Assembly (NCBI RefSeq): GCF_029910655.1
Contig: NZ_CP123897.1
Span: forward strand, 1,426,001-1,490,000
Reading direction: 5' to 3'
Length of the DNA: 64,000 bases
Source: Methylomonas sp. UP202
GTDB taxonomy: Bacteria > Pseudomonadota > Gammaproteobacteria > Methylococcales > Methylomonadaceae
Shown: positions 1-64,000 of the stretch, piece after piece
Position numbering within the stretch: the stretch's first letter is position 1
Layout: each line of letters starts with the position of its first letter
Translations under genes and position numbers: made by a program
Notes under the pieces: model-generated
What the model saw: only the letters and a program-made list of their open reading frames with translations
Told to the model about the DNA's origin: nothing
The model's database searches: none

Positions 1-867
1 CCGCTGCGCGCGCTGGCCGGCGCCGGCGAACGGGCGGTCAACGGCGATTTTGCCGCCTCTTCGCTCACCGGCCGTAGCGACGAATTAGGCCGACTGGCCG
101 ATACCTTCGTCCGCGCCGCGCAACTGGCCGGCCAACTGGGCGAACTGCGTCAGAAAGACCAGGAACGGCGCGAGCTGGTGGCATCGGTGTCGCACGATTT
201 GCGCACGCCGCTGGCCGCGTTGCGCGGTTTTCTGGAGACCATGCAGCGCAAGGCCGATACCCTGCCGTCCGACGAGCAGCAGCATTTTCTGGATACCGCG
301 TTGCGTCAGACCGAAAAAGTCAGCCGCTTGGCGCAAGAGTTGTTCGAGCTGGCCAAACTGGAATGCGATGACGCCAGTCTGAATCCCGAGTCCTTCAACT
401 TGGCCGAATTGCTGCAGGACGTCGCCCAAAAATACCGCTTGCAAGCCGAGCAGCGCGGCGTGAGCTTGCAAGCCGAACTGCGCCCGGATTTGCCTATCGT
501 CGCCGCCGACATCGGCCTGATCGAGCGCCTGCTGACCAATCTGATCGACAACGCCTTGCGCCACACGCCGAAAGGCGGCCGAGTCCGGCTGGACGCTTGG
601 CCGGCGCGCGGCCGGGTGGCGGTGGCGGTCGGCGATACCGGCATCGGTATCTCTCCGGAATATCTGCCGACCTTGTGCGATTGGGACTCGCCGCTGGCCC
701 GCCGGGCCAGGGCCGACGGCGGCGGTTTCGGGTTGATCGTGGTCGGCAAGATCGCCCAGCTGCACGGCAGCCGCTTGCAAGTGGAAAGTACCCTCGGCGT
801 CGGTAGCGAATTTCGTTTCGACTTGCCGCTGGCGGATTCGGCGCGCGCGGCCGGCGGCAGCCGGTAA
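1..867 (+). CDS. sensor histidine kinase, C-terminal part (5' truncated by window edge)
   Basis: Two-component sensor kinase. The reading frame is open from base 1, so the N-terminal sensor and membrane segments lie outside the window. The first 40 visible residues look like the end of a HAMP linker. They are followed by a HisKA domain with the H-box SHDLRTPL (His at visible residue 65) and a HATPase domain with N-box DNALRHTP and G1 box DTGIGIS. The second glycine box reads GGFGLIVVGKI, a looser match than the usual GLGL. It autophosphorylates on His and passes phosphate to a response regulator that is probably encoded just upstream. The barrel-protein gene starts 8 bases after the stop, so the kinase probably heads a transcription unit with it. 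The signal it senses cannot be read from the visible part. Confidence 0.9.
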   Translation, partial: PLRALAGAGERAVNGDFAASSLTGRSDELGRLADTFVRAAQLAGQLGELRQKDQERRELVASVSHDLRTPLAALRGFLETMQRKADTLPSDEQQHFLDTALRQTEKVSRLAQELFELAKLECDDASLNPESFNLAELLQDVAQKYRLQAEQRGVSLQAELRPDLPIVAADIGLIERLLTNLIDNALRHTPKGGRVRLDAWPARGRVAVAVGDTGIGISPEYLPTLCDWDSPLARRARADGGGFGLIVVGKIAQLHGSRLQVESTLGVGSEFRFDLPLADSARAAGGSR

Positions 868-874
868 CCGAACC

Positions 875-2173
875 ATGCGCAGCAGACCGCCAACGTCGTT
901 CCCGTTGAGGCCGGAGTCCGCGATTTCGGTCTGCCGCGGATTTTCTCTAGCGCTGCTGACTGTTTTCGGCTGGCTGTCACCAGCCAGCGCAGCCGCCGAC
1001 GGCCAATTTCCGGAAGTGACTTGGCACGGTCTGCTGGACCTGCGCTACCAACACAGCGACGCCGCGCCGGGCGAGCTGGAACAAGGCCTGGGCAAACTGC
1101 GCGCCGGCGGCGAGCGCGCCCGCTGGCGGCTCAACGAAGCCGCCGCTACCTTGCAAGTCAGACTGGACTGGGATTGGATGCTCAACGCCACCGTCAAATA
1201 CGCCGACCGCCAATCAACGCCGTTGGATTTGACCGAAGCCTATCTGGCCTACCGGCCGGTCGGCGCCGCCGGTTGGCGTTTGGCCGGCCGCCTGGGCATG
1301 TTCTTTCCGCCGATTTCTTTAGAAAACACTGGCACCGCCTGGAGCAGCCCGTACACCTTGAGTTCGTCGACGATCAACGCTTGGGTCGGCGAGGAATTGC
1401 GCGCGTTCGGCGGCGAGCTGCGGGTGGATTACCAAACCGAAGCCGGCGACAAACTCGGCGTGTTCGGCGCCGTTTTGGCCAACAACGACACCGCCGGCCT
1501 GATGTTGGCCTGGCGCGGCTGGAGTTTGCACGACTTCGAATCGACCTTGACCGGCCGCCTGCGTCTGCCGGAAGGCATCGCCATACCGGCGCTGTTTCCG
1601 AAGCAGGCCAATGCCAGCCAGACCTTCGTCGAAGTGGACGGCCGCCCCGGCTTTTACGCCGGCATCGCCGCCGAACGGCCCCAGCGTTACACCTTGCGCG
1701 CGCTGTATTACGACAACAACGCCGATCCGGCCGCGCTGTCCGCCGGCCAATACGGCTGGCACACCCGCTTCTGGAGTTTGGGCGCCAAAGCCGAATTGCC
1801 CTGGGAAACCACGCTGATTTCGCAAGCAATGACCGGGCGAACCAGCATGGGCGAATTGCTCGGCGACTTGCGCGCGGTCGACGTCGGCTTTTGGTCGGCA
1901 AGCTGGCTGTTGAGCCGGCCGCTGGGCGACGGCCGTTTCAGCGTGCGCTACGAACGTTTCGGCAGCGACGAACGCGATTACCTGCCGCAAGACCGCAACG
2001 GCGAACACGGTCAAGCCTGGACCGTCAATTACAACCTGACCTTTGCCCAGCACCATCAATTGAATGTCGAATTCAGCCGCATTTTCAGCGCCCGCCCGGC
2101 GCGGCAGGAACGCGGCGAAGCCGCTTATCAGGAGGACACACTGTGGCAAGTCGCTTACCGGCTGTTTTTTTAA
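875..2173 (+). CDS. putative outer-membrane beta-barrel (porin-like) protein
   Basis: A 432-residue exported protein of no family I can name. It has an N-terminal signal-like segment (about residues 20-40, hydrophobic then SPASAAA). Many short alternating hydrophobic/polar strands follow, with aromatic residues at strand ends, and the last residue is Phe (VAYRLFF), the usual C-terminal signature of proteins inserted by the BAM complex. It is probably a barrel channel or binding protein in the outer membrane. The stop overlaps the next gene, a periplasmic cupredoxin, by 31 bases, which suggests translational coupling and a shared role, perhaps in uptake or binding of a metal or redox substrate. 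That role is inference. The ATG at 875 lacks a clear Shine-Dalgarno site. Confidence 0.72.
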   Translation: MRSRPPTSFPLRPESAISVCRGFSLALLTVFGWLSPASAAADGQFPEVTWHGLLDLRYQHSDAAPGELEQGLGKLRAGGERARWRLNEAAATLQVRLDWDWMLNATVKYADRQSTPLDLTEAYLAYRPVGAAGWRLAGRLGMFFPPISLENTGTAWSSPYTLSSSTINAWVGEELRAFGGELRVDYQTEAGDKLGVFGAVLANNDTAGLMLAWRGWSLHDFESTLTGRLRLPEGIAIPALFPKQANASQTFVEVDGRPGFYAGIAAERPQRYTLRALYYDNNADPAALSAGQYGWHTRFWSLGAKAELPWETTLISQAMTGRTSMGELLGDLRAVDVGFWSASWLLSRPLGDGRFSVRYERFGSDERDYLPQDRNGEHGQAWTVNYNLTFAQHHQLNVEFSRIFSARPARQERGEAAYQEDTLWQVAYRLFF

Positions 2174-2790
2174 CGGCTTGGGCCGTGGTCGCGCCGGCCG
2201 CGGAATTGGCGGGGAAAGCCTTGGCCGGCGGCAGGCCGTTGGCCGATCTGGTGGTCGCGGCCCAAGCCTTGGACGCCGCCGGCCGGGTCAACGATCCGCC
2301 CGCGCCGGCCGCGATGGCGCTGGATCAGAAAAGTCGCGAATTCGTCCCGCACGTGTTGGCGGTGCGCAGCGGCACGCCGGTGTATTTTCCGAACAGCGAC
2401 GCGATCAAGCACCACGTCTATTCGTTTTCCGCGGCCAAGCGTTTCGAGATCAAGCTCTATAGCGGCGTGCCGCGCGAACCGGTACTGTTCGACCGCCCCG
2501 GCATCGTCGCGCTGGGTTGCAATATTCACGACTGGATGTTGGGTTACGTCTACGTCAGTGATGCCGATTACCTGGCGGTTACCGACGCCGAGGGCCGCTG
2601 GACGCTGGATTTGCCGGACGGCCGCTACCGCTTGAGCTTCTGGCACCCTGACGCGTTGGAACAAGCGGCTGAGCAAATCGTCAACGTCCCGGCCGCAGAA
2701 CTGACGGTAACCGTGGAATTAAAAGCCCGTTTCCAAACCGGCAAGCCGCCGGCCAGTTTGCAAAATCAAGGTTACGGCGACGGGTTTTGA
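2143..2790 (+). CDS. periplasmic cupredoxin-like protein (methylamine utilization protein-like)
   Basis: I chose a GTG start at 2143 because a strong Shine-Dalgarno sequence (CAGGAGGA) lies 6 bases upstream and an export signal follows (residues 1-20, ending PAAELAG). The frame is open further upstream, but only as a shadow of the preceding gene. The product is 215 residues. His90/His91 and the CxxHxxM motif (Cys126, His129, Met132) form the ligand set of a type I copper site, in a plastocyanin-like fold. The remaining C-terminal part resembles a carboxypeptidase-regulatory-like beta sandwich. Related proteins are often annotated as methylamine utilization proteins, but no mau genes are nearby. 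It overlaps the barrel gene by 31 bases, so it is probably its periplasmic partner in electron transfer or copper binding. Confidence 0.78.
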   Translation: MASRLPAVFLTAWAVVAPAAELAGKALAGGRPLADLVVAAQALDAAGRVNDPPAPAAMALDQKSREFVPHVLAVRSGTPVYFPNSDAIKHHVYSFSAAKRFEIKLYSGVPREPVLFDRPGIVALGCNIHDWMLGYVYVSDADYLAVTDAEGRWTLDLPDGRYRLSFWHPDALEQAAEQIVNVPAAELTVTVELKARFQTGKPPASLQNQGYGDGF

Positions 2791-2804
2791 TGCGGTGCGA
2801 AACC

Positions 2805-2830
2805 GGAGTACAAATCCAGATTTGTACTCC
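2805..2830. repeat. 26-bp palindrome, copy 1
   Basis: Perfect inverted repeat with 12-base arms GGAGTACAAATC / GATTTGTACTCC around a 2-base centre. It lies 15 bases after the cupredoxin stop. Since the flanking genes are convergent, it may act as a transcription terminator or be a mobile REP-type unit. No T-tract follows. Confidence 0.85.
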
Positions 2831-2957
2831 AAACCGGATGTGGGCAGCGGCGAAATGAGTCAGGGGGAATGCGCCATTTCGCCACCGAGTCCGAAAAATT
2901 AAAGCCAGTCGCTAGACATCAGGGATGGAACGACTTGACTAAGTCCGGACGCCGATC

Positions 2958-2983
2958 GGAGTACAAATCTAGATTTGTACTCC
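2958..2983. repeat. 26-bp palindrome, copy 2
   Basis: Same arms as the copy at 2805-2830, differing only in the central base pair, so this one is a fully self-complementary 26-mer. It lies 20 bases beyond the 3' end of the minus-strand spondin gene. The two copies bracket 127 bp in which I see no gene. Confidence 0.85.
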
Positions 2984-3003
2984 ACCGAGTTGAGCCGACC
3001 GCC

Positions 3004-3831
3004 TCAAGCCGGCAAAGCCGACGCAGGCGCCCGCCGCCGCAGCCAACCGAACAACGGCAACGCGCTGCCGAACAACCAAGCCGCCGCCGGTACCGGCACT
3101 TGCGACACCGCGCTGATTTGCAGCAACGGCGTATCGGCGCCGGGCAGGTCGGTAAAGTTGTAACCGGCCGCGGTCGCCAGACCGGCGTAGACCGCGAAGT
3201 CGTGGTTGGCCTGAATCGTGCCGTTTTGTGCCGGACTGTCCAAGGCATTGGAACCGGCCAGGAATGCCGCGCCGGTGGTGCCGTCCAGTTCGGTGCCGGC
3301 GTCCCAAATGCTGCTGCCGTTCTCGACGAAGGTGCCGCCGGTGAAATGGCCTTGGGCGTCGAACAATTCGATTTCGGTCGGCGAGTCGTTGCCAACGAAA
3401 CGGTCGTTGGACGGCACCACCATCGCGAAATAACTCAGGTAGCGGTTTTTCACCGGGTCCAGGTCCAGGGTGACGCTGCCTTTGGCGCCGGGCAGGAAAA
3501 TGCCGGGGCCGAAGGCGTTGACCGACGCGGTTACCGTCGCGCTGGTGCCGCCGGCCGCCGCCGCTCCGCTGGCCGCGAACGCCGACGACAAGCCGGCGCC
3601 GCTGCCTAACTCGGCAATCGCTTCGATGGCCGACGACGCCGTGGTGCCGACATCGAACGCGTCGAAGGTACCGTCGTGCAAGGCGATGAAAAACGGACTC
3701 AAGGCCGGCCCGTTGGCGGCGGACAGATTGCTGAAACTCAGCGTGACTTGAGCCGCCTCGGCCGAACTCAACGGAGCGGCGCCGGCCGCCAACAACAGCG
3801 CCGACAGCGCGAAAGCATGGTTTTTCTGCAT
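3004..3831 (-). CDS. spondin-domain protein with PEP-CTERM-like sorting signal
   Basis: An exported surface protein of 275 residues. I chose the ATG at 3831 because AAGGAG sits 7 bases upstream; an in-frame ATG 60 bases earlier would put 20 residues before a clear signal peptide (residues 1-25). The segment SPFFIALHDGTF...AIAELG matches the start of bacterial Spondin_N domains. The C-terminus VPVPAAAWLFGSA, a short hydrophobic helix and an Arg-rich tail form a PEP-CTERM-like tripartite signal, normally recognised by an exosortase. No exosortase gene is in the window. The same type of C-terminus recurs in eleven proteins between 12.7 and 30.7 kb, so these proteins are probably sorted by the same machinery. 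Confidence 0.85.
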   Translation of the reverse strand: MQKNHAFALSALLLAAGAAPLSSAEAAQVTLSFSNLSAANGPALSPFFIALHDGTFDAFDVGTTASSAIEAIAELGSGAGLSSAFAASGAAAAGGTSATVTASVNAFGPGIFLPGAKGSVTLDLDPVKNRYLSYFAMVVPSNDRFVGNDSPTEIELFDAQGHFTGGTFVENGSSIWDAGTELDGTTGAAFLAGSNALDSPAQNGTIQANHDFAVYAGLATAAGYNFTDLPGADTPLLQISAVSQVPVPAAAWLFGSALPLFGWLRRRAPASALPA

Positions 3832-3953
3832 CGTGATTCTCCTTAATGTGAATGCCAAATGGCGCGGCCATTGTGCAATCGGAAACATCACGAAATCTTC
3901 ACGGGGAGGTCAAATGGGCGTGAGATGTGGGGCTGTCGGTCAGCCAGTCGTAG

Positions 3954-3972
3954 GGTGGGCAAATTGCCCACC
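3954..3972. repeat. GGTGGGCAA/TTGCCCACC inverted repeat
   Basis: Nine-base perfect arms around a single base, preceded by GTAG. The same arms occur at 5404-5428 and, imperfectly, at 18361-18380, so this is a dispersed palindromic repeat family. It sits at the 3' side of vapC. Confidence 0.75.
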
Positions 3973-3989
3973 GTTCCATGGTGAGGCTG

Positions 3990-4418
3990 TCACAGCATAG
4001 CCTCCCACGGATTGAGGATAGTCACGCCCGTAGCCTGGAAGTCGGCCACGTTGCGGGTAACCAGCGCCATACCATGCACCAGCGCCGTCGCCGCGATCAG
4101 CGCATCCCGCTCGCCGCGTTTGTCGGGCACATGGAGCTTGGCGCAACGCAGTGCAACCGCTGTATCGATCGGCAGAGTCCGTTCGGAGAACTCCGGCAAG
4201 ACCTGCTGTTCCAGCCATGCCCGCGACACCGCACCTTGGCTGGCGTCCTTGCGCTCGATCGACAAAACGCCCAGCTCCAATTCCATCAGGGTGATAGCGG
4301 ACAAGAACAAGTCGGCGGCATCGACACTGTCGGCCCAAGCCGCCACATTCGCATTCGCCTTGCCAATCCGGACTTTCCGCAATTCGGAAACTACGTTGGT
4401 GTCGAGAACATACATCAT
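3990..4418 (-). CDS. vapC: VapC-family PIN-domain toxin
   Basis: A 142-residue PIN-domain ribonuclease and toxin of a type II toxin-antitoxin pair. The N-terminal YVLDTNVVSEL carries the first metal-binding Asp (Asp6) and the conserved Asn. Glu46-47 lies in the central MELELG segment, and the C-terminal RDALIAATA and TRNVADF segments supply the remaining acidic residues. It is closest in style to FitB-type PIN proteins. Two consecutive ATG codons exist; either one overlaps the antitoxin stop. In this family the toxin cleaves RNA, often tRNA, once its antitoxin is degraded. The gene is complete with all expected active-site residues. Confidence 0.9.
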   Translation of the reverse strand: MMYVLDTNVVSELRKVRIGKANANVAAWADSVDAADLFLSAITLMELELGVLSIERKDASQGAVSRAWLEQQVLPEFSERTLPIDTAVALRCAKLHVPDKRGERDALIAATALVHGMALVTRNVADFQATGVTILNPWEAML

Positions 4419-4669
4419 CCGAAATCTGCCGGCCTAGCCCCTATCGTCAAAGGCTGCGGCTCGAACTCGATGTCCGTGTTGTCCGGCATAGCCAGCGAAT
4501 CGGCAATGTTGCGGCGCTGCCTTGTCAGCCGCTGGTATTCCTCGATGCTCAACAACACGTGTGCGGGCTTGCCCCGATCCGTGATGAATACCGGGCCATT
4601 CTTGGCCGCCTTCTTCGCGCGGGTAACATCCTGATTCAGCTCTCGGCTGGAGATGGTCGTAATAGCCAT
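4415..4669 (-). CDS. Phd/YefM-type antitoxin
   Basis: An antitoxin of 84 residues in the Phd/YefM fold. The typical N-terminus MAITTISSRELNQDVTRAKK is followed by GPVFITDRGKPAHVLLS, the conserved DNA-binding and dimerisation core. The ATG at 4669 is preferred over an upstream codon because it starts exactly at the family N-terminus. The acidic and proline-rich C-terminal tail is the likely toxin-binding region. The last 4 bases overlap the toxin start, as is usual when the antitoxin is translated first. The pair probably represses its own promoter between 4670 and 4690. Confidence 0.88.
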   Translation of the reverse strand: MAITTISSRELNQDVTRAKKAAKNGPVFITDRGKPAHVLLSIEEYQRLTRQRRNIADSLAMPDNTDIEFEPQPLTIGARPADFG

Positions 4670-4797
4670 GGCGACGCCCTTTATTTGCAATGTATGAACA
4701 TTACTACAAACAAACCAGAGGCACCAACTTTTTGCCGCCGCGCGCTGGACAATTGGGTCGGCTTAGCGGGGTGCGGAGATTCAAATTGAATTGGAAA

Positions 4798-5157
4798 ATG
4801 GGATGCAAGGCATACGCGCAAGCCAAAATAGGCTTCGCAGGGCGGACGGTGGATTGGATCGAAGACGAACTCGATCTGGCCTCAGATAACCTGCGTAATC
4901 TGGCGGTCGAGCAGTCCGGCGGCATCGGCCACGAACGCATCTGGCATTGGCTACACGACACCGGACTCACGCTGGCGCAAGCCGCCGAGGCCTTGGGTAT
5001 TTCCCGCCGCATGCTGATTTATTACCGCGACGGCGAGAAACCGATTCCCCGCGCGATCTGGCTGGCCTGCCTGGGCTGGGAAGCCGTGCGCCCAACGGGG
5101 TCAACTTTGCCGCAACATATTCCTTCGGCCAAGGAATATGCGGCGTTGCATGCTTGA
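4798..5157 (+). CDS. helix-turn-helix domain protein
   Basis: A small DNA-binding protein of unknown target, 119 residues from the ATG at 4798; the frame is open back to 4690, and the start is uncertain because neither site has a good ribosome site. The central segment WLHDTGLTLAQAAEALGISRRMLIYYRDGEKPIP reads as an XRE/Cro-like helix-turn-helix, and IWLACLGWEA follows. The gene runs divergently from the antitoxin. Related HTH modules are often fused to or follow a DUF2442 protein, which I do not find here, so the N-terminal part may be the remnant of a larger protein. Confidence 0.6.
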   Translation: MGCKAYAQAKIGFAGRTVDWIEDELDLASDNLRNLAVEQSGGIGHERIWHWLHDTGLTLAQAAEALGISRRMLIYYRDGEKPIPRAIWLACLGWEAVRPTGSTLPQHIPSAKEYAALHA

Positions 5158-6421
5158 TTGTGTAGAAAGAATTGGGCTGGTAAATAGTATGAGTTTGAAT
5201 AGGCTTTGATATTCGATTTGAATATAGGGTGCCACCGACGCAAGGAGGCGCGTCATTCGCGACCGTTGCGCCTCACGTTGTTCGGCATAACCCATGATGA
5301 GAGCGCATGCTATCGAGTTGATCTCGCCAGAACCTACGATGTTCGGGGCGAAATAACGGGACCAAACCATCCCAATATTTAAAAGAAATCTCAAAAAAAC
5401 AAGGGTGGGCAACGCTTTTTTGCCCACCGTTAGCGGGAATTATTCAATGCCGCGTGGGCACAAAAACCGTGCTCACGCTACCCGCCTCGCGTTCAGTCAG
5501 GTCATGCATAGCGGCGTCCCACGGAATGAAATCGAATGATACTAAATCATATCATTCTAAATCGCTATGCCACGACACCGACCGCCAAAGCCCCAAACAA
5601 AGGCAAGCGAGAAGTGTAGGGTGCTTGGGTAATTGATTGACTTTGAGAATGGCAGGGAAGTACACCGGGGCTTTGGTGGACGGGGGAGGTGGCGGAGCTA
5701 GAACAAACTTGTGCCTTTGGCACGCAAGGCCTTTGGGCTTTCGGAGTGGATGGGTTACAAGTCTTGCTGACCAGTTTTCGGCGGCGCTGGCATGGATGCC
5801 TGCGCCGTGCGGCCAAGGATGGCTCAAAGGACGAATGGAGTAAGAGGGATTGAGCAATTTACCGGCGCATAGGGCAAAACAGGGATGTTTTGCGGTTGCG
5901 CTGGTAATTTGCGGGGTAGCGCGATGACCGTCGACGTGGGCATGATTGTCATGGGTGATTGCAAAGGCATAGCGTTAATAATTGGTGTAACGATAGAAAA
6001 AGCAAAAAATGATTGTTTAAACATCAAAATATGATTGCCATCGGTTTTCATTTTTGGTAGGCTAATATTGCGCCTGAATAGGGGTGCACGACTATTTAGC
6101 TGCCTGAGCCCGTTTTCCGTGGGTGTTCTTATGGTAATTCAGTGGCTTGTAGTCAATATGCGAATCGTTTTGGGTGAATCACAAAATGACTCAATCTATT
6201 AATAGCACTGTTTTTCCGGGAGAACGGTTTCAGGGCTATTCAAATTATTTCGTTCATTACTTTGTTCTTAATTATTCAAGGGATATTTAACATGAAAAAT
6301 CAATATTTTACTTTTTTCGTATTTGGGCGTCGAAAGAGATATTGAAGTAAATATCTAATATAGGATAGATAATAATATTCAGTATCTCAATTAGGTGCCT
6401 TATTTTAAATGAGGCGCTATT
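5158..6421. other. 1.26-kb spacer without a convincing gene; AT-rich in its second half
   Basis: No reading frame here carries a recognisable domain and a good ribosome site. The stretch holds the GGTGGGCAA/TTGCCCACC palindrome at 5404-5428. At 5240-5300 there is a GC-rich piece that looks like another dispersed repeat. An open minus-strand frame at 5552-5857 has a composition (proline, histidine and tryptophan clusters) that does not look like a folded protein. From about 5930 the base composition switches to strongly AT-rich, unlike the surrounding genome. Confidence 0.6.
5404..5428. repeat. GGTGGGCAA/TTGCCCACC inverted repeat
   Basis: Second perfect copy of the nine-base arms found at 3954-3972, here with a 7-base T-rich centre. 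It could also act as a hairpin in RNA. Confidence 0.75.
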
Positions 6422-6631
6422 GTGAAATTCAGGATAAAATGCGGCAATAAATTTGAAGTAAGTTTTGTTAGTATAGAAAAAAATAGGGAGAAATCACCGT
6501 CTTTGACTATTATGTTATTTATAGCCATTGTTATTTTTTTTGGTTATGGATATGCTGCAGGAGACGATAATATAATGAGGGTATTATACAAGTTAATAGG
6601 CATAATTTATGATTTAAAAAAATGCCACTAG
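6422..6631 (+). CDS. small single-span membrane protein, hypothetical
   Basis: Possible 69-residue protein beginning at a GTG, with GAGGCG six bases upstream. A basic N-terminal 25 residues precede one hydrophobic helix (about residues 29-46, TIMLFIAIVIFFGYGYAA), then a polar tail. I recognise no family. It is followed within 10 bases by the ribbon-helix-helix gene and shares its AT-rich composition, so the two may form one accessory unit. The GTG start and small size make this call tentative. Confidence 0.45.
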   Translation: MKFRIKCGNKFEVSFVSIEKNREKSPSLTIMLFIAIVIFFGYGYAAGDDNIMRVLYKLIGIIYDLKKCH

Positions 6632-6641
6632 TAAAATTATT

Positions 6642-6863
6642 ATGAAAAAAAAGATATCTACTCGGGTTCAGCTAGAATTGCCCGAAAAATCAATGGAACG
6701 CTTGTTAGTTCTTAAGGAAAAGACGGAAGCAACTTCTTACGCCGAGGTTGTGAAAAATGCTCTGCGGCTTTACGAAAATATGATTGAACAATATGAGTCT
6801 GGAAAGCAAATATTTTTGAAAGATGATAAGGGTAATATTATGGAATACCAAATATTTTATTAA
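6642..6863 (+). CDS. ribbon-helix-helix (MetJ/Arc-type) DNA-binding protein
   Basis: A 73-residue protein. Residues 5-13 (STRVQLELP) look like the DNA-contacting beta ribbon, followed by two helices (EKSMERLLVLKEKT and SYAEVVKNALRLYENMIEQ) typical of the RHH fold. Such proteins are usually antitoxins or small plasmid/phage repressors acting as dimers. No toxin gene follows: a MITE-like element begins at its stop codon and may have displaced the downstream partner. The AT-rich codon use differs from the genome around it, which suggests horizontal acquisition. Confidence 0.7.
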   Translation: MKKKISTRVQLELPEKSMERLLVLKEKTEATSYAEVVKNALRLYENMIEQYESGKQIFLKDDKGNIMEYQIFY

Positions 6864-6965
6864 GGAACCTCTGATTAATTCGCAACCTAGAATTATATGA
6901 CTAATTAAATCAATGGCTTATGTATTCAAATGTTTTGAAAAACTGAATTAATCAGAGGTTCCTTA
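6861..6965. mobile_element. MITE-like element with perfect 20-bp terminal inverted repeats
   Basis: Left arm 6861-6880 (TAAGGAACCTCTGATTAATT) and right arm 6946-6965 are exact reverse complements. Total length is 105 bp with no coding capacity, the profile of a miniature inverted-repeat transposable element. The left arm supplies the TAA stop of the ribbon-helix-helix gene. Confidence 0.75.
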
Positions 6966-6971
6966 AGGGCC

Positions 6972-7046
6972 GTAGGGTGGATAAGCGAAGCGCCATCCAC
7001 CATTGGAGCGCAAATAGGTGGATGGCGCTTCGCTTATCCACCTTAC
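6972..7046. mobile_element. 75-bp inverted-repeat element (29 of 30 bases paired)
   Basis: Arms 6972-7001 and 7017-7046 pair at 29 of 30 positions around a 15-base centre; the outer ends read GTAGGGTGGATAAG and CTTATCCACCTTAC. It starts 7 bases after the 105-bp element. It belongs to the GTAGGGTGG class of dispersed hairpin repeats also represented by the GGTGGGCAA units in this window. Confidence 0.75.
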
Positions 7047-7214
7047 AACTTTTATTATTTGAATGGCTGATTTAAATTTTAAACCGACCTTCAAGATAAA
7101 TACACGAACTTCCGCCTTGGGTCGAAGCCGGCCGACTCTTAAAAGAAGATAATTCTTTCTGAAATTACAGGTACTCTGCCTGTAGCTCGACTAACAATTC
7201 CAACCCGTAAAATC

Positions 7215-8114
7215 TCACAACCACCTCGCCTCCCGTTTCAACCGTTCGGCAATCAAATCGACGAAGCTTCTGACCTTGGCCGAGGCGTAGCGGCCTTCGC
7301 GGTGCAGGACGTGGATCGGGACCGGCGGCGGTTCGTGGCGGTTTAGCACGGTTTGTAACTGGCCGCTGGCGAGGTAGGGGGCGACTTGGTAGGACAGCAG
7401 GCGAGTCAGGCCCAAGCCCAGCACGGCAGCTTCGATGGCGGCGTCTATCGTGGTCGTGACCAGCCGGGGTTGGACCCGCACGCTGAGCGCGTCCGCGCCG
7501 CTGCCGAAGCGCCAGTCCGGACCAGCACTGAGGCCGCCGGCGGCGATTAGGGCATGGCCGGCCAGTTCGCTCGGGTGGTTGGGGGCTTCGTGGCGCTTTA
7601 AATATTCCGGCGCCGCGCACACCACCGGCCGCACTTGGCCGACGCGTAACGCCCGCAAACTGGAGTCCGGCAATTCGCCGATGCGGATGCCGACATCCAT
7701 GCCTTCTTCCAACAGATTGACCACCCGGTCGACGAACATCGCCGTCACGCTCATTGCCGGGTAGCGTTGCAGGTATTCGACGATGCCGGGCATCACGTAC
7801 AACTTGCCGAACTGCGCCGGTGCGGTGACGGCCAGGTGGCCGGCAGGCTCGGCGTTGATACCGGCGGCGGCTTCGTCGGCTTCGTCGACGTCGGCCAGTA
7901 TCCGCTTGGCGTCTTCCAGATAACGCTGGCCGGCATCGGTGACCCGCACCAGCCGGGTGGTGCGCTGCAGCAGCTTGACCTGCAAACGTTCTTCCAACGC
8001 GGTAATCGCTCGCGTTACCGCCGGCGGCGACATTGCCAAACGCCGGGCGGCGCCGGCAAAGCTCTGCGCTTCGGCGACCGCGACGAACACCGTCATCGCT
8101 TGCAGTTTATCCAT
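7215..8114 (-). CDS. LysR-family transcriptional regulator
   Basis: A 299-residue LysR regulator. Residues 1-60 hold the winged HTH (LQAMTVFVAVAEAQSFAGAARRL, then PPAVTRAITALEERLQVKLL), followed by a periplasmic-binding-protein-like effector domain to about residue 295. The start at 8114 has an excellent AGGAGG site. It lies divergent from the glutathione transferase gene with a 195-bp shared spacer, the normal LysR arrangement in which the regulator controls its neighbour and itself. The effector is unknown; an electrophile or oxidant detoxified by the transferase is plausible. Confidence 0.93.
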   Translation of the reverse strand: MDKLQAMTVFVAVAEAQSFAGAARRLAMSPPAVTRAITALEERLQVKLLQRTTRLVRVTDAGQRYLEDAKRILADVDEADEAAAGINAEPAGHLAVTAPAQFGKLYVMPGIVEYLQRYPAMSVTAMFVDRVVNLLEEGMDVGIRIGELPDSSLRALRVGQVRPVVCAAPEYLKRHEAPNHPSELAGHALIAAGGLSAGPDWRFGSGADALSVRVQPRLVTTTIDAAIEAAVLGLGLTRLLSYQVAPYLASGQLQTVLNRHEPPPVPIHVLHREGRYASAKVRSFVDLIAERLKREARWL

Positions 8115-8309
8115 CCTCCACCTCCTTAAATCGGTCCGAACCGGGGTCGGTAAGCGGCGCTTGAACGCCTATTTTATTCCGATAAACGGAATAGTGAATT
8201 GTAATTTGTCTGTATTCTGTTTATTCGAAGTAGTCAATACACTGTCCCCACGGTTGGCAAAGGCCGGCCGCAACGCAAATCCACTACGCCTAACATGACA
8301 GAGGTTTTT
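8115..8309. promoter_or_regulatory. divergent LysR/GST promoter region
   Basis: The spacer between the two divergent genes contains an AT-rich block at about 8168-8240 within otherwise GC-rich sequence, where both promoters and a LysR T-N11-A type operator would be expected. I cannot fix -35/-10 boxes with certainty. Confidence 0.45.
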
Positions 8310-8927
8310 ATGAAAATTTACGAATTCCGCGCTTTCCCCAATCCGCTCCGCGCCCGGATGGCCGCCGCCGAAAAAGGCTTGACCGACCGTATCGAATTTA
8401 TCCAGGTCGACGTGCCGAACGGCGAACATAAACGTCCCGAGTTTTTGCAACTGAATCCGGTCGGCAAGGTGCCGGTGTTGGTGCTGGACGATGGCACGGC
8501 GATCGCCGAGTGTACCGCGATTACCGAGTATCTGGACCATAGCGCCGGCACGCCGGTTTTGACCGGCGAAACCGCCCAACAGCGCGCGCAAATCCACATG
8601 CTGCAACGCCGCGCCGAGGCCTTGGTGCTGGACGCCGCCAGCGATTATTTCCATCACGCCACGGCCGGTTTGGGCAAGCTGGAGCCGATCCAAATTAAGG
8701 AATGGGGCGAATACCAGCGCCAGGTGGCGATCAGGGGCATGCATTATTTCGACAGCGTGCTGCGCGGCAGGCGTTATGTGATGGGCGAACAGTTGACGAT
8801 GCCGGACATCACGTTGTTTGCCGGTCTGGCCTTGATCGAGCTGCTGCAAATCGGCATTCCGGAAACTTGCACGAACTTGCGCGACTGGCGGGATCGGGTC
8901 GGGCAACGGCCGAGTGCGTCGGCTTGA
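8310..8927 (+). CDS. glutathione S-transferase family protein
   Basis: A 205-residue glutathione transferase. The N-terminal thioredoxin-like half runs MKIYEFRAFPNPLRARMAAAEKGL, then LNPVGKVPVLVLDDG and ECTAITEYLD, the glutathione-binding signature including the cis-proline loop. The C-terminal half is the all-helical substrate domain with MPDITLFAGL. I prefer the ATG at 8310 because AGAGG lies 5 bases upstream; the ATG at 8295 would leave that site inside the gene. It is cytoplasmic and conjugates glutathione to electrophiles or acts in related thiol chemistry. The substrate is unknown. It is probably controlled by the divergent LysR regulator. Confidence 0.92.
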   Translation: MKIYEFRAFPNPLRARMAAAEKGLTDRIEFIQVDVPNGEHKRPEFLQLNPVGKVPVLVLDDGTAIAECTAITEYLDHSAGTPVLTGETAQQRAQIHMLQRRAEALVLDAASDYFHHATAGLGKLEPIQIKEWGEYQRQVAIRGMHYFDSVLRGRRYVMGEQLTMPDITLFAGLALIELLQIGIPETCTNLRDWRDRVGQRPSASA

Positions 8928-8998
8928 TCGGGTTTGATCATGCCGTTTGAGTGGGCGGGAGTCTATTGCTTGGCCGCTTGAGGTTTTAAGTTCCCTTC

Positions 8999-9356
8999 GG
9001 CTCCGCTCAGGGAACGGACTCTTCGGCTCCGCTCAGGGAACGGACTCTTCGGCTCCGCTCAGGGAACGGACTCTTCGGCTCCGCTCAGGGAACGGACTCT
9101 TCGGCTCCGCTCAGGGAACGGACTCTTCGGCTCCGCTCAGGGAACGGACTCTTCGGCTCCGCTCAGGGAACGGACTCTTCGGCTCCGCTCAGGGAACGGA
9201 CTCTTCGGCTCCGCTCAGGGAACGGACTCTTCGGCTCCGCTCAGGGAACGGACTCTTCGGCTCCGCTCAGGGAACGGACTCTTCGGCTCCGCTCAGGGAA
9301 CGGACTCTTCGGCTCCGCTCAGGGAACGGACCCTTCGGCTCTGCTCAGGGAACGCC
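8999..9356 (+). repeat. tandem array, 26-bp unit x about 14
   Basis: Units beginning GGCTCCGCTCAGGGAACG recur exactly every 26 bases from 8999 to 9337, fourteen starts in all. They are essentially identical except the last one or two, which drift. Because 26 is not a multiple of three, a long frame opens with a 26-residue peptide repeat, but I do not regard it as a gene. The core TCCGCTCAGGGAA matches a short palindromic repeat scattered in many bacterial genomes. Confidence 0.95.
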
Positions 9357-9465
9357 CGGTGATACATTCGACTCCGTGCAGGGTACGGCCGGCGGTCCCT
9401 TCGGTTAAATTCTACTCCGTGCAGGGAAGGCCCGAAGGCCCTTTCGGTTAGATTCGACGCCATCC

Positions 9466-9700
9466 GGAGACGAACCGGCGGGTTCCGCGAGCGAAGGCGA
9501 ACCGGTGGGATCCCTGAACGGAGTTGAACGGGCGCGTTTCCCGAGCGGAGATGAACCGGCGGGCTCCCAGATCGGAGTTGAACCGGACGGTTCCCTGTGC
9601 GGAGTTGAACCGGACGGTTCCCGGATCGGAGTTGAACCGGACGGTTCCCTGTGCGGAGTTGAACGGGCGCGTTCCCTGAGCGGAGTCGAAGGGAATGGCC
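9466..9700 (+). repeat. tandem array, 27-bp unit x about 9
   Basis: GGAG-starting units recur every 27 bases at 9466, 9493, 9520, 9547, 9574, 9601, 9628, 9655 and 9682. Units vary more than in the 26-bp array. The common core GTTCCCTG(A/T)GCGGAG is close to the reverse complement of the 26-bp unit, so the two neighbouring arrays are inverted relative to each other. The period is a multiple of three and leaves frames open on both strands, without a convincing start or domain. Confidence 0.88.
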
Positions 9701-9775
9701 CGGTTGGCCGAAGCCGCGAAGCTTCAACAAAAAACATCCATTATTTTCATCTTTCCGCAATCGAGGTAGATCGCC

Positions 9776-10396
9776 ATGTCCAGAGCCTTTGCCGACATTT
9801 GTTTTACCGATTCGGTGCGCGCGGCGCAGAACCGTTACGGCAGCCGGGACGGCAATCTCGGTTTCGAAACCGCCGCCGATCCGCGCGCCGAACTTGGCGA
9901 AACCGAGCAGGCCTTCGTCGCCGAGCGCGACGGCTTTTACCAGGCCAGCGTCGGCGAAACCGGTTGGCCTTACGTGCAGTTTCGCGGCGGCCGGCCCGGC
10001 TTTCTAAAAGTGTTGGACCCACGCACGCTGGTTTACGCCGACGTGCGCGGCAACCGCCAATACATCAGCGTCGGCAACCTGGACGCGGACGGCCGGGTGG
10101 CGTTGATCTTGATGGATTACGCGGCGCGGCGCCGGTTGAAAATCTGGGGCGTGGCCCACATCGTCGAATTGGGCACGGCCGATTGGCCGACGGCTTTGCC
10201 AGCCGAAGCCGGCGTCGAGCGGGCCATCGTCATTGATGTAAAAGCTTACGACTGGAATTGCCCGAAGCACATCACGCCGCGTTTTACCGAAGCGCAAATC
10301 CAGCAGCGTGTTGCCGGCCTGCTAGCAGAAATCGAAGGCTTGCAAGCCGAAAACCGCCGATTGCGCGAAGGTTTGGCAGCCCGCGATCGCAGTTGA
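9776..10396 (+). CDS. pyridoxamine 5'-phosphate oxidase-like FMN-binding protein
   Basis: A 206-residue protein of the PNPOx-like split-barrel superfamily. Recognisable pieces are FVAERDGFYQASVGETGWPYVQFRGG, then LVYADVRGNRQYISVGNL and GRVALILMDYAARRRLKIWG, which form the flavin-binding barrel. The C-terminus (about 170-206) is a short coiled coil, IEGLQAENRRLREGL. Related proteins bind FMN or F420 and reduce or oxidise small molecules; the true substrate is not evident. GAGGTAG lies 7 bases before the ATG. It follows directly after the two tandem-repeat arrays, so its promoter must lie within or next to them. Confidence 0.85.
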   Translation: MSRAFADICFTDSVRAAQNRYGSRDGNLGFETAADPRAELGETEQAFVAERDGFYQASVGETGWPYVQFRGGRPGFLKVLDPRTLVYADVRGNRQYISVGNLDADGRVALILMDYAARRRLKIWGVAHIVELGTADWPTALPAEAGVERAIVIDVKAYDWNCPKHITPRFTEAQIQQRVAGLLAEIEGLQAENRRLREGLAARDRS

Positions 10397-10474
10397 ACAA
10401 CCGGCCGGCTTTGCCGCGTCGGCGCGGTTTGCGGTATGCTGCGCGCCTCGTCTTTTCGAATGCCGACAGCCGTT

Positions 10475-12064
10475 ATGAAAGCCCCACTCAAGCAACCGCA
10501 ACCGGCGGAGTTGCAAGCCATTCACCAACTATTTCAAGCCGGACAAGTCGCGTTGGCCGAGGTCCGGGCGCAAGCGTTGGCCTCGGCATTTCCCAAATCG
10601 CTGCCGGCCTTGAATTTATTGGGCATGTGTCAACAGGCGCAAGGCAAATTGCGCGAGGCGGCGGCCAGCTTTCGCAAGATGCTCGCACTCGATCCCAACA
10701 TCGCCGAAATTCACTTTAACCTCGGCGCGATTTACACCCAGCTTAACGATGCCAAGGGCGCGATGGCCGCCTATCGCAAGGCCTTGCAAATCAAGCCGGA
10801 TTTGACGGTCGCCCACTTCAACCTCGGTGCATTGCTGCAACAGCAAAGTCAGTGGCAGGAGGCGGCGACGCATTACCGGCAGGCGGTGGAACATCAGCCC
10901 GGTTACTTTCAGGCCTGGGCTAATTGGGGGGCGGTATTGCAAACGATCGGCGATCTGAAAGCCGCCGAACAGTGTTACCGTAAGGCCTTGGAAATCAACG
11001 CCGACGCGCTGGGCTATTTCAATCTCGGTACCAATCTGTACGATCAAGGCGCCCACGGCCAAGCGATCGAAGCTTTCAACCAAGCCTTACAACTGGATCC
11101 GCAATTCGCCGACGCTTGGAACGACCTGGGCGAGATTTACCGCGATCAGGCCAATATGGACGAAGCGTTGCGCTGTTACCGCGCGGCGCTGCAAGCCAAC
11201 GCCGAGCACGGCCGGGCCAATTACAATCTCGGCGAAAGTTATTGCCTGGGCGGCCAGTTCGAGCAGGCGATACCGTATTTTGCCGCCTCCGATTTTGCCG
11301 ATGCCCAAGAGCGGGTGCTTTTATGCCTGTATAAAACCGGCCAGTTCGATGCCTTTAAACAGTGCTTGGACCAGTTCATTGCTGAAGATCGTCATGGCTC
11401 GGTGTTGCTGGGCAGCCTGGCGACCCATTACGCCACCAATTTTCGTCAAGTGGACGCTTACGGCTATTGTCGCGAGCCGATGAGGTTTGTCCGGCATACG
11501 TTTATCGAAGAATTGGCCGACCCGAATAGCGCATTGCTGAGTCAATTGTTGGACGACGTCAAACACCTGGCCATCGCCGAGCGCAAGCAGGGCCGTTTAT
11601 ATTACGGCATGCAATCGGCGGGGAACTTGCTGCAGCGGCCGGAAGCGTCGTTTCAACAATTGGCGATGTTAATCCGCGCCAAAGTCAAAGCCTACCGGGA
11701 CCACTTCGCCGGTAGCGACGACGCGTTGATCCGGCGCTTTCCGAAAACCCTGGAGTTTGCCAGTTCCTGGTATTTACGGATGAATCAGGGCGGCTATCTG
11801 ACTTCCCACATCCATGAGGAAGGTTGGATCAGCGGCTGCGTGTATCTGCAATTGCCGGATAAATGCGATAGCCACGAAGGCAGCTTCGAATACGGCACCG
11901 ATGGCGACGATTACCCGCGCCTGCACGACGACTTCCCGACCCAAATCGTCGATCAAAAAGTCGGCGATTTGGTGTTGTTCCCATCCTCGCTGTTCCACCG
12001 CACCATTCCGTTCAATTCCGACCAGGAACGCATCTGCATTGCGTTCGATATAAAGCCGGCTTGA
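10475..12064 (+). CDS. TPR protein with C-terminal 2OG-Fe(II) oxygenase domain
   Basis: About 529 residues. The N-terminal two thirds hold roughly seven tetratricopeptide repeats, for example AEIHFNLGAIYTQLNDAKGAMAAYRKALQIKP. The last 110 residues match the 2OG-FeII_Oxy_5-type cupin: NQGGYLTSHIHEEGWISGCVYLQLP supplies the His and acidic iron ligands, FPSSLFHRTIPF the second His, and ERICIAFD the 2-oxoglutarate-binding Arg. It probably hydroxylates a protein or peptide presented by the TPR superhelix; the target is unknown. Start choice is uncertain: ATGs also occur at 10436 and 10460 in frame, and none has a good ribosome site. It immediately precedes the surface-protein cluster. Confidence 0.85.
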   Translation: MKAPLKQPQPAELQAIHQLFQAGQVALAEVRAQALASAFPKSLPALNLLGMCQQAQGKLREAAASFRKMLALDPNIAEIHFNLGAIYTQLNDAKGAMAAYRKALQIKPDLTVAHFNLGALLQQQSQWQEAATHYRQAVEHQPGYFQAWANWGAVLQTIGDLKAAEQCYRKALEINADALGYFNLGTNLYDQGAHGQAIEAFNQALQLDPQFADAWNDLGEIYRDQANMDEALRCYRAALQANAEHGRANYNLGESYCLGGQFEQAIPYFAASDFADAQERVLLCLYKTGQFDAFKQCLDQFIAEDRHGSVLLGSLATHYATNFRQVDAYGYCREPMRFVRHTFIEELADPNSALLSQLLDDVKHLAIAERKQGRLYYGMQSAGNLLQRPEASFQQLAMLIRAKVKAYRDHFAGSDDALIRRFPKTLEFASSWYLRMNQGGYLTSHIHEEGWISGCVYLQLPDKCDSHEGSFEYGTDGDDYPRLHDDFPTQIVDQKVGDLVLFPSSLFHRTIPFNSDQERICIAFDIKPA

Positions 12065-12771
12065 ATCGCGCGCGGCAAAACCAGGGTCGCCGGCGTCGCC
12101 GTTTGGCGAAGACAAGCAGAAGGCTAAGCGCGCGTTAGTCGTTAACCGGTTGCCGAAGCAGGCATTAGGCCGGCTCGGCTTAGCGCTTATGGCTTACTTC
12201 CGTCAGGCCGAGGGCTCGCCACTCGTCGGCGAGTCGTTGCCGAACTTTCGGCGTTTCAGGCATGGGCTTCCAAATCGCAATAAACCGACGCTGCAGCGCG
12301 ACGGCGGCGTCGATTGACAGGCGAAGCGGTAAACGATCGTGAACCATACTATTTCTCAGGTATTTTCAATGAAGCCTGTTATTCAATTTGTTCGCGGCTT
12401 AACTAAAAAGCTAACGATTGAATATATGTAAAAACCTATCGCCTTAGTCTGATGCCTTCCCCGTAGCCCCGATTGTCAGAGTAGCTTCCAGGCTCATGCT
12501 GGCAGTGGCTAGTCCAAAAAACCCGGATTGACAAACAATTTCGTTATAACTTATTGTGCATAACGTCGATATATTTTGACGGATATAACAAATCGAAAAA
12601 ATTCTCGTCGCCAGGGTCATCTTAAATACAGGCTTTGTTTGGGACTTGGCGGCGGAACGGCATGTGGCTTCCTGCGCTTGGTACTTGGTATAGGACTGCT
12701 GGGGACTTGGGCTAACAGCCGCGACTTTAAAAACGCACGGACCACTTTATTTGACCCAGAGGAAGAAAACC
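12065..12771. other. 700-bp spacer before the PEP-CTERM/peroxidase cluster
   Basis: Apart from a possible 55-codon minus-strand frame at 12180-12347, I see no gene here. The stretch from about 12350 to 12600 is more AT-rich than the surroundings and is a reasonable place for the promoter of the gene at 12772. Confidence 0.5.
12180..12347 (-). CDS. possible small protein, 55 residues, hypothetical
   Basis: ATG at 12347 to TAA at 12180. The translation (MVHDRLPLRLSIDAAVALQR at the start, a middle with an IWKP motif, then DEWRALGL) has the balanced composition of a real helical protein, but the upstream ribosome site is weak. No family is recognised. It may be a gene or a remnant. Confidence 0.3.
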   Translation of the reverse strand: MVHDRLPLRLSIDAAVALQRRFIAIWKPMPETPKVRQRLADEWRALGLTEVSHKR

Positions 12772-13773
12772 ATGCAAAACCTGAAATCGATAGCTCGTAC
12801 CGTCTTGGCCGCTTCGGTCATTGCACTGTCGCTGCCGGCAAGCGCCGAGGCGGATGTCATGCTGAGCGGTTACCTGAAAAGCGGTAGCCCGGCAAGTTTC
12901 AGCATCGCCGATCTGCAAGCTTTCGGCGCCGCTACGTCGGTAACGGTCGGCGGCAATACCTATACCGGCGTGTCGCTGTATAGTTATTTGAACAGCTATG
13001 TCGCCACGCAGCCCAACAGCGCGAATGGCCCGAAAAACGATCTCTTACGTGAATTTGTGGTTGCGACCGGTAATAACGGTAGCGCCGTGTACACGATGGG
13101 CAATCAGCTCGGCGGCAACTTCGGGGGAGCCCAGGACATCATTGCCTTTCAAGACAGCAACGGCGTCTTGGCCGCGCCCAGCCTGATCGCGGCCGACGGC
13201 GCCAGCGTGACCAGCCTGACCAGTTTGGATGTCGGTCATGTCGCTTGGCAGGGAACAGGGAGTGGTGGCATAGCGAATTCATTCACGGTCGGTGGTGCGG
13301 TAAGCAATCCCGGTAGCTACTCGCTGGCCAACTTACCGGGCTCGCTGACCCCGATTACGACTTTCAGCAATTTGGCGACGGGTTCGGCGACCGGATTCAC
13401 CGGCGTGTCGATGTGGGATTTATTGGTGGCGTCCGGTATCTCGACCAATCCGTCATCGCTGAAAACTTCCTATGTGGTCGCGACCGCTACCGACAATTAC
13501 ACCGTGGTCTACTCGCTCGGCGAGATCCTGGCGCGGCAAGCTAGCGGCACGCCCGACTTGATTGCTTACGCCGACGGCATAGGCAGTGGTTTGGGCAATG
13601 CCGGGGTCTTCCGCACGATCATTCCCGGCGATACTCGAGGCGGACGCTACATGTCCAACTTGAGCAGCTTGACCGTGGTCAACGCGGTACCGTTGCCGGC
13701 CGCGGCTTGGATGATGCTGAGCGGCGTGCTGGGATTGGCATTCCAATCGCGTAAACGCGTTATAGCCGCTTAA
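12772..13773 (+). CDS. exported PEP-CTERM-like protein with two molybdopterin-oxidoreductase-like domains
   Basis: A 333-residue exported protein. Residues 1-27 are a signal peptide ending PASAEA. Two tandem copies of a domain follow, about 30-165 and 170-305. Each has FSIADLQAF or SYSLANLPG at the start, YTGVSLYSYL or FTGVSMWDLL, an EFVVATG or YVVATAT segment, and in copy 2 IPGDTRGGRYMSNLSSLTV at the end. This pattern resembles the molybdopterin-binding fold of sulfite-oxidase-type enzymes, but I do not see the Cys that binds molybdenum, so it is probably non-catalytic. The C-terminus VPLPAAAWMMLSG plus a helix and RKR is the sorting signal. GAGGAAG precedes the ATG. Confidence 0.82.
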   Translation: MQNLKSIARTVLAASVIALSLPASAEADVMLSGYLKSGSPASFSIADLQAFGAATSVTVGGNTYTGVSLYSYLNSYVATQPNSANGPKNDLLREFVVATGNNGSAVYTMGNQLGGNFGGAQDIIAFQDSNGVLAAPSLIAADGASVTSLTSLDVGHVAWQGTGSGGIANSFTVGGAVSNPGSYSLANLPGSLTPITTFSNLATGSATGFTGVSMWDLLVASGISTNPSSLKTSYVVATATDNYTVVYSLGEILARQASGTPDLIAYADGIGSGLGNAGVFRTIIPGDTRGGRYMSNLSSLTVVNAVPLPAAAWMMLSGVLGLAFQSRKRVIAA

Positions 13774-13876
13774 ATCATTCGGTTCGGCGCACGCCGGACC
13801 CACGCCGATCCCTTGGTGTGCGACCGGCTACGCCGAGTCGCCTGATAACTTGTAAAAACAGTCGCGAGAATTTTCC

Positions 13877-16135
13877 ATGCGTGCCATGTATCGAATGCTT
13901 TGCGGCGGCGCTCTGCTGTCCGCTGTGATGACCTTGCAGGCCGCCGGCCCTCTACCGGTCTCGCTGCGCGGGGTGCCGACGCCACCGGTGCCCGGCCTGC
14001 TGGACGGCGCCAATCCGATCGTGGTCGATAAAAACGCCGCCATCGCCTTGGGCAAGGCCTTGTTTTGGGATCAGAACGTCGGCTCCGACGGTCAGGCCTG
14101 CGCCTCCTGCCACTTCAGCGCCGGCGCCGACGGCCGGCTCAAAAACCAAATCAATCCGGGACAAAATTCGGCGCAACCGGCCGGGCAAACCTTCGATGCC
14201 TTGCCGTCCGGCGCCGGCGGTCCCAATCACACGCTGGTGGCCGAGGACTTTCCGTTGCAACGCTTCGGCAACGTCACCGACAATAGCACGCTGATTTACA
14301 ACACCGATGACGTGGCCGGCTCGGCCGGCAGCTTCGGCGGCGAGTTTCAAGGCACTTCGACCTTCAGTGGTGCCAACGACCAATGCCGGCGCGGCGCCAA
14401 CGAGGTGTTTAACGTCGGCCACGTCGGTACCCGCAAGGTCACGCCGCGCAATGCGCCAACCGTGATTAACGCGGTGTTCAACCACCGCAACTTCTGGGAC
14501 GGCCGCGCCAACAACAGCTTCAACGGCAGCAGTCCGTGGGGGCCGCGCGATCCGGATGCCGGCGTGTGGATCAAGCTCAATGCCAGGACCGTCGTCAAAC
14601 AACGCTTGAATCTGATCAACTCGGCGCTGGCCTCGCAAGCGGTGGCGCCGCCGATTTTCAACGACATCGAAATGGGCTGCCACGGCCGCACCTGGCCGGA
14701 CATCGGCCGCAAATTGCTCAATCGCCAACCGCTGCAAAGCCAGCCGGTACATCCGCAAGACAGCGTGTTGGGCGGGTTAAGCAACAGCGGCGCCGGCGAT
14801 CTGAAGCCGGGCTTGAAAACCACCTACAAAAACCTGGTCATCCAGGCTTTCAACTCCCAATATTGGGCTTACAGCGGTGTCGGCAAATTCGGCGCCCCGG
14901 CCAACGGCGGTGCGGCCTACAACCAGATGGAAGCCAACTTCGCGATGTTTTTCGGTCTGGCGATTCAATTGTACGAATCGACCTTGGTATCCGACCAATC
15001 GCCGCTGGATTTAAGCCCGCTGGATGCGGCCATGATTCCGACTTGGTCCAATGTATCCGATCCGGCGCTGGTCGCGTCGCTGAAACGCGGCGTTAGTCTT
15101 TTCGTTAACAATAACTGCTCGTTGTGCCACGCCGGACCAACGCTTAGTTTGGCGGCAGTGGCGACGAACGCCGCATTGGTTGCGCCGACGCCGGGCGCGA
15201 CCTTCGGCCCGCCCGCGACCCCCATCGCCTACGGCCCCAATGCCTTTGGCCCGAATAATATTGCCGCCGGCGCCGGCATCTCCCGCTATGTCAATCCGGT
15301 CACTCGCGATAATACCGGCCAGAACCTGCCGCGCCTGATGGATTTGGGCTACACCAATGTCGGCGTGACTAAGCCGGATACCGATCCCGGCGTGGCCGGC
15401 GTCGATCCCTTCGGCCAGCCGTTATCGTTCGCGGCCCAATACGTGGAATATCTGGCCGGTAATAACGCCGGGGTCTTCGATTTGCCGATCGACAACGTGC
15501 GTAGCTGCGACTTTCTGATTCCGCTGGCGGTCAACTTGAACGCTCCGCTCAGCAATATTTTCCTGCCCGGCGACGGCATCCAGGCCGACGGCAGCCGGGA
15601 AGGGGGGGCGCGCAACCAAAACTGCCGCAACGCCAATCCGGTCACGGCCTATATCCCGACCGTCGCCGCTGCTCAGGCTAACCGGAACGGTAGCAAAATG
15701 GCGGTCGCGACCAACGCCGCGTTCAAGGTGCCGACCCTGCGCAACGTCGAATTGACCGGGCCTTACATGCACAACGGTGGCATGGCGACGCTGGTGCAAG
15801 TCATCGAGTTCTACGCCAGGCACGGCAATTTCGCCAGTCCGGAATTGCACGGCGTGATCGGCCCGATCGCGGCAAATTTGATCAACCCGCAAAACACCGA
15901 CGATCTGAGTAATTTCCTGAAAGCGCTGACCGACGAACGGGTGCGCTACCAAAAAGCCCCGTTCGACCATCCGCAATTAACCGTCGCCCACGGCCACGTC
16001 GGCAACGATGTGCAAGTTGAAGCCGGCAATTCGCTGGGTGCCGATTTGGCCAAGGACGAAACGCTGACCTTGCCGGCGGTCGGCGCCGACGGCGCGGCCG
16101 CGCCGATTACCCCGTTTTTAGCGCCGCTGCCCTAA
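13877..16135 (+). CDS. large di-heme cytochrome c peroxidase (CCP1)
   Basis: A 752-residue exported c-type cytochrome of the bacterial di-heme peroxidase/MauG superfamily, about twice the length of classical CcpA. A signal peptide (residues 1-23) is followed by NAAIALGKALFWDQ and the first heme site CASCH (75-79); the second, CSLCH, lies near residue 414. The C-terminal FKVPTLRNVELTGPYMHNGG and LSNFLKALTDERV are family landmarks. Extra Cys residues (CRRGANE, GCHGRTW, SCDFL, NCRNA) may form disulfides. The family reduces peroxide or, as in MauG, oxidatively modifies a protein partner; methanotroph homologues are surface-associated. It sits 44 bases upstream of a PEP-CTERM gene, with which it was duplicated. 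Confidence 0.93.
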   Translation: MRAMYRMLCGGALLSAVMTLQAAGPLPVSLRGVPTPPVPGLLDGANPIVVDKNAAIALGKALFWDQNVGSDGQACASCHFSAGADGRLKNQINPGQNSAQPAGQTFDALPSGAGGPNHTLVAEDFPLQRFGNVTDNSTLIYNTDDVAGSAGSFGGEFQGTSTFSGANDQCRRGANEVFNVGHVGTRKVTPRNAPTVINAVFNHRNFWDGRANNSFNGSSPWGPRDPDAGVWIKLNARTVVKQRLNLINSALASQAVAPPIFNDIEMGCHGRTWPDIGRKLLNRQPLQSQPVHPQDSVLGGLSNSGAGDLKPGLKTTYKNLVIQAFNSQYWAYSGVGKFGAPANGGAAYNQMEANFAMFFGLAIQLYESTLVSDQSPLDLSPLDAAMIPTWSNVSDPALVASLKRGVSLFVNNNCSLCHAGPTLSLAAVATNAALVAPTPGATFGPPATPIAYGPNAFGPNNIAAGAGISRYVNPVTRDNTGQNLPRLMDLGYTNVGVTKPDTDPGVAGVDPFGQPLSFAAQYVEYLAGNNAGVFDLPIDNVRSCDFLIPLAVNLNAPLSNIFLPGDGIQADGSREGGARNQNCRNANPVTAYIPTVAAAQANRNGSKMAVATNAAFKVPTLRNVELTGPYMHNGGMATLVQVIEFYARHGNFASPELHGVIGPIAANLINPQNTDDLSNFLKALTDERVRYQKAPFDHPQLTVAHGHVGNDVQVEAGNSLGADLAKDETLTLPAVGADGAAAPITPFLAPLP

Positions 16136-16179
16136 GGCTGGCCCGCGCGCGTATCGACTCCCAACATTCGGAAACCACT

Positions 16180-16950
16180 ATGAAAACAGCGTTTTTTAGA
16201 CCGCTAAACCTAGGCCTAGCATTGGCGCTAAGCCTGTGCCGGCTAAATTCTGCCCACGCATCCGCCAGCTACGACAGCATCGTCACGCTGAGCTACTCGA
16301 TCGGCATTTTAGACAGCACCAATCCCACGGCCGGCGACAGGACGGGCTTGTCCATCCTCGGAACCTATCAGCAAGCTAGCGACGACCAAAACTTTTACGC
16401 AGTCGTCGGCGGCGACGGCCAGTACCAGTCTTACAGTCCCAATCCGGCCGCCGCTACGGTTAGCGGCAAGTTCACCGGTTTGTATTCCGTCGGCGGCAAC
16501 GTTAACTCAGGCAGCGTCGACAGCTTGTTGACGGGATTATTCGGCCTGGAATTGAACAACAACGGTCCGTATAGCTACAACGTGGCCGTTGATTTTCAGT
16601 ACGCACTGCAAGCGGCCGCTCACGGCGAATTCGCCAGCACCAACATTTTGTTCGATTACTGGGACGAGGGCGGCTCGAATTCCGGCTTCGACTATGTCTC
16701 GGCCGACGCGTTTAGCGGCGATCCGGACGATCAGCAATCGGCGGCGGATACCGCCACGTTTCATTTTGGCTTAGCAGCCGGCGCTACTCGACAGCTCTAC
16801 GCCCAAGCCGGCATTAGTTCCCATCTGGAATCGGCGGACGCATCGCCGGTACCGCTGCCCGGCGCTGTCTGGCTGTTCTTAAGCGGCGCATCGGCGAGTC
16901 TCGGGCTTGCCGGCCGGAGGCAACGCGCCGAGGGCGCCCGCCAAGCTTAA
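16180..16950 (+). CDS. exported PEP-CTERM-like protein, partner of CCP1
   Basis: A 256-residue exported protein with no named domain. A signal peptide covers residues 1-28 (ending SAHASA). The body is predicted to be mostly beta with many Ser, Gly, Asn and Tyr. A conserved FDYWDE segment occurs near residue 160. The C-terminal VPLPGAVWLFLSG, a helix and GRRQR make the sorting signal. It follows CCP1 by 44 bases and is probably co-transcribed. The first 65 codons are nearly identical to those of the gene at 23675, after which the two diverge, so the N-terminus has been homogenised or recently copied. Function unknown; a substrate or docking partner of the peroxidase is possible. Confidence 0.8.
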   Translation: MKTAFFRPLNLGLALALSLCRLNSAHASASYDSIVTLSYSIGILDSTNPTAGDRTGLSILGTYQQASDDQNFYAVVGGDGQYQSYSPNPAAATVSGKFTGLYSVGGNVNSGSVDSLLTGLFGLELNNNGPYSYNVAVDFQYALQAAAHGEFASTNILFDYWDEGGSNSGFDYVSADAFSGDPDDQQSAADTATFHFGLAAGATRQLYAQAGISSHLESADASPVPLPGAVWLFLSGASASLGLAGRRQRAEGARQA

Positions 16951-17354
16951 CGCCATATCCGCGATGACGGCCCGGACACCGAAAAACCGGTGGTTAACCC
17001 AGCGCAAGGACGCGCGCCTTTAACCGGCGGATTGTCGGGTTTGGCTAGTCCCGCCGCGCGAATCGGCCTCATGCGGCGGCAAGCCGGTGTAAGCGCGTGA
17101 AATCTCTGGGTGGGTTTCACGGGTGAGGGTGCGTTCATACTCGGGGGTGTCCGTCGCCACGACGCGAACAACGTATGAACAGCGCGGGCTAGGACGTTCC
17201 GCGTGGCATGGTCCGGAGGGCAATGCCGAGGAGGGGGAGCGATGATGCGCTCGGCCATGGACAGGCTGGCATTGATCGAACAGGCGAGTTCGATCGATGC
17301 CGACTTTGATTGCTGAACGCTACTTATCGTTAATTCATCGGACTTGAGTGATTT
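16951..17354. other. 400-bp spacer, nothing recognised
   Basis: GC-rich sequence between two PEP-CTERM genes. Minus-strand frames are open at 16947-17258 but show no domain, odd composition and no ribosome site. It presumably holds a terminator for the CCP1 unit and the promoter of the gene at 17355, neither of which I can place. Confidence 0.5.
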
Positions 17355-18149
17355 ATGAAATTTTTATCATTGCAACACGGCGCGGCCCTAATGGCGGTGG
17401 CACTAACTTTCGGTAACGGCGCCGCGCAAGCCGGCATCGCCTATAACACCAACGGTTGGGACAGCGGCGATTTTCCCGGTGCGTCCGGATTCGTGCCCGG
17501 CACCTGGACAGGCGGCGGCGCGCCGGCATACAGCGGTAAACTGAATGCGGTTTGGTACGCGGACTTGGCGGCCGGCACCAGCGAAACGGTTTCCAGTGCA
17601 AACGGCGTCGCGGCCGGCGCCGATCCGTTATACGAATTGGCGGTCGGGCCGATGGGCTGGCAGCGTAACCCGGCGGCGACTTATCCGCATCAAGGCATGG
17701 GCCACGGTTCGGATATAGGCCTGATTACATTGGATACCACAACCGATCTGACCATCACCGTAGCCGCCGATTCCGATACGCCGTTGGACCCCACCACGGT
17801 CGTTAAACCTGGCTTCTCATTGTTTCAAGGTTGGGACACCGGGACCACCGCCAATCAAGTTCAAGCCTATTACAACAACCTCAACAATCCGCTCGGTAGC
17901 GTGGGCCTGACGTATTTGAACGGCGCGGGCGCCGCTACCGGCCTCACCTCGATCAGTCTGGTGTTCAACCATCTGGCGGCCGGCAACTATACGTTGATCC
18001 TCGGCGGCAACGCCGGCGGCGGCCACGGCGCTTACAGCGTCGCCTTCTTCGCCGCGCCGGTACCGGTGCCGGGCGCGGTGTGGCTGTTCGGCGGCGCCTT
18101 GGCGGGTTTGGTTGGCGTTGGCCGCCGTAACGGGAATCTCGAAGCATAG
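17355..18149 (+). CDS. exported PEP-CTERM-like protein, hypothetical
   Basis: A 264-residue exported protein. The signal peptide is residues 1-26 (ending AAQAG). The body contains TNGWDSGDFPG, MGWQRNPAATYPHQGMGHG with several His and Met residues, and a late beta-rich HLAAGNYTLILGGNAGGGHGAY segment resembling the C-terminal sandwich domains of other PEP-CTERM proteins. The C-terminus VPVPGAVWLFGGALAGLVG with RRN is the sorting signal. The His/Met-rich patch could bind metal, but this is only suggestive. I recognise no family beyond the sorting class. Confidence 0.8.
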   Translation: MKFLSLQHGAALMAVALTFGNGAAQAGIAYNTNGWDSGDFPGASGFVPGTWTGGGAPAYSGKLNAVWYADLAAGTSETVSSANGVAAGADPLYELAVGPMGWQRNPAATYPHQGMGHGSDIGLITLDTTTDLTITVAADSDTPLDPTTVVKPGFSLFQGWDTGTTANQVQAYYNNLNNPLGSVGLTYLNGAGAATGLTSISLVFNHLAAGNYTLILGGNAGGGHGAYSVAFFAAPVPVPGAVWLFGGALAGLVGVGRRNGNLEA

Positions 18150-18174
18150 GTGCGATTTACCCAAGAGCATAAAA

Positions 18175-18240
18175 GCGCAGCGTAATCGCACGCATGTCAG
18201 ATCTTCGTTCCTCCGATTACGCTGCGCCAATCGGAGGAAC
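18175..18240. repeat. two overlapping, mutually exclusive hairpins
   Basis: Arms 18175-18188 and 18214-18227 are a perfect 14-base inverted repeat (GCGCAGCGTAATCG / CGATTACGCTGCGC). Arms 18207-18218 and 18229-18240 are a perfect 12-base inverted repeat (GTTCCTCCGATT / AATCGGAGGAAC). They share bases 18214-18218, so an RNA could form only one at a time. It lies just downstream of the gene at 17355. Confidence 0.75.
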
Positions 18241-18272
18241 GCGGACTTAAACCGGGACAGTTTGAGGTTAAG

Positions 18273-18305
18273 CCGTTCGCCCTAAGTTTGTCGAAGGGCG
18301 AACGG
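18273..18305. repeat. CCGTTCGCCCT/AGGGCGAACGG palindromic repeat
   Basis: Eleven-base perfect arms around an 11-base centre. It is a copy of a dispersed repeat that also appears at about 19246-19273 and 29668-29720, where it has become part of coding sequence. Confidence 0.8.
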
Positions 18306-18427
18306 TTGCCCGGTAGGTTAGACACATGCTGCTCGTGCGCTGGTGGGTTTGATGGTTAATGGTGGGCAACATTGCCCGCTCTACACCTTGGGCATTTTTA
18401 GGCAATTACATGAATAGAGGAGGCAAC

Positions 18428-19315
18428 ATGCAATGTCATTCAACCCGAAGGCGGGCGCCGCCCGGTTTGGCGTTCGCGGTTTTGGGTTTCGCGCTGGCCG
18501 GCTTGCCGGTGGCCGGTGTCGGGGCCGCCACCATCACGCTGGGGGCGGGCAAGGTCTCGACGATTTTCGAAAATCAGCCGACCCACAGTATCGGCAAGGG
18601 CCCGGCCGTGTTTATCGGCGGCGATGCCGACGGCTCGCCGCGGCGCGGTTTGATCGATTTCAATATCGCCGCCAATCTGCCGGCGACGGCGGTCATCACC
18701 GGTGTGGAGTTGACCTTGTATCTGGCCGATGTGGCCGGTGCCGGCGGGAGTGAAGATGCCACGCCGCGCACTATCGAACTGCATCGGTTGACCGGCAATT
18801 GGGCTCACGGTCCCACCGCTTTGGGCGTTACCCAAATCGAGGGCACCGACCAAGGGTTTCCGGCGATTCCTCCCAGCCCGACCTGGCTGGACCGCCGCTA
18901 TTTACAAAACCAGCCTTGGGCCACGCCGGGCGGCGATTTCCAGCCATTGACCAGCGCCAGCACCTTGGTCGGCCAGGCTATCGGCGCGGCCTATACCTGG
19001 GCTTCCACGCCGGAGCTGGTCGCCGATGTGCAGGCCATGCTGAACGCGCCGTCCACCAATAACGGTTGGGTATTGCTGAATGCCGAGGAATGGAGTCCGG
19101 ACACCTACCGGGTGTTTTACTCGCAAGCCTGGGACGACACCGCGCTACGCCCGCGGCTAAAAATCAGCTACGAGCTGGCGGCCGTGCCGCTGCCGGCGGC
19201 AGTCTGGCTGTTCGGCGTCGGCTTGTTGGGCTTGGTCGGCACCCTGCGCCCTTCGACTAGCTCAGGGCGAACGGTATTTAAAGGCCGAGTTAATAACTCG
19301 GAGGTGAAGTCATGA
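18428..19315 (+). CDS. exported DNRLRE-type PEP-CTERM-like protein A
   Basis: A 295-residue protein starting at the ATG at 18428 with AGGAGG six bases upstream. A signal peptide (about 1-37) precedes a domain beginning ATITLGAGKVSTIFENQ and including RRGLIDFNIAANLPATAVITGVELTLYL, the pattern of DNRLRE-type extracellular beta domains. The sorting helix VPLPAAVWLFGVGLLGLVG follows. Instead of ending after the basic tail, the frame continues through a CCCTTCGACTAGCTCAGGG dispersed repeat, adding a tail that contains PSTSSGRTV. The stop overlaps the next ATG (ATGA), so translation of the paralogue at 19312 is probably coupled. Confidence 0.85.
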   Translation: MQCHSTRRRAPPGLAFAVLGFALAGLPVAGVGAATITLGAGKVSTIFENQPTHSIGKGPAVFIGGDADGSPRRGLIDFNIAANLPATAVITGVELTLYLADVAGAGGSEDATPRTIELHRLTGNWAHGPTALGVTQIEGTDQGFPAIPPSPTWLDRRYLQNQPWATPGGDFQPLTSASTLVGQAIGAAYTWASTPELVADVQAMLNAPSTNNGWVLLNAEEWSPDTYRVFYSQAWDDTALRPRLKISYELAAVPLPAAVWLFGVGLLGLVGTLRPSTSSGRTVFKGRVNNSEVKS

Positions 19316-20337
19316 AGCTGCTGACACAGTTTTCCCGAACCGCGCTGGTTTGCCTGCTGCTAGCCGATTCGGCGGCGGTATCGGCGGCGGTCGTTACCCT
19401 GACGCCCAGCAAGGATGCGACGATTTTTGGTACCAGCATCAATCAAGGCCTGCCCAATTCGTCCGGCCAGGATTTGTTCAATCACAGCAATGGCGCTGGA
19501 CCCGGCATGTTTGCCGGCGGTAACGGCCAATTCGCGCCGCATCGCGGGTTGATTGCCTTCGATATCGCGTCGCAAATACCGGCGGGCTCGGTGATTACCG
19601 GCGTGCAGTTGACGATGTACATCGGCATCGTCGCCGGATCGGGCGGTGCGGCCGGACTCGGCGACCAAACGCCGCGAACCATGGATTTGTTTCGCCTGAC
19701 CCGCGATTGGGGCGAAGGCATTACCGGCGGCAACGCCACACAGATCGGCGGCACCGGCCAAGGCTTCCCGGCCAATCCCGGCGACGCCACCTGGAACGAC
19801 GCGGCCTACCGGCAGACGCCGTGGACCACGCCCGGCGGCGATTACGTCAGCCAAGCCAGCGCCACGCTGGCGGTCGGCAGCGTCTTCGGGTCGGCGCAAA
19901 CCTGGACGACTACACCAACCTTTGTCCAGGACGTACAAGCCTGGCTGGACGATCCATCGAGCAATTTCGGTTGGATATTGATCAACCGCGACGAAGATCT
20001 CAAGCAAACCCATCGTGCCTTTTATACCAGCGAATGGACCGATCCGGCGCTGCGTCCGCAATTGCAGGTTAGCTATCAACCGGCGCCGGTTCCGGTGCCA
20101 GCCGCCGTCTGGTTGTTTGGTACCGGCATCACCGGTTTGTTGGGCCTGACTCGGCGTAAAGCCTACGGCGCAGGCAAACCGTCGGCTTTTATTTTTTTAA
20201 TCGTTCAACTCAAAAAGGAAACAAACCATGAAAAAGCAGACAGTTTTAACGTTGACGGCGGCAATGCTGGTGTGGGGCCAAGGCGCTTGGGCGGCGATAT
20301 TAACAGGGGGTACCGGCACGTTTACCGTTGCCAATGA
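19312..20337 (+). CDS. exported DNRLRE-type PEP-CTERM-like protein B, with lost native stop
   Basis: Paralogue of the preceding gene (shared pattern: TPRT-DL-RLT--W--G, RRGLI-FDIA, a VQAWLDDPSSN-GW segment). Signal peptide about 1-26. The sorting segment VPVPAAVWLFGTGITGLLGLTRRK ends near base 20160, where such proteins normally stop. Here the frame runs on through an intrinsic-terminator-like hairpin at 20158-20198 and 110 bases into the next gene before stopping at 20337. A TAA lies one frame away exactly at the expected end, so a single-base indel, real or a sequencing error, could explain the 60-residue tail. GGAGGTGA precedes the ATG. Confidence 0.8.
   Translation: MKLLTQFSRTALVCLLLADSAAVSAAVVTLTPSKDATIFGTSINQGLPNSSGQDLFNHSNGAGPGMFAGGNGQFAPHRGLIAFDIASQIPAGSVITGVQLTMYIGIVAGSGGAAGLGDQTPRTMDLFRLTRDWGEGITGGNATQIGGTGQGFPANPGDATWNDAAYRQTPWTTPGGDYVSQASATLAVGSVFGSAQTWTTTPTFVQDVQAWLDDPSSNFGWILINRDEDLKQTHRAFYTSEWTDPALRPQLQVSYQPAPVPVPAAVWLFGTGITGLLGLTRRKAYGAGKPSAFIFLIVQLKKETNHEKADSFNVDGGNAGVGPRRLGGDINRGYRHVYRCQ
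20158..20198 (+). terminator. probable intrinsic terminator
   Basis: Arms 20158-20168 (AAAGCCTACGG) and 20179-20189 (CCGTCGGCTTT) pair with one mismatch, followed by a T-rich run to 20198. It falls inside the extended reading frame of the gene at 19312, which supports the idea that the original stop codon lay just before it. Confidence 0.7.
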
Positions 20338-21127
20338 CGCGGGCAGATTCTACAGCTCCAGCGTCGATAGCAGCGGCAACGCCCTTTTAAACAGCAACCC
20401 CGGTTACCGGGATTTTACCTACAACTTTACCTTGGGCGGCGGCGGTTTGAATCAACTCAAGATCAACTCGTCCGCCACTTCGGGCCAAGCGGGACAGCTC
20501 GCGGGCACCGCTACTTCGGGCATCTACGACGGTAATTTTTGGGTCACCACCAACGGTGGCAAGGGCGGCAATGACGACATGATTCTGGCCGTGGCGCTAA
20601 CGGGTCCGATTTCCAGCGATTTTGCGCTGACCATTCAGTCCAACGGTTATGTCGTCGCGCCAAACCAAACCACGAGACCGACGGTATCGGCCGGCAACTG
20701 GCAAACCAATGTCGTGAATGAAACCTTTTACGGATCGGACTTTATCTATGGTCCGATGACCAGTAGGCCCGCGTCGGTGTACCAGCCGCTCTATAACGGC
20801 CAAGATCCCGCTACCACGGGCGCGCTGATGTTCATCGATCTTGGCGTCGCCAACCGGGTCGGTAATCTGTCGGATCAAGTCGTTTTCAGCGTGACCGGCC
20901 TCTATGCCGAAAATGTGTTGGCGTTCAGCACGTATGCCTACGACCTTATCGGCGGCAACACGGTAGCCAATGCGATCGGCTGGACAACCCCCACCGCCTC
21001 AACCGGCTATACCGTCATAGGCGCCGGCGTCGCGCCCGTTCCGCTACCGGCGGCCGTTTGGTTATTCGGCGGCGCGGTGGCGGGCTTGGTCGGTTTTGGC
21101 CGCCGCAAGGGGCGTCCGACGGTTTGA
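20228..21127 (+). CDS. exported PEP-CTERM-like protein, hypothetical
   Basis: A 299-residue exported protein with AAGGAA upstream of the ATG. The signal peptide is residues 1-22 (ending GAWAA). The body is beta-rich with many Asn, Gly and Thr, and has the segments NPGYRDFTYNFTLGGGG and FYGSDFIYGPM. I recognise no named domain. The C-terminus VPLPAAVWLFGGAVAGLVG plus RRKGR is a textbook copy of the sorting signal used in this cluster. It lies 30 bases after a terminator-like hairpin and probably has its own promoter. Confidence 0.82.
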   Translation: MKKQTVLTLTAAMLVWGQGAWAAILTGGTGTFTVANDAGRFYSSSVDSSGNALLNSNPGYRDFTYNFTLGGGGLNQLKINSSATSGQAGQLAGTATSGIYDGNFWVTTNGGKGGNDDMILAVALTGPISSDFALTIQSNGYVVAPNQTTRPTVSAGNWQTNVVNETFYGSDFIYGPMTSRPASVYQPLYNGQDPATTGALMFIDLGVANRVGNLSDQVVFSVTGLYAENVLAFSTYAYDLIGGNTVANAIGWTTPTASTGYTVIGAGVAPVPLPAAVWLFGGAVAGLVGFGRRKGRPTV

Positions 21128-21132
21128 AGGTG

Positions 21133-21215
21133 GTTGTAGGATGCCGCCGAGCGCAGGCAAGGCGCATCGTTCGTGAGCGATGTGATTCCCCCGGTGCCGG
21201 CACATCCTACGAAAC
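21133..21215. repeat. imperfect inverted repeat, GTAGGATG/CATCCTAC ends
   Basis: GTAGGATG near 21136 and CATCCTAC near 21203 bracket GC-rich internal pairs (GCCGCCG / CCGGTGCCGGC). It looks like another dispersed hairpin repeat of the GTAGG class and lies in the spacer before CCP2. Confidence 0.55.
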
Positions 21216-21350
21216 TGCTCAGGCTGAGCGGTCATTGCGTACCCCACCGGGCTAAAAATTCCCTCGCCTTTATGCTCGGTGGGTCTAAGGGAAAAAGGTT
21301 TTTTTCAATGTTCAGAGATTCCCTTTAATAAATTAAATTTGGAATTGGCA

Positions 21351-23630
21351 ATGCGTAAACAGCATCAATGGTACCCGTTTATTTTGGCCGGTTTGTTGGC
21401 CGCGACCGCAAGGATGGCAACGGCGGACGGCCCGCTGCCGGTCTCGCTGCGCGGGGTGCCGACGCCACCGGTGCCCGGCCTGCTGGACGGCGCCAATCCG
21501 ATCGTGGTCGATCAAACTGCCGCGATCGCCTTGGGCAAGGCCTTGTTCTGGGACCAAAACCTCGGCTCCGACGGTCAGGCCTGCGCGTCTTGCCATTTCA
21601 GCGCCGGCGCTGACGGCCGGGTCAAGAACCAGATCAATCCGGGACAAAATTCGGCGCAACCGGCCGGGCAAACCTTCGACGCCTTGCCGTCCGGCGCCGG
21701 CGGTCCCAATCACACGCTGATGGCCGAGGACTTTCCGCTGCAACGCTTCGGCAATGTCACCGACAACAGCACGCTGATTTACAACACCGACGACGTGGCC
21801 GGCTCCGCAGGCAGCTTCGGCGGCGAGTTTCAAGGCACTTCGACCTTCATCGGTGCCAACGACCAATGCCGGCGCGGCGCCAACGAGGCGTTCAACGTCG
21901 GCCACATCGGTACCCGCAAGGTCACGCCGCGCAATGCGCCAACCGTGATTAACGCGGTGTTCAACCACCGCAACTTCTGGGACGGCCGCGCCAACAACAG
22001 CTTCAACGGCAGCAGTCCGTGGGGTCCGCGCGATCCGGACGCCGGGGTCTGGATCAAGCTCAACGCCAGGACCGTCGTCAAACAACGCTTGAATCTGATC
22101 AACTCGGCGCTGGCTTCGCAAGCGGTGGCGCCGCCGATTTTCAACGATGTGGAAATGGGCTGTCACGGCCGCACCTGGCCGGACATCGGCCGCAAATTGC
22201 TCAATCGCCAAGCGCTGCAAAGTCAGCCGGTAGATCCGCAAGACAGCGTGTTGGGCGGGTTAAGCAACAGCAGCGCCGGCAACTTGAAGCCGGGCTTGAA
22301 AACCACCTACAAAAACCTGGTCATCCAGGCTTTCAACTCCCAATATTGGGCTTACAGCGGTGTCGGCAAATTCGGCGCCCCGGCCAACGGCGGTGCGGCC
22401 TACAACCAGATGGAAGCCAACTTCGCGATGTTTTTCGGCCTGGCGATTCAATTGTACGAATCGACCTTGGTATCCGACCAATCGCCGTTCGATATGAGCC
22501 CGCTCGACGCCAATCTAGCGCCGACCTGGAGCAATATCAGCGCCGCCACGCCGGCCGAAACCACCGCCAAGATCGCTTCGCTAAAACACGGCTTCAACCT
22601 ATTCGTCAACAACCACTGCGGCCGCTGCCATATTGGCCCGACGATGAGTTTGGCGGCGGTGGCTACCAATGCCGCGCTGTTGACACCGACGTCGAGCGCC
22701 AGCTTCGGTCCGCCGGCCACGCCGATAGGTTATGGTCCGGATGCGTTCGGCCCGTTCGCGGCAGCCACCTTGTCCGGCGCCACCGCGTCGGCCAGTCCGA
22801 TCACCCGGGATCTAAACATTTTGATACAGCCCAGGTTGATGGACTTGGGCTTCGCCAATGTCGGCGCGACCAAGACTGATGCCGACCCCGGCCTGGCCGG
22901 CACCGATCCGTTTGGAAATCCCCTGTCTTACGCCGCGCAATACGTCGGCTATTTGCTCGCCGATACCGCGGCCGTCATCGATCTGCCCATCGAAAAAATC
23001 CGGGCCTGCGATTTTCTGGCTCCGCTGGCGATCAATCAAGCACTGGACGACCCCGGTTACTTTTCCCAAGGCGACGGCTTGCAGGCCGACGGCAGCCGGG
23101 AGGGCGTGCTGCGTAGCTTGGGTTGCGCCAATCCGGATACCGCATTCATTCCGACACCGGCAGCCGCGCGGGCCGCCGCGAACGGCGCCAAGATGTCCGT
23201 TGCCACCGCCGGCGCGTTTAAGGTGCCGACGCTACGCAACGTCGAATTGACCGGACCTTACATGCACAACGGCGGCATGGCCACCTTGGCGCAGGTGATC
23301 GAGTTTTACGCCCGGCACGGCAATTTCGCCAACGACGCGCAGAACTTCAACTTGGGGGCCAGCTCGCGCGGCTTGGCGTCCGTCCAGAACATCGCCGACC
23401 TGAGTAATTTCCTGAAAGCGCTGACCGACGAACGGGTGCGCTACCAAAAAGCCCCGTTCGACCATCCGCAATTAACCGTCGCCCACGGCCACGTCGGCAA
23501 CGATGTGCAAGTTGAAGCCGGCAATCCGCTGGGTGCCGATTTGGCCAAGGACGAAACGCTGACCTTACCGGCGGTCGGCGCCGACGGCGCGGCCGCGCCG
23601 ATTACCCCGTTTTTAGCGCCGTCGCCCTAA
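21351..23630 (+). CDS. large di-heme cytochrome c peroxidase (CCP2)
   Basis: A 759-residue paralogue of CCP1. I start it at the ATG at 21351, which begins a signal peptide (MRKQHQWYPFILAGLLAA); the frame is open 24 codons further upstream without a ribosome site. Heme sites are CASCH near residue 82 and CGRCH near 423. From 21441 to 22487 the DNA is almost identical to CCP1; the segment from there to about 23400, which includes the second heme, is clearly diverged; the final 230 bases are again nearly identical. The Arg in the second heme motif and the different loop sequence could change substrate or potential. It is followed 44 bases later by its own PEP-CTERM partner. Confidence 0.93.
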   Translation: MRKQHQWYPFILAGLLAATARMATADGPLPVSLRGVPTPPVPGLLDGANPIVVDQTAAIALGKALFWDQNLGSDGQACASCHFSAGADGRVKNQINPGQNSAQPAGQTFDALPSGAGGPNHTLMAEDFPLQRFGNVTDNSTLIYNTDDVAGSAGSFGGEFQGTSTFIGANDQCRRGANEAFNVGHIGTRKVTPRNAPTVINAVFNHRNFWDGRANNSFNGSSPWGPRDPDAGVWIKLNARTVVKQRLNLINSALASQAVAPPIFNDVEMGCHGRTWPDIGRKLLNRQALQSQPVDPQDSVLGGLSNSSAGNLKPGLKTTYKNLVIQAFNSQYWAYSGVGKFGAPANGGAAYNQMEANFAMFFGLAIQLYESTLVSDQSPFDMSPLDANLAPTWSNISAATPAETTAKIASLKHGFNLFVNNHCGRCHIGPTMSLAAVATNAALLTPTSSASFGPPATPIGYGPDAFGPFAAATLSGATASASPITRDLNILIQPRLMDLGFANVGATKTDADPGLAGTDPFGNPLSYAAQYVGYLLADTAAVIDLPIEKIRACDFLAPLAINQALDDPGYFSQGDGLQADGSREGVLRSLGCANPDTAFIPTPAAARAAANGAKMSVATAGAFKVPTLRNVELTGPYMHNGGMATLAQVIEFYARHGNFANDAQNFNLGASSRGLASVQNIADLSNFLKALTDERVRYQKAPFDHPQLTVAHGHVGNDVQVEAGNPLGADLAKDETLTLPAVGADGAAAPITPFLAPSP

Positions 23631-23674
23631 GGCTGGCCCGCGCGCGTATCGACTCCCAACATTCGGAAACCACT

Positions 23675-24436
23675 ATGAAAACAGCGTTTTTTAGACCGCT
23701 AAACCTAGGCCTCGCATTGGCGCTAAGCCTGTGCCGGCTAAATTCTGCCCACGCGTCCGCCAGCTACGACAGCATCGTCACGCTGAGTTACTCGATCGGC
23801 ATTTTAGACAGCACCAACCCCACGGCCGGCGACAGGACGGGCTTGTCCATCCTCGGAACCTATCAGCAACCTAACGACGAATTCAGCTTTTATGCCAACG
23901 CCACCGGCGACGGCACTTATCTGGCCAACAGCCCCAATCCGTCGGCAAGCGCCGTCGCCAGTCTATTCAACGGCTCGTTCGCGGTCAGCGGCAATGCCTA
24001 CGACGGTAGCGTCGATACCTGGCATACCGGACGGTTCGGTTTGGAGCTCAGCAATGCCGGACCTTATAGCTACGACTTGTCGATCACCCTGGATTACGCC
24101 TTGCGTGCCGCCGTCGACGGCGCGTTTGCGACCAGCGCGATCCTGTTCGACTACTGGGACGCCGCCGACCAGCTATCCGGCTCGGATTACAGCGCGGCGG
24201 CAAGCTTTGCCGGACAGCTACAGGATCAACAATCCGCCGCCGGCTCGGCTGTTTGGACATTCACGCTGGCACCGGGCGCAGCGATCGGCCTCTACGCCCA
24301 GGCCGGGATCGAATCCCACCTGACTTCCACGGCGCCGGTGCCGTTGCCGGCGGCCATCTGGTTGTTCGGCGGTACCTGCTTGGGTTGGGTTGGATTTAGC
24401 CGGGCTAGGGCGGCCTTTGCGACCGGCAAAGTCTAG
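23675..24436 (+). CDS. exported PEP-CTERM-like protein, partner of CCP2
   Basis: A 253-residue paralogue of the gene at 16180, in the same position after a peroxidase. The first 65 residues (signal peptide and SYDSIVTLSYSIGILDSTNP) are the same; the rest is only moderately similar, keeping FDYWD and GLYAQAGI(E/S)SHL. Sorting signal VPLPAAIWLFGGT then a weakly basic tail. The conserved pairing with two different peroxidases is the best evidence that the two proteins work together. No catalytic motif is visible. Confidence 0.8.
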   Translation: MKTAFFRPLNLGLALALSLCRLNSAHASASYDSIVTLSYSIGILDSTNPTAGDRTGLSILGTYQQPNDEFSFYANATGDGTYLANSPNPSASAVASLFNGSFAVSGNAYDGSVDTWHTGRFGLELSNAGPYSYDLSITLDYALRAAVDGAFATSAILFDYWDAADQLSGSDYSAAASFAGQLQDQQSAAGSAVWTFTLAPGAAIGLYAQAGIESHLTSTAPVPLPAAIWLFGGTCLGWVGFSRARAAFATGKV

Positions 24437-24502
24437 CCGCGCACAGCTTCAGGCTTTCGTTACACCGATTTTTTTAACGTTACCCAAAAAGGATGATTCA
24501 TC

Positions 24503-25096
24503 ATGAAAACTGTTAAACCCCGATCCAAAGCTTCGACCCTGGCGCTGGCCGCCGTTTTAGGCGCGGCCTCGTTCCCCGGCCAGGCCGCCATTGTCGAATA
24601 TCAATTGAATTTGACCGACAAACATAACGGCGCCATCGGTAGCGGCGCCTTTATCTGGAATAGCGACAGCGAAATCATGACCTCGCTGAATTGGACCATC
24701 AACGGCCATAGCGGCTCGGTGTTGGATAGCGCCCTGGCTTCCACATACCGCAGCTACGATCCGCTGGCCAACACCTACGGCGAATTGTTCTACCGCTATT
24801 TCACCGCCCCGCAAGCCTTCCTCGTCGCCGAACTTGGCCTGACCGGCCATAGCGTCGGCATGATGCCCTACAACGTGTCCAGCGATTTCTTCGGCTTCGT
24901 CGGTTTCGGCGCGGAAAAAACCAGCAGCGCCGGCACCTATCTGTTCTATGACAAAAATTGGAGCGTCAACACCGAGGGCTATCTGACCGCCACCGTGGTA
25001 CCGGTACCGGCGGCAGTTTGGTTGTTTGGTGGCGCTTTGACCGGCTGGCTTGGCTTTAGTCGGCGCAGGGCCGTGATTGCGACTAGCGAGGGCTAA
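24503..25096 (+). CDS. exported PEP-CTERM-like protein, hypothetical
   Basis: A 197-residue exported protein with AAGGATG eight bases before the ATG. The signal peptide is residues 1-29 (ending PGQAA). The body begins IVEYQLNLTDKHNGAIGSGAF and has GELFYRYFTAPQAF, a pattern often seen in short PEP-CTERM proteins without an assigned function. Sorting signal VPVPAAVWLFGGALTGWLG and SRRR. It follows the CCP2 partner by 66 bases and may belong to the same unit. Confidence 0.8.
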   Translation: MKTVKPRSKASTLALAAVLGAASFPGQAAIVEYQLNLTDKHNGAIGSGAFIWNSDSEIMTSLNWTINGHSGSVLDSALASTYRSYDPLANTYGELFYRYFTAPQAFLVAELGLTGHSVGMMPYNVSSDFFGFVGFGAEKTSSAGTYLFYDKNWSVNTEGYLTATVVPVPAAVWLFGGALTGWLGFSRRRAVIATSEG

Positions 25097-25290
25097 TCGC
25101 GCGCACGGAGGATAACCGTCTCGGCCAACGGTTGGGATAGCCAAGGTCAAGGGACGCCGCGGCCGTGCCGAGCACAAGGAAGACGCGGGGCGGGCGGCCA
25201 GGGTAGGCCGGCCAACCCGAATCCGCCGCCGCGCTCGAACGCGGCGCGATAGGCATTTAACCGATTCAACTTTTAATCCATAGGTCAATC

Positions 25291-26181
25291 ATGAACACAT
25301 TGCGATTCAAACAAGCCGAACTGGCGCTCGCCGTCGGCGCGGTGCTGATAGGGCACACCGGTCTGGCCGCCGCCAGCACCTTAAGCGTGGAAGCCACGGC
25401 CGACACCTTTTTGACCAACTACGCCTTACAAGCCGACTCCGACATGTCCAGCTACGGCGCGATGATGATTTCCTCGCCGCAAGCCGACTTGGTACAAGGC
25501 ATCTCCCAGGTCCGCACCATGGAAAATCTGGTGTCGTATAACAGCGCCTCCATCAAGTCCGGCTTCGACAGCCAATTCGGCGCCGGCAACTGGCACGTCA
25601 CCGACGTGCAACTGAAGTGGTACACCAACTTCGACGTGCAAGGCGTGCCGGCCAACAACAACCAATTCAACGTCCCGCACGCCGGTTACTTCGGCGTGTC
25701 CTATTTCAGTAACGACAGCTGGTTCAATCCCGCCACCGCCGGCCCTACCGGTTTGACCGTGAGCACGCCGAAAGTGACCTGGAATTCGGTGTACAACGGC
25801 GGCGCCTGGAGCAGTCTGTTCTCCGGCCAGCAAGCCTTGGGCACCTTTTACTATCCGACCGGTAATTCCAACGGCACCACCGACTGCGTTTCCCAACAAT
25901 GCGCGCCGCGCTATTGGGATCTCAGCCTGGATGCGACCATGGTTGCCGACATCATGGCCGGCGGCTATCTGTCCTTCCACGGTTACGCCGCCGACGATCA
26001 AGTGGTTTATTTGGTTAACCAGTTGACCAAGCCCGGTGCTCATCCGCAAATCTTCGTCAGCGCCGAAGCGGGTCCGGCCGCCGTGCCGCTACCCGGCGCG
26101 GCATGGTTGTTCATCGGGCCGGCGTTATCGTTCCTGGGTCTGGCCAAACGTAAGCACGCCGCCGGCTCGGTTCGAGCTTAG
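25291..26181 (+). CDS. exported PEP-CTERM-like protein, Trp-rich family copy 1
   Basis: First of three paralogues (the others are at 28732 and 29781). A signal peptide (1-29) precedes TLSVEATADTFL, which resembles DNRLRE-type domains. Features shared by all three are NWHVTDV-(L/V)KWY, a WNSV or WDSV segment, and a CxxxxCAPR(Y/F)WDL motif with two conserved Cys that may form a disulfide. Sorting signal VPLPGAAWLFIGPALSFLG with KRK. The conserved Trp and Tyr residues in exposed-looking contexts would be candidates for oxidative modification by the neighbouring peroxidases; that is inference only. Confidence 0.82.
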   Translation: MNTLRFKQAELALAVGAVLIGHTGLAAASTLSVEATADTFLTNYALQADSDMSSYGAMMISSPQADLVQGISQVRTMENLVSYNSASIKSGFDSQFGAGNWHVTDVQLKWYTNFDVQGVPANNNQFNVPHAGYFGVSYFSNDSWFNPATAGPTGLTVSTPKVTWNSVYNGGAWSSLFSGQQALGTFYYPTGNSNGTTDCVSQQCAPRYWDLSLDATMVADIMAGGYLSFHGYAADDQVVYLVNQLTKPGAHPQIFVSAEAGPAAVPLPGAAWLFIGPALSFLGLAKRKHAAGSVRA

Positions 26182-26383
26182 CGCCGTCCGACCTCCCAGC
26201 CGCCGCCATGCGCACCGTTCCGGTAACGACCCAACGCTCGAGCCGCGCCAAAACCGCCCGCCGGCGGTTTTGTTCGCGGCACCGCGCGGCGGTCCTAGCC
26301 ATCGGCGGCTCGATTTTCTCCAACCTACGGCAGCGCTTGCCGCAAGCGCTGCCGAGCTATCCCGGCCTTGAGGAGCGGCGACC

Positions 26384-28237
26384 ATGAGCCGCAATCCGGT
26401 CTTTATCGCTTGGGACGCGGCATTCGCCGACGCCTCGCTGGCGATACGCCAACAACGTTACGCCCAGGCGCTGGTTGTGTTGCGTCCGCTAATCGGAGAC
26501 GCCGCGCGCAAAGCCAAGCAGTGGCCGCCGTATCGCCACGCGCTGGCCGGCTATGCCCTGGCCCTTTATCGACACGGAGAGGTCAACGAAGCCTTGCTGC
26601 AACAAAGCCGCTTGCTACTGCTGGCGCCCAACGACGCCGAAGCTCGCGGCAACTTGTTGCTGTTATTACAAACCGAAGCCATCGAATTCCCCGATTCCGC
26701 CGAATTCCGCCGGGTATTGCACGGCGTGCTCGGCCAAACCGAACTGAGCGATTACGCGGTGCCGGCCTGCCGCGCCTTGCTGGCCGACGCCGCCTTCCGC
26801 CAGGCCTTGCAACGGTTGCGCGGCGACGATGCCGAAGTCGTCACCGCCTTGCGCCAGGGCCGCTTGCGTCCGCTGCTGCAAGCGCCGTTATTGCAATTGC
26901 TGCTGCGTAACACCTTGATACCGCAGCCTGACTTCGAACTGGCCTTGCGCCGCCTGCGCAAGGCGCTGTTGATGCACTACACCGCTGACCCGCACCGCCC
27001 GCCGCAAACCGGCAAGGCCGACTGGGACTTCATCGCCGCGCTGGCGCAGTATCAATGGCTGACCGAATACGCCTACGCCGAAGACCCGGAAGAAAGCCGA
27101 CGGCTGGCCGCGCTGGCTCTGCAGCTGCAAGCCGGCCGCGATCGTCCGGCCGAACCCGCCTGGCAAGCGGCGCTGACTTATTTTGCGTTGTACCGCTCCG
27201 GTCTGGAATTAGCCGATTGCCGGTCACTGTTTTGCCAATCCGCCGTCAGTTGGAAGCCCCATCTGCAAGCTCTGATTCGCGAATGGCAAGCCTGTTTGCG
27301 CGAGCGCACATTGGCGGCAACCGTCGAACGCCTCACCGACATCGCCGACCCGGTGTCCGAACAAGTCCGCCGTCAATACGAAGAACATCCCTTTCCGCGC
27401 TGGCGGCAAGACCCGCAAGCCCGCCAAGTGCAAAGCGCCGGCCAATGGCTGCGCGGCCTGGCCCCCGATTTGGCGCTGTCCGCCGATTTCGACGGCGACA
27501 TCGCGGTACTGACCGCCGGTTGCGGAACCGGCTTGGAACCGATTTCGCTGACCCGGCAAATTCGTATCGGCCGTTATCTGGCGCTGGATCTCAGCCGAGC
27601 CAGCCTGAGCTATGCCCTGCGCATGGCCGGCGAACTGGGCCTGCGAGACCGCATCGATTTCAAACAAGCCGACCTGACCCGGCTCGACGGCTACCCGGAA
27701 CGTTTCGACCTGATTACCGCCAGCGGCGTGCTGCACCACCTGGCCGAACCGCTGCACGGCTGGCGCATCCTCTGCAATCTATTGAAACCCGGCGGGGTGA
27801 TGTTGGTCAGTTTATACAGCGAAGCGGCGCGGCGGCCGGTCGCCGCCGCCCGGCAACTGATCGCCGCCAACGGTTGGCAAGCGGAGCCGGATCGCATGCG
27901 CCAACTGCGCCAAGCCATACTCGCCGGCGACTACCCGGAACTCGCGCCGCTGTTGCAATGGCGCGACTTTTACAACCTCGGCATGTTCCGCGACTTGGTG
28001 TTTCACGCTTGCGAGCACCGCTTCACGCTGCCGCAAATCGCCGCGCAACTGCGACAACTCAATTTGCGCTTCATTGCCATGCGCGGCCTGCCGCCGGCCT
28101 TGAACGCCTTGTACCACGCCGACTATCCGCACGACCCTAACGGCAGCGACTTGGCCAATTGGGCTAGCTTCGAAGCCCACCATCCAAACGCCTTTCGTTC
28201 GATGTATGGATTGTTGCTGCAAAAACCGCCGCCGTGA
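26384..28237 (+). CDS. TPR-containing SAM-dependent methyltransferase
   Basis: A 617-residue cytoplasmic protein with no signal peptide; GAGGAG precedes the ATG. The N-terminal region (about 1-120) has TPR-like helical pairs, the middle is helical, and from about residue 325 there is a class I methyltransferase: VSEQVRRQYEEHPFPRW, motif I VLTAGCGTGLEP, acidic motif II YLALDLS, and RFDLITASGVLHHL. The QYEEHPFPRW lead-in is shared with methyltransferases fused to TPR repeats in other proteobacteria. It probably methylates a protein or peptide; the substrate is unknown. It is the only clearly cytoplasmic enzyme inside the surface-protein cluster, and its position between paralogous secreted proteins suggests a role in their modification. 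Confidence 0.85.
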   Translation: MSRNPVFIAWDAAFADASLAIRQQRYAQALVVLRPLIGDAARKAKQWPPYRHALAGYALALYRHGEVNEALLQQSRLLLLAPNDAEARGNLLLLLQTEAIEFPDSAEFRRVLHGVLGQTELSDYAVPACRALLADAAFRQALQRLRGDDAEVVTALRQGRLRPLLQAPLLQLLLRNTLIPQPDFELALRRLRKALLMHYTADPHRPPQTGKADWDFIAALAQYQWLTEYAYAEDPEESRRLAALALQLQAGRDRPAEPAWQAALTYFALYRSGLELADCRSLFCQSAVSWKPHLQALIREWQACLRERTLAATVERLTDIADPVSEQVRRQYEEHPFPRWRQDPQARQVQSAGQWLRGLAPDLALSADFDGDIAVLTAGCGTGLEPISLTRQIRIGRYLALDLSRASLSYALRMAGELGLRDRIDFKQADLTRLDGYPERFDLITASGVLHHLAEPLHGWRILCNLLKPGGVMLVSLYSEAARRPVAAARQLIAANGWQAEPDRMRQLRQAILAGDYPELAPLLQWRDFYNLGMFRDLVFHACEHRFTLPQIAAQLRQLNLRFIAMRGLPPALNALYHADYPHDPNGSDLANWASFEAHHPNAFRSMYGLLLQKPPP

Positions 28238-28731
28238 CCAAGCGGGCCAGCTTGTGGAACCGACGCACGCGTTTCCTCAACGCGGTTTTGTCCCGTCTAC
28301 CTCGGGAAGAGCGCTAGGAAGAGGAGGAACCAATCGCGTTGGTGGCTGAAAACCTCGGCAGCGAAAACCGGGGCGTGGGGAGAGATAAGGCATTTCGACC
28401 GGATCAAGGAGGGGATTGGCGATGGTTAGCCAACCGGGAACCAGCGTTGATCGGCTCTTGCTGGATTGCCGGGTTTTGCGGGTGCTCATTGCCGTCATAC
28501 CGGCGCGGACCGCCGGTGTCCAGCACGCAAGGATGTGAAGGGCTTGCGCTTATGGGTTCCGGCATCCCGTTGTGCCCTATAGGTAGGCCGAACGACGTGT
28601 TTTCCGTTAACTCAATGGTCGCCGTTCCGCTTTGCGATTGAAAGGCTAGATACGTTACGCGCTTGGATGATTCCGCGTTTTATGCCCGTTAGCTAATTGG
28701 CGGAAATTTTAATCAATCGATGAGGAAACTT
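28238..28731. other. 490-bp spacer
   Basis: No gene seen. ACCGGCG at 28499-28505 and CGCCGGT at 28511-28517 form a small hairpin of the kind found in dispersed intergenic repeats. The last 70 bases are AT-richer and probably carry the promoter of the gene at 28732. Confidence 0.5.
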
Positions 28732-29784
28732 ATGCAACACAAGCTGTTTAAACAATCCGCCTCGGCAACGCTGGCGGCGTTGCTGGCCGGACCGTTTGGC
28801 GCCGCCAGTGCCGGGACGTTGAGCGTCGATTCGGTCGCCGATACCTATCTGAACAGCGATCCCGTGCTGTCCAATCGGGATTGGTCCAATTTCGGGGCGA
28901 TGGGGATTTCGGCGAATCTGGCCAATCCGGCAAAGGGCATGACCACGCCCAGAACCATGGACGCGCTGATTGCTTACGACACGGCGGCGATCAAATCCGG
29001 TTTCGATGCCGAATTCGGCGCCGGCAACTGGCACGTCACCGACGTCAAGGTGAAGTGGTATTCCAATTACGACATCCTCGGCGTGGCCCCTACCAACCCT
29101 CAGCTGAATGTACCGGCCGCCGGTGCGTTCCATATTTCGTTGTTGACCGATAACGGCTGGTTCGACGCGGCCAGTGCCGGCGACAAGGGTTTTGCCAATA
29201 CCGATTTGAATTGGGATTCGGTGTTCGGTGCCGGCGGCAAGTACGGCAAATTGCTGGATGGCGCGCAAGTACTGGGCACCTACAGCTACGGCGGCGGCAA
29301 TTTCAACGGCGGTAACAATTGTCTGAACGAGGTCTGCGCGCCGCGTTTCTGGGATTTGGGCGCCAATGCCGATCTGTACGACAGCATCGCCAACGGCGGC
29401 TTCGTGTCGCTGTTCGGTTCGGCGGCGGACAGCAACGTGAGCTACATCGTCAGCCAACGCAGCGCCGCCGGCGCGCATCCGCAATTGTTCGTCAGCGCGG
29501 CGGCGGGCGTTGCCGCCGTGCCGCTGCCGGCCGGGCTTAGTCTGTTTTTGAGCGGGGGCTTGTCCCTACTGGGAATCGGCCGTCGCCGTGGGCCGCTCGT
29601 GCCGAGCAAAGTCCAAGTAGGACCGGCCCACAACGCGCCCACCCTCTGGGCGAACGAAAAATCCCGCTCGCCCTTCGACAAGGCTCTCCCGAGTGCAGCC
29701 GAAGGGCTGAGGACGAACGGGGTGTTGTATAGACCAACTGCACTTTCTAGGATCATTTCAAACACGTTGGAGCGATGCTCATGA
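28732..29784 (+). CDS. exported PEP-CTERM-like protein, Trp-rich family copy 2, with extended tail
   Basis: The ATG at 28732 is chosen because GAGGAAA lies just upstream; an in-frame ATG at 28720 sits inside that site. The product keeps the family marks NWHVTDVKVKWYSN, WDSVFG and CLNEVCAPRFWDL. The sorting segment is VPLPAGLSLFLSGG...GRRRG, where Trp is replaced by Ser. The frame then continues about 60 residues beyond the usual end, through a palindromic repeat (29668-29720), and stops in an ATGA overlap with the next gene. The extra tail would place soluble sequence after the sorting helix, which could interfere with exosortase processing unless cleaved. Confidence 0.82.
   Translation: MQHKLFKQSASATLAALLAGPFGAASAGTLSVDSVADTYLNSDPVLSNRDWSNFGAMGISANLANPAKGMTTPRTMDALIAYDTAAIKSGFDAEFGAGNWHVTDVKVKWYSNYDILGVAPTNPQLNVPAAGAFHISLLTDNGWFDAASAGDKGFANTDLNWDSVFGAGGKYGKLLDGAQVLGTYSYGGGNFNGGNNCLNEVCAPRFWDLGANADLYDSIANGGFVSLFGSAADSNVSYIVSQRSAAGAHPQLFVSAAAGVAAVPLPAGLSLFLSGGLSLLGIGRRRGPLVPSKVQVGPAHNAPTLWANEKSRSPFDKALPSAAEGLRTNGVLYRPTALSRIISNTLERCS
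29668..29720. repeat. CGCCCTTCGAC...GAACGG dispersed repeat inside coding sequence
   Basis: A longer, internally modified copy of the repeat at 18273-18305: CTCGCCCTTCGACAAGGCTC at one end and GAAGGGCTGAGGACGAACGG at the other. It supplies codons to the C-terminal tail of the gene at 28732. Confidence 0.65.
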
Positions 29785-30683
29785 ACCTACTTTCCCTTCG
29801 CCGCGCCGCGCTGGCGGCCAGCTTGGCCGTGATATTCGCCGGCCAAACCGGAACCGCCTCGGCCGCCACCACGCTGAACATCGACGCGGTCGCCGACACC
29901 TTCCTTTCCAGCGACCCGGACTACGCCGACCGCGATATGTCGGCGTTCGGGGCGATGCAGATTTCCGCCGACTTGCCGGATTACGTGCAGGGCATCATGT
30001 ACCCGCGTACCTTGGATTTACTGGTGGCTTACGATACGGCGGCGATCAAGGCCGGCTTCGATAGCCAATACGGTGTCGGCAACTGGCATGTCACCGACGT
30101 GCGGGTCAAGTGGTACAGCAATTTCGACATCCTCGGCGTGCCCGCGCACAATCCGCAGTTCAACGTGCCGGCCGCCGGGGTTTTCAATATTTCGCTGCTC
30201 GCGAACAATGGCTGGTTCGATAAACAGGCGGCCGGCCCGTTGGGTTTGGCCAATAACGATTTGAATTGGAATTCGGTGTTCGGCGCCGGCGGCAAGTACG
30301 CTAACTTGCTGGACGGCATCCAAACCTTGGGCACCTACAGCTATACCGGCGGTGATTTCAACGGCACCAACAATTGCAGCAACGACGTTTGCGCACCGCG
30401 CTTCTGGGATTTGGGCGACAGCGCCGATCTGCTGAACATCGTCGCCGGCGGCGGCACCGTGTCGCTGTTCGGTTCGGCGGCGGACGCCAATGCCACCTAT
30501 CTGGTCAATCAGCTCACCAAGCCGGGCGGACATTCGCAAATTTTCGTCAGCGCGGAGGCCGGCCCCGCCGCGGTGCCGTTGCCGGCCGGCGTTTGGTTGT
30601 TCCTGAGCGGCGCTTTGCCGTTAATGGCCGGTTGGCGGAGCCAATCCGCCGGCCGCGTTCTTGCGGTTCGAGACGACGATTAA
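29781..30683 (+). CDS. exported PEP-CTERM-like protein, Trp-rich family copy 3
   Basis: A 300-residue paralogue starting in the ATGA overlap with the preceding stop; GGAG lies 8 bases upstream, so the ATG at 29781 is better than the one at 29775. Shared motifs are NWHVTDVRVKWYSN, WNSVFG and CSNDVCAPRFWDL. Signal peptide 1-26 (ending ASAAT). The sorting segment VPLPAGVWLFLSGALPLMAG has only a weakly basic tail. CCP3 begins 12 bases after its stop, so in this unit the secreted protein precedes the peroxidase, the reverse of the CCP1 and CCP2 arrangement. Confidence 0.84.
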   Translation: MNLLSLRRAALAASLAVIFAGQTGTASAATTLNIDAVADTFLSSDPDYADRDMSAFGAMQISADLPDYVQGIMYPRTLDLLVAYDTAAIKAGFDSQYGVGNWHVTDVRVKWYSNFDILGVPAHNPQFNVPAAGVFNISLLANNGWFDKQAAGPLGLANNDLNWNSVFGAGGKYANLLDGIQTLGTYSYTGGDFNGTNNCSNDVCAPRFWDLGDSADLLNIVAGGGTVSLFGSAADANATYLVNQLTKPGGHSQIFVSAEAGPAAVPLPAGVWLFLSGALPLMAGWRSQSAGRVLAVRDDD

Positions 30684-30695
30684 AGCGAGGCGGTC

Positions 30696-32957
30696 ATGCG
30701 AGTCATTCCTTTAGTCATGTTGGCCGGCGCTTTGTTGGCGGCACAAGCGGCGCTGGCGATAGGCCCGGTGCCGGTATCCTTGCGCAACGTGCCGATACCG
30801 CCGGTGCCGGGCCTGCTGGACGGCGCCGCGCCCATCGTCGTCGATAAAAACGCCGCGATCGCGTTGGGCAAGGCCTTGTTCTGGGATCAGGCGGTCGGCA
30901 GCGACGGTCAGGCCTGCGCGTCCTGCCATTTCCACGCCGGCGCCGACGGGCGGGTCAAAAATCAGCTCAATCCTGGTGGGAACAGTGTCCATGCTAGCGG
31001 CCGGACATTCGATACCCTGCCTTCCGGTGGCGGCGGTCCGAATCACACGCTCAGCCTGGACGACTTTCCGTTGCATCAATTCAGCAATCCGGCCGACAAC
31101 ACCAGCCGGGTGGTGTTCAGCAGCGACGACGTGGTCGGCTCCGCCGGCAGTTTTAGCGGGCAATATCAAAGCGTATCGCAATTCGGTTCGGCCAACGATC
31201 GATGCGCGCGCTCCGCCGATCCGCTGTTCAAGGTCGGTTCGGTCGGTACCCGGCAAACCACGGCCCGCAACGCGCCCAGCGTGATCAACGCGGTGTTCAA
31301 CCACCGCAGTTTTTGGGACGGCCGCGCCAATAATATTTTCAACGGCAGCAGCCCGTGGGGCGAGCGCGATCCGGACGCCGGCGTCTGGGTGAAAATGAAT
31401 GCCAAAACCGTCGCCAAGCAACGGCTGCACTTGGTCAATGCTTCGTTGGCCTCGCAGGCGGTCGCGCCGCCGACCAACAGCGCCGAAATGAGCTGCGACG
31501 GCCGACATTGGCAGGACATAGGCCGCAAGGTGTTGTCGCGGCAAGTGTTGCGCGACCAACTGGTGCATCCCCAGGATAGCGTGTTGGGCGCGATGAGTCT
31601 GGCCGCGAACCGGAAGCCGGGCTTGAATACGACTTACCGCAATCTGGTCACCCGCGCCTTTGCTTCGCGCTATTGGTCCTACAGCGGCACCGGTCCGTTC
31701 GGCGCGCCGGTCGGCGGCGGCTTGCCTTACAACCAGATCGAGGCCAATTTCGCGATGTTCTTCGGTTTGGCCATACAGTTGTACGAATCGACCTTGATCT
31801 CCGACCTGGCGCCGTTCGATCTCAGCCCGATCGACGCCAACATGAAACCGACTTGGAGCAACGTCGCCGCCGCCACGCCGGCGGAAACCCAGGCCTTGGT
31901 GGCCTCGTTAAAAAACGGCGTGGAATTGTTCGTGAACAATCATTGCAATCTGTGCCATGCCGGCCCGGCGTTTAGTTTGGCGGCGGTGGCGGCCAATGCG
32001 GCGTTGTTGACGCCGACGCCCGGCGCCAGCTTCGGTCCCCCGGATACGCCAATCGCGTTCGGTCCGAATGCCTTCGGCCCGTTCGGCGCCGCCGCCAAGG
32101 GCGGCATCAATCGCTACGGCAATATCGTCACCCGCGACACAAACATTCAGCAGTTACCGAAATTCATGGACTTGGGCTACGCCAATAACGGCGCCGTCGA
32201 TGTGGAAGACGATCCCGGCGTCGGCGGCACGGACGATTTCGGTAATCCCTTGTCCTATAGCGCGCAATATGTCGAGTATTTGTTGGGCAACGCGACGGGC
32301 TTGCTCGATCCGGGCGTGAACAGCATCCGCGCCTGCGATTTTATCAGCCCGCTGGCCTATAACGTTGCGGTGAATCTGCCCAATGTATTTTTGCCTAGCG
32401 ACGGCTTGCAGGCCGACGGTAGCCGCGAAGGCGTGTTGCGCAATCAAAACTGCACGAATGCGGTGACGGCTTATATCCCCACTCCGGCCGCCGCGCTAGC
32501 CAATTTGTCCGCCAGTAAAATGGCCGTGGCAACCCACGGCGCGTTCAAAGTGCCGACCTTGCGCAACGTGGAATTGACCGGCCCTTATATGCATAACGGC
32601 GGCATGGCGACTCTACGGCAAGTGATCGAGTTTTATAGCCGGCACGGCAATTTCAGCAGCGATAGCCTGCATTTTCATCTGGCCGGTTTTTCGACGTTGA
32701 CGACGACGGAACAAAATGTCACCGATCTGACTAACTTTTTGCTCTCGTTGACCGACGAGCGGGTCAGATACCAAAGGGCGCCGTTCGATCATCCTCAGCT
32801 CATCGTCGCCCACGGCCACCTCGGCGGCGACCTGCAAGTCCAAGCCGGCCACGTCTTGGGCGCAAACTTGGGCCAAGACGAGCTGCTGGCGATTCCGGCG
32901 GTCGGCGCCAACGGCTCTTCGGCACTGATCGCCCCATTTTCGGATCCGCGACCATGA
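30696..32957 (+). CDS. large di-heme cytochrome c peroxidase (CCP3)
   Basis: A 753-residue paralogue of CCP1 and CCP2, colinear along its whole length but diverged throughout, so it is an older copy. Signal peptide 1-22. Heme sites CASCH near residue 75 and CNLCH near 417; the C-terminal YMHNGGMATLRQVIEFYSRHGNF block and the NFLLSLTDERVRYQRAPFDHPQL block are conserved. Closely linked to the two Trp-rich secreted proteins upstream (12-base gap). As for the others, the reaction could be peroxide reduction at the surface or MauG-like protein oxidation; the sequence alone does not decide. Confidence 0.93.
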   Translation: MRVIPLVMLAGALLAAQAALAIGPVPVSLRNVPIPPVPGLLDGAAPIVVDKNAAIALGKALFWDQAVGSDGQACASCHFHAGADGRVKNQLNPGGNSVHASGRTFDTLPSGGGGPNHTLSLDDFPLHQFSNPADNTSRVVFSSDDVVGSAGSFSGQYQSVSQFGSANDRCARSADPLFKVGSVGTRQTTARNAPSVINAVFNHRSFWDGRANNIFNGSSPWGERDPDAGVWVKMNAKTVAKQRLHLVNASLASQAVAPPTNSAEMSCDGRHWQDIGRKVLSRQVLRDQLVHPQDSVLGAMSLAANRKPGLNTTYRNLVTRAFASRYWSYSGTGPFGAPVGGGLPYNQIEANFAMFFGLAIQLYESTLISDLAPFDLSPIDANMKPTWSNVAAATPAETQALVASLKNGVELFVNNHCNLCHAGPAFSLAAVAANAALLTPTPGASFGPPDTPIAFGPNAFGPFGAAAKGGINRYGNIVTRDTNIQQLPKFMDLGYANNGAVDVEDDPGVGGTDDFGNPLSYSAQYVEYLLGNATGLLDPGVNSIRACDFISPLAYNVAVNLPNVFLPSDGLQADGSREGVLRNQNCTNAVTAYIPTPAAALANLSASKMAVATHGAFKVPTLRNVELTGPYMHNGGMATLRQVIEFYSRHGNFSSDSLHFHLAGFSTLTTTEQNVTDLTNFLLSLTDERVRYQRAPFDHPQLIVAHGHLGGDLQVQAGHVLGANLGQDELLAIPAVGANGSSALIAPFSDPRP

Positions 32958-33108
32958 CCGACCGGAATGAGCAAGGTAATAGAGCGAACCCTTGCCATCA
33001 ACGCCGGCGCCGTTTTCAGGAGAACGGGCCGCGAGCTAGACGCTTATCCGCCTTGGGTGCCGGCGCGGAGGGTGTGAATGCAGTTACGATTATTGGGAGG
33101 AGCTTGTC

Positions 33109-33516
33109 ATGCAAAACGAAGATTTAATCGCGACCGAGAGCCAGATCGCCGATCTGGTGCGGTTGTTTTACGAACGGGCCAGCGCGGACTCGCGCCTGAA
33201 AGGTATTTTTGACGGCGTCATTGACGATTGGGACGCCCATCACCGAGTCGTCGAGAACTTTTGGTCGCGCACCCTGCTGGCTACCGACCGTTACCACGGC
33301 AGCCCGTATCCGGTGCATGCGCGCTTACCCATACAAATCGAAGACTTCGATATTTGGCTGGCGTATTTTCGGCCCGTTGCCCGGGAAGTACTGCCGCCGG
33401 CGGCGGCCGAGCAAGCCATCGCTCGCGCCGAACACATGGCGGAGAGTTTCAAGACCGGGATGTTTTTCGACTACACCCCGGCTAAAACCACGTCATGCCT
33501 GAAACCGGGCGATTGA
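33109..33516 (+). CDS. group III truncated haemoglobin
   Basis: A 135-residue 2-over-2 globin. IADLVRLFYERASADSRLKGIF and WDAHHRVVENFWSRTLL match group III truncated haemoglobins, and RYHGSPYPVHARLPI provides the proximal His (about His70). These proteins bind O2 or NO with heme, and group III members are linked to NO or oxygen chemistry without a settled function. GGGAGGA precedes the ATG. It follows CCP3 by 150 bases and may be co-expressed with it and with the cysteine-cluster gene downstream. Confidence 0.92.
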   Translation: MQNEDLIATESQIADLVRLFYERASADSRLKGIFDGVIDDWDAHHRVVENFWSRTLLATDRYHGSPYPVHARLPIQIEDFDIWLAYFRPVAREVLPPAAAEQAIARAEHMAESFKTGMFFDYTPAKTTSCLKPGD

Positions 33517-33550
33517 GGCGACGGACGATGGACGCAGTAAAGGAGCAGGC

Positions 33551-34282
33551 ATGCGCACCGAAGACGCTTTAGGCTTTTACGCGGCCCAGGCTCAAGCCTT
33601 TGCCGAGACGCTGGCCAGCTTTCGCGGCGGCGATTTGATCGGCGCGATATTGACCCAAGCGTTTTCCAGTTTCGACGGCAACGTCGGGTTCGAGGCCGGC
33701 GATTATCCGCCGGTCGATTGCGACAAGGGCTGCGCTACCTGCTGCACGTTGCGGGTCACCGCGACCGCACCGGAAGTGCTGTTAATCGAACGCTTTATTC
33801 GCCACGGTCAAGCGCGCGGCCGGGAATTGAATTTGGCGAAACGGGTGGTCAAGGCCAATGCGGAAACCGCCGGTCTGGACGAGGCCCGGCGGGTGGCCTT
33901 GCGTCGGCGCTGCCCGTTTTTGGAACGCGGCGTGTGCATGATTTATCCGGTTCGGCCCTTGGCCTGCCGCGGCCATGCCTGCTACGACCGCAAGGCCTGC
34001 GTCGCCGCGGCGAAAGGGCGGATTACCGAAATACCTTATTCCGAGCCGCATCGTCAGTTTCGAAGTTTGATTCAAAACGCCTTGCAGTCGACGTTACGCG
34101 ACGCCGGCTACGGCTGGGGTTTGTATGAGCTGAACCACGCCGTGACCCTGGCGTTGGCGGATGCCGCGAATTTGGATCGCTGGTTGGCCGGCGAAAATTT
34201 GTGGCCCGGCGCGGCGATTGGCGACGTGGCGCCAGCGGACATGGCCGCGGCCTTCGATCGCTTGAAGCGGATGACGGAGTAG
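33551..34282 (+). CDS. YkgJ-family cysteine-cluster protein
   Basis: A 243-residue protein. DCDKGCATCC (Cys57, 61, 64, 65) and the later RCPFLERGVCMIYPVRPLACRGHACY form the CxxxCxxCC...C...C...C pattern of the YkgJ (UPF0153) family, which probably binds a metal or iron-sulfur centre. The role is unknown. AAGGAGCAGG precedes the ATG, and the gene lies 34 bases after the truncated haemoglobin, so the two are likely one unit. Confidence 0.85.
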   Translation: MRTEDALGFYAAQAQAFAETLASFRGGDLIGAILTQAFSSFDGNVGFEAGDYPPVDCDKGCATCCTLRVTATAPEVLLIERFIRHGQARGRELNLAKRVVKANAETAGLDEARRVALRRRCPFLERGVCMIYPVRPLACRGHACYDRKACVAAAKGRITEIPYSEPHRQFRSLIQNALQSTLRDAGYGWGLYELNHAVTLALADAANLDRWLAGENLWPGAAIGDVAPADMAAAFDRLKRMTE

Positions 34283-34389
34283 TTGTTTGGCCTGGCTGCG
34301 CCGGGTGTTGAGCGGATTTATGGCGGAGGATCCTTGAGCGTCAGTTGCTCGGCCGCTACGGTACCGAGCAATAGACGGCCTTCGCCGTA

Positions 34390-35436
34390 TCAGGCCGTGC
34401 TCAGGTCGAGATGCCCGGCGATCAAGCTCAATGCGGCGCGGTTGGCGAGCGGATCGTAGGAAGCGGGTTTCAAGATCAAGGTATGCGGACCCAGCGCATG
34501 GTGCAGTGCTCGGATTTTATCCAGACATTCCGCGACGTCGCCGACGATGGCGTTCGCCAGGATGCGTGCCTCGGCAAACGCTTCGGCTTCGACGCCGAAC
34601 GGCAGCTCCGCCGATCCGCTTTGCGCGGCGCGTTGGATTGCCGCGCCCATGTTGCGGGCGAAATCGCGGACGAAGGGCAAGGCGGCGTCGATCGCCGCGC
34701 GCCGATGTTCGGCGCAAAAAAAGTAACGCGACAGTACGAAGGGCGGCGCGGTTCGCGCGGCGCGGGCGCGGTAGGCCGCCAGCGCGGTATGTAGCTTTTC
34801 GACCGGTGCGGCCGACGCCCCCATCAGTCCGTAACCGCGCGTGGCGGCCAGCGCGATACTTTCCGGCGACAGGGCGGCTAGCCAGATTGGAATTCGGGAT
34901 TGCCTTGGGCGAGGGTAGATCGACACTTGTTGGTAGCGGTAATAACGGCCGTCGAAATCGACGTTCTCTTCGGTCAGCAATTTCTCCAGCAAAAGCGCGC
35001 CCTCCAACATGCGCTCGCGGCTCGTCGCCTGATCGACGCCGAAATGTTGAAATTGCAGCGGAAACGGTCCGCCGCGCGCGACGCCTAACAGCAAGCGGCC
35101 GCCGGAGAGCGCATCGACGGTGGCGGCGTCTTCGGCAACTTGCAAAATATCGCGTATCGGCAGCAGTACCGCCGCGCTGCCGAGCCGGATCGTCGTGGTG
35201 GCGGCCGCCAGATAGCTCAAAAGCGGAAAGATCGCCGCGCTGACGCTGAAGGGGTTGAAATGGTGCTCGGTGATCCAGGCTTCGGCGAATCCCAGGCGTT
35301 CGGCATGCTGGACCGTCAGCACGCTTTCCCGCAGGGCTTCGGCACAGAAACCGCCGCCCGGATTCTCGAAATTGGCGAATAGGCCGAAGCGCATGGCTTG
35401 TTGATCGGCGGACGTCGAAACCGATTCGGTATTCAC
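34390..35436 (-). CDS. luciferase-like (LLM) flavin monooxygenase
   Basis: A TIM-barrel FMN- or F420-dependent monooxygenase of the bacterial luciferase superfamily. The block MRFGLFANFENPGGGF then GFAEAWITEHHFNPFS and RLGSAAVLLPIRDILQVAEDAATVDALSGGRLLLGVARGG are diagnostic. I start at the GTG at 35436, 10 bases after the globin stop; the ATG at 35394 that begins MRFGLF is an equally good choice, since neither has a clear ribosome site. The substrate is not evident. It is the last gene of an fdsA-globin-monooxygenase unit and could use reduced flavin supplied indirectly from formate oxidation. Confidence 0.85.
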   Translation of the reverse strand: MNTESVSTSADQQAMRFGLFANFENPGGGFCAEALRESVLTVQHAERLGFAEAWITEHHFNPFSVSAAIFPLLSYLAAATTTIRLGSAAVLLPIRDILQVAEDAATVDALSGGRLLLGVARGGPFPLQFQHFGVDQATSRERMLEGALLLEKLLTEENVDFDGRYYRYQQVSIYPRPRQSRIPIWLAALSPESIALAATRGYGLMGASAAPVEKLHTALAAYRARAARTAPPFVLSRYFFCAEHRRAAIDAALPFVRDFARNMGAAIQRAAQSGSAELPFGVEAEAFAEARILANAIVGDVAECLDKIRALHHALGPHTLILKPASYDPLANRAALSLIAGHLDLSTA

Positions 35437-35446
35437 GGCCAATCCG

Positions 35447-36070
35447 TTAGACGGCGACGGCCGCGACCCGTCGTTGCAAAGCCAGAGCGTCGGCCAATTC
35501 GGTGGCCGCACCGGCCAGAGGGATGCGGCGCGGTGCCGCGCGCATCGTGCGCCGGTTGATCACGCGTATCGACAACGATTCCACCCAATTCCAGTATTCC
35601 TCTCTAACCTCGTCCGGAAAACCGACGTCGTCGAAGGCCGACAACAGCTGCGCTAGCCAAATCTCGCGGGCCAGTTCGTCTATCGTAAACGGAAAATGCC
35701 GGGAGCGCATGCAAGTATGACCGTGGTTGGCGGTAAACAAGGCCGGACCGCCGGTCGCTTCGACGATGAAATCGGCGGTTTTTTCGACGCCGGCCGCGAA
35801 GCGCGCTGGATCTTTCGGAAACAAATGTCCGATCGGCGTATTCAACAAGCGTTGGTGATGGCGGCGGACCAATGCTCTGAGCAGGCTTGCGCCGGCCACT
35901 TCGAAAACCCGCCGGGACGGAAACGGCACGGCCGGAAACTCCAGGCCGGTGGAAGCCGGCTTCCAGCGCACCTCGTCGCCGACCTCCATCGGGCCGGAGG
36001 CGGCATGGCAATCGGTGTTCGACTCGCCGGCGGGTGCCGGCGACGCTGAATCAAAGTCGGATGCGGTCAT
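35447..36070 (-). CDS. truncated haemoglobin with N-terminal extension
   Basis: A 207-residue globin. The start at 36070 has AGGAGA six bases upstream. Residues 1-50 are a Ser/Pro-rich extension. The globin core runs from about 55: LLNTPIGHLFPKDPARF, then EATGGPALFTANHGHTCMRSRHFPF with the proximal His at about 125, and IWLAQLLSAFDDVGFP with the conserved Trp. The pattern fits truncated haemoglobins and is quite different from the group III protein at 33109. It sits between fdsA and a flavin monooxygenase, 66 bases after fdsA, so it is probably co-transcribed with the formate dehydrogenase. Confidence 0.82.
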   Translation of the reverse strand: MTASDFDSASPAPAGESNTDCHAASGPMEVGDEVRWKPASTGLEFPAVPFPSRRVFEVAGASLLRALVRRHHQRLLNTPIGHLFPKDPARFAAGVEKTADFIVEATGGPALFTANHGHTCMRSRHFPFTIDELAREIWLAQLLSAFDDVGFPDEVREEYWNWVESLSIRVINRRTMRAAPRRIPLAGAATELADALALQRRVAAVAV

Positions 36071-36136
36071 GGTCTGTCTCCTGGGTAAGTGGGTGCGCCG
36101 GCGCTTAGCGCTGGCGAACGCCGGTCTTCGCACGGT

Positions 36137-39004
36137 TTAGCCGTCGGCCGACGCTTTGGGGCGTTTCAAGAAGTTTTCCTGCGCGGTTCGGAATTGCAGA
36201 TAGCGTTGCTGCCATTCAGAAGGCAACGCGACTTTAACGACCTGCACCGCGGTGACCTTGAATTCCGGGCAGTTAGTGGCCCAGTCGGAGTTGTCGGTGG
36301 TGATGACGTTGGCGCCGGAAAACGGGTGGTGGAAAGTGGTGTAGACCACGCCGGGCTGCACCCGGCTCGAGACTTTGGCGTGCAATACCGTTTCGCCGGC
36401 CCGGCTTTGGATGCCGACCCAATCGCCGTCGACGATGCCGCGTTCCTCGGCGTCGTGCGGATGGATTTCCAGGATGTCTTCCGGATGCCAGGCGGTATTC
36501 TTGGTGCGCCGGGTTTGGGCGCCGACGTTGTATTGCGACAGAATCCGACCGGTGGTCAAAATCAGTGGGAAGCGGCGGGTGACTTTTTCGTCGGTGGCGA
36601 CGTATTCGGTGGTCATGAAGCGGCCCTTGCCGCGCACGAAACCGTCGATGTGCATCGTCGGCGTACCGTCGGGGGCACTGTCGTTGCAGGGCCACTGAAT
36701 GCTGCCCATTTCTTCCAATTTTTGGTAGCTGACGCCGTTGAAAGTCGGCGTCAGCGCGGCGATCTCGTCCATGATTTGCGACGGATGATCGTAGTGCATC
36801 GGGTAGCCCATCGCGTTAGCCAGCATCATCGTCGCTTCCCAATCGCCGTATCCGCCCAGCGGCGCCTTGACCTTGCGTACCCTGGAAATCCGGCGTTCGG
36901 CATTGGTGAAGGTGCCGTCCTTTTCCAGGAACGACGCGCCGGGCAACAGCACGTGGGCGAATTTGGCGGTCTCGTTCAGGAACAAGTCCTGCACGACGAT
37001 GCATTCCATCGCCCGCAGTGCGGCTTCGACGTGTTGGGTGTTCGGGTCGGATTGGGCGATGTCTTCGCCCTGGCAATATAGACCCTTGAAGGTGCCGTCG
37101 AACGCGGCTTCGAACATGTTCGGAATGCGCAGGCCGGGTTCGTTTTGCAGTTCTACGCCCCAGGCTTGTTCGAACGTGGCGCGCGCCGCGTCGTTGGAGA
37201 CGTGGCGGTAGCCGGGCAATTCGTGTGGGAAGGCGCCCATGTCGCAGGAGCCTTGCACATTGTTCTGGCCGCGCAACGGATTCACGCCGACGCCGGGCCG
37301 GCCGATGTTGCCGGTCGCCATCGCCAGGTTGGCGATGGCGATGACCATCGTCGAACCCTGGCTGTGTTCGGTCACGCCCAAACCGTAATAAATCGCGCCG
37401 TTGCCGCCGCCGGCGAACAAGCGCGCGGCGCCGCGTACCTGTTCGGCGGGCACGCCGGTAATCGCCGCCGTTTCTTCCGGCGAGTGGCGCGGGTCCAGAA
37501 TGAAGTCCTTCCATTTGGCGAATTCCTGGCTGTCGCAACGCTGGTCGATAAAAGCTTCGTCGTACAAACCTTCGCCGACAATAACGTGCGCCAGTGCATT
37601 CGCCATCGCCACGTTGGTGCCGGGGCGCAGTTTGAGATGGAAATCCGCCTTGATGTGGGCGGAGTCGACCAGATTGATTTCGCGCGGATCGACGACAACC
37701 AGTTTGGCGCCTTGGCGCAGGCGGCGCTTCAATTGCGAGCCGAACACCGGATGGCCGTCGGTCGGGTTGACGCCGATCAGCATCACCACGTCGGCATCCA
37801 TCACCGAATCGAAGCTCTGGGTGCCGGCCGAGGTACCGAAGGTCGCGCTCAAGCCATAACCGGTCGGCGAATGGCACACTCGCGCGCAAGTGTCGACGTT
37901 GTTATTGCCGAACGCTGCCCGCACCAGTTTCTGTACCAGATAATCCTCTTCGTTGGTACAGCGGGACGATACCAGGCCGCCAATCGCGTTTTTGCCGTAT
38001 TTGGCCTGGATGGCTTTGAATTTGTCCGCCGCAAACTGAATGGCCTGTTCCCAACTGGCCTCCCGCCACGGATCGGTGATTTTCTCGCGAATCATCGGCT
38101 TGGTCAGCCGGTCGGGATGATTGGCGTAACCCCAGGCGAAGCGGCCCTTGACGCAGGCGTGGCCGTGGTTGGCGTGGCCGTTCTTATTCGGAAACAGGTT
38201 GACGACCTGGTCGCCCTTGACCTCGGCGACCAGCGAACAGCCGACGCCGCAATAAGCGCAAGTCGTGACGATGTGATCGTCGGTCTGGCCGTGTTCGATC
38301 AGCGTCTTTTCCATCAAGGTCGCGGTCGGGCAGGACAATACGCAGGCGCCGCAGGATACGCATTCCGAATCCAGAAACGGTTGATTCTGTCCCGCCGATA
38401 CCCGCGATTCGAAGCCTCGGCCGTCGATGGTTAATGCAAACGTGCCCTGGATTTGTTCGCAGGCGCGCACGCAACGGTTGCAGACGATGCATTTGGACGG
38501 GTCGTAACTGAAATAGGGGTTGGATTCGTCTTTTGGTAGCGACAAATGGTTGTGGCCTTCGTAGCCGTAACGCACTTCGCGCAAGCCGACCCGGCCGGCC
38601 ATGGTTTGCAATTCGCAGTGGCCGTTGGCCGGACACATCAGGCAATCCAGCGGGTGGTCGGAAATATACAGTTCCATCACGCCGCGCCGAATGTTGGCGA
38701 GTTGCGGCGTTTGAGTCTTGACCACCATGCCGGCTTCGGCCGGCGTGGTGCAAGATGCCGGATAGCCGCGCCGGCCTTCGACCTGGACCAGGCAGAGACG
38801 GCAGGAACCGAACGGTTCCAGGCTTTCGGTCGCGCATAACTTGGGAATTTCGATACCGGCCATCGCGGCGGCGCGCAATAAAGAGGTGCCTTGCGGCACT
38901 TGAATTTTGACCAGATCGATTTCCAGTTCCACCAGCGTGTCCGAGATTTTTGCCGGCGTGCCGAAATCGCCGCCGCAGCCGCAATTGCCGCATTGATGCG
39001 TCAT
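36137..39004 (-). CDS. fdsA: formate dehydrogenase, molybdenum-containing alpha subunit
   Basis: A 955-residue catalytic subunit that oxidises formate to CO2; with beta and gamma subunits it reduces NAD. An N-terminal 2Fe-2S ferredoxin domain (IPKLCATESLEPFGSCRLC), an NADH-dehydrogenase-G-like segment (HPLDCLMCPANGHCELQ), two 4Fe-4S clusters (CIVCNRCVRACEQ and CVSCGACVLSCP) and the fourth-cluster motif CAYCGVGC precede the molybdopterin domain. The molybdenum ligand is Cys377 (ARVCHSP) with His378, so selenocysteine is not used. Beta and gamma genes are not adjacent, unlike the common fdsGBACD order. GGAG lies eight bases before the ATG. The central role in methanotroph energy metabolism is the last step of C1 oxidation. 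Confidence 0.96.
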   Translation of the reverse strand: MTHQCGNCGCGGDFGTPAKISDTLVELEIDLVKIQVPQGTSLLRAAAMAGIEIPKLCATESLEPFGSCRLCLVQVEGRRGYPASCTTPAEAGMVVKTQTPQLANIRRGVMELYISDHPLDCLMCPANGHCELQTMAGRVGLREVRYGYEGHNHLSLPKDESNPYFSYDPSKCIVCNRCVRACEQIQGTFALTIDGRGFESRVSAGQNQPFLDSECVSCGACVLSCPTATLMEKTLIEHGQTDDHIVTTCAYCGVGCSLVAEVKGDQVVNLFPNKNGHANHGHACVKGRFAWGYANHPDRLTKPMIREKITDPWREASWEQAIQFAADKFKAIQAKYGKNAIGGLVSSRCTNEEDYLVQKLVRAAFGNNNVDTCARVCHSPTGYGLSATFGTSAGTQSFDSVMDADVVMLIGVNPTDGHPVFGSQLKRRLRQGAKLVVVDPREINLVDSAHIKADFHLKLRPGTNVAMANALAHVIVGEGLYDEAFIDQRCDSQEFAKWKDFILDPRHSPEETAAITGVPAEQVRGAARLFAGGGNGAIYYGLGVTEHSQGSTMVIAIANLAMATGNIGRPGVGVNPLRGQNNVQGSCDMGAFPHELPGYRHVSNDAARATFEQAWGVELQNEPGLRIPNMFEAAFDGTFKGLYCQGEDIAQSDPNTQHVEAALRAMECIVVQDLFLNETAKFAHVLLPGASFLEKDGTFTNAERRISRVRKVKAPLGGYGDWEATMMLANAMGYPMHYDHPSQIMDEIAALTPTFNGVSYQKLEEMGSIQWPCNDSAPDGTPTMHIDGFVRGKGRFMTTEYVATDEKVTRRFPLILTTGRILSQYNVGAQTRRTKNTAWHPEDILEIHPHDAEERGIVDGDWVGIQSRAGETVLHAKVSSRVQPGVVYTTFHHPFSGANVITTDNSDWATNCPEFKVTAVQVVKVALPSEWQQRYLQFRTAQENFLKRPKASADG

Positions 39005-39139
39005 CGAGTGTTCTCCAAAGCGTTTTCCGGACTGAGGTCCGGGTTATGTAGATCGAAATAGGTCGTTGCCTGCCGGATTCGAAACGAGCGAGACCGGCTG
39101 GGTGGGTGCTTATCCATAGAGCGAGGTGGGATGTGTCTA

Positions 39140-39166
39140 TTGATATATCTTTTAGTATATATCGTA
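39140..39166. promoter_or_regulatory. ATATA-type inverted repeat, possible molybdate-responsive site
   Basis: TTGATATAT and ATATATCGT face each other across about 9 bases. The layout recalls ModE operators (CGNTATAT...ATATANCG), which would fit a molybdenum enzyme, but I see no modE gene in the window and the match is by eye only. Confidence 0.4.
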
Positions 39167-39482
39167 TGGTCGCGCTCATCTACGAATGGGCAGTTTTGCT
39201 CGCAAATCGATCCGCTGAGCGCGGCTGCCGAGATTCACGCGGCGTCTATTAGTCTATGGAGGTGGATGGATTCTATAAAAATATATAAAAAATAATTATT
39301 TACTGTTGATTGTTTCCTGTTGTGAGCCTGTTTTTAGCCGACGATTTATTGAAAACTCGGACAGAAGTCTGTCGGGTTTCGGTCATTTTTTACTCGTTGC
39401 GAATAGTAAATTTCCTAAATGTAATGGCTGCATCCCAATGTATTCTCTGGTTCGGTTGGTCTGAAGATGCGTATAATCGTCT

Positions 39483-39507
39483 AACGATATATATTAATTG
39501 ATATAAA
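39483..39507. promoter_or_regulatory. YGATATA direct repeat before the fdsD-like gene
   Basis: CGATATA and TGATATA occur in the same orientation 13 bases apart, the same half-element as at 39140-39166. They may be part of the promoter or an operator for the downstream gene. Confidence 0.35.
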
Positions 39508-39543
39508 GACTTGTAGTCGCACACGCCGGGAGGATAGAAAACC

Positions 39544-39807
39544 ATGCAGCATCGCATCTACGAACGGTTGATTTCGGCGCCGGCGCCGACGAAAACGCTG
39601 GAGCAACTACTCAACAATCTGAACGACGTGGGCCGGTTTTACGAAGCCTATCCGGAAGAAGAGGCCGTTCAGGGATTGGTGTCGCACATGAGGGAGTTCA
39701 TGGCGCCCAGTTTGCGCCGCCAAGTCGTCGCGCATCTGAGTCATGGTGGCGTCGGGATGAAAACGATCGTGCGCACGGCGGTCAGACGACTGAAGGAATT
39801 GACTTGA
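39544..39807 (+). CDS. formate dehydrogenase delta subunit-like protein
   Basis: An 87-residue protein with GGAGGA upstream. The pattern LLNNLNDVGRFYEAYP, HMREFMAPSLRRQVVAHL and GGVGMKTIVRTAVRRL follows FdsD proteins, which read roughly N-I-FF--P, H---FW-PRMR, GG-GL---V--A. FdsD is a small subunit or assembly factor found at the end of fds operons. Here it is separated from fdsA and transcribed in the opposite direction. The N-terminal 20 residues are extra. The assignment rests on pattern recognition rather than high identity. Confidence 0.65.
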   Translation: MQHRIYERLISAPAPTKTLEQLLNNLNDVGRFYEAYPEEEAVQGLVSHMREFMAPSLRRQVVAHLSHGGVGMKTIVRTAVRRLKELT

Positions 39808-40132
39808 TGCATGTGACGTACGTTTTCGATGTGAGCCCCTGCGAATCAACCGCGCGCGATCGGGTTGGCAAACTGCGACATCGATAGCGGGCAAAGCACG
39901 CAGCCGGATCGCCGACTCGAACGCCGCGAGTCGGGTTTACCCTGTCGTTTGGAAAGCGGTTCCAGGGCCAGCCTTGCTTCAAGACATCGCGTCGCGAAGC
40001 GCCCCGCCGTTACGGTTACCGTTCGAGAGTTGACGATTTTGCCGAACAGGGAATTGTCTTCTATGCTGCATGCGGAGCAATCAGTCGTTGCATTCTTCAT
40101 CAGCCCACCACTCGGTGACCGGGAGTCAGTCC
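39808..40132. other. 325-bp spacer
   Basis: No convincing gene. Open frames on both strands overlap each other and lack ribosome sites. It probably carries the promoter of the acid phosphatase gene. Confidence 0.45.
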
Positions 40133-40975
40133 ATGCGGAACAGAACTTATCAATTTTGGGGACGGCTGTTTGCCGTTTTGTGCTTAAGCTGCGCGTTGCA
40201 GGATGTGTTGGCGGATGCCGGCGCGACGCCGATTCCGCCGGAAATCGGCAATAGAGACCGTGGCTATTTGCCGACCAACGCGATCCCGGACAGCCTGGGT
40301 TTGTTGCCGCTACCGCCGGCGGACGGGTCGGCGAGTTTTGCGTTGGATTTGATCTACGCCCAGAAAAGCTTTGCGTTGCGCAATACGCCTGCCTGGGCGT
40401 TGGCGATACAGGATGCCGACCTGAGTTTCCCGAATGCCGCGAGCGCCTATGCCTGCGCGCTGGGCGTGCCGGTGGACGAGCAACATACCCCCCATTTGGT
40501 GAAGCTGTTGAAGAAGGTCAAGCAGGACGCGGGCGCGGCCACCGGCGCGGCAAAGGATAGATACAAACGTCCCCGGCCGTTCATGGTCAACGACGCCCGG
40601 TTTTGCACACCGGACGATCGCGCCCGTCTGGAGGCCGGCGGTTCCTATCCGTCCGGACACAATGCCATCGGCATGGCTTGGGGCTTGATTTTGGCCGAAC
40701 TGGTTCCCGCGCGGGCCGATGCGATTCTAGCCCGCGCCCAGGCCTTCGGATTCAGCCGGGTGGTCTGTAACGTACATTGGTATAGCGATACTGTATGGGG
40801 ACGCTACCTGGGCGCGTATACGGTCGCTAAGCTCCATGCCGATCGTCATTTTCAGGACGAGTTGAGTCAGGCGAAAGACGAATTGGACGATTTGAGCGAG
40901 GAGGCCGTGGCGCCGAACCGCGATTGCGTCGCGGAACGGGCCGGCATCGAAGCGCAGAAGCCGTTGACTCAGTAA
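40133..40975 (+). CDS. class A acid phosphatase (PhoN/PAP2 family)
   Basis: A 280-residue exported phosphatase. The signal peptide is residues 1-28 (ending DVLAD). The three PAP2/class A motifs are present in order: KDRYKRPRPF, GSYPSGHNAIGMAWGLILAEL and SRVVCNVHWYSDTVWGR. The His of the second motif and of SRVVCNVHW are the catalytic pair. It is periplasmic or secreted and releases phosphate from a range of monoesters. I use the ATG at 40133, preceded by GGGAG, rather than the longer frame. It has a longer N-terminal part than typical PhoC and an acidic C-terminal tail. Confidence 0.92.
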   Translation: MRNRTYQFWGRLFAVLCLSCALQDVLADAGATPIPPEIGNRDRGYLPTNAIPDSLGLLPLPPADGSASFALDLIYAQKSFALRNTPAWALAIQDADLSFPNAASAYACALGVPVDEQHTPHLVKLLKKVKQDAGAATGAAKDRYKRPRPFMVNDARFCTPDDRARLEAGGSYPSGHNAIGMAWGLILAELVPARADAILARAQAFGFSRVVCNVHWYSDTVWGRYLGAYTVAKLHADRHFQDELSQAKDELDDLSEEAVAPNRDCVAERAGIEAQKPLTQ

Positions 40976-41017
40976 GATTCGGACGACTTGGTTTGCGGCT
41001 CCCAGATCGGCCTATCC

Positions 41018-42406
41018 TTACCGTGCTGAGTTTGGATTTCGCTGCCCGGCCGGTGGCGAATCGGCCGACACTCGCCCCACCACCGGTCCGTCCGGTTTCA
41101 GCGTCACGCTAAAGGCTTCCTTGAGGGTGAGGTCGGTTTCGAAGCGGAATGCCCGAAAGAAGCTGGCGATGATCAGCAGCATTTCCAGCTCGGCGAAATG
41201 CTTGCCGATGCAGTTGTGCAGGCCGCCGCCGAACGGAAAGAACGCAAATTTGTGGCGTTGCGCAACGCTATCGTCCAGAAATCGGTTCGGATCGAATTCG
41301 TCGGGGCGAGGCCATAGGCGCGGATTGTGGTGGATGGCGTGCATCGTCAACAGGAGGATGGTGTCCTTGGCGATGGCGTAGTCGCCAAGCTCGATGTCCG
41401 CCAGCGCCTGCGTGGTCAGCGCCGAGGTGGGCGGATACAGGCGCAGGGTTTCGTTCAAGGCCGCCTTGGTGTAGCTCAGTTGGGTCAGATGGCCGGCCTG
41501 GAGCGGTTCGTTCGGCAAGCCGGCGATTTCGGCGGCGATTTTTTCGCGCACCGCCGGATGCTTGCCGGTCAGATAAAAAAACCATAACAGCGTGTTGATC
41601 GTGGTTTCCTGGCCGGCAAAAAACAGCGTGACCGATTCGTCGCGCAGCAAGTCGTTCGGCATCGTATAACCGGTGCTTCGGTCCCGGGCTTGCAGCAACA
41701 GTGAAATCAGGTCTTGTCCTGGATTCGCGCGTTTTTGTTCGATTTCGGCGTAGAGAAAGGTTTTCAGATACTCGACCGCCGCGCGGTAGTTCTTGCTTCG
41801 CAGCGGTATCCAGCGCTTCAGCCGCTGGCCGAAGATCAGATGCACGCCCAGTTGCAGCGGCAGTTCCCGGCTGAGTACGTCGATGACGTTGATCAGCTGC
41901 GCGCCGTTGCTGAGCTGGTCCACCGACTTGCCGAGCAGAACTTGCAGAAAGATGCGCTGAATCAGTTGGCGAAGCTCGGCGCTCAAATCGACATCGCCGC
42001 CCGCCGCGAGCTTCACGCGTTCGGCGGTAGCGGCCGCTTCCGCGACGATCAGTTGTTCCCACGTTTTGACGGCATCCTTGGTGAACATCGGCTGCATCAG
42101 GCGGCGTTGCTTGCTCCAGACCTCGGATTCGCTGTTAATCAGGCCGTTGCCGAACAGCGCTTGCTTGGCGTCGTACATGAAGTCGCGGTTCAGCAAGCCC
42201 TTGCCTTCCAGATTAAAGATTTGCTCGATGTATTCCGGCGCGCGGACGAACAGTATCTTCTTCTTGAAGACCGTTCCCAGCGCCAAATCGCCGTATTTGG
42301 CGTGTATGCCGGCCATCGTCGAGAGCGGCTGGACGATCATGCGCAGCATCGAAACAATCATCGAATGTTGGGGTAGGGCGGGCTTGGCGATTGTCGAGTT
42401 GTCCAT
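41018..42406 (-). CDS. cytochrome P450
   Basis: A 462-residue soluble-type P450. The I-helix oxygen-binding motif AGQETT, the K-helix ExxR (ETLR), and the heme loop FFPFGGGLHNCIGKHFA (thiolate Cys about 399) are all intact. The sequence resembles bacterial CYP enzymes related to eukaryotic fatty-acid hydroxylases (NRDFMYDAKQALFGNGL is typical of that group). No ferredoxin or reductase gene is adjacent, so electrons must come from elsewhere. The substrate is unknown; fatty acids or terpenoids are possible. Confidence 0.95.
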   Translation of the reverse strand: MDNSTIAKPALPQHSMIVSMLRMIVQPLSTMAGIHAKYGDLALGTVFKKKILFVRAPEYIEQIFNLEGKGLLNRDFMYDAKQALFGNGLINSESEVWSKQRRLMQPMFTKDAVKTWEQLIVAEAAATAERVKLAAGGDVDLSAELRQLIQRIFLQVLLGKSVDQLSNGAQLINVIDVLSRELPLQLGVHLIFGQRLKRWIPLRSKNYRAAVEYLKTFLYAEIEQKRANPGQDLISLLLQARDRSTGYTMPNDLLRDESVTLFFAGQETTINTLLWFFYLTGKHPAVREKIAAEIAGLPNEPLQAGHLTQLSYTKAALNETLRLYPPTSALTTQALADIELGDYAIAKDTILLLTMHAIHHNPRLWPRPDEFDPNRFLDDSVAQRHKFAFFPFGGGLHNCIGKHFAELEMLLIIASFFRAFRFETDLTLKEAFSVTLKPDGPVVGRVSADSPPAGQRNPNSAR

Positions 42407-42698
42407 CAGTTTTCGTCTATTCGGTTAAGTGCCGACATTATCGACCGATTGGGCCGAAACGGTATAGTCGGGCCGTCTTCGAGTCGCGGCGCGATAAGGG
42501 CGCTTTTAACAGGTTGGCAAAGCGGCCGTTCGGCCGGATGAAGGAATGTCGGGTTTGCGACAAATGTGGGCTAGCCTGTCCGACGACGCATTGGCCGAGC
42601 AGCTCGTTGGCTGGGGAAAATCCGCCGACGACGACGTACGCCGGGCATGGTGCGATTTTTGCTGAACTGTAGTCAAATTCATCAGCATAGGCCTCGAC

Positions 42699-43106
42699 AT
42701 GCGTTACGATCCCCATCCCGAAGAAATCGCCGCCGTTCCGGATATGAGTGACGAAGAACGATTGGAATATTTTCTGTATCGAATCTTCGAGACCGACGAA
42801 GTCTGGGGGCTGAAGGAGGGGCCGCAGCCCTTGATTCGGGAGCTCGATGGTCGGAATACCCTGCCAGTTTGGCCTTACAAGCGCTACGCCGCCGATGCCG
42901 TCGCCGGCGAATGGGCGCATCTGGCGCCGGGTGTGGAATCGGTCGATTTTTTTACCTATCAGACCTTGAACAAGCTGGCTCGCGAGGAAGTCACGGTGGA
43001 AATCATGCCCAGACCGGGAGCGGCCGGGTGTTTGATTACGCCGCAACGTCTGTTTGGCATGCTGGAAAATATGATGGAGTCTAGGGATTACACGGTCGGG
43101 GATTAA
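42699..43106 (+). CDS. DUF2750-like protein
   Basis: A 135-residue protein. MSDEERLEYFLYRIFETDEVWGL and the later LPVWPYKRYAADA and ESVDFFTYQTLNKLAREEVTVEIMPRPGAAG follow the DUF2750 pattern. The function is unknown; members are small cytoplasmic proteins. It is divergently oriented from the P450 across a 290-bp spacer, with no strong ribosome site at the ATG. Confidence 0.75.
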   Translation: MRYDPHPEEIAAVPDMSDEERLEYFLYRIFETDEVWGLKEGPQPLIRELDGRNTLPVWPYKRYAADAVAGEWAHLAPGVESVDFFTYQTLNKLAREEVTVEIMPRPGAAGCLITPQRLFGMLENMMESRDYTVGD

Positions 43107-43194
43107 CGCAGTCGCGGGTTCTCGTTGGGCGGATTGTAAACCCGGTTGGCCGAACCTTAAGATCGCGGCCAACCGTAACGAGACTAGCCGGCCA

Positions 43195-44055
43195 TTACCG
43201 GCAATCGAACTGCTTGGGCCAGTCGCGGTAGTTAAACACTTGGCCTTCCCGGCGCACGGTTTCGACGGCGGCTAGATCCAGGTCGGCGTAAACCCATTGG
43301 GCTTGGTTGTACTCGCCGATCGCCAGAATGCCGTTGTTCGGAAAGCCGCGATCGACCGGCGTGTAAATGGCTGCCGCGCCGCGATTGACATCGACCGCTT
43401 CGGACCAGGCGGCGTCGCCGACCAGCGAGGATTGCACGACGTAGCATTGGTTTTCCAGCGCGCGGGCCTGGCAGCCGATCCGTACCCGATAATAACCGGC
43501 TTCGGTGTCGGTGCAACTGGGCACCAAGATCAACGTGGCGCCGCGTTCGGCTTGTTGGCGGGCGTAGTGGGGAAATTCACTGTCGTAGCAGATGTTGATC
43601 GCGATCTTGCCGAATACGGTGTCGAACACTTTGATGTCCAGACCGCGCGAGATATGCCATTGCTCGTTCTCGAAACGGGTCATGGTCAGCTTTTCCTGAT
43701 AATCCACGTCGCCCTGCGGCGTGAAGAAATAGGCGTGATTGCGGAATTCGCCGTTTTCGTGTTTGACAGGAAACGTGCCGGCCTGGATATACACCCGGTG
43801 CTCGGCGGCCTGGGTTTTGAACAAATCCAGGTATGGCGGCAGCAGGGTTTGCAATGCATCCAGTTGGCCGTTCAAGGACGAATAAACATCCTTCGGAAAC
43901 AAGGATGCCAGTTCCATGCAGGCGTATTCGGGGAACAGCAGGATGTCGGCTTTGTTGTCGGCCGCTTCTTTTACCCAGCGGCGGGTTTTGGCTGCGAAGT
44001 TTTCCCAGGTTTCCAGGAAGCTGATGTCGTATTGGGCGCTGGCGATTTTAGGCAC
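43195..44055 (-). CDS. nitrilase-superfamily carbon-nitrogen hydrolase
   Basis: A 286-residue amidohydrolase with the Glu-Lys-Cys triad: Glu43 in LLFPEYA, Lys122 in QEKLTMTRFE and Cys156 in NICYDSEFP. It is a cytoplasmic enzyme that cleaves an amide, or amidates in reverse; the substrate is unknown. It begins with GTG at 44055, overlapping the acetyltransferase stop by 8 bases, so the two are translationally coupled. The same acetyltransferase-nitrilase pair occurs in many bacteria, sometimes as a fusion. Confidence 0.92.
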   Translation of the reverse strand: MPKIASAQYDISFLETWENFAAKTRRWVKEAADNKADILLFPEYACMELASLFPKDVYSSLNGQLDALQTLLPPYLDLFKTQAAEHRVYIQAGTFPVKHENGEFRNHAYFFTPQGDVDYQEKLTMTRFENEQWHISRGLDIKVFDTVFGKIAINICYDSEFPHYARQQAERGATLILVPSCTDTEAGYYRVRIGCQARALENQCYVVQSSLVGDAAWSEAVDVNRGAAAIYTPVDRGFPNNGILAIGEYNQAQWVYADLDLAAVETVRREGQVFNYRDWPKQFDCR

Positions 44056-44650
44056 GGTCTTCTCTCAACCAAAAGGTCATCGGTTTGGGGGTTTCGGTCT
44101 CGTCGTCGAGATCTTTCCAGGTATAGGTGGTTTTCAGTTCCGGATGCTTGAAATAACCGCGTTTGTTCCAAAACGCGTCCAGCGGCACATAATCGGCCGG
44201 CCGGCGCGGATGATCGGCCGGGCGCTCGACGCAACAGAACGTGATGTGCCTGAAGCCGCCCAAATCGGCGGCATGGGCTTCGCGTTGCTCGAAAAATTTA
44301 ACGCCGATGCCCAGGCCGCGATAGGCCGTGTTCAACACCGATTCGCCGCAGTAAAACACCTGCTCCGGATCGTAACGGTGGTCCACGAACGGCTTTTGGA
44401 CTTCGGCGGTTTCGTATTTCAACGGGATCGCGGTCGAGGCGCCGATGATGGCTTCGCCGTCGAAGGCCAGCACGATCACGCTGTCCGGGCAGTCGATATA
44501 GGTTTGCAGGTATTTTTTCTCGTACTCGTAATCGCCGTCGTACAAGTAGGGGAAGTCGCGGAACACCTCGATGCGCAGCCGCGCCAGTTCGGGAATGTAT
44601 TGAATCAAGGCCGCGCCGCTGAGGCGCTGAATGCGGATGTCTTTGCTCAT
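44048..44650 (-). CDS. GNAT-family N-acetyltransferase
   Basis: A 200-residue acetyltransferase. The segment VIVLAFDGEAIIGASTAIP is the central strand, and SVLNTAYRGLGIGVKFFEQRE contains the acetyl-CoA-binding (R/Q)xxGxG motif as YRGLGIG. The ATG at 44650 is chosen because it opens directly on the conserved N-terminus MSKDIRIQRL; the longer open frame upstream is unlikely. It works with the overlapping nitrilase, perhaps in turnover of an acetylated or amidated metabolite. The specific substrate is unknown. Confidence 0.88.
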   Translation of the reverse strand: MSKDIRIQRLSGAALIQYIPELARLRIEVFRDFPYLYDGDYEYEKKYLQTYIDCPDSVIVLAFDGEAIIGASTAIPLKYETAEVQKPFVDHRYDPEQVFYCGESVLNTAYRGLGIGVKFFEQREAHAADLGGFRHITFCCVERPADHPRRPADYVPLDAFWNKRGYFKHPELKTTYTWKDLDDETETPKPMTFWLREDRA

Positions 44651-44947
44651 GCTGGTTGCGGATTGAATGGATAAACAAAATATCGGCCGCCGGCAGGACG
44701 GTCGGGGCGGATATTGTATTGCAGGCACGCTGCGATTGCCTATCGGGAACGCTTGGCGCGACCGGGTTGTTTGACGTAAACAGGTTTTTCGATGACGAAA
44801 GGTACGCAAGTCGCGGCCTGCCATCGACAGTCCCGCGCTGGTGCGGGGCAAGCGGGAATTCGGCCTTGCTGGCCGGATTGACCAGGCTTTTAAGCAATCC
44901 CGCCTAAAAGCCGTTGATTGAAGACTAACCAAACTGGAGGAGTATTT

Positions 44948-45190
44948 ATGGCAAAAGACTTGAATGAATTGCGCGCGGTATTGAACAAGATGGAAGAGAT
45001 CGTTAACAGCATGACCGAAATGGACGCGGAAATATTGGATTTTGTCGATGCGAATTATCCCGATGCGCTGAACGAACAAAAGCTGATACAAACCTTCAAA
45101 ACCGTCGGCGACGCCGAAGACGAATTGCAAAGACAGATCGGTTTGCTGCGCAAGCATCTGGCCGCCGGTATTCCGGAATTGAATGCCTAA
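44948..45190 (+). CDS. small acidic helical protein, hypothetical
   Basis: An 80-residue protein with an excellent GGAGGAG site five bases before the ATG at 44948. The composition is charged and helical (ELRAVLNKMEEIVNSMTEMDAEILDF, then DAEDELQRQIGLLRKHL), consistent with a short coiled coil. I recognise no family. Confidence 0.75.
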   Translation: MAKDLNELRAVLNKMEEIVNSMTEMDAEILDFVDANYPDALNEQKLIQTFKTVGDAEDELQRQIGLLRKHLAAGIPELNA

Positions 45191-45239
45191 CGCTCACGAA
45201 ACAGTTGCGTCGCCCCGGCAAATGAAGGTCCCTGGCGTG

Positions 45240-45264
45240 GGAGCGGCTTTAGCCGCGATTGACA
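45240..45264. repeat. 25-bp direct repeat with internal GCGGCTTTAGCCGC palindrome, copy 1
   Basis: GGAGCGGCTTTAGCCGCG followed by ATTGACA, identical to 45402-45426. The copy includes a short hairpin. Confidence 0.8.
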
Positions 45265-45401
45265 ACGCTACGACACCGAATTGAGTGACCGCGTCGGGTG
45301 ACTTTCAGAGTAAGTCCGAAAAATCGGCATTTCATTTAACTCAAGCGGTCAACGGATCATGAAACCGCTGGCCGTCGCCCAGGCAAAGGAAAGTCAGTGG
45401 C

Positions 45402-45426
45402 GGAGCGGCTTTAGCCGCGATTGACA
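45402..45426. repeat. 25-bp direct repeat, copy 2
   Basis: Identical to 45240-45264; similarity continues weakly for about 15 further bases (ACGACACCG versus CCGACACCG). Confidence 0.8.
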
Positions 45427-45480
45427 GCGTTCCGACACCGGATTGGGGGGCGGCCGTCCGGTAACTTTCATAGGACGGTG

Positions 45481-45606
45481 TCGTAAAAGTCGAAACAGAA
45501 CCCTCTCCTCGCGGGAGAGGGCAGGGTGAGGGGGATAAAATCAATGCCTTACCGTGAATTTCCCCTCACCCCAACCCCTCTCCCGCCAGGAGAGGGGCTT
45601 TTACGA
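45481..45606. mobile_element. 126-bp MITE-like inverted-repeat element
   Basis: Outer ends TCGTAAAAG (45481-45489) and CTTTTACGA (45598-45606) are exact complements. Inside are two head-to-head CCCTCTCCC...GGGAGAGGG/CCCCTCACC units at 45501-45535 and 45561-45597 that pair with each other. No coding capacity. This resembles a paired REP or BIME-type unit, or a MITE. Confidence 0.75.
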
Positions 45607-45823
45607 CCCCCTCATAGTAAGGATTCCCAACGAATTTTGGGAATTCGATATTCGAAGCTACCGGGTTGAGATGCGCGGATTGACCATCCGGTAGCCATCG
45701 GGTTTTCGATTGGGCGCGGCATTTATACCTGCAATTCGTCGATGCCATTGGCTCGAATGCTCGGCAAGTGCGGCGATCAGTAGTTGCACCGGTTCCGTAG
45801 TTTGACGACGATGTTATTGGTCG

Positions 45824-46258
45824 TCATGCGTTAAGGCTTGGCAAGAATTGTTCCGCCGTCAGAATCGGGCAGATAAAGGGTTCGGAAATCGTCAATAAGT
45901 CCTGGTCGCCAGTTATCAGAGCATCGGCTTGCCCGGCTATGGCGAGCTGCAGGAAAGGCAGATCAAACGCATCGCGGCATTCGGGTGTAACGGGTGGCGG
46001 TTCCGGGATGACGATGGTTTGGCAATACGGCAAATAATCGGCCAGCAGTTCCTGTTGGTCAGCGGTACTGAGTTTAAATTTGGGATAATTCAGCACTCGG
46101 ATCAATTCCGCTACGGTGATTTTGGACAGCAAGGGAAGAATCTGCTGGCTTTGCCAGGCTTGGCGCAAGGGTGTCAAACGGCTTTGGGCAAATACCAAGG
46201 CAGACAGCACCAGATTGGTCTCGATGACCACACGCGGCGCATGGGTTGTACTGCTCAT
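45824..46258 (-). CDS. PIN-domain toxin of a type II toxin-antitoxin pair
   Basis: A 144-residue PIN protein of the putative toxin-antitoxin PIN group. The N-terminal segment is VVIETNLVLSALVF where members usually have D-T-N, so the first metal-binding Asp appears to be Glu. The later acidic positions are present in ECRDAFDLPFLQLAIAGQADALITGDQDLL. The substitution might weaken catalysis or be tolerated. Its start overlaps the antitoxin stop by 4 bases. Confidence 0.85.
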   Translation of the reverse strand: MSSTTHAPRVVIETNLVLSALVFAQSRLTPLRQAWQSQQILPLLSKITVAELIRVLNYPKFKLSTADQQELLADYLPYCQTIVIPEPPPVTPECRDAFDLPFLQLAIAGQADALITGDQDLLTISEPFICPILTAEQFLPSLNA

Positions 46259-46503
46259 TTATCGTGGGTGGATGTTGCATCGACAGCCTGTCTGGCCCAA
46301 ACCACCGCATCGTTAATATCTTGTTCCTGGAGATTTAACTCAGCTAATTTTGCGCGCACCGCATCGCCGCGCTGAATACGCACTGGAGTCAGGATGATCT
46401 GGCCGTTACGGGTTTCCACGTCAAAGTATTCCTCGGCGCCGACGGCAGAGGTAATGCTTTTGGGGAGGGTGAGTTGGTTTTTTGAGGTCATTTTGGCAAG
46501 CAT
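46255..46503 (-). CDS. AbrB/MazE-type antitoxin
   Basis: An 82-residue protein with GGAGG five bases before the ATG. MTSKNQLTLPKSITSAVGAEEYFDVETRNGQIILTPV is the swapped-hairpin AbrB DNA-binding fold; the C-terminal acidic helix would neutralise the toxin. It overlaps the PIN toxin and probably represses the pair. Confidence 0.85.
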   Translation of the reverse strand: MLAKMTSKNQLTLPKSITSAVGAEEYFDVETRNGQIILTPVRIQRGDAVRAKLAELNLQEQDINDAVVWARQAVDATSTHDK

Positions 46504-46896
46504 GGCAACCTCCGAGCTACAAAGTAAGGATTCCTTACTTTATGCTTTTGACTAATAAATTTCAAGCCGCGGCCGCACCGGTTTGTCGGAGCGGATCGTC
46601 GAAGGTTTACAGTACTTGCCGAAACGGCCGTAACCGCCGTCGAAATAGTCCTTTTCCAAACGATACCTGTTGCTGCGACATAGCGGGTCACAAACCCCGA
46701 ATGACCGAGTCCGGATATTCAACCCGGCGCTTCGCAACCCGTTCGAAGACTTGGCAAAGCCGTCCGCTTGGCGCCCATGCCACCGACCCGGCAAATTGCC
46801 GACCGGCGTGCTCTCCTAAGACTACGCGCCGAATCCCGTCGTCACGATGGCGATCCGCGCGACAACCCGTTAGCAAATCACGATCGATATGCCGGT
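46504..46896. other. 390-bp spacer upstream of the antitoxin
   Basis: Overlapping open frames on both strands, none with a recognised domain or ribosome site. The first 50 bases contain the antitoxin promoter (TTACTTT-rich). Confidence 0.45.
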
Positions 46897-47400
46897 TTAA
46901 CCATTCGCCATATGTTTTTCTGTTCGGAGCGTCGCGTGCAAGGTTTTTAGTGTTGCGGGAATCACTATTTGCCTTGCGCGCAGGGCTTTTAGCATTGCCC
47001 GCAAGTCTCGGACCCTTGCGTTTATTGCTCGGAGAGTTGCGAGCAAGTCTTTTAGTGTTGCGAGAGTTGCTTTTTGCCTTGAACGCAAGGCTTTTAGCGT
47101 TGCCCGCAAGGCTCGGAGCCTTGCGTTGATTGCTCGGAGAGTTGCGCGCAAGGCTTTTAGTGTTGCGAGAATTGCTTTTTGCCTTGCGCTCAGGGTTTTT
47201 AGCGTTGCCCGCAAGGCTTGGAGTCTCGCGTTAATTGCTCGGAGAGTTGCGTACAAGTCTTTTAGTGCTGCGAGGATGTCTATTTGACCGGAAATCAAGA
47301 CTGGGAACGTCACGGATCGGCAAGTTTTTGTCGTTCGGTTCGCCAAAATAACCGACATACGAACGACCGGTTCCCCACCTATTACCGTCGCTTGATACAT
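46897..47400 (-). CDS. possible heptad-repeat protein encoded by a 105-bp tandem repeat
   Basis: A 167-residue frame. After about 40 residues it consists of three 35-residue repeats and a partial one, each of five heptads such as ATLKALR, ATLRAIN, ARLRALR, ATLKALR and ARQKAIL. This would form a long, very basic amphipathic helix. The start ATG at 47400 has a poor ribosome site. The opposite strand is also open across the repeats, so the frame may be a by-product of the tandem DNA repeat. I give it moderate to low confidence as a gene. Confidence 0.4.
   Translation of the reverse strand: MYQATVIGGEPVVRMSVILANRTTKTCRSVTFPVLISGQIDILAALKDLYATLRAINARLQALRATLKTLSARQKAILATLKALRATLRAINARLRALRATLKALRSRQKATLATLKDLLATLRAINARVRDLRAMLKALRARQIVIPATLKTLHATLRTEKHMANG
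46945..47280. repeat. 105-bp tandem repeat, three full copies plus ends
   Basis: TTTTAGTGTTGCG recurs at 46945, 47050, 47155 and (as TTTTAGTGCTGCG) 47260, exactly 105 bases apart. Units differ by a number of substitutions but no indels, so the reading frame is preserved. A 21-base subperiod underlies each unit. Confidence 0.9.
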
Positions 47401-47410
47401 CTTAAAACAT

Positions 47411-47815
47411 TCAATTTACTCTCAACAAAGAAACCATAATTCCGACTGTCATTAGGCAGACGCCCCAAGCAAAATAGCGTAACAATTGCCCATCGCCTGC
47501 AGAGTTTCGTTTATGCCGAATCAACACGCGATGACTGACTACGAAAATCGCAAAAGCGGGAACTTGCAGGATGGGACTTAAGAACCGTTCCCAAGGATCG
47601 ACGGGCAGCACTGCGCAAAATGTCGCCAAAGACAAGAACAGTGCAGCCAGCGAAAAACAAACGCAAATCTGCAATATCCAATAATATCTGACTTTATCCA
47701 GTGCATATTGTGAAAACCAATAGCCGCATTCACATTGGGCGGAAGTCCCTAAACGCCCTTCACCATGATTTTCTCTGCCGCAGTTTGGACAAACGCAGTG
47801 CCCCAGTCGCAACAT
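47411..47815 (-). CDS. zinc-ribbon membrane protein, hypothetical
   Basis: A 134-residue protein. An N-terminal zinc-ribbon-like region has two pairs of Cys (CPNCG and CECGYW). Three hydrophobic segments follow (about residues 46-72, 80-98 and 112-131). Function unknown. Its ATG overlaps the stop of the kdpE-like gene, so it is the last gene of the operon and may report on or modify the membrane state. Confidence 0.7.
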   Translation of the reverse strand: MLRLGHCVCPNCGRENHGEGRLGTSAQCECGYWFSQYALDKVRYYWILQICVCFSLAALFLSLATFCAVLPVDPWERFLSPILQVPAFAIFVVSHRVLIRHKRNSAGDGQLLRYFAWGVCLMTVGIMVSLLRVN

Positions 47816-48516
47816 CAATTTTCCCCATCGCTCAACCGATAACCGACCCCGGCTTCGGTTAACAGATAGCGCGGGCGGGTGGGGTCGGCTTCCAACTTAT
47901 GGCGCAATTGCCCCATGTAAATCCGCAAATAGTGGCTGTGTTCGACATAGCTCGGTCCCCAGACTTTTTCCAGCAATTGCCGATGGGTGACGACAAAACC
48001 GGCGTTGCGGACCAGTTCGGCCAACAAGCGAAATTCAAGTGGCGTTAAATGCACTTCGCGTTCGCCGACAAACAAGCGGCGTTTGCTCAGTTCTATCCTT
48101 AGGTCGCCGGCTTCGAAAGCCATTTGCTCATTAGCCGAAGGCGCCGTAACGCGCCTGAGCAAGGCTTTGATTCGGGACAGTAGTTCGGCGTTGCCGAATG
48201 GCTTGGGCAGATAATCATCGGCTCCGTTATCCAAGGCCTGCGTGATGTCGTTTTCCTGATCGCGTGCCGACAGCACAATGACGGGCAACTTCGACCATAG
48301 GCGTAGCCGGCGTATGACTTCCTGGCCGTCGAGATCGGGCAATCCCAAATCCAGTATCAGCAGGCTGGGATGCTGGTTGCGCGTGGCGTTGAGGCCTTCT
48401 CGCCCGGTCGCGAATGCCGACACGGCATAATCTTGATTCTCCAGTGTCGTCGTCAACAATTGGCGCAGAGGTGGATCGTCTTCAATCAGCAGAATTATGG
48501 GCTTCTCACTTTTCAT
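47815..48516 (-). CDS. KdpE-like response regulator
   Basis: A 233-residue OmpR-type regulator. The receiver domain has LIEDDPPLRQLL and the phosphoacceptor Asp56 (LLILDLGLPDLDG); the C-terminal winged helix has HLTPLEFRLLAELVRNAGFVVTHRQLL and HYLRIYMGQLRHKLE, close to KdpE. It normally receives phosphate from KdpD and activates kdpFABC, but no potassium pump genes are nearby. It starts 1 base after the kinase stop, so both are in one operon downstream of nhaD and apbE and may regulate that sodium module. Confidence 0.9.
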   Translation of the reverse strand: MKSEKPIILLIEDDPPLRQLLTTTLENQDYAVSAFATGREGLNATRNQHPSLLILDLGLPDLDGQEVIRRLRLWSKLPVIVLSARDQENDITQALDNGADDYLPKPFGNAELLSRIKALLRRVTAPSANEQMAFEAGDLRIELSKRRLFVGEREVHLTPLEFRLLAELVRNAGFVVTHRQLLEKVWGPSYVEHSHYLRIYMGQLRHKLEADPTRPRYLLTEAGVGYRLSDGEN

Positions 48517-50064
48517 TTATTCCCCTTCATTCTCTTCCAAGGCGATAGTCGGAGGACATTCGGAAAACGGCAGCCAGAGTTGAAAAATAGAGCCACCACC
48601 TTGGCGGCGACTAGCGGTAATTTTTCCTCCGTGGGATTCGATGATGGCCCGGCAAATGGACAGCCCCAGACCGACGCCGCTTTGAGCACCTTCGGGATGA
48701 ATTTGGAAAAATTTATCGAAAATTTTTTCCTCGTATCCGGTGCCGATACCAATCCCGCGGTCCGCTATTTGAATGCTGACGCCTTGCTCGCTGGTTTCGA
48801 CCGAGATGTCGATGGGGTTGCCGCTTGGCGAATATTTGTGAGCGTTATCGAGCAAGTTGACGATGACTTGCTGCAGCAATACCGCATCGACATTGATCAG
48901 GGCCTGGCTATTGGCGATTTGAATATTGACCGGACGCTCTTTTAGGGTTTTGTCCAGCCTGCGTAAGGCGCTGCCGATGATCTCCTCCGGCTCGTACCAT
49001 TGCCGGTTAAGAACGACCTCGCCGGCTTCCAAACGGGCCATTTCCAGGATTTTGGTGGTCAGATCAGACATGCGATGCGCTTCGCTGCTAATCGTCCGTA
49101 CCAGCTTTGTTCGGCTGACATCCGGCTGGCGTTCTTCGTCGGTTTCCAGGGTGCTGGCGGCGGCGACGATGGTCGCCAATGGTGTCCTGAGGTCGTGGGA
49201 AATACTGCTCAACAAGGAATTACGCAAGGTTTCGGATTGAATTTTTAAGCTGGCTTCCTTGGTTTGTTCGACCAGATAAGCCCTTTCCAAGGTATTTGCG
49301 ATCTGGCCGATGAAGGTATCCAAAAATAAGCGTTGCTCCTCTTGTGCGAGTTTCTCGGCTGCGGATAGCTCTAAAACCAATACGCCGATGGTGCGGATAG
49401 CGCCTTTGAGTGGTAAGTAAACAGATGTCTCCTCGGCAAAATAGTCGCTGCCATGGCCGGCGCTTTTACCATGGCTAAAAACCCAACGCGCTACTTGCAA
49501 ATTGGCGCCGCGCAAGGAAATCGGCCAGATCGCTTGCGTTGGATAAGATAGTTCGCCAGCGCGATTGGTCAACAGTATTGTATTTTTGCCGCCGAATTCG
49601 GCATGGATGTGGCGCACGCCAATTTCGACGATGTCCCGTTCCAAACGGGCTTCCGCCAGTTCCTTGCTCAAGCAATACAGCGCAGAGGCGCGTTGCTCCC
49701 TAAATGTCGCTATTCGTGCTTGCAAGCGCACGGTTTCTGCAAGTTTGCTGGTCACTGTGCCGATAAGTAGCATTACCGCCAAGCCGAGCAGATTTTCTTG
49801 ATCGGCAATCGCAAACGAGAAAATGGGTGGGGCAAAAAAATAGGCAAATGCCGCAGCGCTCGTTAATGACGCCAGCATTGAAGGCCACAGGCCAAATCTC
49901 AGAGCGACAAAAAACACGCCCAGCAAATAGATCAGCAGAATATTACTGGGCTTGAGCACGTCTCGGAACGGCCAGTCGATCAAGGTCAGCAACAGCGGCG
50001 TTGCCAAGCTAACCAGCAAATTGCCGAAAACCTTTGCGATTTTCTGGTGCCTGGTTTTCATCAT
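48517..50064 (-). CDS. KdpD-like sensor histidine kinase lacking the N-terminal KdpD/Usp domains
   Basis: A 515-residue membrane kinase. It begins with the four-helix DUF4118 membrane domain (residues about 15-115), where full KdpD carries 400 additional N-terminal residues. A GAF-like region follows (about 125-260), then HisKA with SISHDLRTPLATI (His290) and HATPase with NLLDNAHKYSP and GVGLGLSI. The arrangement is that of the C-terminal half of KdpD. The sensing range must therefore differ: the ATP-binding and universal-stress domains are missing. The stop abuts the regulator start and the beginning overlaps apbE by 4 bases. Confidence 0.9.
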   Translation of the reverse strand: MMKTRHQKIAKVFGNLLVSLATPLLLTLIDWPFRDVLKPSNILLIYLLGVFFVALRFGLWPSMLASLTSAAAFAYFFAPPIFSFAIADQENLLGLAVMLLIGTVTSKLAETVRLQARIATFREQRASALYCLSKELAEARLERDIVEIGVRHIHAEFGGKNTILLTNRAGELSYPTQAIWPISLRGANLQVARWVFSHGKSAGHGSDYFAEETSVYLPLKGAIRTIGVLVLELSAAEKLAQEEQRLFLDTFIGQIANTLERAYLVEQTKEASLKIQSETLRNSLLSSISHDLRTPLATIVAAASTLETDEERQPDVSRTKLVRTISSEAHRMSDLTTKILEMARLEAGEVVLNRQWYEPEEIIGSALRRLDKTLKERPVNIQIANSQALINVDAVLLQQVIVNLLDNAHKYSPSGNPIDISVETSEQGVSIQIADRGIGIGTGYEEKIFDKFFQIHPEGAQSGVGLGLSICRAIIESHGGKITASRRQGGGSIFQLWLPFSECPPTIALEENEGE

Positions 50065-51086
50065 TTGCTGATCGCTGCCAATTGCGAAACTTTGAACGCT
50101 TTGCTGGTGTATTCCAGTAATTTTTTGTCGTTCTCATAAACCAACAGTACTTTCAGATTTTCCGCTTCGGCGATTTGCATGGCTTTGCTTTCACCGACAC
50201 AGAGCAAAGCGGTATCCCAGGCATCGGCCCAAGTGGGATCGTCGTGAACCACTGTCACCGAACGCAAATGATGATTCACGGGCCGGCCGGTTTTTGGACT
50301 CAAGATATGGGAATAGTTTTGTCCTTGGTCTTCAAAGAAATTCCGGTAAGTGCCAGCGGTCATGATAGCCGTGCCTTTCGTTTCCTTGATGTCTATGATT
50401 TTCTGTAGGCCCCGAGTACCGGATGTGGGCGTTTCGACGCCGATACGCCAATCGTCGCCACTCGCTTTGCGGCCTTTCACCAGCATTTCGCCGCCTATTT
50501 CGACCAGATAATTTTCAATCCCCAGCGTATCCAGACGCTGAGCAACCATGCCGACGCTGTATCCTTGGGCGATAGAAGATAGATCGATTTTGACTTTGGG
50601 GTCTTTTTTTCTGATCCGATGCCCGGTCGCATCGATTTCCAATAACGACATACCAATATGCGGCATCAGGGCGCCGATTTCATGATCGCCAGGGACCCGA
50701 TTTTCATGCCCGGAAAATCCCCAAAGATCGAACAAGGGTTTTATCGTGAGATCGTAGCAACCTTCGGAACGCTGATAAACGTTGTTTGCAATGGCTAGCA
50801 AACCAACGATCTCCGGCGAGGCCGGCAACCAGTCTACGGTCTCTTGCGCGTTCAAGCGCGAGATTTCCGAATCGTCCCGATAATTGGACATTTTGGCGTC
50901 TATTTCGGCCAATACCGTTGTGATCTGCTGGCGCACGTCCTCCAAAGCTGCCAAACGCCGGTTCAGAACCAGTTTAATATGATACGTCGTTCCCTGAGCT
51001 TCGCCGGATACTTCGGCCTCGCGCGGCGTATCCTTACAACCCAGCAGAATCAAGCTCAAAAGTAACGATGAAAACAGCTTTTTCAT
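50061..51086 (-). CDS. apbE: FAD:protein FMN transferase, lipoprotein (ApbE1)
   Basis: A 341-residue ApbE. The N-terminus MKKLFSSLLLSLILLGC is a lipoprotein signal with Cys17. GEAQGTTYHIKLV and GCYDLTIKPLFDLWGFSG, IDLSSIAQGYSVGMVAQRLD, and TAIMTAGTYRNFFEDQGQNYSHILSPKTGRPVNH are the FAD- and Mg-binding signatures. It transfers FMN to Thr/Ser of exported or membrane proteins such as Nqr and Rnf subunits. It is encoded 25 bases after nhaD and overlaps the kinase. The start at 51086 is chosen over a longer frame because it opens on the lipobox. Confidence 0.93.
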   Translation of the reverse strand: MKKLFSSLLLSLILLGCKDTPREAEVSGEAQGTTYHIKLVLNRRLAALEDVRQQITTVLAEIDAKMSNYRDDSEISRLNAQETVDWLPASPEIVGLLAIANNVYQRSEGCYDLTIKPLFDLWGFSGHENRVPGDHEIGALMPHIGMSLLEIDATGHRIRKKDPKVKIDLSSIAQGYSVGMVAQRLDTLGIENYLVEIGGEMLVKGRKASGDDWRIGVETPTSGTRGLQKIIDIKETKGTAIMTAGTYRNFFEDQGQNYSHILSPKTGRPVNHHLRSVTVVHDDPTWADAWDTALLCVGESKAMQIAEAENLKVLLVYENDKKLLEYTSKAFKVSQLAAISK

Positions 51087-51111
51087 TTCCGGGTTCGGCA
51101 AGGGCTTAGGT

Positions 51112-52617
51112 CTAGAAGTGACCGCCGTTGATGATATAAAGGGTGAAAATACTGGCAATAAAACCCAATAAGATGGCAGGCATCCAGCGTAAATGCAGCG
51201 TAAATGTGTACCCTTCGCCTTCTTCCATATTGCCTTTCATTAATCCCAATACATGCAGAGCCGGCGCCGAACCGATCGCCAGCAAACTACCGCCGACGCC
51301 CAATGTCAGTGTTAATAACAGCCATTGGCCCATTGGAAAAGGTGGATGCATATTTAACACCGCAAACATCAATGTGCCGTTATCAATACATGCCGATGAC
51401 AAACCGATCAGCACGTTTGCAACTGTCGGGCTAATTTGGGTAAATAAATAATGGGCCATCGCATCCAAATAACCCAGGAAACTGAGTGCGCCAACGATCA
51501 TCATCGCGCCGTAAAAAAATAACAAGGTATCCCAATCGACGCCGGCAATACATTTAAAAACATCGAAGCCTTTTTGCGATTCAATATAGTCTTGTTTTTC
51601 ATAGTCAGTTAAAAAGTGACTAATCTTTTCTGATTTATGTTCGGATTTAGTTAAATAATAAGCAAAGAATTGCAATAGCGCTAAACCAAATATCATCCCT
51701 GCTATTGCCGGCATATCAAGAAAAACGTTCGATAAAATGGTAATGCTGAATGTGAGTATAAATATAAAAATTATCCGTTTGCTCCCACGTTTTAAAATGG
51801 GGATTTCTTTAGAAAAGCTAGGTTTTTCTTTGGTAACAGCAAAATGCATAATCGCTGCTGGCACAAAAAAATTTACGATGCACGGAATAGTCAGAATGAA
51901 AAAATCAGTAAAATGCAACATATTCTGCTGCCAAACGAAAAATGTAGAAATACCTCCCAAAGGGCTCATCGTGCCACCGGCATTGGCAGCGATCACCGCA
52001 CTCAAGCCGGCTAAGCCCACAAATTTAGGTTGCCCTTTTCCTATCTGTAAGATGATGTACCCCATCAGCAAGCCCACCGTTAAACTGCTGATAACCAAAG
52101 ACAGTAAAAATGCTAATACACCTGTAATCCAAAACAATTGCCGATAACTATATTGTTTATTGGCTAATACAATACGCAACGCGTCGAAAATCCCCCGCTC
52201 TGTCATGGAATTTAAAAAAGTCATCGACACCGTTATAAACAGAAATAATTCTGCATAAGCCGTTAAATTGCTTTGAAAAACAGCGGCGACATTTTTTGCC
52301 GTTCCGTGTTCGGATGAATAATAAATGAAAATTGCAAACCAAATTAAAGCCGAGCCTAAAACCATCGGTTTGGCTTTACTTAATTGATGTAAATCTTCCG
52401 TCATCGCCAATATGTAAGCGATAACGGTGACTGCAACCGCAAAGTAGCCAACGAAATGATCCTTCAAATCCAATTGATTTGCCGTGGCTGTTTCTTGGGC
52501 AAAGCTTATCTCTGGAATAAGGAGTGCTAACGTTAAGAGAATTAATTGGTAGAAACTGATAACCCGTGATTTTTTCACTTGCTTTTGCCGATTAATAAAA
52601 AGGATTGCACTTTCCAC
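51112..52617 (-). CDS. nhaD: NhaD-family Na+/H+ antiporter
   Basis: About 501 residues, with twelve or more hydrophobic helices. AANAGGTMSPLGGISTFFVWQ and GLSSACIDNGTLMFAVLNM are the conserved ion-binding segments of NhaD antiporters, which export sodium in exchange for protons. The GTG at 52617 gives the longest frame; a GTG at 52578 would begin directly on a signal-like segment (VKKSRVISFYQLILLTL) and is equally possible. Codon and base composition are more AT-rich than neighbouring genes, consistent with acquisition by transfer. It heads the operon with apbE and the KdpDE-like pair. Confidence 0.92.
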   Translation of the reverse strand: MESAILFINRQKQVKKSRVISFYQLILLTLALLIPEISFAQETATANQLDLKDHFVGYFAVAVTVIAYILAMTEDLHQLSKAKPMVLGSALIWFAIFIYYSSEHGTAKNVAAVFQSNLTAYAELFLFITVSMTFLNSMTERGIFDALRIVLANKQYSYRQLFWITGVLAFLLSLVISSLTVGLLMGYIILQIGKGQPKFVGLAGLSAVIAANAGGTMSPLGGISTFFVWQQNMLHFTDFFILTIPCIVNFFVPAAIMHFAVTKEKPSFSKEIPILKRGSKRIIFIFILTFSITILSNVFLDMPAIAGMIFGLALLQFFAYYLTKSEHKSEKISHFLTDYEKQDYIESQKGFDVFKCIAGVDWDTLLFFYGAMMIVGALSFLGYLDAMAHYLFTQISPTVANVLIGLSSACIDNGTLMFAVLNMHPPFPMGQWLLLTLTLGVGGSLLAIGSAPALHVLGLMKGNMEEGEGYTFTLHLRWMPAILLGFIASIFTLYIINGGHF

Positions 52618-53497
52618 TTATGCTGATTAGGCATGAATAGATTTTTTTTGCGGTTGAAATCGTTAATGCGATAAGTTTTGAAACTGCCGAGACTGACGGT
52701 TTTTTTTGATCTATAAAATCGCTTGGACTAATTTCGGCGCGAGGAAATAGTAAATTTTTCGAAATAAAGATTTCGTTAAGATATGTCTACCATGGCGTAA
52801 CGCATTGTTTCCTGATGGTAAACAGTCAAGCGAGTGTTCGTTTCCCCAGCTCTCCCTGGAAACGGCAAAAGTGGGGTCTTAATCCTTATAAACTAAGCAG
52901 ACGGCGGGAACTGTAACCAAGCCAGGAAAACTTTAATGATTGACGAAATGTTGTCAGTCGTTGTCGTATCTCTTTTGAAGGTATGACGATTGAATGCAGA
53001 CCGATCGGATTTGCAGAAGGGAATGACCACCGTGCCGTTCTTGCCGATATTGCGGATAAAGAATTCCGCCGTTTGATTTGAATTTGGGAGTGGATATTGT
53101 TGGAATGTCTGCTATATGAATTACAGCAGACACACATTACAAGAATAAGTGAAAGGCCGCTTGGGGTCGTTTTCCGCCGAACGAGGATGAAGCCGGCGAG
53201 TGGTGTTCTCGGAAAATCCGAAAGGACAGTGTCGCGAGAAGGGAGTTTGTCCTTACACAGGCAGGGCCCGCGCGATGGTTTTCAGCGGACTCTTGCAAAC
53301 GACAACTCGCCCGGACTTTCGCGCCGCAACGGTCGGTTTTTAGCTTCGGTCTGCTAAGTTTGAGTCGGCCGATATTTTCCGCCGGCTCCGTTCGGGAATC
53401 TCGTCAGTTGTTCCTGGCGGTAAAGGAAATTTAGTCATCACCAAGCTGTTCGATCGAACTTAATCCCAAAAAAGCGCGGATGGACGGTTTCGGGGGG
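52618..53497. other. 880-bp spacer upstream of nhaD
   Basis: No convincing gene. The first 200 bases are AT-rich with T-runs and must hold the nhaD promoter. A 33-codon frame near 52983 (start MTIECRPIGFAEGNDHRAVL) has protein-like composition and might be the end of a broken gene. Beyond 53150 the sequence is GC-rich with open frames on several strands and no domains. Confidence 0.5.
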
Positions 53498-53773
53498 TTA
53501 TTGCTTAGATCGTTGTCGCCGCGCATCCATCGGATTTTGTTTCAGCGGCCGATAAATCTCCACCCGGTCGCCGTCGGTCAGCGTTGCGTTGGGTTTGGCG
53601 ACGATGCCGAAAATGCCGAATTTTTGAACGGTCAAATCGATTTCCGGGTGCAGGGCCAAGATGCCGGATGCCTGGATGGCTTGTTCGGCGGTGGCGTCCG
53701 GCGGTAGGGTTAGCGCGATCAGGGTTTGCCGCTCGGGCGTCGCGTAGGCGACTTCGATGCGGATGTCAGCCAT
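53498..53773 (-). CDS. rnfH: RnfH-family ubiquitin-like protein
   Basis: A 91-residue beta-grasp protein. IRIEVAYATPERQTLIALTLPPDATAEQAIQASGIL and KFGIFGIVAKPNATLTDGDRVEIYRPL are the RnfH signature. It is usually encoded directly after ratA, as here with an 8-base overlap, and its function is not established despite the name. Confidence 0.93.
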   Translation of the reverse strand: MADIRIEVAYATPERQTLIALTLPPDATAEQAIQASGILALHPEIDLTVQKFGIFGIVAKPNATLTDGDRVEIYRPLKQNPMDARRQRSKQ

Positions 53774-54200
53774 ACACCGCTTTGGCGCGCTGGGTGAAGG
53801 CGCCGACCATGGTGTTGCAGATTTGATTGAAGACCGGGCCGAAGGCCAGGCTGGCGAAGGTGCTGGCGATTTCGAACTCCAAATCCAGCGAAATCTTGCT
53901 GGCGTCTTCGCGGAGCGGCATGAAACTCCAAAAGCCTTCCAGCGATTTGAACGGCCCGTCCAGCAGGCTGATTTGAATCTTGCCGCCTTGATCGGATTTG
54001 TTGCGGGTCGTGAACGATTTATGGAAGCCGGCCTTGGCGATGTCGATTTGGCCTTCGACGATGTTGCCCTCGCGTTTCAGCACCTTGCTGCCGGCGCACC
54101 AGGGCAGGAATTTGGGGTAGGACTCGATGTCGTCTACCAAATCGAACATCTGTTTGGCCGAGAATTTGACCAACGCGCTTTTTTGCACGACGGTGATCAT
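53766..54200 (-). CDS. ratA: RatA-family ubiquinone-binding (START-like) protein
   Basis: A 144-residue SRPBCC protein. The start at 54200 opens on MITVVQKSALVKFSAKQMFDLVDDIESYPKFLPWC, the conserved N-terminus of the RatA/Coq10 group, followed by IDIAKAGFHKSFTTRN. The family binds ubiquinone or related lipids and has been described as a toxin blocking 70S assembly in E. coli; the Coq10-like role is more general. It overlaps rnfH at its end and abuts the sodium symporter at its start. The long upstream frame is a shadow of the symporter gene. Confidence 0.93.
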   Translation of the reverse strand: MITVVQKSALVKFSAKQMFDLVDDIESYPKFLPWCAGSKVLKREGNIVEGQIDIAKAGFHKSFTTRNKSDQGGKIQISLLDGPFKSLEGFWSFMPLREDASKISLDLEFEIASTFASLAFGPVFNQICNTMVGAFTQRAKAVYG

Positions 54201-55558
54201 TACAGTACCCCCAAGACATGCAGGAATACCAGGAATACCGAAGCCGGCGCGACGTAGCGGATCAGAAATTGCCAAGCTTGAAAACCTTGCGGCGGCAGTT
54301 CCAGTTCCTGTTCGGCGTGGGCCGGTTTCATTTTCCAGCCGGCGAATACCGCGATCGCCAAACCGCCGAGCGGCAGCATCAGGTTGGCGGTCAAATAATC
54401 GAGCAGCTCGAACAGATTCTTGTCGAACCATTTATGTTCCGACCAGATATTAAACGAAAACACCACCGCCACGCCCAGCGCCCAGCAGGCGCCGCCGGCC
54501 CACAGACAGGCTTCGCGGCGTTGCAGATCCTTGTTTTCCACCAACCAGGCCACGGCGGGTTCGATGATCGAAATCGACGAGGTCAGCGCGGCGAAAAACA
54601 GCAAGATAAAAAACAATAGACCGAACAGCCAGCCGCCGCCCATGTGGCCGAAAGCCAGTGGCAGGGTCTGGAAGATCAGGCCGGGGCCGGCCGCTGCTTC
54701 CAGGTGGTTGGCAAACACCAGCGGAAAGATGGCGATGCCGGCCAGCAGCGCGACGATGGTATCGGCGCCGGCGATGTAAAAGGTGGTTTTGGCGATGGAA
54801 ACATGGCCGGGCAGATAGGAACCGTAGACCATGATCGCGCCCATGCCCAGGCTCAGTGTGAAGAAGGCATGGCCCATCGCGGTCAGGATTGCGTCGGCGT
54901 CGATTTTACTGAAGTCGGGGTTGAACAAAAATTCGATGCCTTGTTCGTAACCGCCCGAGCTCATCGCATAGGCGACCAGGATCAGAAGCAGGAAAAATAA
55001 GGCCGGCATCAGAAATCGCACCGATTTTTCCAGGCCGCCTTGCACGCCGCGCATGACGACTTGCATCGTCGCCAGCATGAATACGGTGTGCCAGAAAATT
55101 TGCTGGATCGGGCTGGCCATCAAGTCGTCGAACAGGGCCTTGATGTCGCCGGCGTCCGAGCTAAAAAACTGGCCGGTGAAGGATTTGACGATGTAGGCCA
55201 TGGACCAGCCGGCGATGACGCTGTAATAACCCAGGATCAAAAAACCGCCGACCATGCCCAGCCAGCCCATGTATTGCCAGCGCGGGTCGGCGCCGGCTTC
55301 GACGGCCAGGCTCTGCATGGTGTTGATCGGGTTTTGCCGACCGCGCCGGCCCAACATGATTTCGGCGATCATGATCGGCACGCCGATCGCCGCCACGCAA
55401 AACAGGTAAACCATGACGAAGGCGCCGCCGCCGTTTTGGCCGGTGATGTAGGGAAATTTCCAGATGTTGCCCAAACCGACCGCCGACCCGGTGGCCGCCA
55501 AAATAAAGGCGAAGCGGGACGACCATGCGCCGTGGATGGATTGGGTTTTGTCGCTCAT
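54200..55558 (-). CDS. sodium-dependent NSS/SNF-family transporter
   Basis: A 452-residue inner-membrane symporter of the neurotransmitter:sodium type. The first helix carries ATGSAVGLGNIWKFPYITGQNGGGAFV, the sodium- and substrate-binding unwound segment; further helices bring it to eleven or twelve. It couples amino acid or amine uptake to sodium. The stop overlaps the ratA start by one base. The substrate cannot be read from sequence. Confidence 0.94.
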   Translation of the reverse strand: MSDKTQSIHGAWSSRFAFILAATGSAVGLGNIWKFPYITGQNGGGAFVMVYLFCVAAIGVPIMIAEIMLGRRGRQNPINTMQSLAVEAGADPRWQYMGWLGMVGGFLILGYYSVIAGWSMAYIVKSFTGQFFSSDAGDIKALFDDLMASPIQQIFWHTVFMLATMQVVMRGVQGGLEKSVRFLMPALFFLLLILVAYAMSSGGYEQGIEFLFNPDFSKIDADAILTAMGHAFFTLSLGMGAIMVYGSYLPGHVSIAKTTFYIAGADTIVALLAGIAIFPLVFANHLEAAAGPGLIFQTLPLAFGHMGGGWLFGLLFFILLFFAALTSSISIIEPAVAWLVENKDLQRREACLWAGGACWALGVAVVFSFNIWSEHKWFDKNLFELLDYLTANLMLPLGGLAIAVFAGWKMKPAHAEQELELPPQGFQAWQFLIRYVAPASVFLVFLHVLGVL

Positions 55559-55654
55559 TGCTGCTGGCCCTGTTATTTAAAGTGTTATTTGATGGGGGTG
55601 CGGGTAAAATATCAAAATTACAGTTTACAGTCAGTTTAATCATCGTCGCTAGTC

Positions 55655-56137
55655 ATGGCCGCCAAGAAAAAAAAGGACAATAAAGCCACCGATAACACCA
55701 TCGCCGTCAATCGCCAAGCGACTCACGAGTATACGATCGAGGAGCAATTCGAAGCCGGTTTGGTCTTGGAAGGCTGGGAAGTCAAGAGCTTGCGCGACGG
55801 TCGCATCCAGCTCAAGGAAAGCTATATCGAGATTCGCCGCAGCGAGGCTTGGTTGTGCGGGGCTCATATATCGCCGATGTTGTCGGCGTCCACTCATGTC
55901 AATCCGGATGCGGTACGCCGCAAGAAATTGCTGCTGCATGCCCGAGAATTGGCCAAATTGATCGGTTCCGTCGAGCGCAAGGGCTATACCTTGATTCCGC
56001 TGTCGATGTACTGGATACGCGGTCGCGCCAAGCTGAAATTGGGTTTGGCCAAGGGCAAGAAATTGCACGACAAGCGCGTCGCCTCCAAGGAAAAGGATTG
56101 GCAACGCGAGAAAGCCCGCATCATGAAGCACGCTTAA
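55655..56137 (+). CDS. smpB: SsrA-binding protein SmpB
   Basis: A 160-residue tmRNA partner. [39 protein letters not shown] and the basic tail [23 protein letters not shown] are diagnostic. It binds tmRNA and brings it to stalled ribosomes. The ssrA gene itself is not seen in this window. It is divergent from the ratA/rnfH/symporter unit. Confidence 0.97.
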
Positions 56138-56140
56138 GCG

Positions 56141-56716
56141 ATGGCGCCCCATCCCGATTTGGCCGATTGCGCCGATAGCGCGCTGGTCGTCGTCGATTTG
56201 CAGGGCCGCTTGAGCGCGGCCATGCCGGCCGACGAGGCCGAGAGGGTCGCTAAGGCGACGCTTCGCTTGCTAAAGGCCGCCGATTGTTTGGGCGTGCCGG
56301 TGCTGGCGACCGAACAATATCCGCAAGGTCTCGGGCCGACTCAGGCCGAAATCGCCGCTGCTTGGCCTTCCGCGACGTCGGTATTCGCCAAGACCGGATT
56401 TTCCTGTTGCCGGGCTTCCGGTTTCGTCGAGGCGCTGGCCGAGAGCGGCCGCCGACAAGTACTGCTGGTCGGGCAGGAAGCCCACGTCTGCGTCTTGCAA
56501 TCGGCCTACGACTTATTGCAATTGGGTTACCGGGTGCAGGTGCTCGGCGATGCGGTCTGTTCCAGAAATCCCGAGCATAAAGCATCGGCGCTGCGGCGTT
56601 TGCAGTCTCGGCAAGTGATCGTCACCAATCATGAATCGGTCTTGTTCGAATGGTTGGGCGATGCCGCTCATCCGCAATTCAAAGCAGTGTCGGCGCTATT
56701 GCGCGAAAAAATTTAA
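56141..56716 (+). CDS. isochorismatase-family hydrolase
   Basis: A 191-residue cysteine hydrolase starting 3 bases after smpB. The triad is Asp19 (LVVVDLQGRL), Lys84 (VFAKTGFS) and Cys117 (EAHVCVLQSAYDLL). The length matches the YcaC-like group of nicotinamidase/isochorismatase proteins. The substrate is unknown. Close spacing suggests co-transcription with smpB. Confidence 0.92.
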   Translation: MAPHPDLADCADSALVVVDLQGRLSAAMPADEAERVAKATLRLLKAADCLGVPVLATEQYPQGLGPTQAEIAAAWPSATSVFAKTGFSCCRASGFVEALAESGRRQVLLVGQEAHVCVLQSAYDLLQLGYRVQVLGDAVCSRNPEHKASALRRLQSRQVIVTNHESVLFEWLGDAAHPQFKAVSALLREKI

Positions 56717-56751
56717 TAATAATCGTCACGGATAAACGAAAAGGGGGATGC

Positions 56752-57774
56752 ATGCGGTACGTGTGGATGGTGGGGCTGCTGGAAGCGTTGATGTTGGTGG
56801 GCTGCCAGGAGCAGCTACCACCAATCGAAAAATTGAGCGGCTTCGCGCAAGGCACGACCTATAACATCAGCTATTGGTCGCCCGAGCCGGTCGACTTCAA
56901 GCAAGTAGAGGCTGAGGTCAATCAAGCGTTTGCCGACCTGGATAAAGTCTTATCCAATTACCGGCCGGATTCGTCGATAGAACAATTTAACGCCAATCCG
57001 TCCACCGAAAGTCAAACGGTCGATCCGCAAGTGGTCGCGCTGGTCAAAATCGCACGTACCGTCAGCGAGCTGAGTCACGGCTGTTACGACTTGACCATCA
57101 AGCCGCTGTTCGATTTATGGGGTTTTAAGGACGACAAATTGGTCATCCCCGAGGATGCCGCGATTCAAGACGCAATGGTTAACGTCGGCATGGACAAGCT
57201 TGCGGTGGTCGACGACAACCACATCCGTAAGCATTTGGCGAAGGTCAGGGTAGACTTGTCGTCGATCGCCCAAGGCTATAGCGTCGGAAAAATCAGCCAA
57301 GTCATGGAACAATTGGGCGTGGACAATTATCTGGTGGAAATCGGCGGCGAATTGAAAACCCACGGCCACAAACCGGACGGCAAGTCCTGGCGTATCGCGG
57401 TGGAAAAGCCGTTGCCGGGCGAGCGCGAGTTGCACAAGGTGGTGACCTTACCCAAGGACGAGGCGATGGCGGTAATGACCTCCGGCACTTACCGGCACTT
57501 TTTCGATGTGAAGGGCCAGAGATACAGCCATATTTTGGACGCTCGCACCGGCCGGCCGGTCAATCATGATCTGGTTGCGGTCAGCGTGTTTCACGCCGAC
57601 CCGACGATCGCGGATGCCTGGTCCACCGCCTTGTTGTGCTTGGGGCACGAAGAGGGCATGAAAGTAGCCGACGAAGAAAAATTGCAAGCGCTGTTCGTGC
57701 GCCAGCAAGGCACCGAATTTACCGAAAGCAAGACTCGGGCATTAACGACATCGGCGCAAATCGCAATCAACTGA
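56752..57774 (+). CDS. apbE: FAD:protein FMN transferase, lipoprotein (ApbE2)
   Basis: A 340-residue ApbE paralogue of the protein at 50061, on the other strand. The lipobox LMLVGC gives Cys18. GFAQGTTYNISYW, CYDLTIKPLFDLWGFKDD, VDLSSIAQGYSVGKISQVME and MTSGTYRHFFDVKGQRYSHILDARTGRPVNH are the conserved motifs. The ATG at 56752 is preceded by a G-rich ribosome site. Two ApbE genes in one window suggest distinct target proteins, one tied to the sodium module and one here. Confidence 0.93.
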   Translation: MRYVWMVGLLEALMLVGCQEQLPPIEKLSGFAQGTTYNISYWSPEPVDFKQVEAEVNQAFADLDKVLSNYRPDSSIEQFNANPSTESQTVDPQVVALVKIARTVSELSHGCYDLTIKPLFDLWGFKDDKLVIPEDAAIQDAMVNVGMDKLAVVDDNHIRKHLAKVRVDLSSIAQGYSVGKISQVMEQLGVDNYLVEIGGELKTHGHKPDGKSWRIAVEKPLPGERELHKVVTLPKDEAMAVMTSGTYRHFFDVKGQRYSHILDARTGRPVNHDLVAVSVFHADPTIADAWSTALLCLGHEEGMKVADEEKLQALFVRQQGTEFTESKTRALTTSAQIAIN

Positions 57775-57828
57775 CGATTCGGGCGGGAAAGCCCGGATCG
57801 ATATAGGCTCAACGAAAACGGGGGACGT

Positions 57829-58515
57829 ATGTTGGGATGGCAACAGCATTTGACGATGGCGGTGCACGGCGGCGCCGATAGTGGCGGCGGGTTTGCGGGC
57901 AGCGTGGCCGGCTGGCTGGTCGCGATTGAGAGGGCGGCGGGGCGATCGCCCGGCGAGAATTTCGCCGATTTGCTGCCTGGCATTGCCGCTATGGAGAACT
58001 GGCATCCGTTGCTGGTGCATTTTCCGATTGCGCTGTTGCTGTTGTTCGTCGCGATCGACATTGTGGCCTGTTTGGCGGGCAAGCCGGCTTGGCGCGGCGC
58101 GGCGAGCTGGTTTCTGTATGCCGGTACGCTATTCGCGGCGGCGACCGTCGCGGCAGGTCTGATCGCGGCGGCGAATGTCGCGCACGGCGGCAATGTCCAT
58201 GAAATCATGGAAAAACACGAACACTTGGGGATAGCGGTATTGCTGTTGGCTGCGCTGTTGTCGGTCTGGCGTATCGCGGTTAAAGGGGTGATCGGCGGGC
58301 CGGCCAATCAAGTGTTTGGTTTATTGGCCATGCTACTTGCCGGTTTGTTGGTGTTTACCGCCGACTTGGGCGGCTTGATGGTTTATAAGTTCGGCGTTGC
58401 GGTGCGGGCCGCCGACCCAATCAACCAAGGCGCCGCCCAGCAGCACCGGCACGAGGGCGGGGCGGAGGACGCGGACGATCATTCCGCCGAAGACCACGGC
58501 GGTCATGCTCATTGA
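57829..58515 (+). CDS. DUF2231-like membrane protein with His-rich tail
   Basis: A 228-residue membrane protein. Residues 55-190 contain four hydrophobic helices with HPLLVHFPIALLLLFVAIDI, the DUF2231 signature. The C-terminal 30 residues are rich in His, Asp and Glu (HRHEGGAEDADDHSAEDHGGHAH) and could bind metal. Function unknown; it follows ApbE2 by 54 bases, so it may be part of the same unit. Confidence 0.85.
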   Translation: MLGWQQHLTMAVHGGADSGGGFAGSVAGWLVAIERAAGRSPGENFADLLPGIAAMENWHPLLVHFPIALLLLFVAIDIVACLAGKPAWRGAASWFLYAGTLFAAATVAAGLIAAANVAHGGNVHEIMEKHEHLGIAVLLLAALLSVWRIAVKGVIGGPANQVFGLLAMLLAGLLVFTADLGGLMVYKFGVAVRAADPINQGAAQQHRHEGGAEDADDHSAEDHGGHAH

Positions 58516-58635
58516 CGGTACGTCGGCAAGAACGCGGGTTAGGGGCTAAGCGGCCCCGGCCTTTTTTGATTTCGCCTAGCCCGACTCGGCGGGCAGTTGT
58601 GTTATCCTACGCCGCTTTTTTTCAGAGACGTTTCG

Positions 58636-59265
58636 ATGCGGACCCGCGTTAAAATTTGCGGATTTACCAGGGTAGACGACGCGCTTGACGCGGCTGGATT
58701 GGGGGTCGATGCGATCGGCTTGGTGTTTTATCCACTCAGCCCTCGCCACGTCGAGATCGGGGCGGCCGCCGCGATAGCCAGGGCTTTGCCGGCCTTCGTT
58801 TCGGTGGTCGGCTTGTTTGTCGACGCGGAACCTGACTGGATTCGAAGCGTATTGGGCCAAGTTCGGATCGACTGCCTGCAATTTCACGGCGACGAAACGC
58901 CGGAGGCTTGCCGAATCTACGACAAATCTTACATCAAGGCAGTGCGGATGAGGCCTGAAAGCGATCTCGACGGCTTGCAGCGCCAATACCCGGATGCGGC
59001 CGGGCTGTTGTTGGATGCTTATCATCCGGGTTTGCCGGGCGGTAGCGGCCAGCGCTTCGATTGGGATTTGATTCCGGCCAGCCGGCATCTGCCTGTGATT
59101 CTGGCCGGCGGATTGACGCCGGACAATGCCGGCGACGCGGTGCGAGCGGTGCGGCCTTATGCGCTGGATGTCAGCAGCGGCGTCGAGGCGGGTAAGGGTG
59201 TCAAGGACGCGGCGAAAATGGCTGACTTTATAAGAACGACCAACCTAGCGACATTAGAATTATGA
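58636..59265 (+). CDS. trpF: phosphoribosylanthranilate isomerase
   Basis: A 209-residue beta/alpha barrel that catalyses the third step of tryptophan synthesis after anthranilate. [26 protein letters not shown] and [14 protein letters not shown] with [14 protein letters not shown] are diagnostic. The ATG at 58636 opens directly on the conserved start. It overlaps trpB by 4 bases (ATGA). Confidence 0.97.
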
Positions 59266-60464
59266 CAGACAAGTACCAAATGCCGGACGCCCGGGGCCAT
59301 TTCGGGCCTTACGGCGGTATTTTCGTGGCGGAAACGCTGATGCCGGCGATTACCGAGCTCAACGAAGCCTATCAACGCTATATTCAAGACCCCGAATTCG
59401 TTGCCGAGCTCGATGCGGACTTGCGCGATTACGTCGGCCGGCCGTCGCCGCTGTACCATGCCCAGCGCTGGAGCCAACATCTGGGCGGCGCTCAAATTTA
59501 TCTGAAGCGCGAAGATCTGAACCACACCGGCGCTCATAAGGTCAACAATACCGTCGGCCAGGCCTTGCTGGCTAAGCGCATGGGCAAGACCCGCATCATC
59601 GCCGAAACCGGCGCCGGCCAGCATGGCGTCGCGACCGCGACCGTCGCGGCGCGGCTGGGTTTGGAGTGCGTGGTCTATATGGGCGCCGTCGATGTCGCCC
59701 GCCAAGCCTTGAACGTGTATCGGATGAAATTGCTCGGCGCCACCGTGGTGCCGGTCGAATCAGGCTCGAAAACCCTGAAGGACGCCTTGAACGAAGCCCT
59801 GCGCGATTGGGTGACCAATATCGACAATACCTTCTATATCATCGGCACCGTGGCGGGTCCTCACCCGTATCCGGCGATGGTTAGAGACTTTCAGGCCGTG
59901 ATCGGCCGCGAAGCCCGTCAGCAATGTCTCGCCCAAGCCGGTAAATTGCCGGACGCCTTGGTGGCTTGCGTCGGCGGCGGTTCCAATGCGATTGGCTTGT
60001 TTTATCACTTTATCGACGATGCCGGCGTCAAGATGTACGGTGTCGAAGCGGCCGGCGACGGCATCGCCACCGGTCGCCACTCCGCGCCGTTGTCGGCCGG
60101 ACGGCCCGGCGTGTTGCACGGTAACCGCACCTATCTAATGGCCGACGACGATGGTGAAATCATCGAAACCCATTCGATTTCGGCCGGTCTGGATTATCCC
60201 GGCGTCGGACCCGAGCATGCTTGGCTGAAGGACACCGGCCGCGCGGAATATCCCAACATCACCGACGACGAAGCCTTGGAGGGCTTCCACGCCTTGACCC
60301 GGATGGAAGGCATCATTCCGGCATTGGAGTCCAGCCACGCCCTGGCCTACACGATGAAATTGGCGCCGACGATGGCTAAGGACCAAGTGATCATCGTCAA
60401 TTTGTCCGGCCGCGGCGATAAGGACATGCACACCATCATGCAACGCGAAGGAATTAGCTTATGA
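59262..60464 (+). CDS. trpB: tryptophan synthase beta subunit
   Basis: A 400-residue PLP enzyme joining indole and serine. The PLP lysine is Lys93 in [21 protein letters not shown] is the phosphate-binding GGGSN loop, and EDLNHTG is conserved. It overlaps trpF and trpA by 4 bases each, so the three are translated together. Length and motifs are normal. Confidence 0.98.
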
Positions 60465-61264
60465 GCCGTTTAGCCGCCAAATTCGCCGAACTGAAGGCGT
60501 CCGGCCGCAAGGCCTTGATTCCGTTCATTACCGCCGGCGATCCTTATCCCGAATTCACCGTGCCCTTGCTGCACGAGATGGTCGCCGCCGGCGCCGACGT
60601 GATCGAACTCGGCGTGCCGTTTTCCGATCCGATGGCCGACGGTCCGGTGATACAGCGAGCCAGCGAACGCGCCTTGGCCCACCATGTCGGTTTACGCAAG
60701 GTATTGACGATGGCCATGGAATTTCGCAAAACCAATCAAGTCACGCCGCTGGTGTTGATGGGCTATTTGAATCCTATCGAAATCATGGGCTACGAAGGCT
60801 TTGCCAACGCGGTACAGCGTGCCGACGTGGACGGCGTTTTGACCGTCGATTTGCCGCCGGAGGAGTCCGATGAGTGCGTCAAACTGTTGCGCGAGCGGGG
60901 CGTCGATCAAATCTTTTTGTTGGCGCCGAATACCACCGCCGAGCGCATTCAAAAGATGCACGCGGTCGGTAGCGGTTATTTGTATTACGTATCGTTGAAA
61001 GGCGTGACCGGCGCCGGCCATCTGGATACCGCCGACGTCGAGGATAAATTGCAATTGATCAAAGCGAACACCGACCTGCCGGTTGGCGTCGGCTTCGGCG
61101 TTAAGGATGCCGAAACCGCGAAAACCATCGCCAATATCGCCGACGGCGTGGTGGTCGGCAGCGCGTTGATCAGCAAGATCGAGGCGAATCTCGACGATCC
61201 CGAGCAGGCCCGGCGTGAAATCATCGGCTTGTTGAAGTCCATGCGCCAAGCGATGGACAGTTAA
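60461..61264 (+). CDS. trpA: tryptophan synthase alpha subunit
   Basis: A 267-residue barrel that cleaves indole-glycerol phosphate and passes indole to Trp[45 protein letters not shown] contains the catalytic Glu and Asp; LSV-type [13 protein letters not shown] and [10 protein letters not shown] complete the pattern. Stop is 26 bases before accD. Confidence 0.98.
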
Positions 61265-61290
61265 ACAGTGGTTAGCGGAGTAGTTTACGC

Positions 61291-62214
61291 ATGAGTTGGT
61301 TTGAAAAATTAGTTCCCTCGGTGATTAGGACCGAAAGTACCCCGAAACGTACCTCTGTGCCCGAAGGCTTGTGGAGTAAGTGTCCGCGTTGCGATGCAAT
61401 CTTGTTCAACGCCGAATTGGTCAAGAATTTCCATGTGTGCCCGAAATGCAGCCACCATTTGCGCATTTCGGCGCGTGCCCGTCTGGATATCTTTTTGGAT
61501 GAAGGCGAGCGCGTCGAAATCGGCGCCGGCCTGAAACCCAGCGATCCTCTGAAATTCAAGGACAGCAAGAGTTACAAGGACCGCATCAAACAGGCGCAAA
61601 AACAAAGTAACGAAAACGATGCATTGGTGACGATGCGCGGCAAACTGATGGGCGAGGGCATCGTCGCGGCGGCTTTCGACTTCGGTTTCATGGGCGGCTC
61701 GATGGGTTCGGTGGTTGGCGAGCGTTTCGTGCGAGGCATTAACGAAAGCTTGCGCACCGGTTTTCCGTTCATCGTGTTCACCGCCAGCGGCGGGGCGCGG
61801 ATGCAGGAGTCGCTGTATTCGTTGTTTCAGATGACTAAAACCAGCGCGGCGTTGACCAAATTGGCCGAGGCCGGGATTCCCTATATCTCGTTCATGACCG
61901 ATCCGACGATGGGTGGCGTGTCGGCCAGTCTGGCCATGCTCGGTGATATCAACGCGGCCGAACCGGAAGCTTTGATCGGTTTCGCCGGTCCTCGCGTGAT
62001 CGAGCAGACCGTTCGGGAAAAACTGCCGGAAGGATTTCAGCGTAGCGAATTCTTGCGCGAGCACGGCGCGATCGACATGATTATCGACCGACGGGAGATG
62101 CGCGAAAAAATTGCATCGATACTGGCGATGCTATGCGTCGGCCGTTCGACTGGGGCGGCGCCGGGCGGCGAAAGTTATGCCGATTCCGGAGACGCCGGAG
62201 CGGGCCAGGGGTAG
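61291..62214 (+). CDS. accD: acetyl-CoA carboxylase carboxyltransferase beta subunit
   Basis: A 307-residue subunit that with AccA transfers carboxyl from biotin to acetyl-CoA. The N-terminal zinc ribbon has Cys31, 34, 50 and 53; the carboxyltransferase core contains [24 protein letters not shown] and [15 protein letters not shown]. The last 25 residues ([20 protein letters not shown]) are Gly-rich and not part of the conserved core. GGAG precedes the ATG. The trpA-accD-folC order is common. Confidence 0.97.
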
Positions 62215-62225
62215 TCGCGGTCGCA

Positions 62226-63500
62226 ATGGCGCGCTTCGAGACGCTTCAGGCATGGCTAAACTGGCAGGAACAACTACACCCCAAGTCTATCGATCTGGGA
62301 CTGGCGAGAGTCGCCGGCGTGTATGCCCGGCTTCGATCAGACCGTCCGGCGCCGCTGACCGTGACCGTGGCCGGGACCAACGGCAAGGGTTCCTGCGTGG
62401 CGTTTTTGGAAGCGATCTACCGAGCGCAGGGTTATAAAGTCGGGGCCTACACCTCGCCGCACATTCTGCGGTATAACGAACGTATTCGCATCGCCGGGCG
62501 ATCGGCCGGCGATGCGGAGATTTGCGATGCTTTCGCCCGCATCGATGCCGCACGGGGCGAGACCAGTCTGAGTTATTTCGAATTCGGTACGCTGGCGGCC
62601 CTGGATTTGTTTGCCCGCGCCGATGTCGATGTGCAGTTGCTGGAAGTAGGGCTTGGCGGCCGACTCGATGCGGTCAACATCGTCGACCCGGACGCGACTT
62701 TAGTGACGACGATCGCGCTGGACCATGTCGATTGGTTGGGCAACACTGTCGAAGCTATCGCTCGGGAGAAGGCCGGGATTTTTCGGCCGGGTGTTCCGGC
62801 CGTCATCGGCGACCAACAACCGCCGGCTTCGCTATTGGCGACCGCAGCGGATATCGGCGCCGTGACCTTGCGCATCGGCGCCGCCTACCGTTATCGCAAA
62901 CGGGGCGAAGTCTGGGATTGGCTGGGCGAATCCGCCGAACTGCTGGGATTGCCGGTGCCAGCCTTGCAGGGCGAACATCAGTACCGCAACGCTTCGGCGG
63001 TCATCGCCGCCGTCCAGGCGTCGAACGGGCGGCTGCCGGTCGGGGCAGAGGCGATACGGAGAGGCGTGGCCGAGGCCCGCTTGAATGGGCGGTTTCAGCT
63101 CATTGATGGCAGCCATCCGGTGTTGCTGGATGTCGGTCATAATCCGCAGGCGGTGGGGACCTTGCTGGAGTATCTCAGCGAAAGCTTCCCCAATGCCAAG
63201 ATACGCGCGGTGTTCGCGATGATGAAGGACAAGGACATTGCCGGCGTGATTCGGATCATGGCCGATCGGGTCGCCGAGTGGCATCTCGCGCCGCTGGCCA
63301 ATCCGCGCGCCGCGCCGCCCGAAACGATTGCGGCACTGTTTCCGCCCGAACTGCGCGACCGCGTTCGCGACGGCTATCCGGATTTTTCCGCCGCCTACCG
63401 AGCGGCCAGCGGGCAGGCCGGGCCCGGCGAACTGACGCTGATTTTCGGTTCTTTTTTTCTGGTATCCGAATATTTATCTAATTTTCCCAGAGGTGCTTGA
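62226..63500 (+). CDS. folC: folylpolyglutamate synthase / dihydrofolate synthase
   Basis: A 424-residue Mur-ligase-type enzyme that adds glutamate to folate. The P-loop VTVAGTNGKGSCVAFLE (50-56), YTSPHILRYNERIRI and NPQAVGTLLEYL are diagnostic, with LEVGLGGRLDAVNIVD. I use the ATG at 62226, 11 bases after accD, rather than the in-frame codon inside accD. It is followed 2 bases later by dedD. Confidence 0.96.
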   Translation: MARFETLQAWLNWQEQLHPKSIDLGLARVAGVYARLRSDRPAPLTVTVAGTNGKGSCVAFLEAIYRAQGYKVGAYTSPHILRYNERIRIAGRSAGDAEICDAFARIDAARGETSLSYFEFGTLAALDLFARADVDVQLLEVGLGGRLDAVNIVDPDATLVTTIALDHVDWLGNTVEAIAREKAGIFRPGVPAVIGDQQPPASLLATAADIGAVTLRIGAAYRYRKRGEVWDWLGESAELLGLPVPALQGEHQYRNASAVIAAVQASNGRLPVGAEAIRRGVAEARLNGRFQLIDGSHPVLLDVGHNPQAVGTLLEYLSESFPNAKIRAVFAMMKDKDIAGVIRIMADRVAEWHLAPLANPRAAPPETIAALFPPELRDRVRDGYPDFSAAYRAASGQAGPGELTLIFGSFFLVSEYLSNFPRGA

Positions 63501-63502
63501 GT

Positions 63503-64000
63503 ATGGATCAGGAGTTAAAGCAACGATTGATTGGCGCTGCGGTAATTACCGCGTTGGCCGCCATCTTCGTGCCGATGTTGTTCGACGACCCAATCGACGA
63601 AACCGGTAAAACCATCAACGAATTGAAAATCCCGGAAGTGCCGGCCAAGACTCAGGATGTAGAATTCATGCCGCTGCCCGATAAGCCGGAAGCGGTGGCC
63701 GAAACCGCGCCGGCTGGCGAGCCGCCGGTCGGCGAAGTCCCGGCGCCGAGAGCGGTGGCGGAGGAAGGTGAAGGGGAAGCGGCGCTCGAGGCGCCGAAAC
63801 CGCAATTGAAACTGGGCGCTCGGGAAACCTTGCCGCTTCCCAAGAAAGCGGCGCCGGCTCCGACGCGCGCGCCGACGCCTGTCGTGGGTGACGACGAAGA
63901 ACCGGTGGTGGCCGAGGCCGAAGACGTACCGCCGCCGCGTCCGACCAAATTGCCGGCGCCGACCGCGGCACCGGCCGTACAGCCCTTGGCTCAGGTCGCG
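63503..64000 (+). CDS. dedD: DedD-like SPOR-domain protein, N-terminal part (truncated by window end)
   Basis: 166 residues visible. A short cytoplasmic start (MDQELKQRLIGA) and one membrane helix (about 10-26) with VPMLFDDP are typical DedD. A Pro/Ala/Glu-rich linker follows. The C-terminal SPOR peptidoglycan-binding domain lies beyond the window. The folC-dedD order supports the call. Confidence 0.85.
   Translation, partial: MDQELKQRLIGAAVITALAAIFVPMLFDDPIDETGKTINELKIPEVPAKTQDVEFMPLPDKPEAVAETAPAGEPPVGEVPAPRAVAEEGEGEAALEAPKPQLKLGARETLPLPKKAAPAPTRAPTPVVGDDEEPVVAEAEDVPPPRPTKLPAPTAAPAVQPLAQVA

Follow-up and report, generated by a model that had tools for sequence, protein, structure and literature searches.

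The di-haem enzyme MbnH (TIGR04039) converts a tryptophan of the copper protein MbnP into kynurenine, and MauG is a di-haem enzyme of TTQ biogenesis. In the corA-corB pair of Methylomicrobium album BG8 and the mopE-SACCP pair of Methylococcus capsulatus, the gene for a large di-haem enzyme of the MauG/CCP family lies beside a surface-protein gene. The copper ligands of CorA are Kyn62, H64 and H114, and CorB and SACCP have been proposed to make the kynurenine (both statements from PMC3912023). The window analysed here, a stretch of 64,000 nucleotides from Methylomonas sp. UP202, resembles these two methanotroph loci in its gene pairing and in that its CCPs share a clade with CCPs that follow CorA. 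It differs from them in having three CCPs, with A3 and exchanged exosortase-type proteins as partners; no CorA proper was found in this genome.

Layout and linkage of the cluster

The cluster spans about 20 kb, encodes three di-haem CCPs (752–759 aa), eleven proteins with a signal peptide and a PEP-CTERM-like tail and one TPR-methyltransferase, and suggests a modular system that finishes proteins outside the cell. A prior sequence-only reading had described three large peroxidases, each with two CxxCH sites, among eleven secreted proteins, with intergenic gaps of 44, 44 and 12 bp; coordinates, PF03150 matches and CxxCH sites (near residues 75–79 and 414–418 in CCP1, CCP2 and CCP3) bear out this description, and the gaps are as given. 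The genes are as follows.

12772..13773, +: secreted VPLPA-CTERM protein, family W12751, immediately 5' of CCP1 (TIGR03370, 26.0 bits, cut-off 25.35)
13877..16135, +: CCP1, large di-haem peroxidase of the CorB/SACCP-MauG type, 752 aa (PF03150, 61.3 bits; clade, residues)
16180..16950, +: A3 family, near-constant partner of the CCPs, with an exosortase-type tail by eye (placement counts; AlphaFold2 model)
17355..18149, +: CorA-like surface protein (W17355 family), Met replacing the kynurenine-forming Trp (hhalign; Met-Gly-His motif)
18428..19315, +: DNRLRE-domain surface protein (NF033679, 51.1 bits, cut-off 34); ATG at 18428 chosen over the listed start at 18359 from the signal peptide position
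19312..20337, +: DNRLRE-domain surface protein (NF033679, 54.0 bits, cut-off 34)
20228..21127, +: secreted VPLPA-CTERM protein, family W20228, immediately 5' of CCP2 (TIGR03370, 25.5 bits, cut-off 25.35)
21351..23630, +: CCP2, 759 aa, or 783 aa from the listed GTG start at 21279 (PF03150, 74.4 bits; 81% identity with CCP1)
23675..24436, +: A3 family, second copy (paralogue comparison; placement counts)
24503..25096, +: small PEP-CTERM protein (TIGR02595, 16.7 bits, cut-off 16)
25291..26181, +: A2 family, copy without an adjacent CCP (family membership)
26384..28237, +: TPR-like and SAM methyltransferase (PF08242, 57.7 bits)
28720..29784, +: A2 family (family membership)
29775..30683, +: A2 family, CBM96-like fold, ending 12 bp before CCP3
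30696..32957, +: CCP3, 753 aa (PF03150, 62.2 bits; relatives behind A2 elsewhere)
33109..33516, +: truncated-haemoglobin-like protein (PF01152, 22.7 bits, cut-off 21)

CCP1-A3 (13939–16666) and CCP2-A3 (21422–24161) form a duplicated unit with 82.7% DNA identity; the two A3 paralogues, each 44 bp behind its CCP, are 65% identical and share their first 65 residues exactly. Two adjoining A2 paralogues stand ahead of CCP3, and the nearer one ends 12 bp before its start. Homologues of 12772 lie immediately 5' of CCPs in loci L009 and L134, and a homologue of 24503 is found between two CCPs in L134. Two further genomes of the genus (L133, L134) also have the methyltransferase close to A2, and the haemoglobin-like gene is kept in the cluster at L010, L133 and L134.

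Visual inspection shows VP(L/V)P, LF and basic residues, in this order, at the C-terminus of each of the eleven secreted + strand proteins; in 28720, the ‘WLF’ of the ending proposed earlier, VP(L/V)P-A-W-L-F, has Ser for Trp. Curated sorting models are passed by three of them (12772 and 20228, VPLPA-CTERM; 24503, PEP_CTERM), and 16180, 25291, 28720 and 29775 have no NCBIfam match at E ≤ 0.1. Two exosortases are encoded in the genome.

The association between CCPs and secreted proteins is not due to chance. By a crude pattern, 89 of 174 neighbours of CCPs scoring at least 570 bits have a PEP-like tail, compared with 25 of 346 genes of these loci that lie at a distance of more than 4 kb. Across 151 Methylococcales genomes, A3 lies immediately 3' of a large CCP at 39 of 41 places, and a large CCP is present in 33/33 A3-bearing genomes versus 76/151 overall. 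A2 occurs in eight of these genomes, each of which has a large CCP and six of which have the two side by side; at 11 of its 19 places a CCP follows within 1.2 kb, and the other eight are not beside one. Secreted families living without a peroxidase, which the sequence-only reading had named as evidence against itself, are thus not what A3 and A2 display. It is highly improbable that PEP-CTERM genes and CCPs simply gather in a recombination-prone region with no functional link: such genes are indeed abundant (the A3 model matches 29 places in this genome, mostly via sorting tails) and duplication has occurred within the region, but the placement of A3 and A2 beside CCPs holds across genera, and the counts of PEP-like neighbours likewise contradict it.

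Clade and haem-site residues of the peroxidases

CCP1–3 have the domain composition of CorB/SACCP-type enzymes, namely a PF03150 match (61–74 bits, cut-off 25.6), two CxxCH sites, a length in the range of ~700–780 residues and a signal-peptide-like start. In a tree made by a quick method with midpoint rooting and containing no named CorB or SACCP reference, they fall into one clade with CCPs preceded by CorA or CorA-like genes (SH-aLRT 99, 90 rows); at loci L050 and L051, CorA was identified from CCP neighbours that match PDB 4bz4 with 388 bits. A CorA-like gene lies upstream in 40 of the 43 rows of type I CCPs, and A3 lies downstream in 36 of the 43 rows of type II CCPs. Partner families track the CCP branches, with 11 label changes against a shuffled mean of 60.6, an agreement to which common descent of the neighbourhoods contributes.

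W207, E265 and Y646 are present in 90/90 aligned CCPs. The Y646 column holds Tyr in 6e1c (‘Di-heme enzyme’), which we take to be MbnH, and Met in the classical CCPs 1iqc and 3o5c; this Met is absent from all 90 sequences, in which the axial Tyr is invariant. Alignment therefore gives the CCPs the MauG-type set of axial Tyr for Met, inter-haem Trp and Glu, the MauG counterparts of Tyr and Trp being presumably Tyr294 and Trp93. However, the CCPs remain far below the cut-offs of the curated models, scoring 80.5, 75.5 and 87.4 bits with the MbnH model TIGR04039 (cut-off 362.85) and 59.2, 55.1 and 60.2 bits with the MauG TTQ model TIGR03791 (cut-off 443.85), and they are about twice as long as MbnH. 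As with MbnH-MbnP, the enzyme genes stand beside secreted-protein genes; MbnP-named NCBIfam models gave no match to the window partners at E ≤ 0.1, and no methylamine dehydrogenase family matched among 20 proteins scanned around the CCPs. The likeness to the SACCP/MopE system that was initially proposed for the enzymes is upheld, and is sharpened by the clade and the MbnH-type Tyr.

Near-constant A3 and the other partners

Outside its sorting tail, the A3 family has no conserved Trp or His, and A3 is therefore unlikely to be a Trp-oxidized substrate. FDYWD, earlier put forward as a conserved motif, is not kept across the A3 family; the A2 motifs NWHVTDV and CAPR(Y/F)WDL are largely kept. Our best reading is that a CorB/MauG-type peroxidase and A3 constitute a constant core, with a client slot that is filled by a copper protein in some loci and by a different anchored surface protein in others.

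The sole CorA-like protein found in the cluster, 17355, lies one gene behind CCP1-A3, and its likeness is remote: in hhalign, with pairwise rather than database E-values, it reaches 97.6% to CorA-like0 and 81.6% to CorA over 57 columns. At the position of Trp-x-His in the CorA site it reads Met-Gly-His, and so lacks the Trp precursor of kynurenine; among 53 distinct members of its family, Trp is present in 27 and absent in 26, with Met in 10. No CorA/MopE-family neighbours were found adjoining CCP2 or CCP3. In the CorA-like family of other loci, the site comprises W (48/51), H or M (46/51) and a second H (47/51), and the family matches CorA 4bz4 (E 0.001) over the Trp-x-His stretch; similarity to CorA by hhalign is moderate (50–52%, and 7% for CorAlike5). 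The next match after 4bz4 is an unrelated splicing factor (E 0.006). Across the 151 genomes, the CorA-like gene is immediately upstream of a CCP at 14 of 22 places, and one of the 20 genomes bearing it (G081) is without a large CCP at E ≤ 1e-80. In three loci, the gene immediately 3' of a CorA-like-CCP pair encodes a TonB receptor; in a fourth, it encodes a TonB protein.

For A2, a fold test on one member (29775) gave a match to the polysaccharide-binding CBM96 type; unlike known CBM96/DNRLRE surface proteins, A2 members have no match in Pfam (E ≤ 1) or NCBIfam (E ≤ 0.1), and an hhalign comparison with the two DNRLRE proteins did not exceed 5%. Trp, Tyr and two Cys are invariant in A2. Five further genomes, including one from the same species, have a CCP3 relative immediately behind A2. 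Counting two proteins by sequence and the three A2 copies by the fold of one member, 5 of the 11 secreted proteins are of DNRLRE/CBM96 type, which points to polysaccharide binding.

These partners also bear on two other functions. Rather unlikely, yet deserving weight, is a surface system in which the CCPs clear H2O2 or pass electrons, A3 serves as anchor and the other PEP-CTERM proteins are co-regulated components of an exopolysaccharide matrix. Several surface c-type cytochromes including SACCP are raised in sMMO (low-copper) cells of M. capsulatus and have been read as possible extracellular electron transfer (PMC4831470), and disruption of the exosortase EpsH lowers EPS in Methylomonas LW13 (PMC11072679); the lack of substrate-like residues in A3 and the share of DNRLRE/CBM96-type partners fit as well. 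This function is at odds with the Tyr that replaces the classical Met throughout the alignment, and with partners tracking CCP branches more closely than unrelated matrix proteins would, common descent contributing. Less probable still is that the CCPs join Tyr/Trp of anchored CBM-like proteins to one another or to polysaccharide and so harden the EPS, as the CBM96-like fold and invariant aromatics of A2, the numerous paralogues within a single locus and the same exosortase/EPS connection in Methylomonas could imply, whereas the sister loci indicate copper proteins, with TonB receptors in some of them.

Proposed function and meaning

We give slightly less than an even chance to the locus being related to the corA-corB and mopE-SACCP copper loci, though enlarged and with its partners swapped, and having CCPs that oxidize client surface proteins. 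The CorB-type, MauG-like CCP, with its two CxxCH sites and signal-peptide-like start, would be exported and loaded with haem, and may be tethered at the surface by the exosortase-sorted A3 with which its gene is paired. By analogy with MbnH and MauG, it would use H2O2 and the Tyr-ligated haem to take electrons from aromatic residues of its client, predicted to be a surface protein whose gene lies in the same locus. In sister loci, this client would be CorA or a CorA-like protein with Trp-x-His/Met and a later His, its Trp becoming kynurenine for copper binding; here, the candidates are A2 for CCP3, 12772 for CCP1 and 20228 for CCP2. This would yield surface proteins matured by oxidation and able to bind metal or the exopolysaccharide layer; their expression probably occurs under copper limitation, as judged from M. 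capsulatus and M. album.

Several observations count against this explanation: the kynurenine-site Trp is missing in 17355 and in about half of the distinct members of its family; A2 resembles a carbohydrate-binding module and is often away from CCPs; A3 lacks conserved Trp and His; the MbnH and MauG models are far from being passed; and the link between CorA-like proteins and CorA is moderate, with incomplete placement beside CCPs and no CorA proper. A CorB-type knockout in M. alcaliphilum also weighs against it, growing faster with copper binding thought to be retained (reported in PMC3912023).

A more general and doubtful proposal is that CCP and A3 form a portable surface protein-oxidation unit, into which evolution has plugged different exosortase-sorted clients: kynurenine copper proteins at some loci, a carbohydrate-binding protein with conserved Trp at this one, and at others the His-rich family C7, which carries a Trp-x-His motif. 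If this were true, methanotrophs and ammonia oxidizers would have a class of post-translational modification that acts on Trp/Tyr of surface-anchored proteins, and MopE and CorA would not be a lone oddity. The locus bears on copper acquisition for pMMO/AMO in these organisms and on the role of SACCP and CorB, questions that have stood since the MopE and CorA structures. The comparison offers concrete enzyme-client pairs, in CCP-A3, the branch-specific partners and the Nitrosomonas/Methylomonas CorA-like family (Trp-x-His/Met) with TonB receptors behind some members, and the natural Trp-to-Met variants provide a handle on whether these peroxidases modify surface proteins.

Gene content of the peroxidase cluster

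The 64-kb window comes from a genome of 5.68 Mb in two contigs. This genome carries two AMO/pMMO-family genes, and the organism is therefore a methanotroph. Positions 12772-33516 encode, on the + strand throughout, three di-haem peroxidases (CCPs), eleven secreted proteins with sorting tails recognized by eye, a TPR-like methyltransferase and a truncated-haemoglobin-like protein.

Large di-haem peroxidases of the window
13877-16135, +, CCP1
21351-23630, +, CCP2
30696-32957, +, CCP3

The secreted set comprises two members of A3, the family encoded 44 bp behind CCP1 and CCP2, three of A2, which has a CBM96-like fold, two DNRLRE proteins, the CorA-like product of gene 17355 (genes are named by their starts), and the products of genes 12772, 20228 and 24503. 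The A2 copies share 45-61% identity. Identity to CCP1 is 81% for CCP2 and 68% for CCP3, and CCP1-A3 and CCP2-A3 form a duplicated unit (82.7% DNA identity across 2.7 kb). Methylomonas koyamae R-45383 has a CCP 98% identical to CCP3.

Two further genomes from the genus (comparison loci L133:6132-8426 and L134:3894-6410) have the A2, truncated-haemoglobin and TPR-methyltransferase genes together in one block, which in the window is rearranged around CCP3 (genes 26384-28237 and 33109-33516). Shortly ahead of the cluster, 10436-12064 encodes a TPR protein whose C-terminal part matches a putative 2OG-Fe(II) oxygenase domain (PF13759) with 96 bits; the repeat-rich stretch 8947-9760, with open frames on both strands and the recurring peptide 'LRSGNG...FGSAQGT', is perhaps a non-coding direct-repeat array.

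Enzyme clade and its paired genes

CCP1, CCP2 and CCP3 alike contain PF03150 and two CxxCH sites. By the curated MbnH and MauG models, against which all three score far under the cut-off, they belong to neither enzyme; they fall in the enzyme clade of CorA-CorB and MopE-SACCP, and the system would work alike. We compared 123 distinct CCPs, each 600 residues or longer, drawn from the window, from 78 named loci (the best 78 of 131 relatives), from three other loci of the same genome and from 40 Methylococcales regions chosen by hand. In a midpoint-rooted tree built by a quick method, 90 of the 123 form a single clade (SH-aLRT 99). Its type I branch (43 rows, support 85) has a CorA-like gene upstream in 40; its type II branch (43 rows, support 98) has A3 downstream in 36, another CorA-like gene in 2 and neither in 5; and a small branch of 4 has CorA upstream in 2. 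All three window CCPs are type II, CCP3 being among the five rows without A3. Type I and type II modules adjoin in L144, L153, L148, L021 and L048, in the first two as CorA-like - CCP-I - CCP-II - A3.

The alignment retains the inter-haem Trp (W207), Glu (E265) and Y646 in 90/90 clade rows, and the N-terminal CxxCH in 89; the one exception is a row truncated by the end of its contig. The Y646 column holds Tyr in 6e1c, which we take to be MbnH, and Met in the classical peroxidases 1iqc and 3o5c; the MauG equivalents are presumably Tyr294 and Trp93.

CorA-like and His-rich partners

The protein upstream of the CCP in L050 and L051 is CorA (388 bits to 4bz4). Across the Trp-x-His stretch, the larger CorA-like family, represented by 13 of its members, reaches E 0.001 against 4bz4. 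Because hhalign gave 50-52% and the next match, an unrelated one, E 0.006, the link to CorA rests on motif, gene position and the CorA-like family of gene 17355 besides the score. Of 51 members, 48 have the Trp, 46 a His or Met two positions further on, and 47 the second His. The family occurs at 22 places across 151 Methylococcales genomes, and at 14 of them it immediately precedes a CCP. In CorA, the copper ligands are H64, H114 and Kyn62 (PMC3912023).

Genes of the His-rich C7 family lie upstream of nine type II CCPs, and also at L105:10058-10930 (-) and L015:8990-9808. Across 12 short PEP-CTERM-like and 12 long proteins, HxH occurs in 24/24, Tyr-His in 23/24, and Trp-x-His with W in 23/24 and H in 22/24. 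This pattern is a candidate metal site and recalls the motif of CorA.

Twelve long proteins near CCP loci matching the C7 model (roughly 990-1400 aa, some truncated; one belongs to the genome of the window)
L105:12615-16805
L015:5255-8560
L145-L148
L150
L152
L155
L157
L162
L172

Of the two proteins run, Pfam assigns DUF3570 to both, L147's long protein and L171:386-3148 (the latter not C7-flagged); a further surface component may therefore be tied to CCP loci.

Genes directly downstream of CorA-like-CCP pairs
L034, CCP 7307-9595: TonB-dependent receptor
L166, CCP 4878-7097: TonB-dependent receptor (L166 taken as same contig as L019)
L169, CCP 5993-8287, -: TonB-dependent receptor
L039, CCP 9935-12211: TonB C-terminal protein

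The three receptors score 129-143 bits to the TonB-copper model, under its 472 cut-off, and higher to haemin/transferrin receptor models; 6 of 11 downstream neighbours scanned are unrelated. TonB-dependent receptor genes (PF07715/PF00593) also adjoin A2 genes lacking an adjoining CCP (L138:9444-10337, L139:9007-9873), and in L021 (15341-18661) an ApbE-family gene lies 93 bp downstream of a CorA-like-CCP pair.

Proposed working of the locus

We tentatively favour, at a little short of even chances, a CorB/MauG-type peroxidase with A3 as constant core, oxidizing exchangeable surface clients. The gene pairing, the clade, the conserved residues, the A2 fold and, by eye, the sorting tails are observed. 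Beyond these, haem chemistry would act on the client protein, A3 would serve as tether, the matured proteins would bind metal or the exopolysaccharide layer, and copper would control the locus. The strongest counter-evidence is threefold: A3 lacks conserved Trp and His outside its tail; gene 17355 belongs to the CorA-like superfamily, yet has Met at the Trp position; and a CorB-type knockout is reported to have a mild phenotype (PMC3912023). The first rival, in which the CCPs are surface peroxidases or electron-transfer proteins, is rather unlikely.

No description of A3 pairing, client exchange or amplification appears in the titles and opening abstracts of the literature matches listed. The near-obligate A3 partner, client exchange along the CCP tree and amplification within one locus look new. 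An old tie between these enzymes and copper-type surface proteins is supported, and copper may play a role in the window's own locus.
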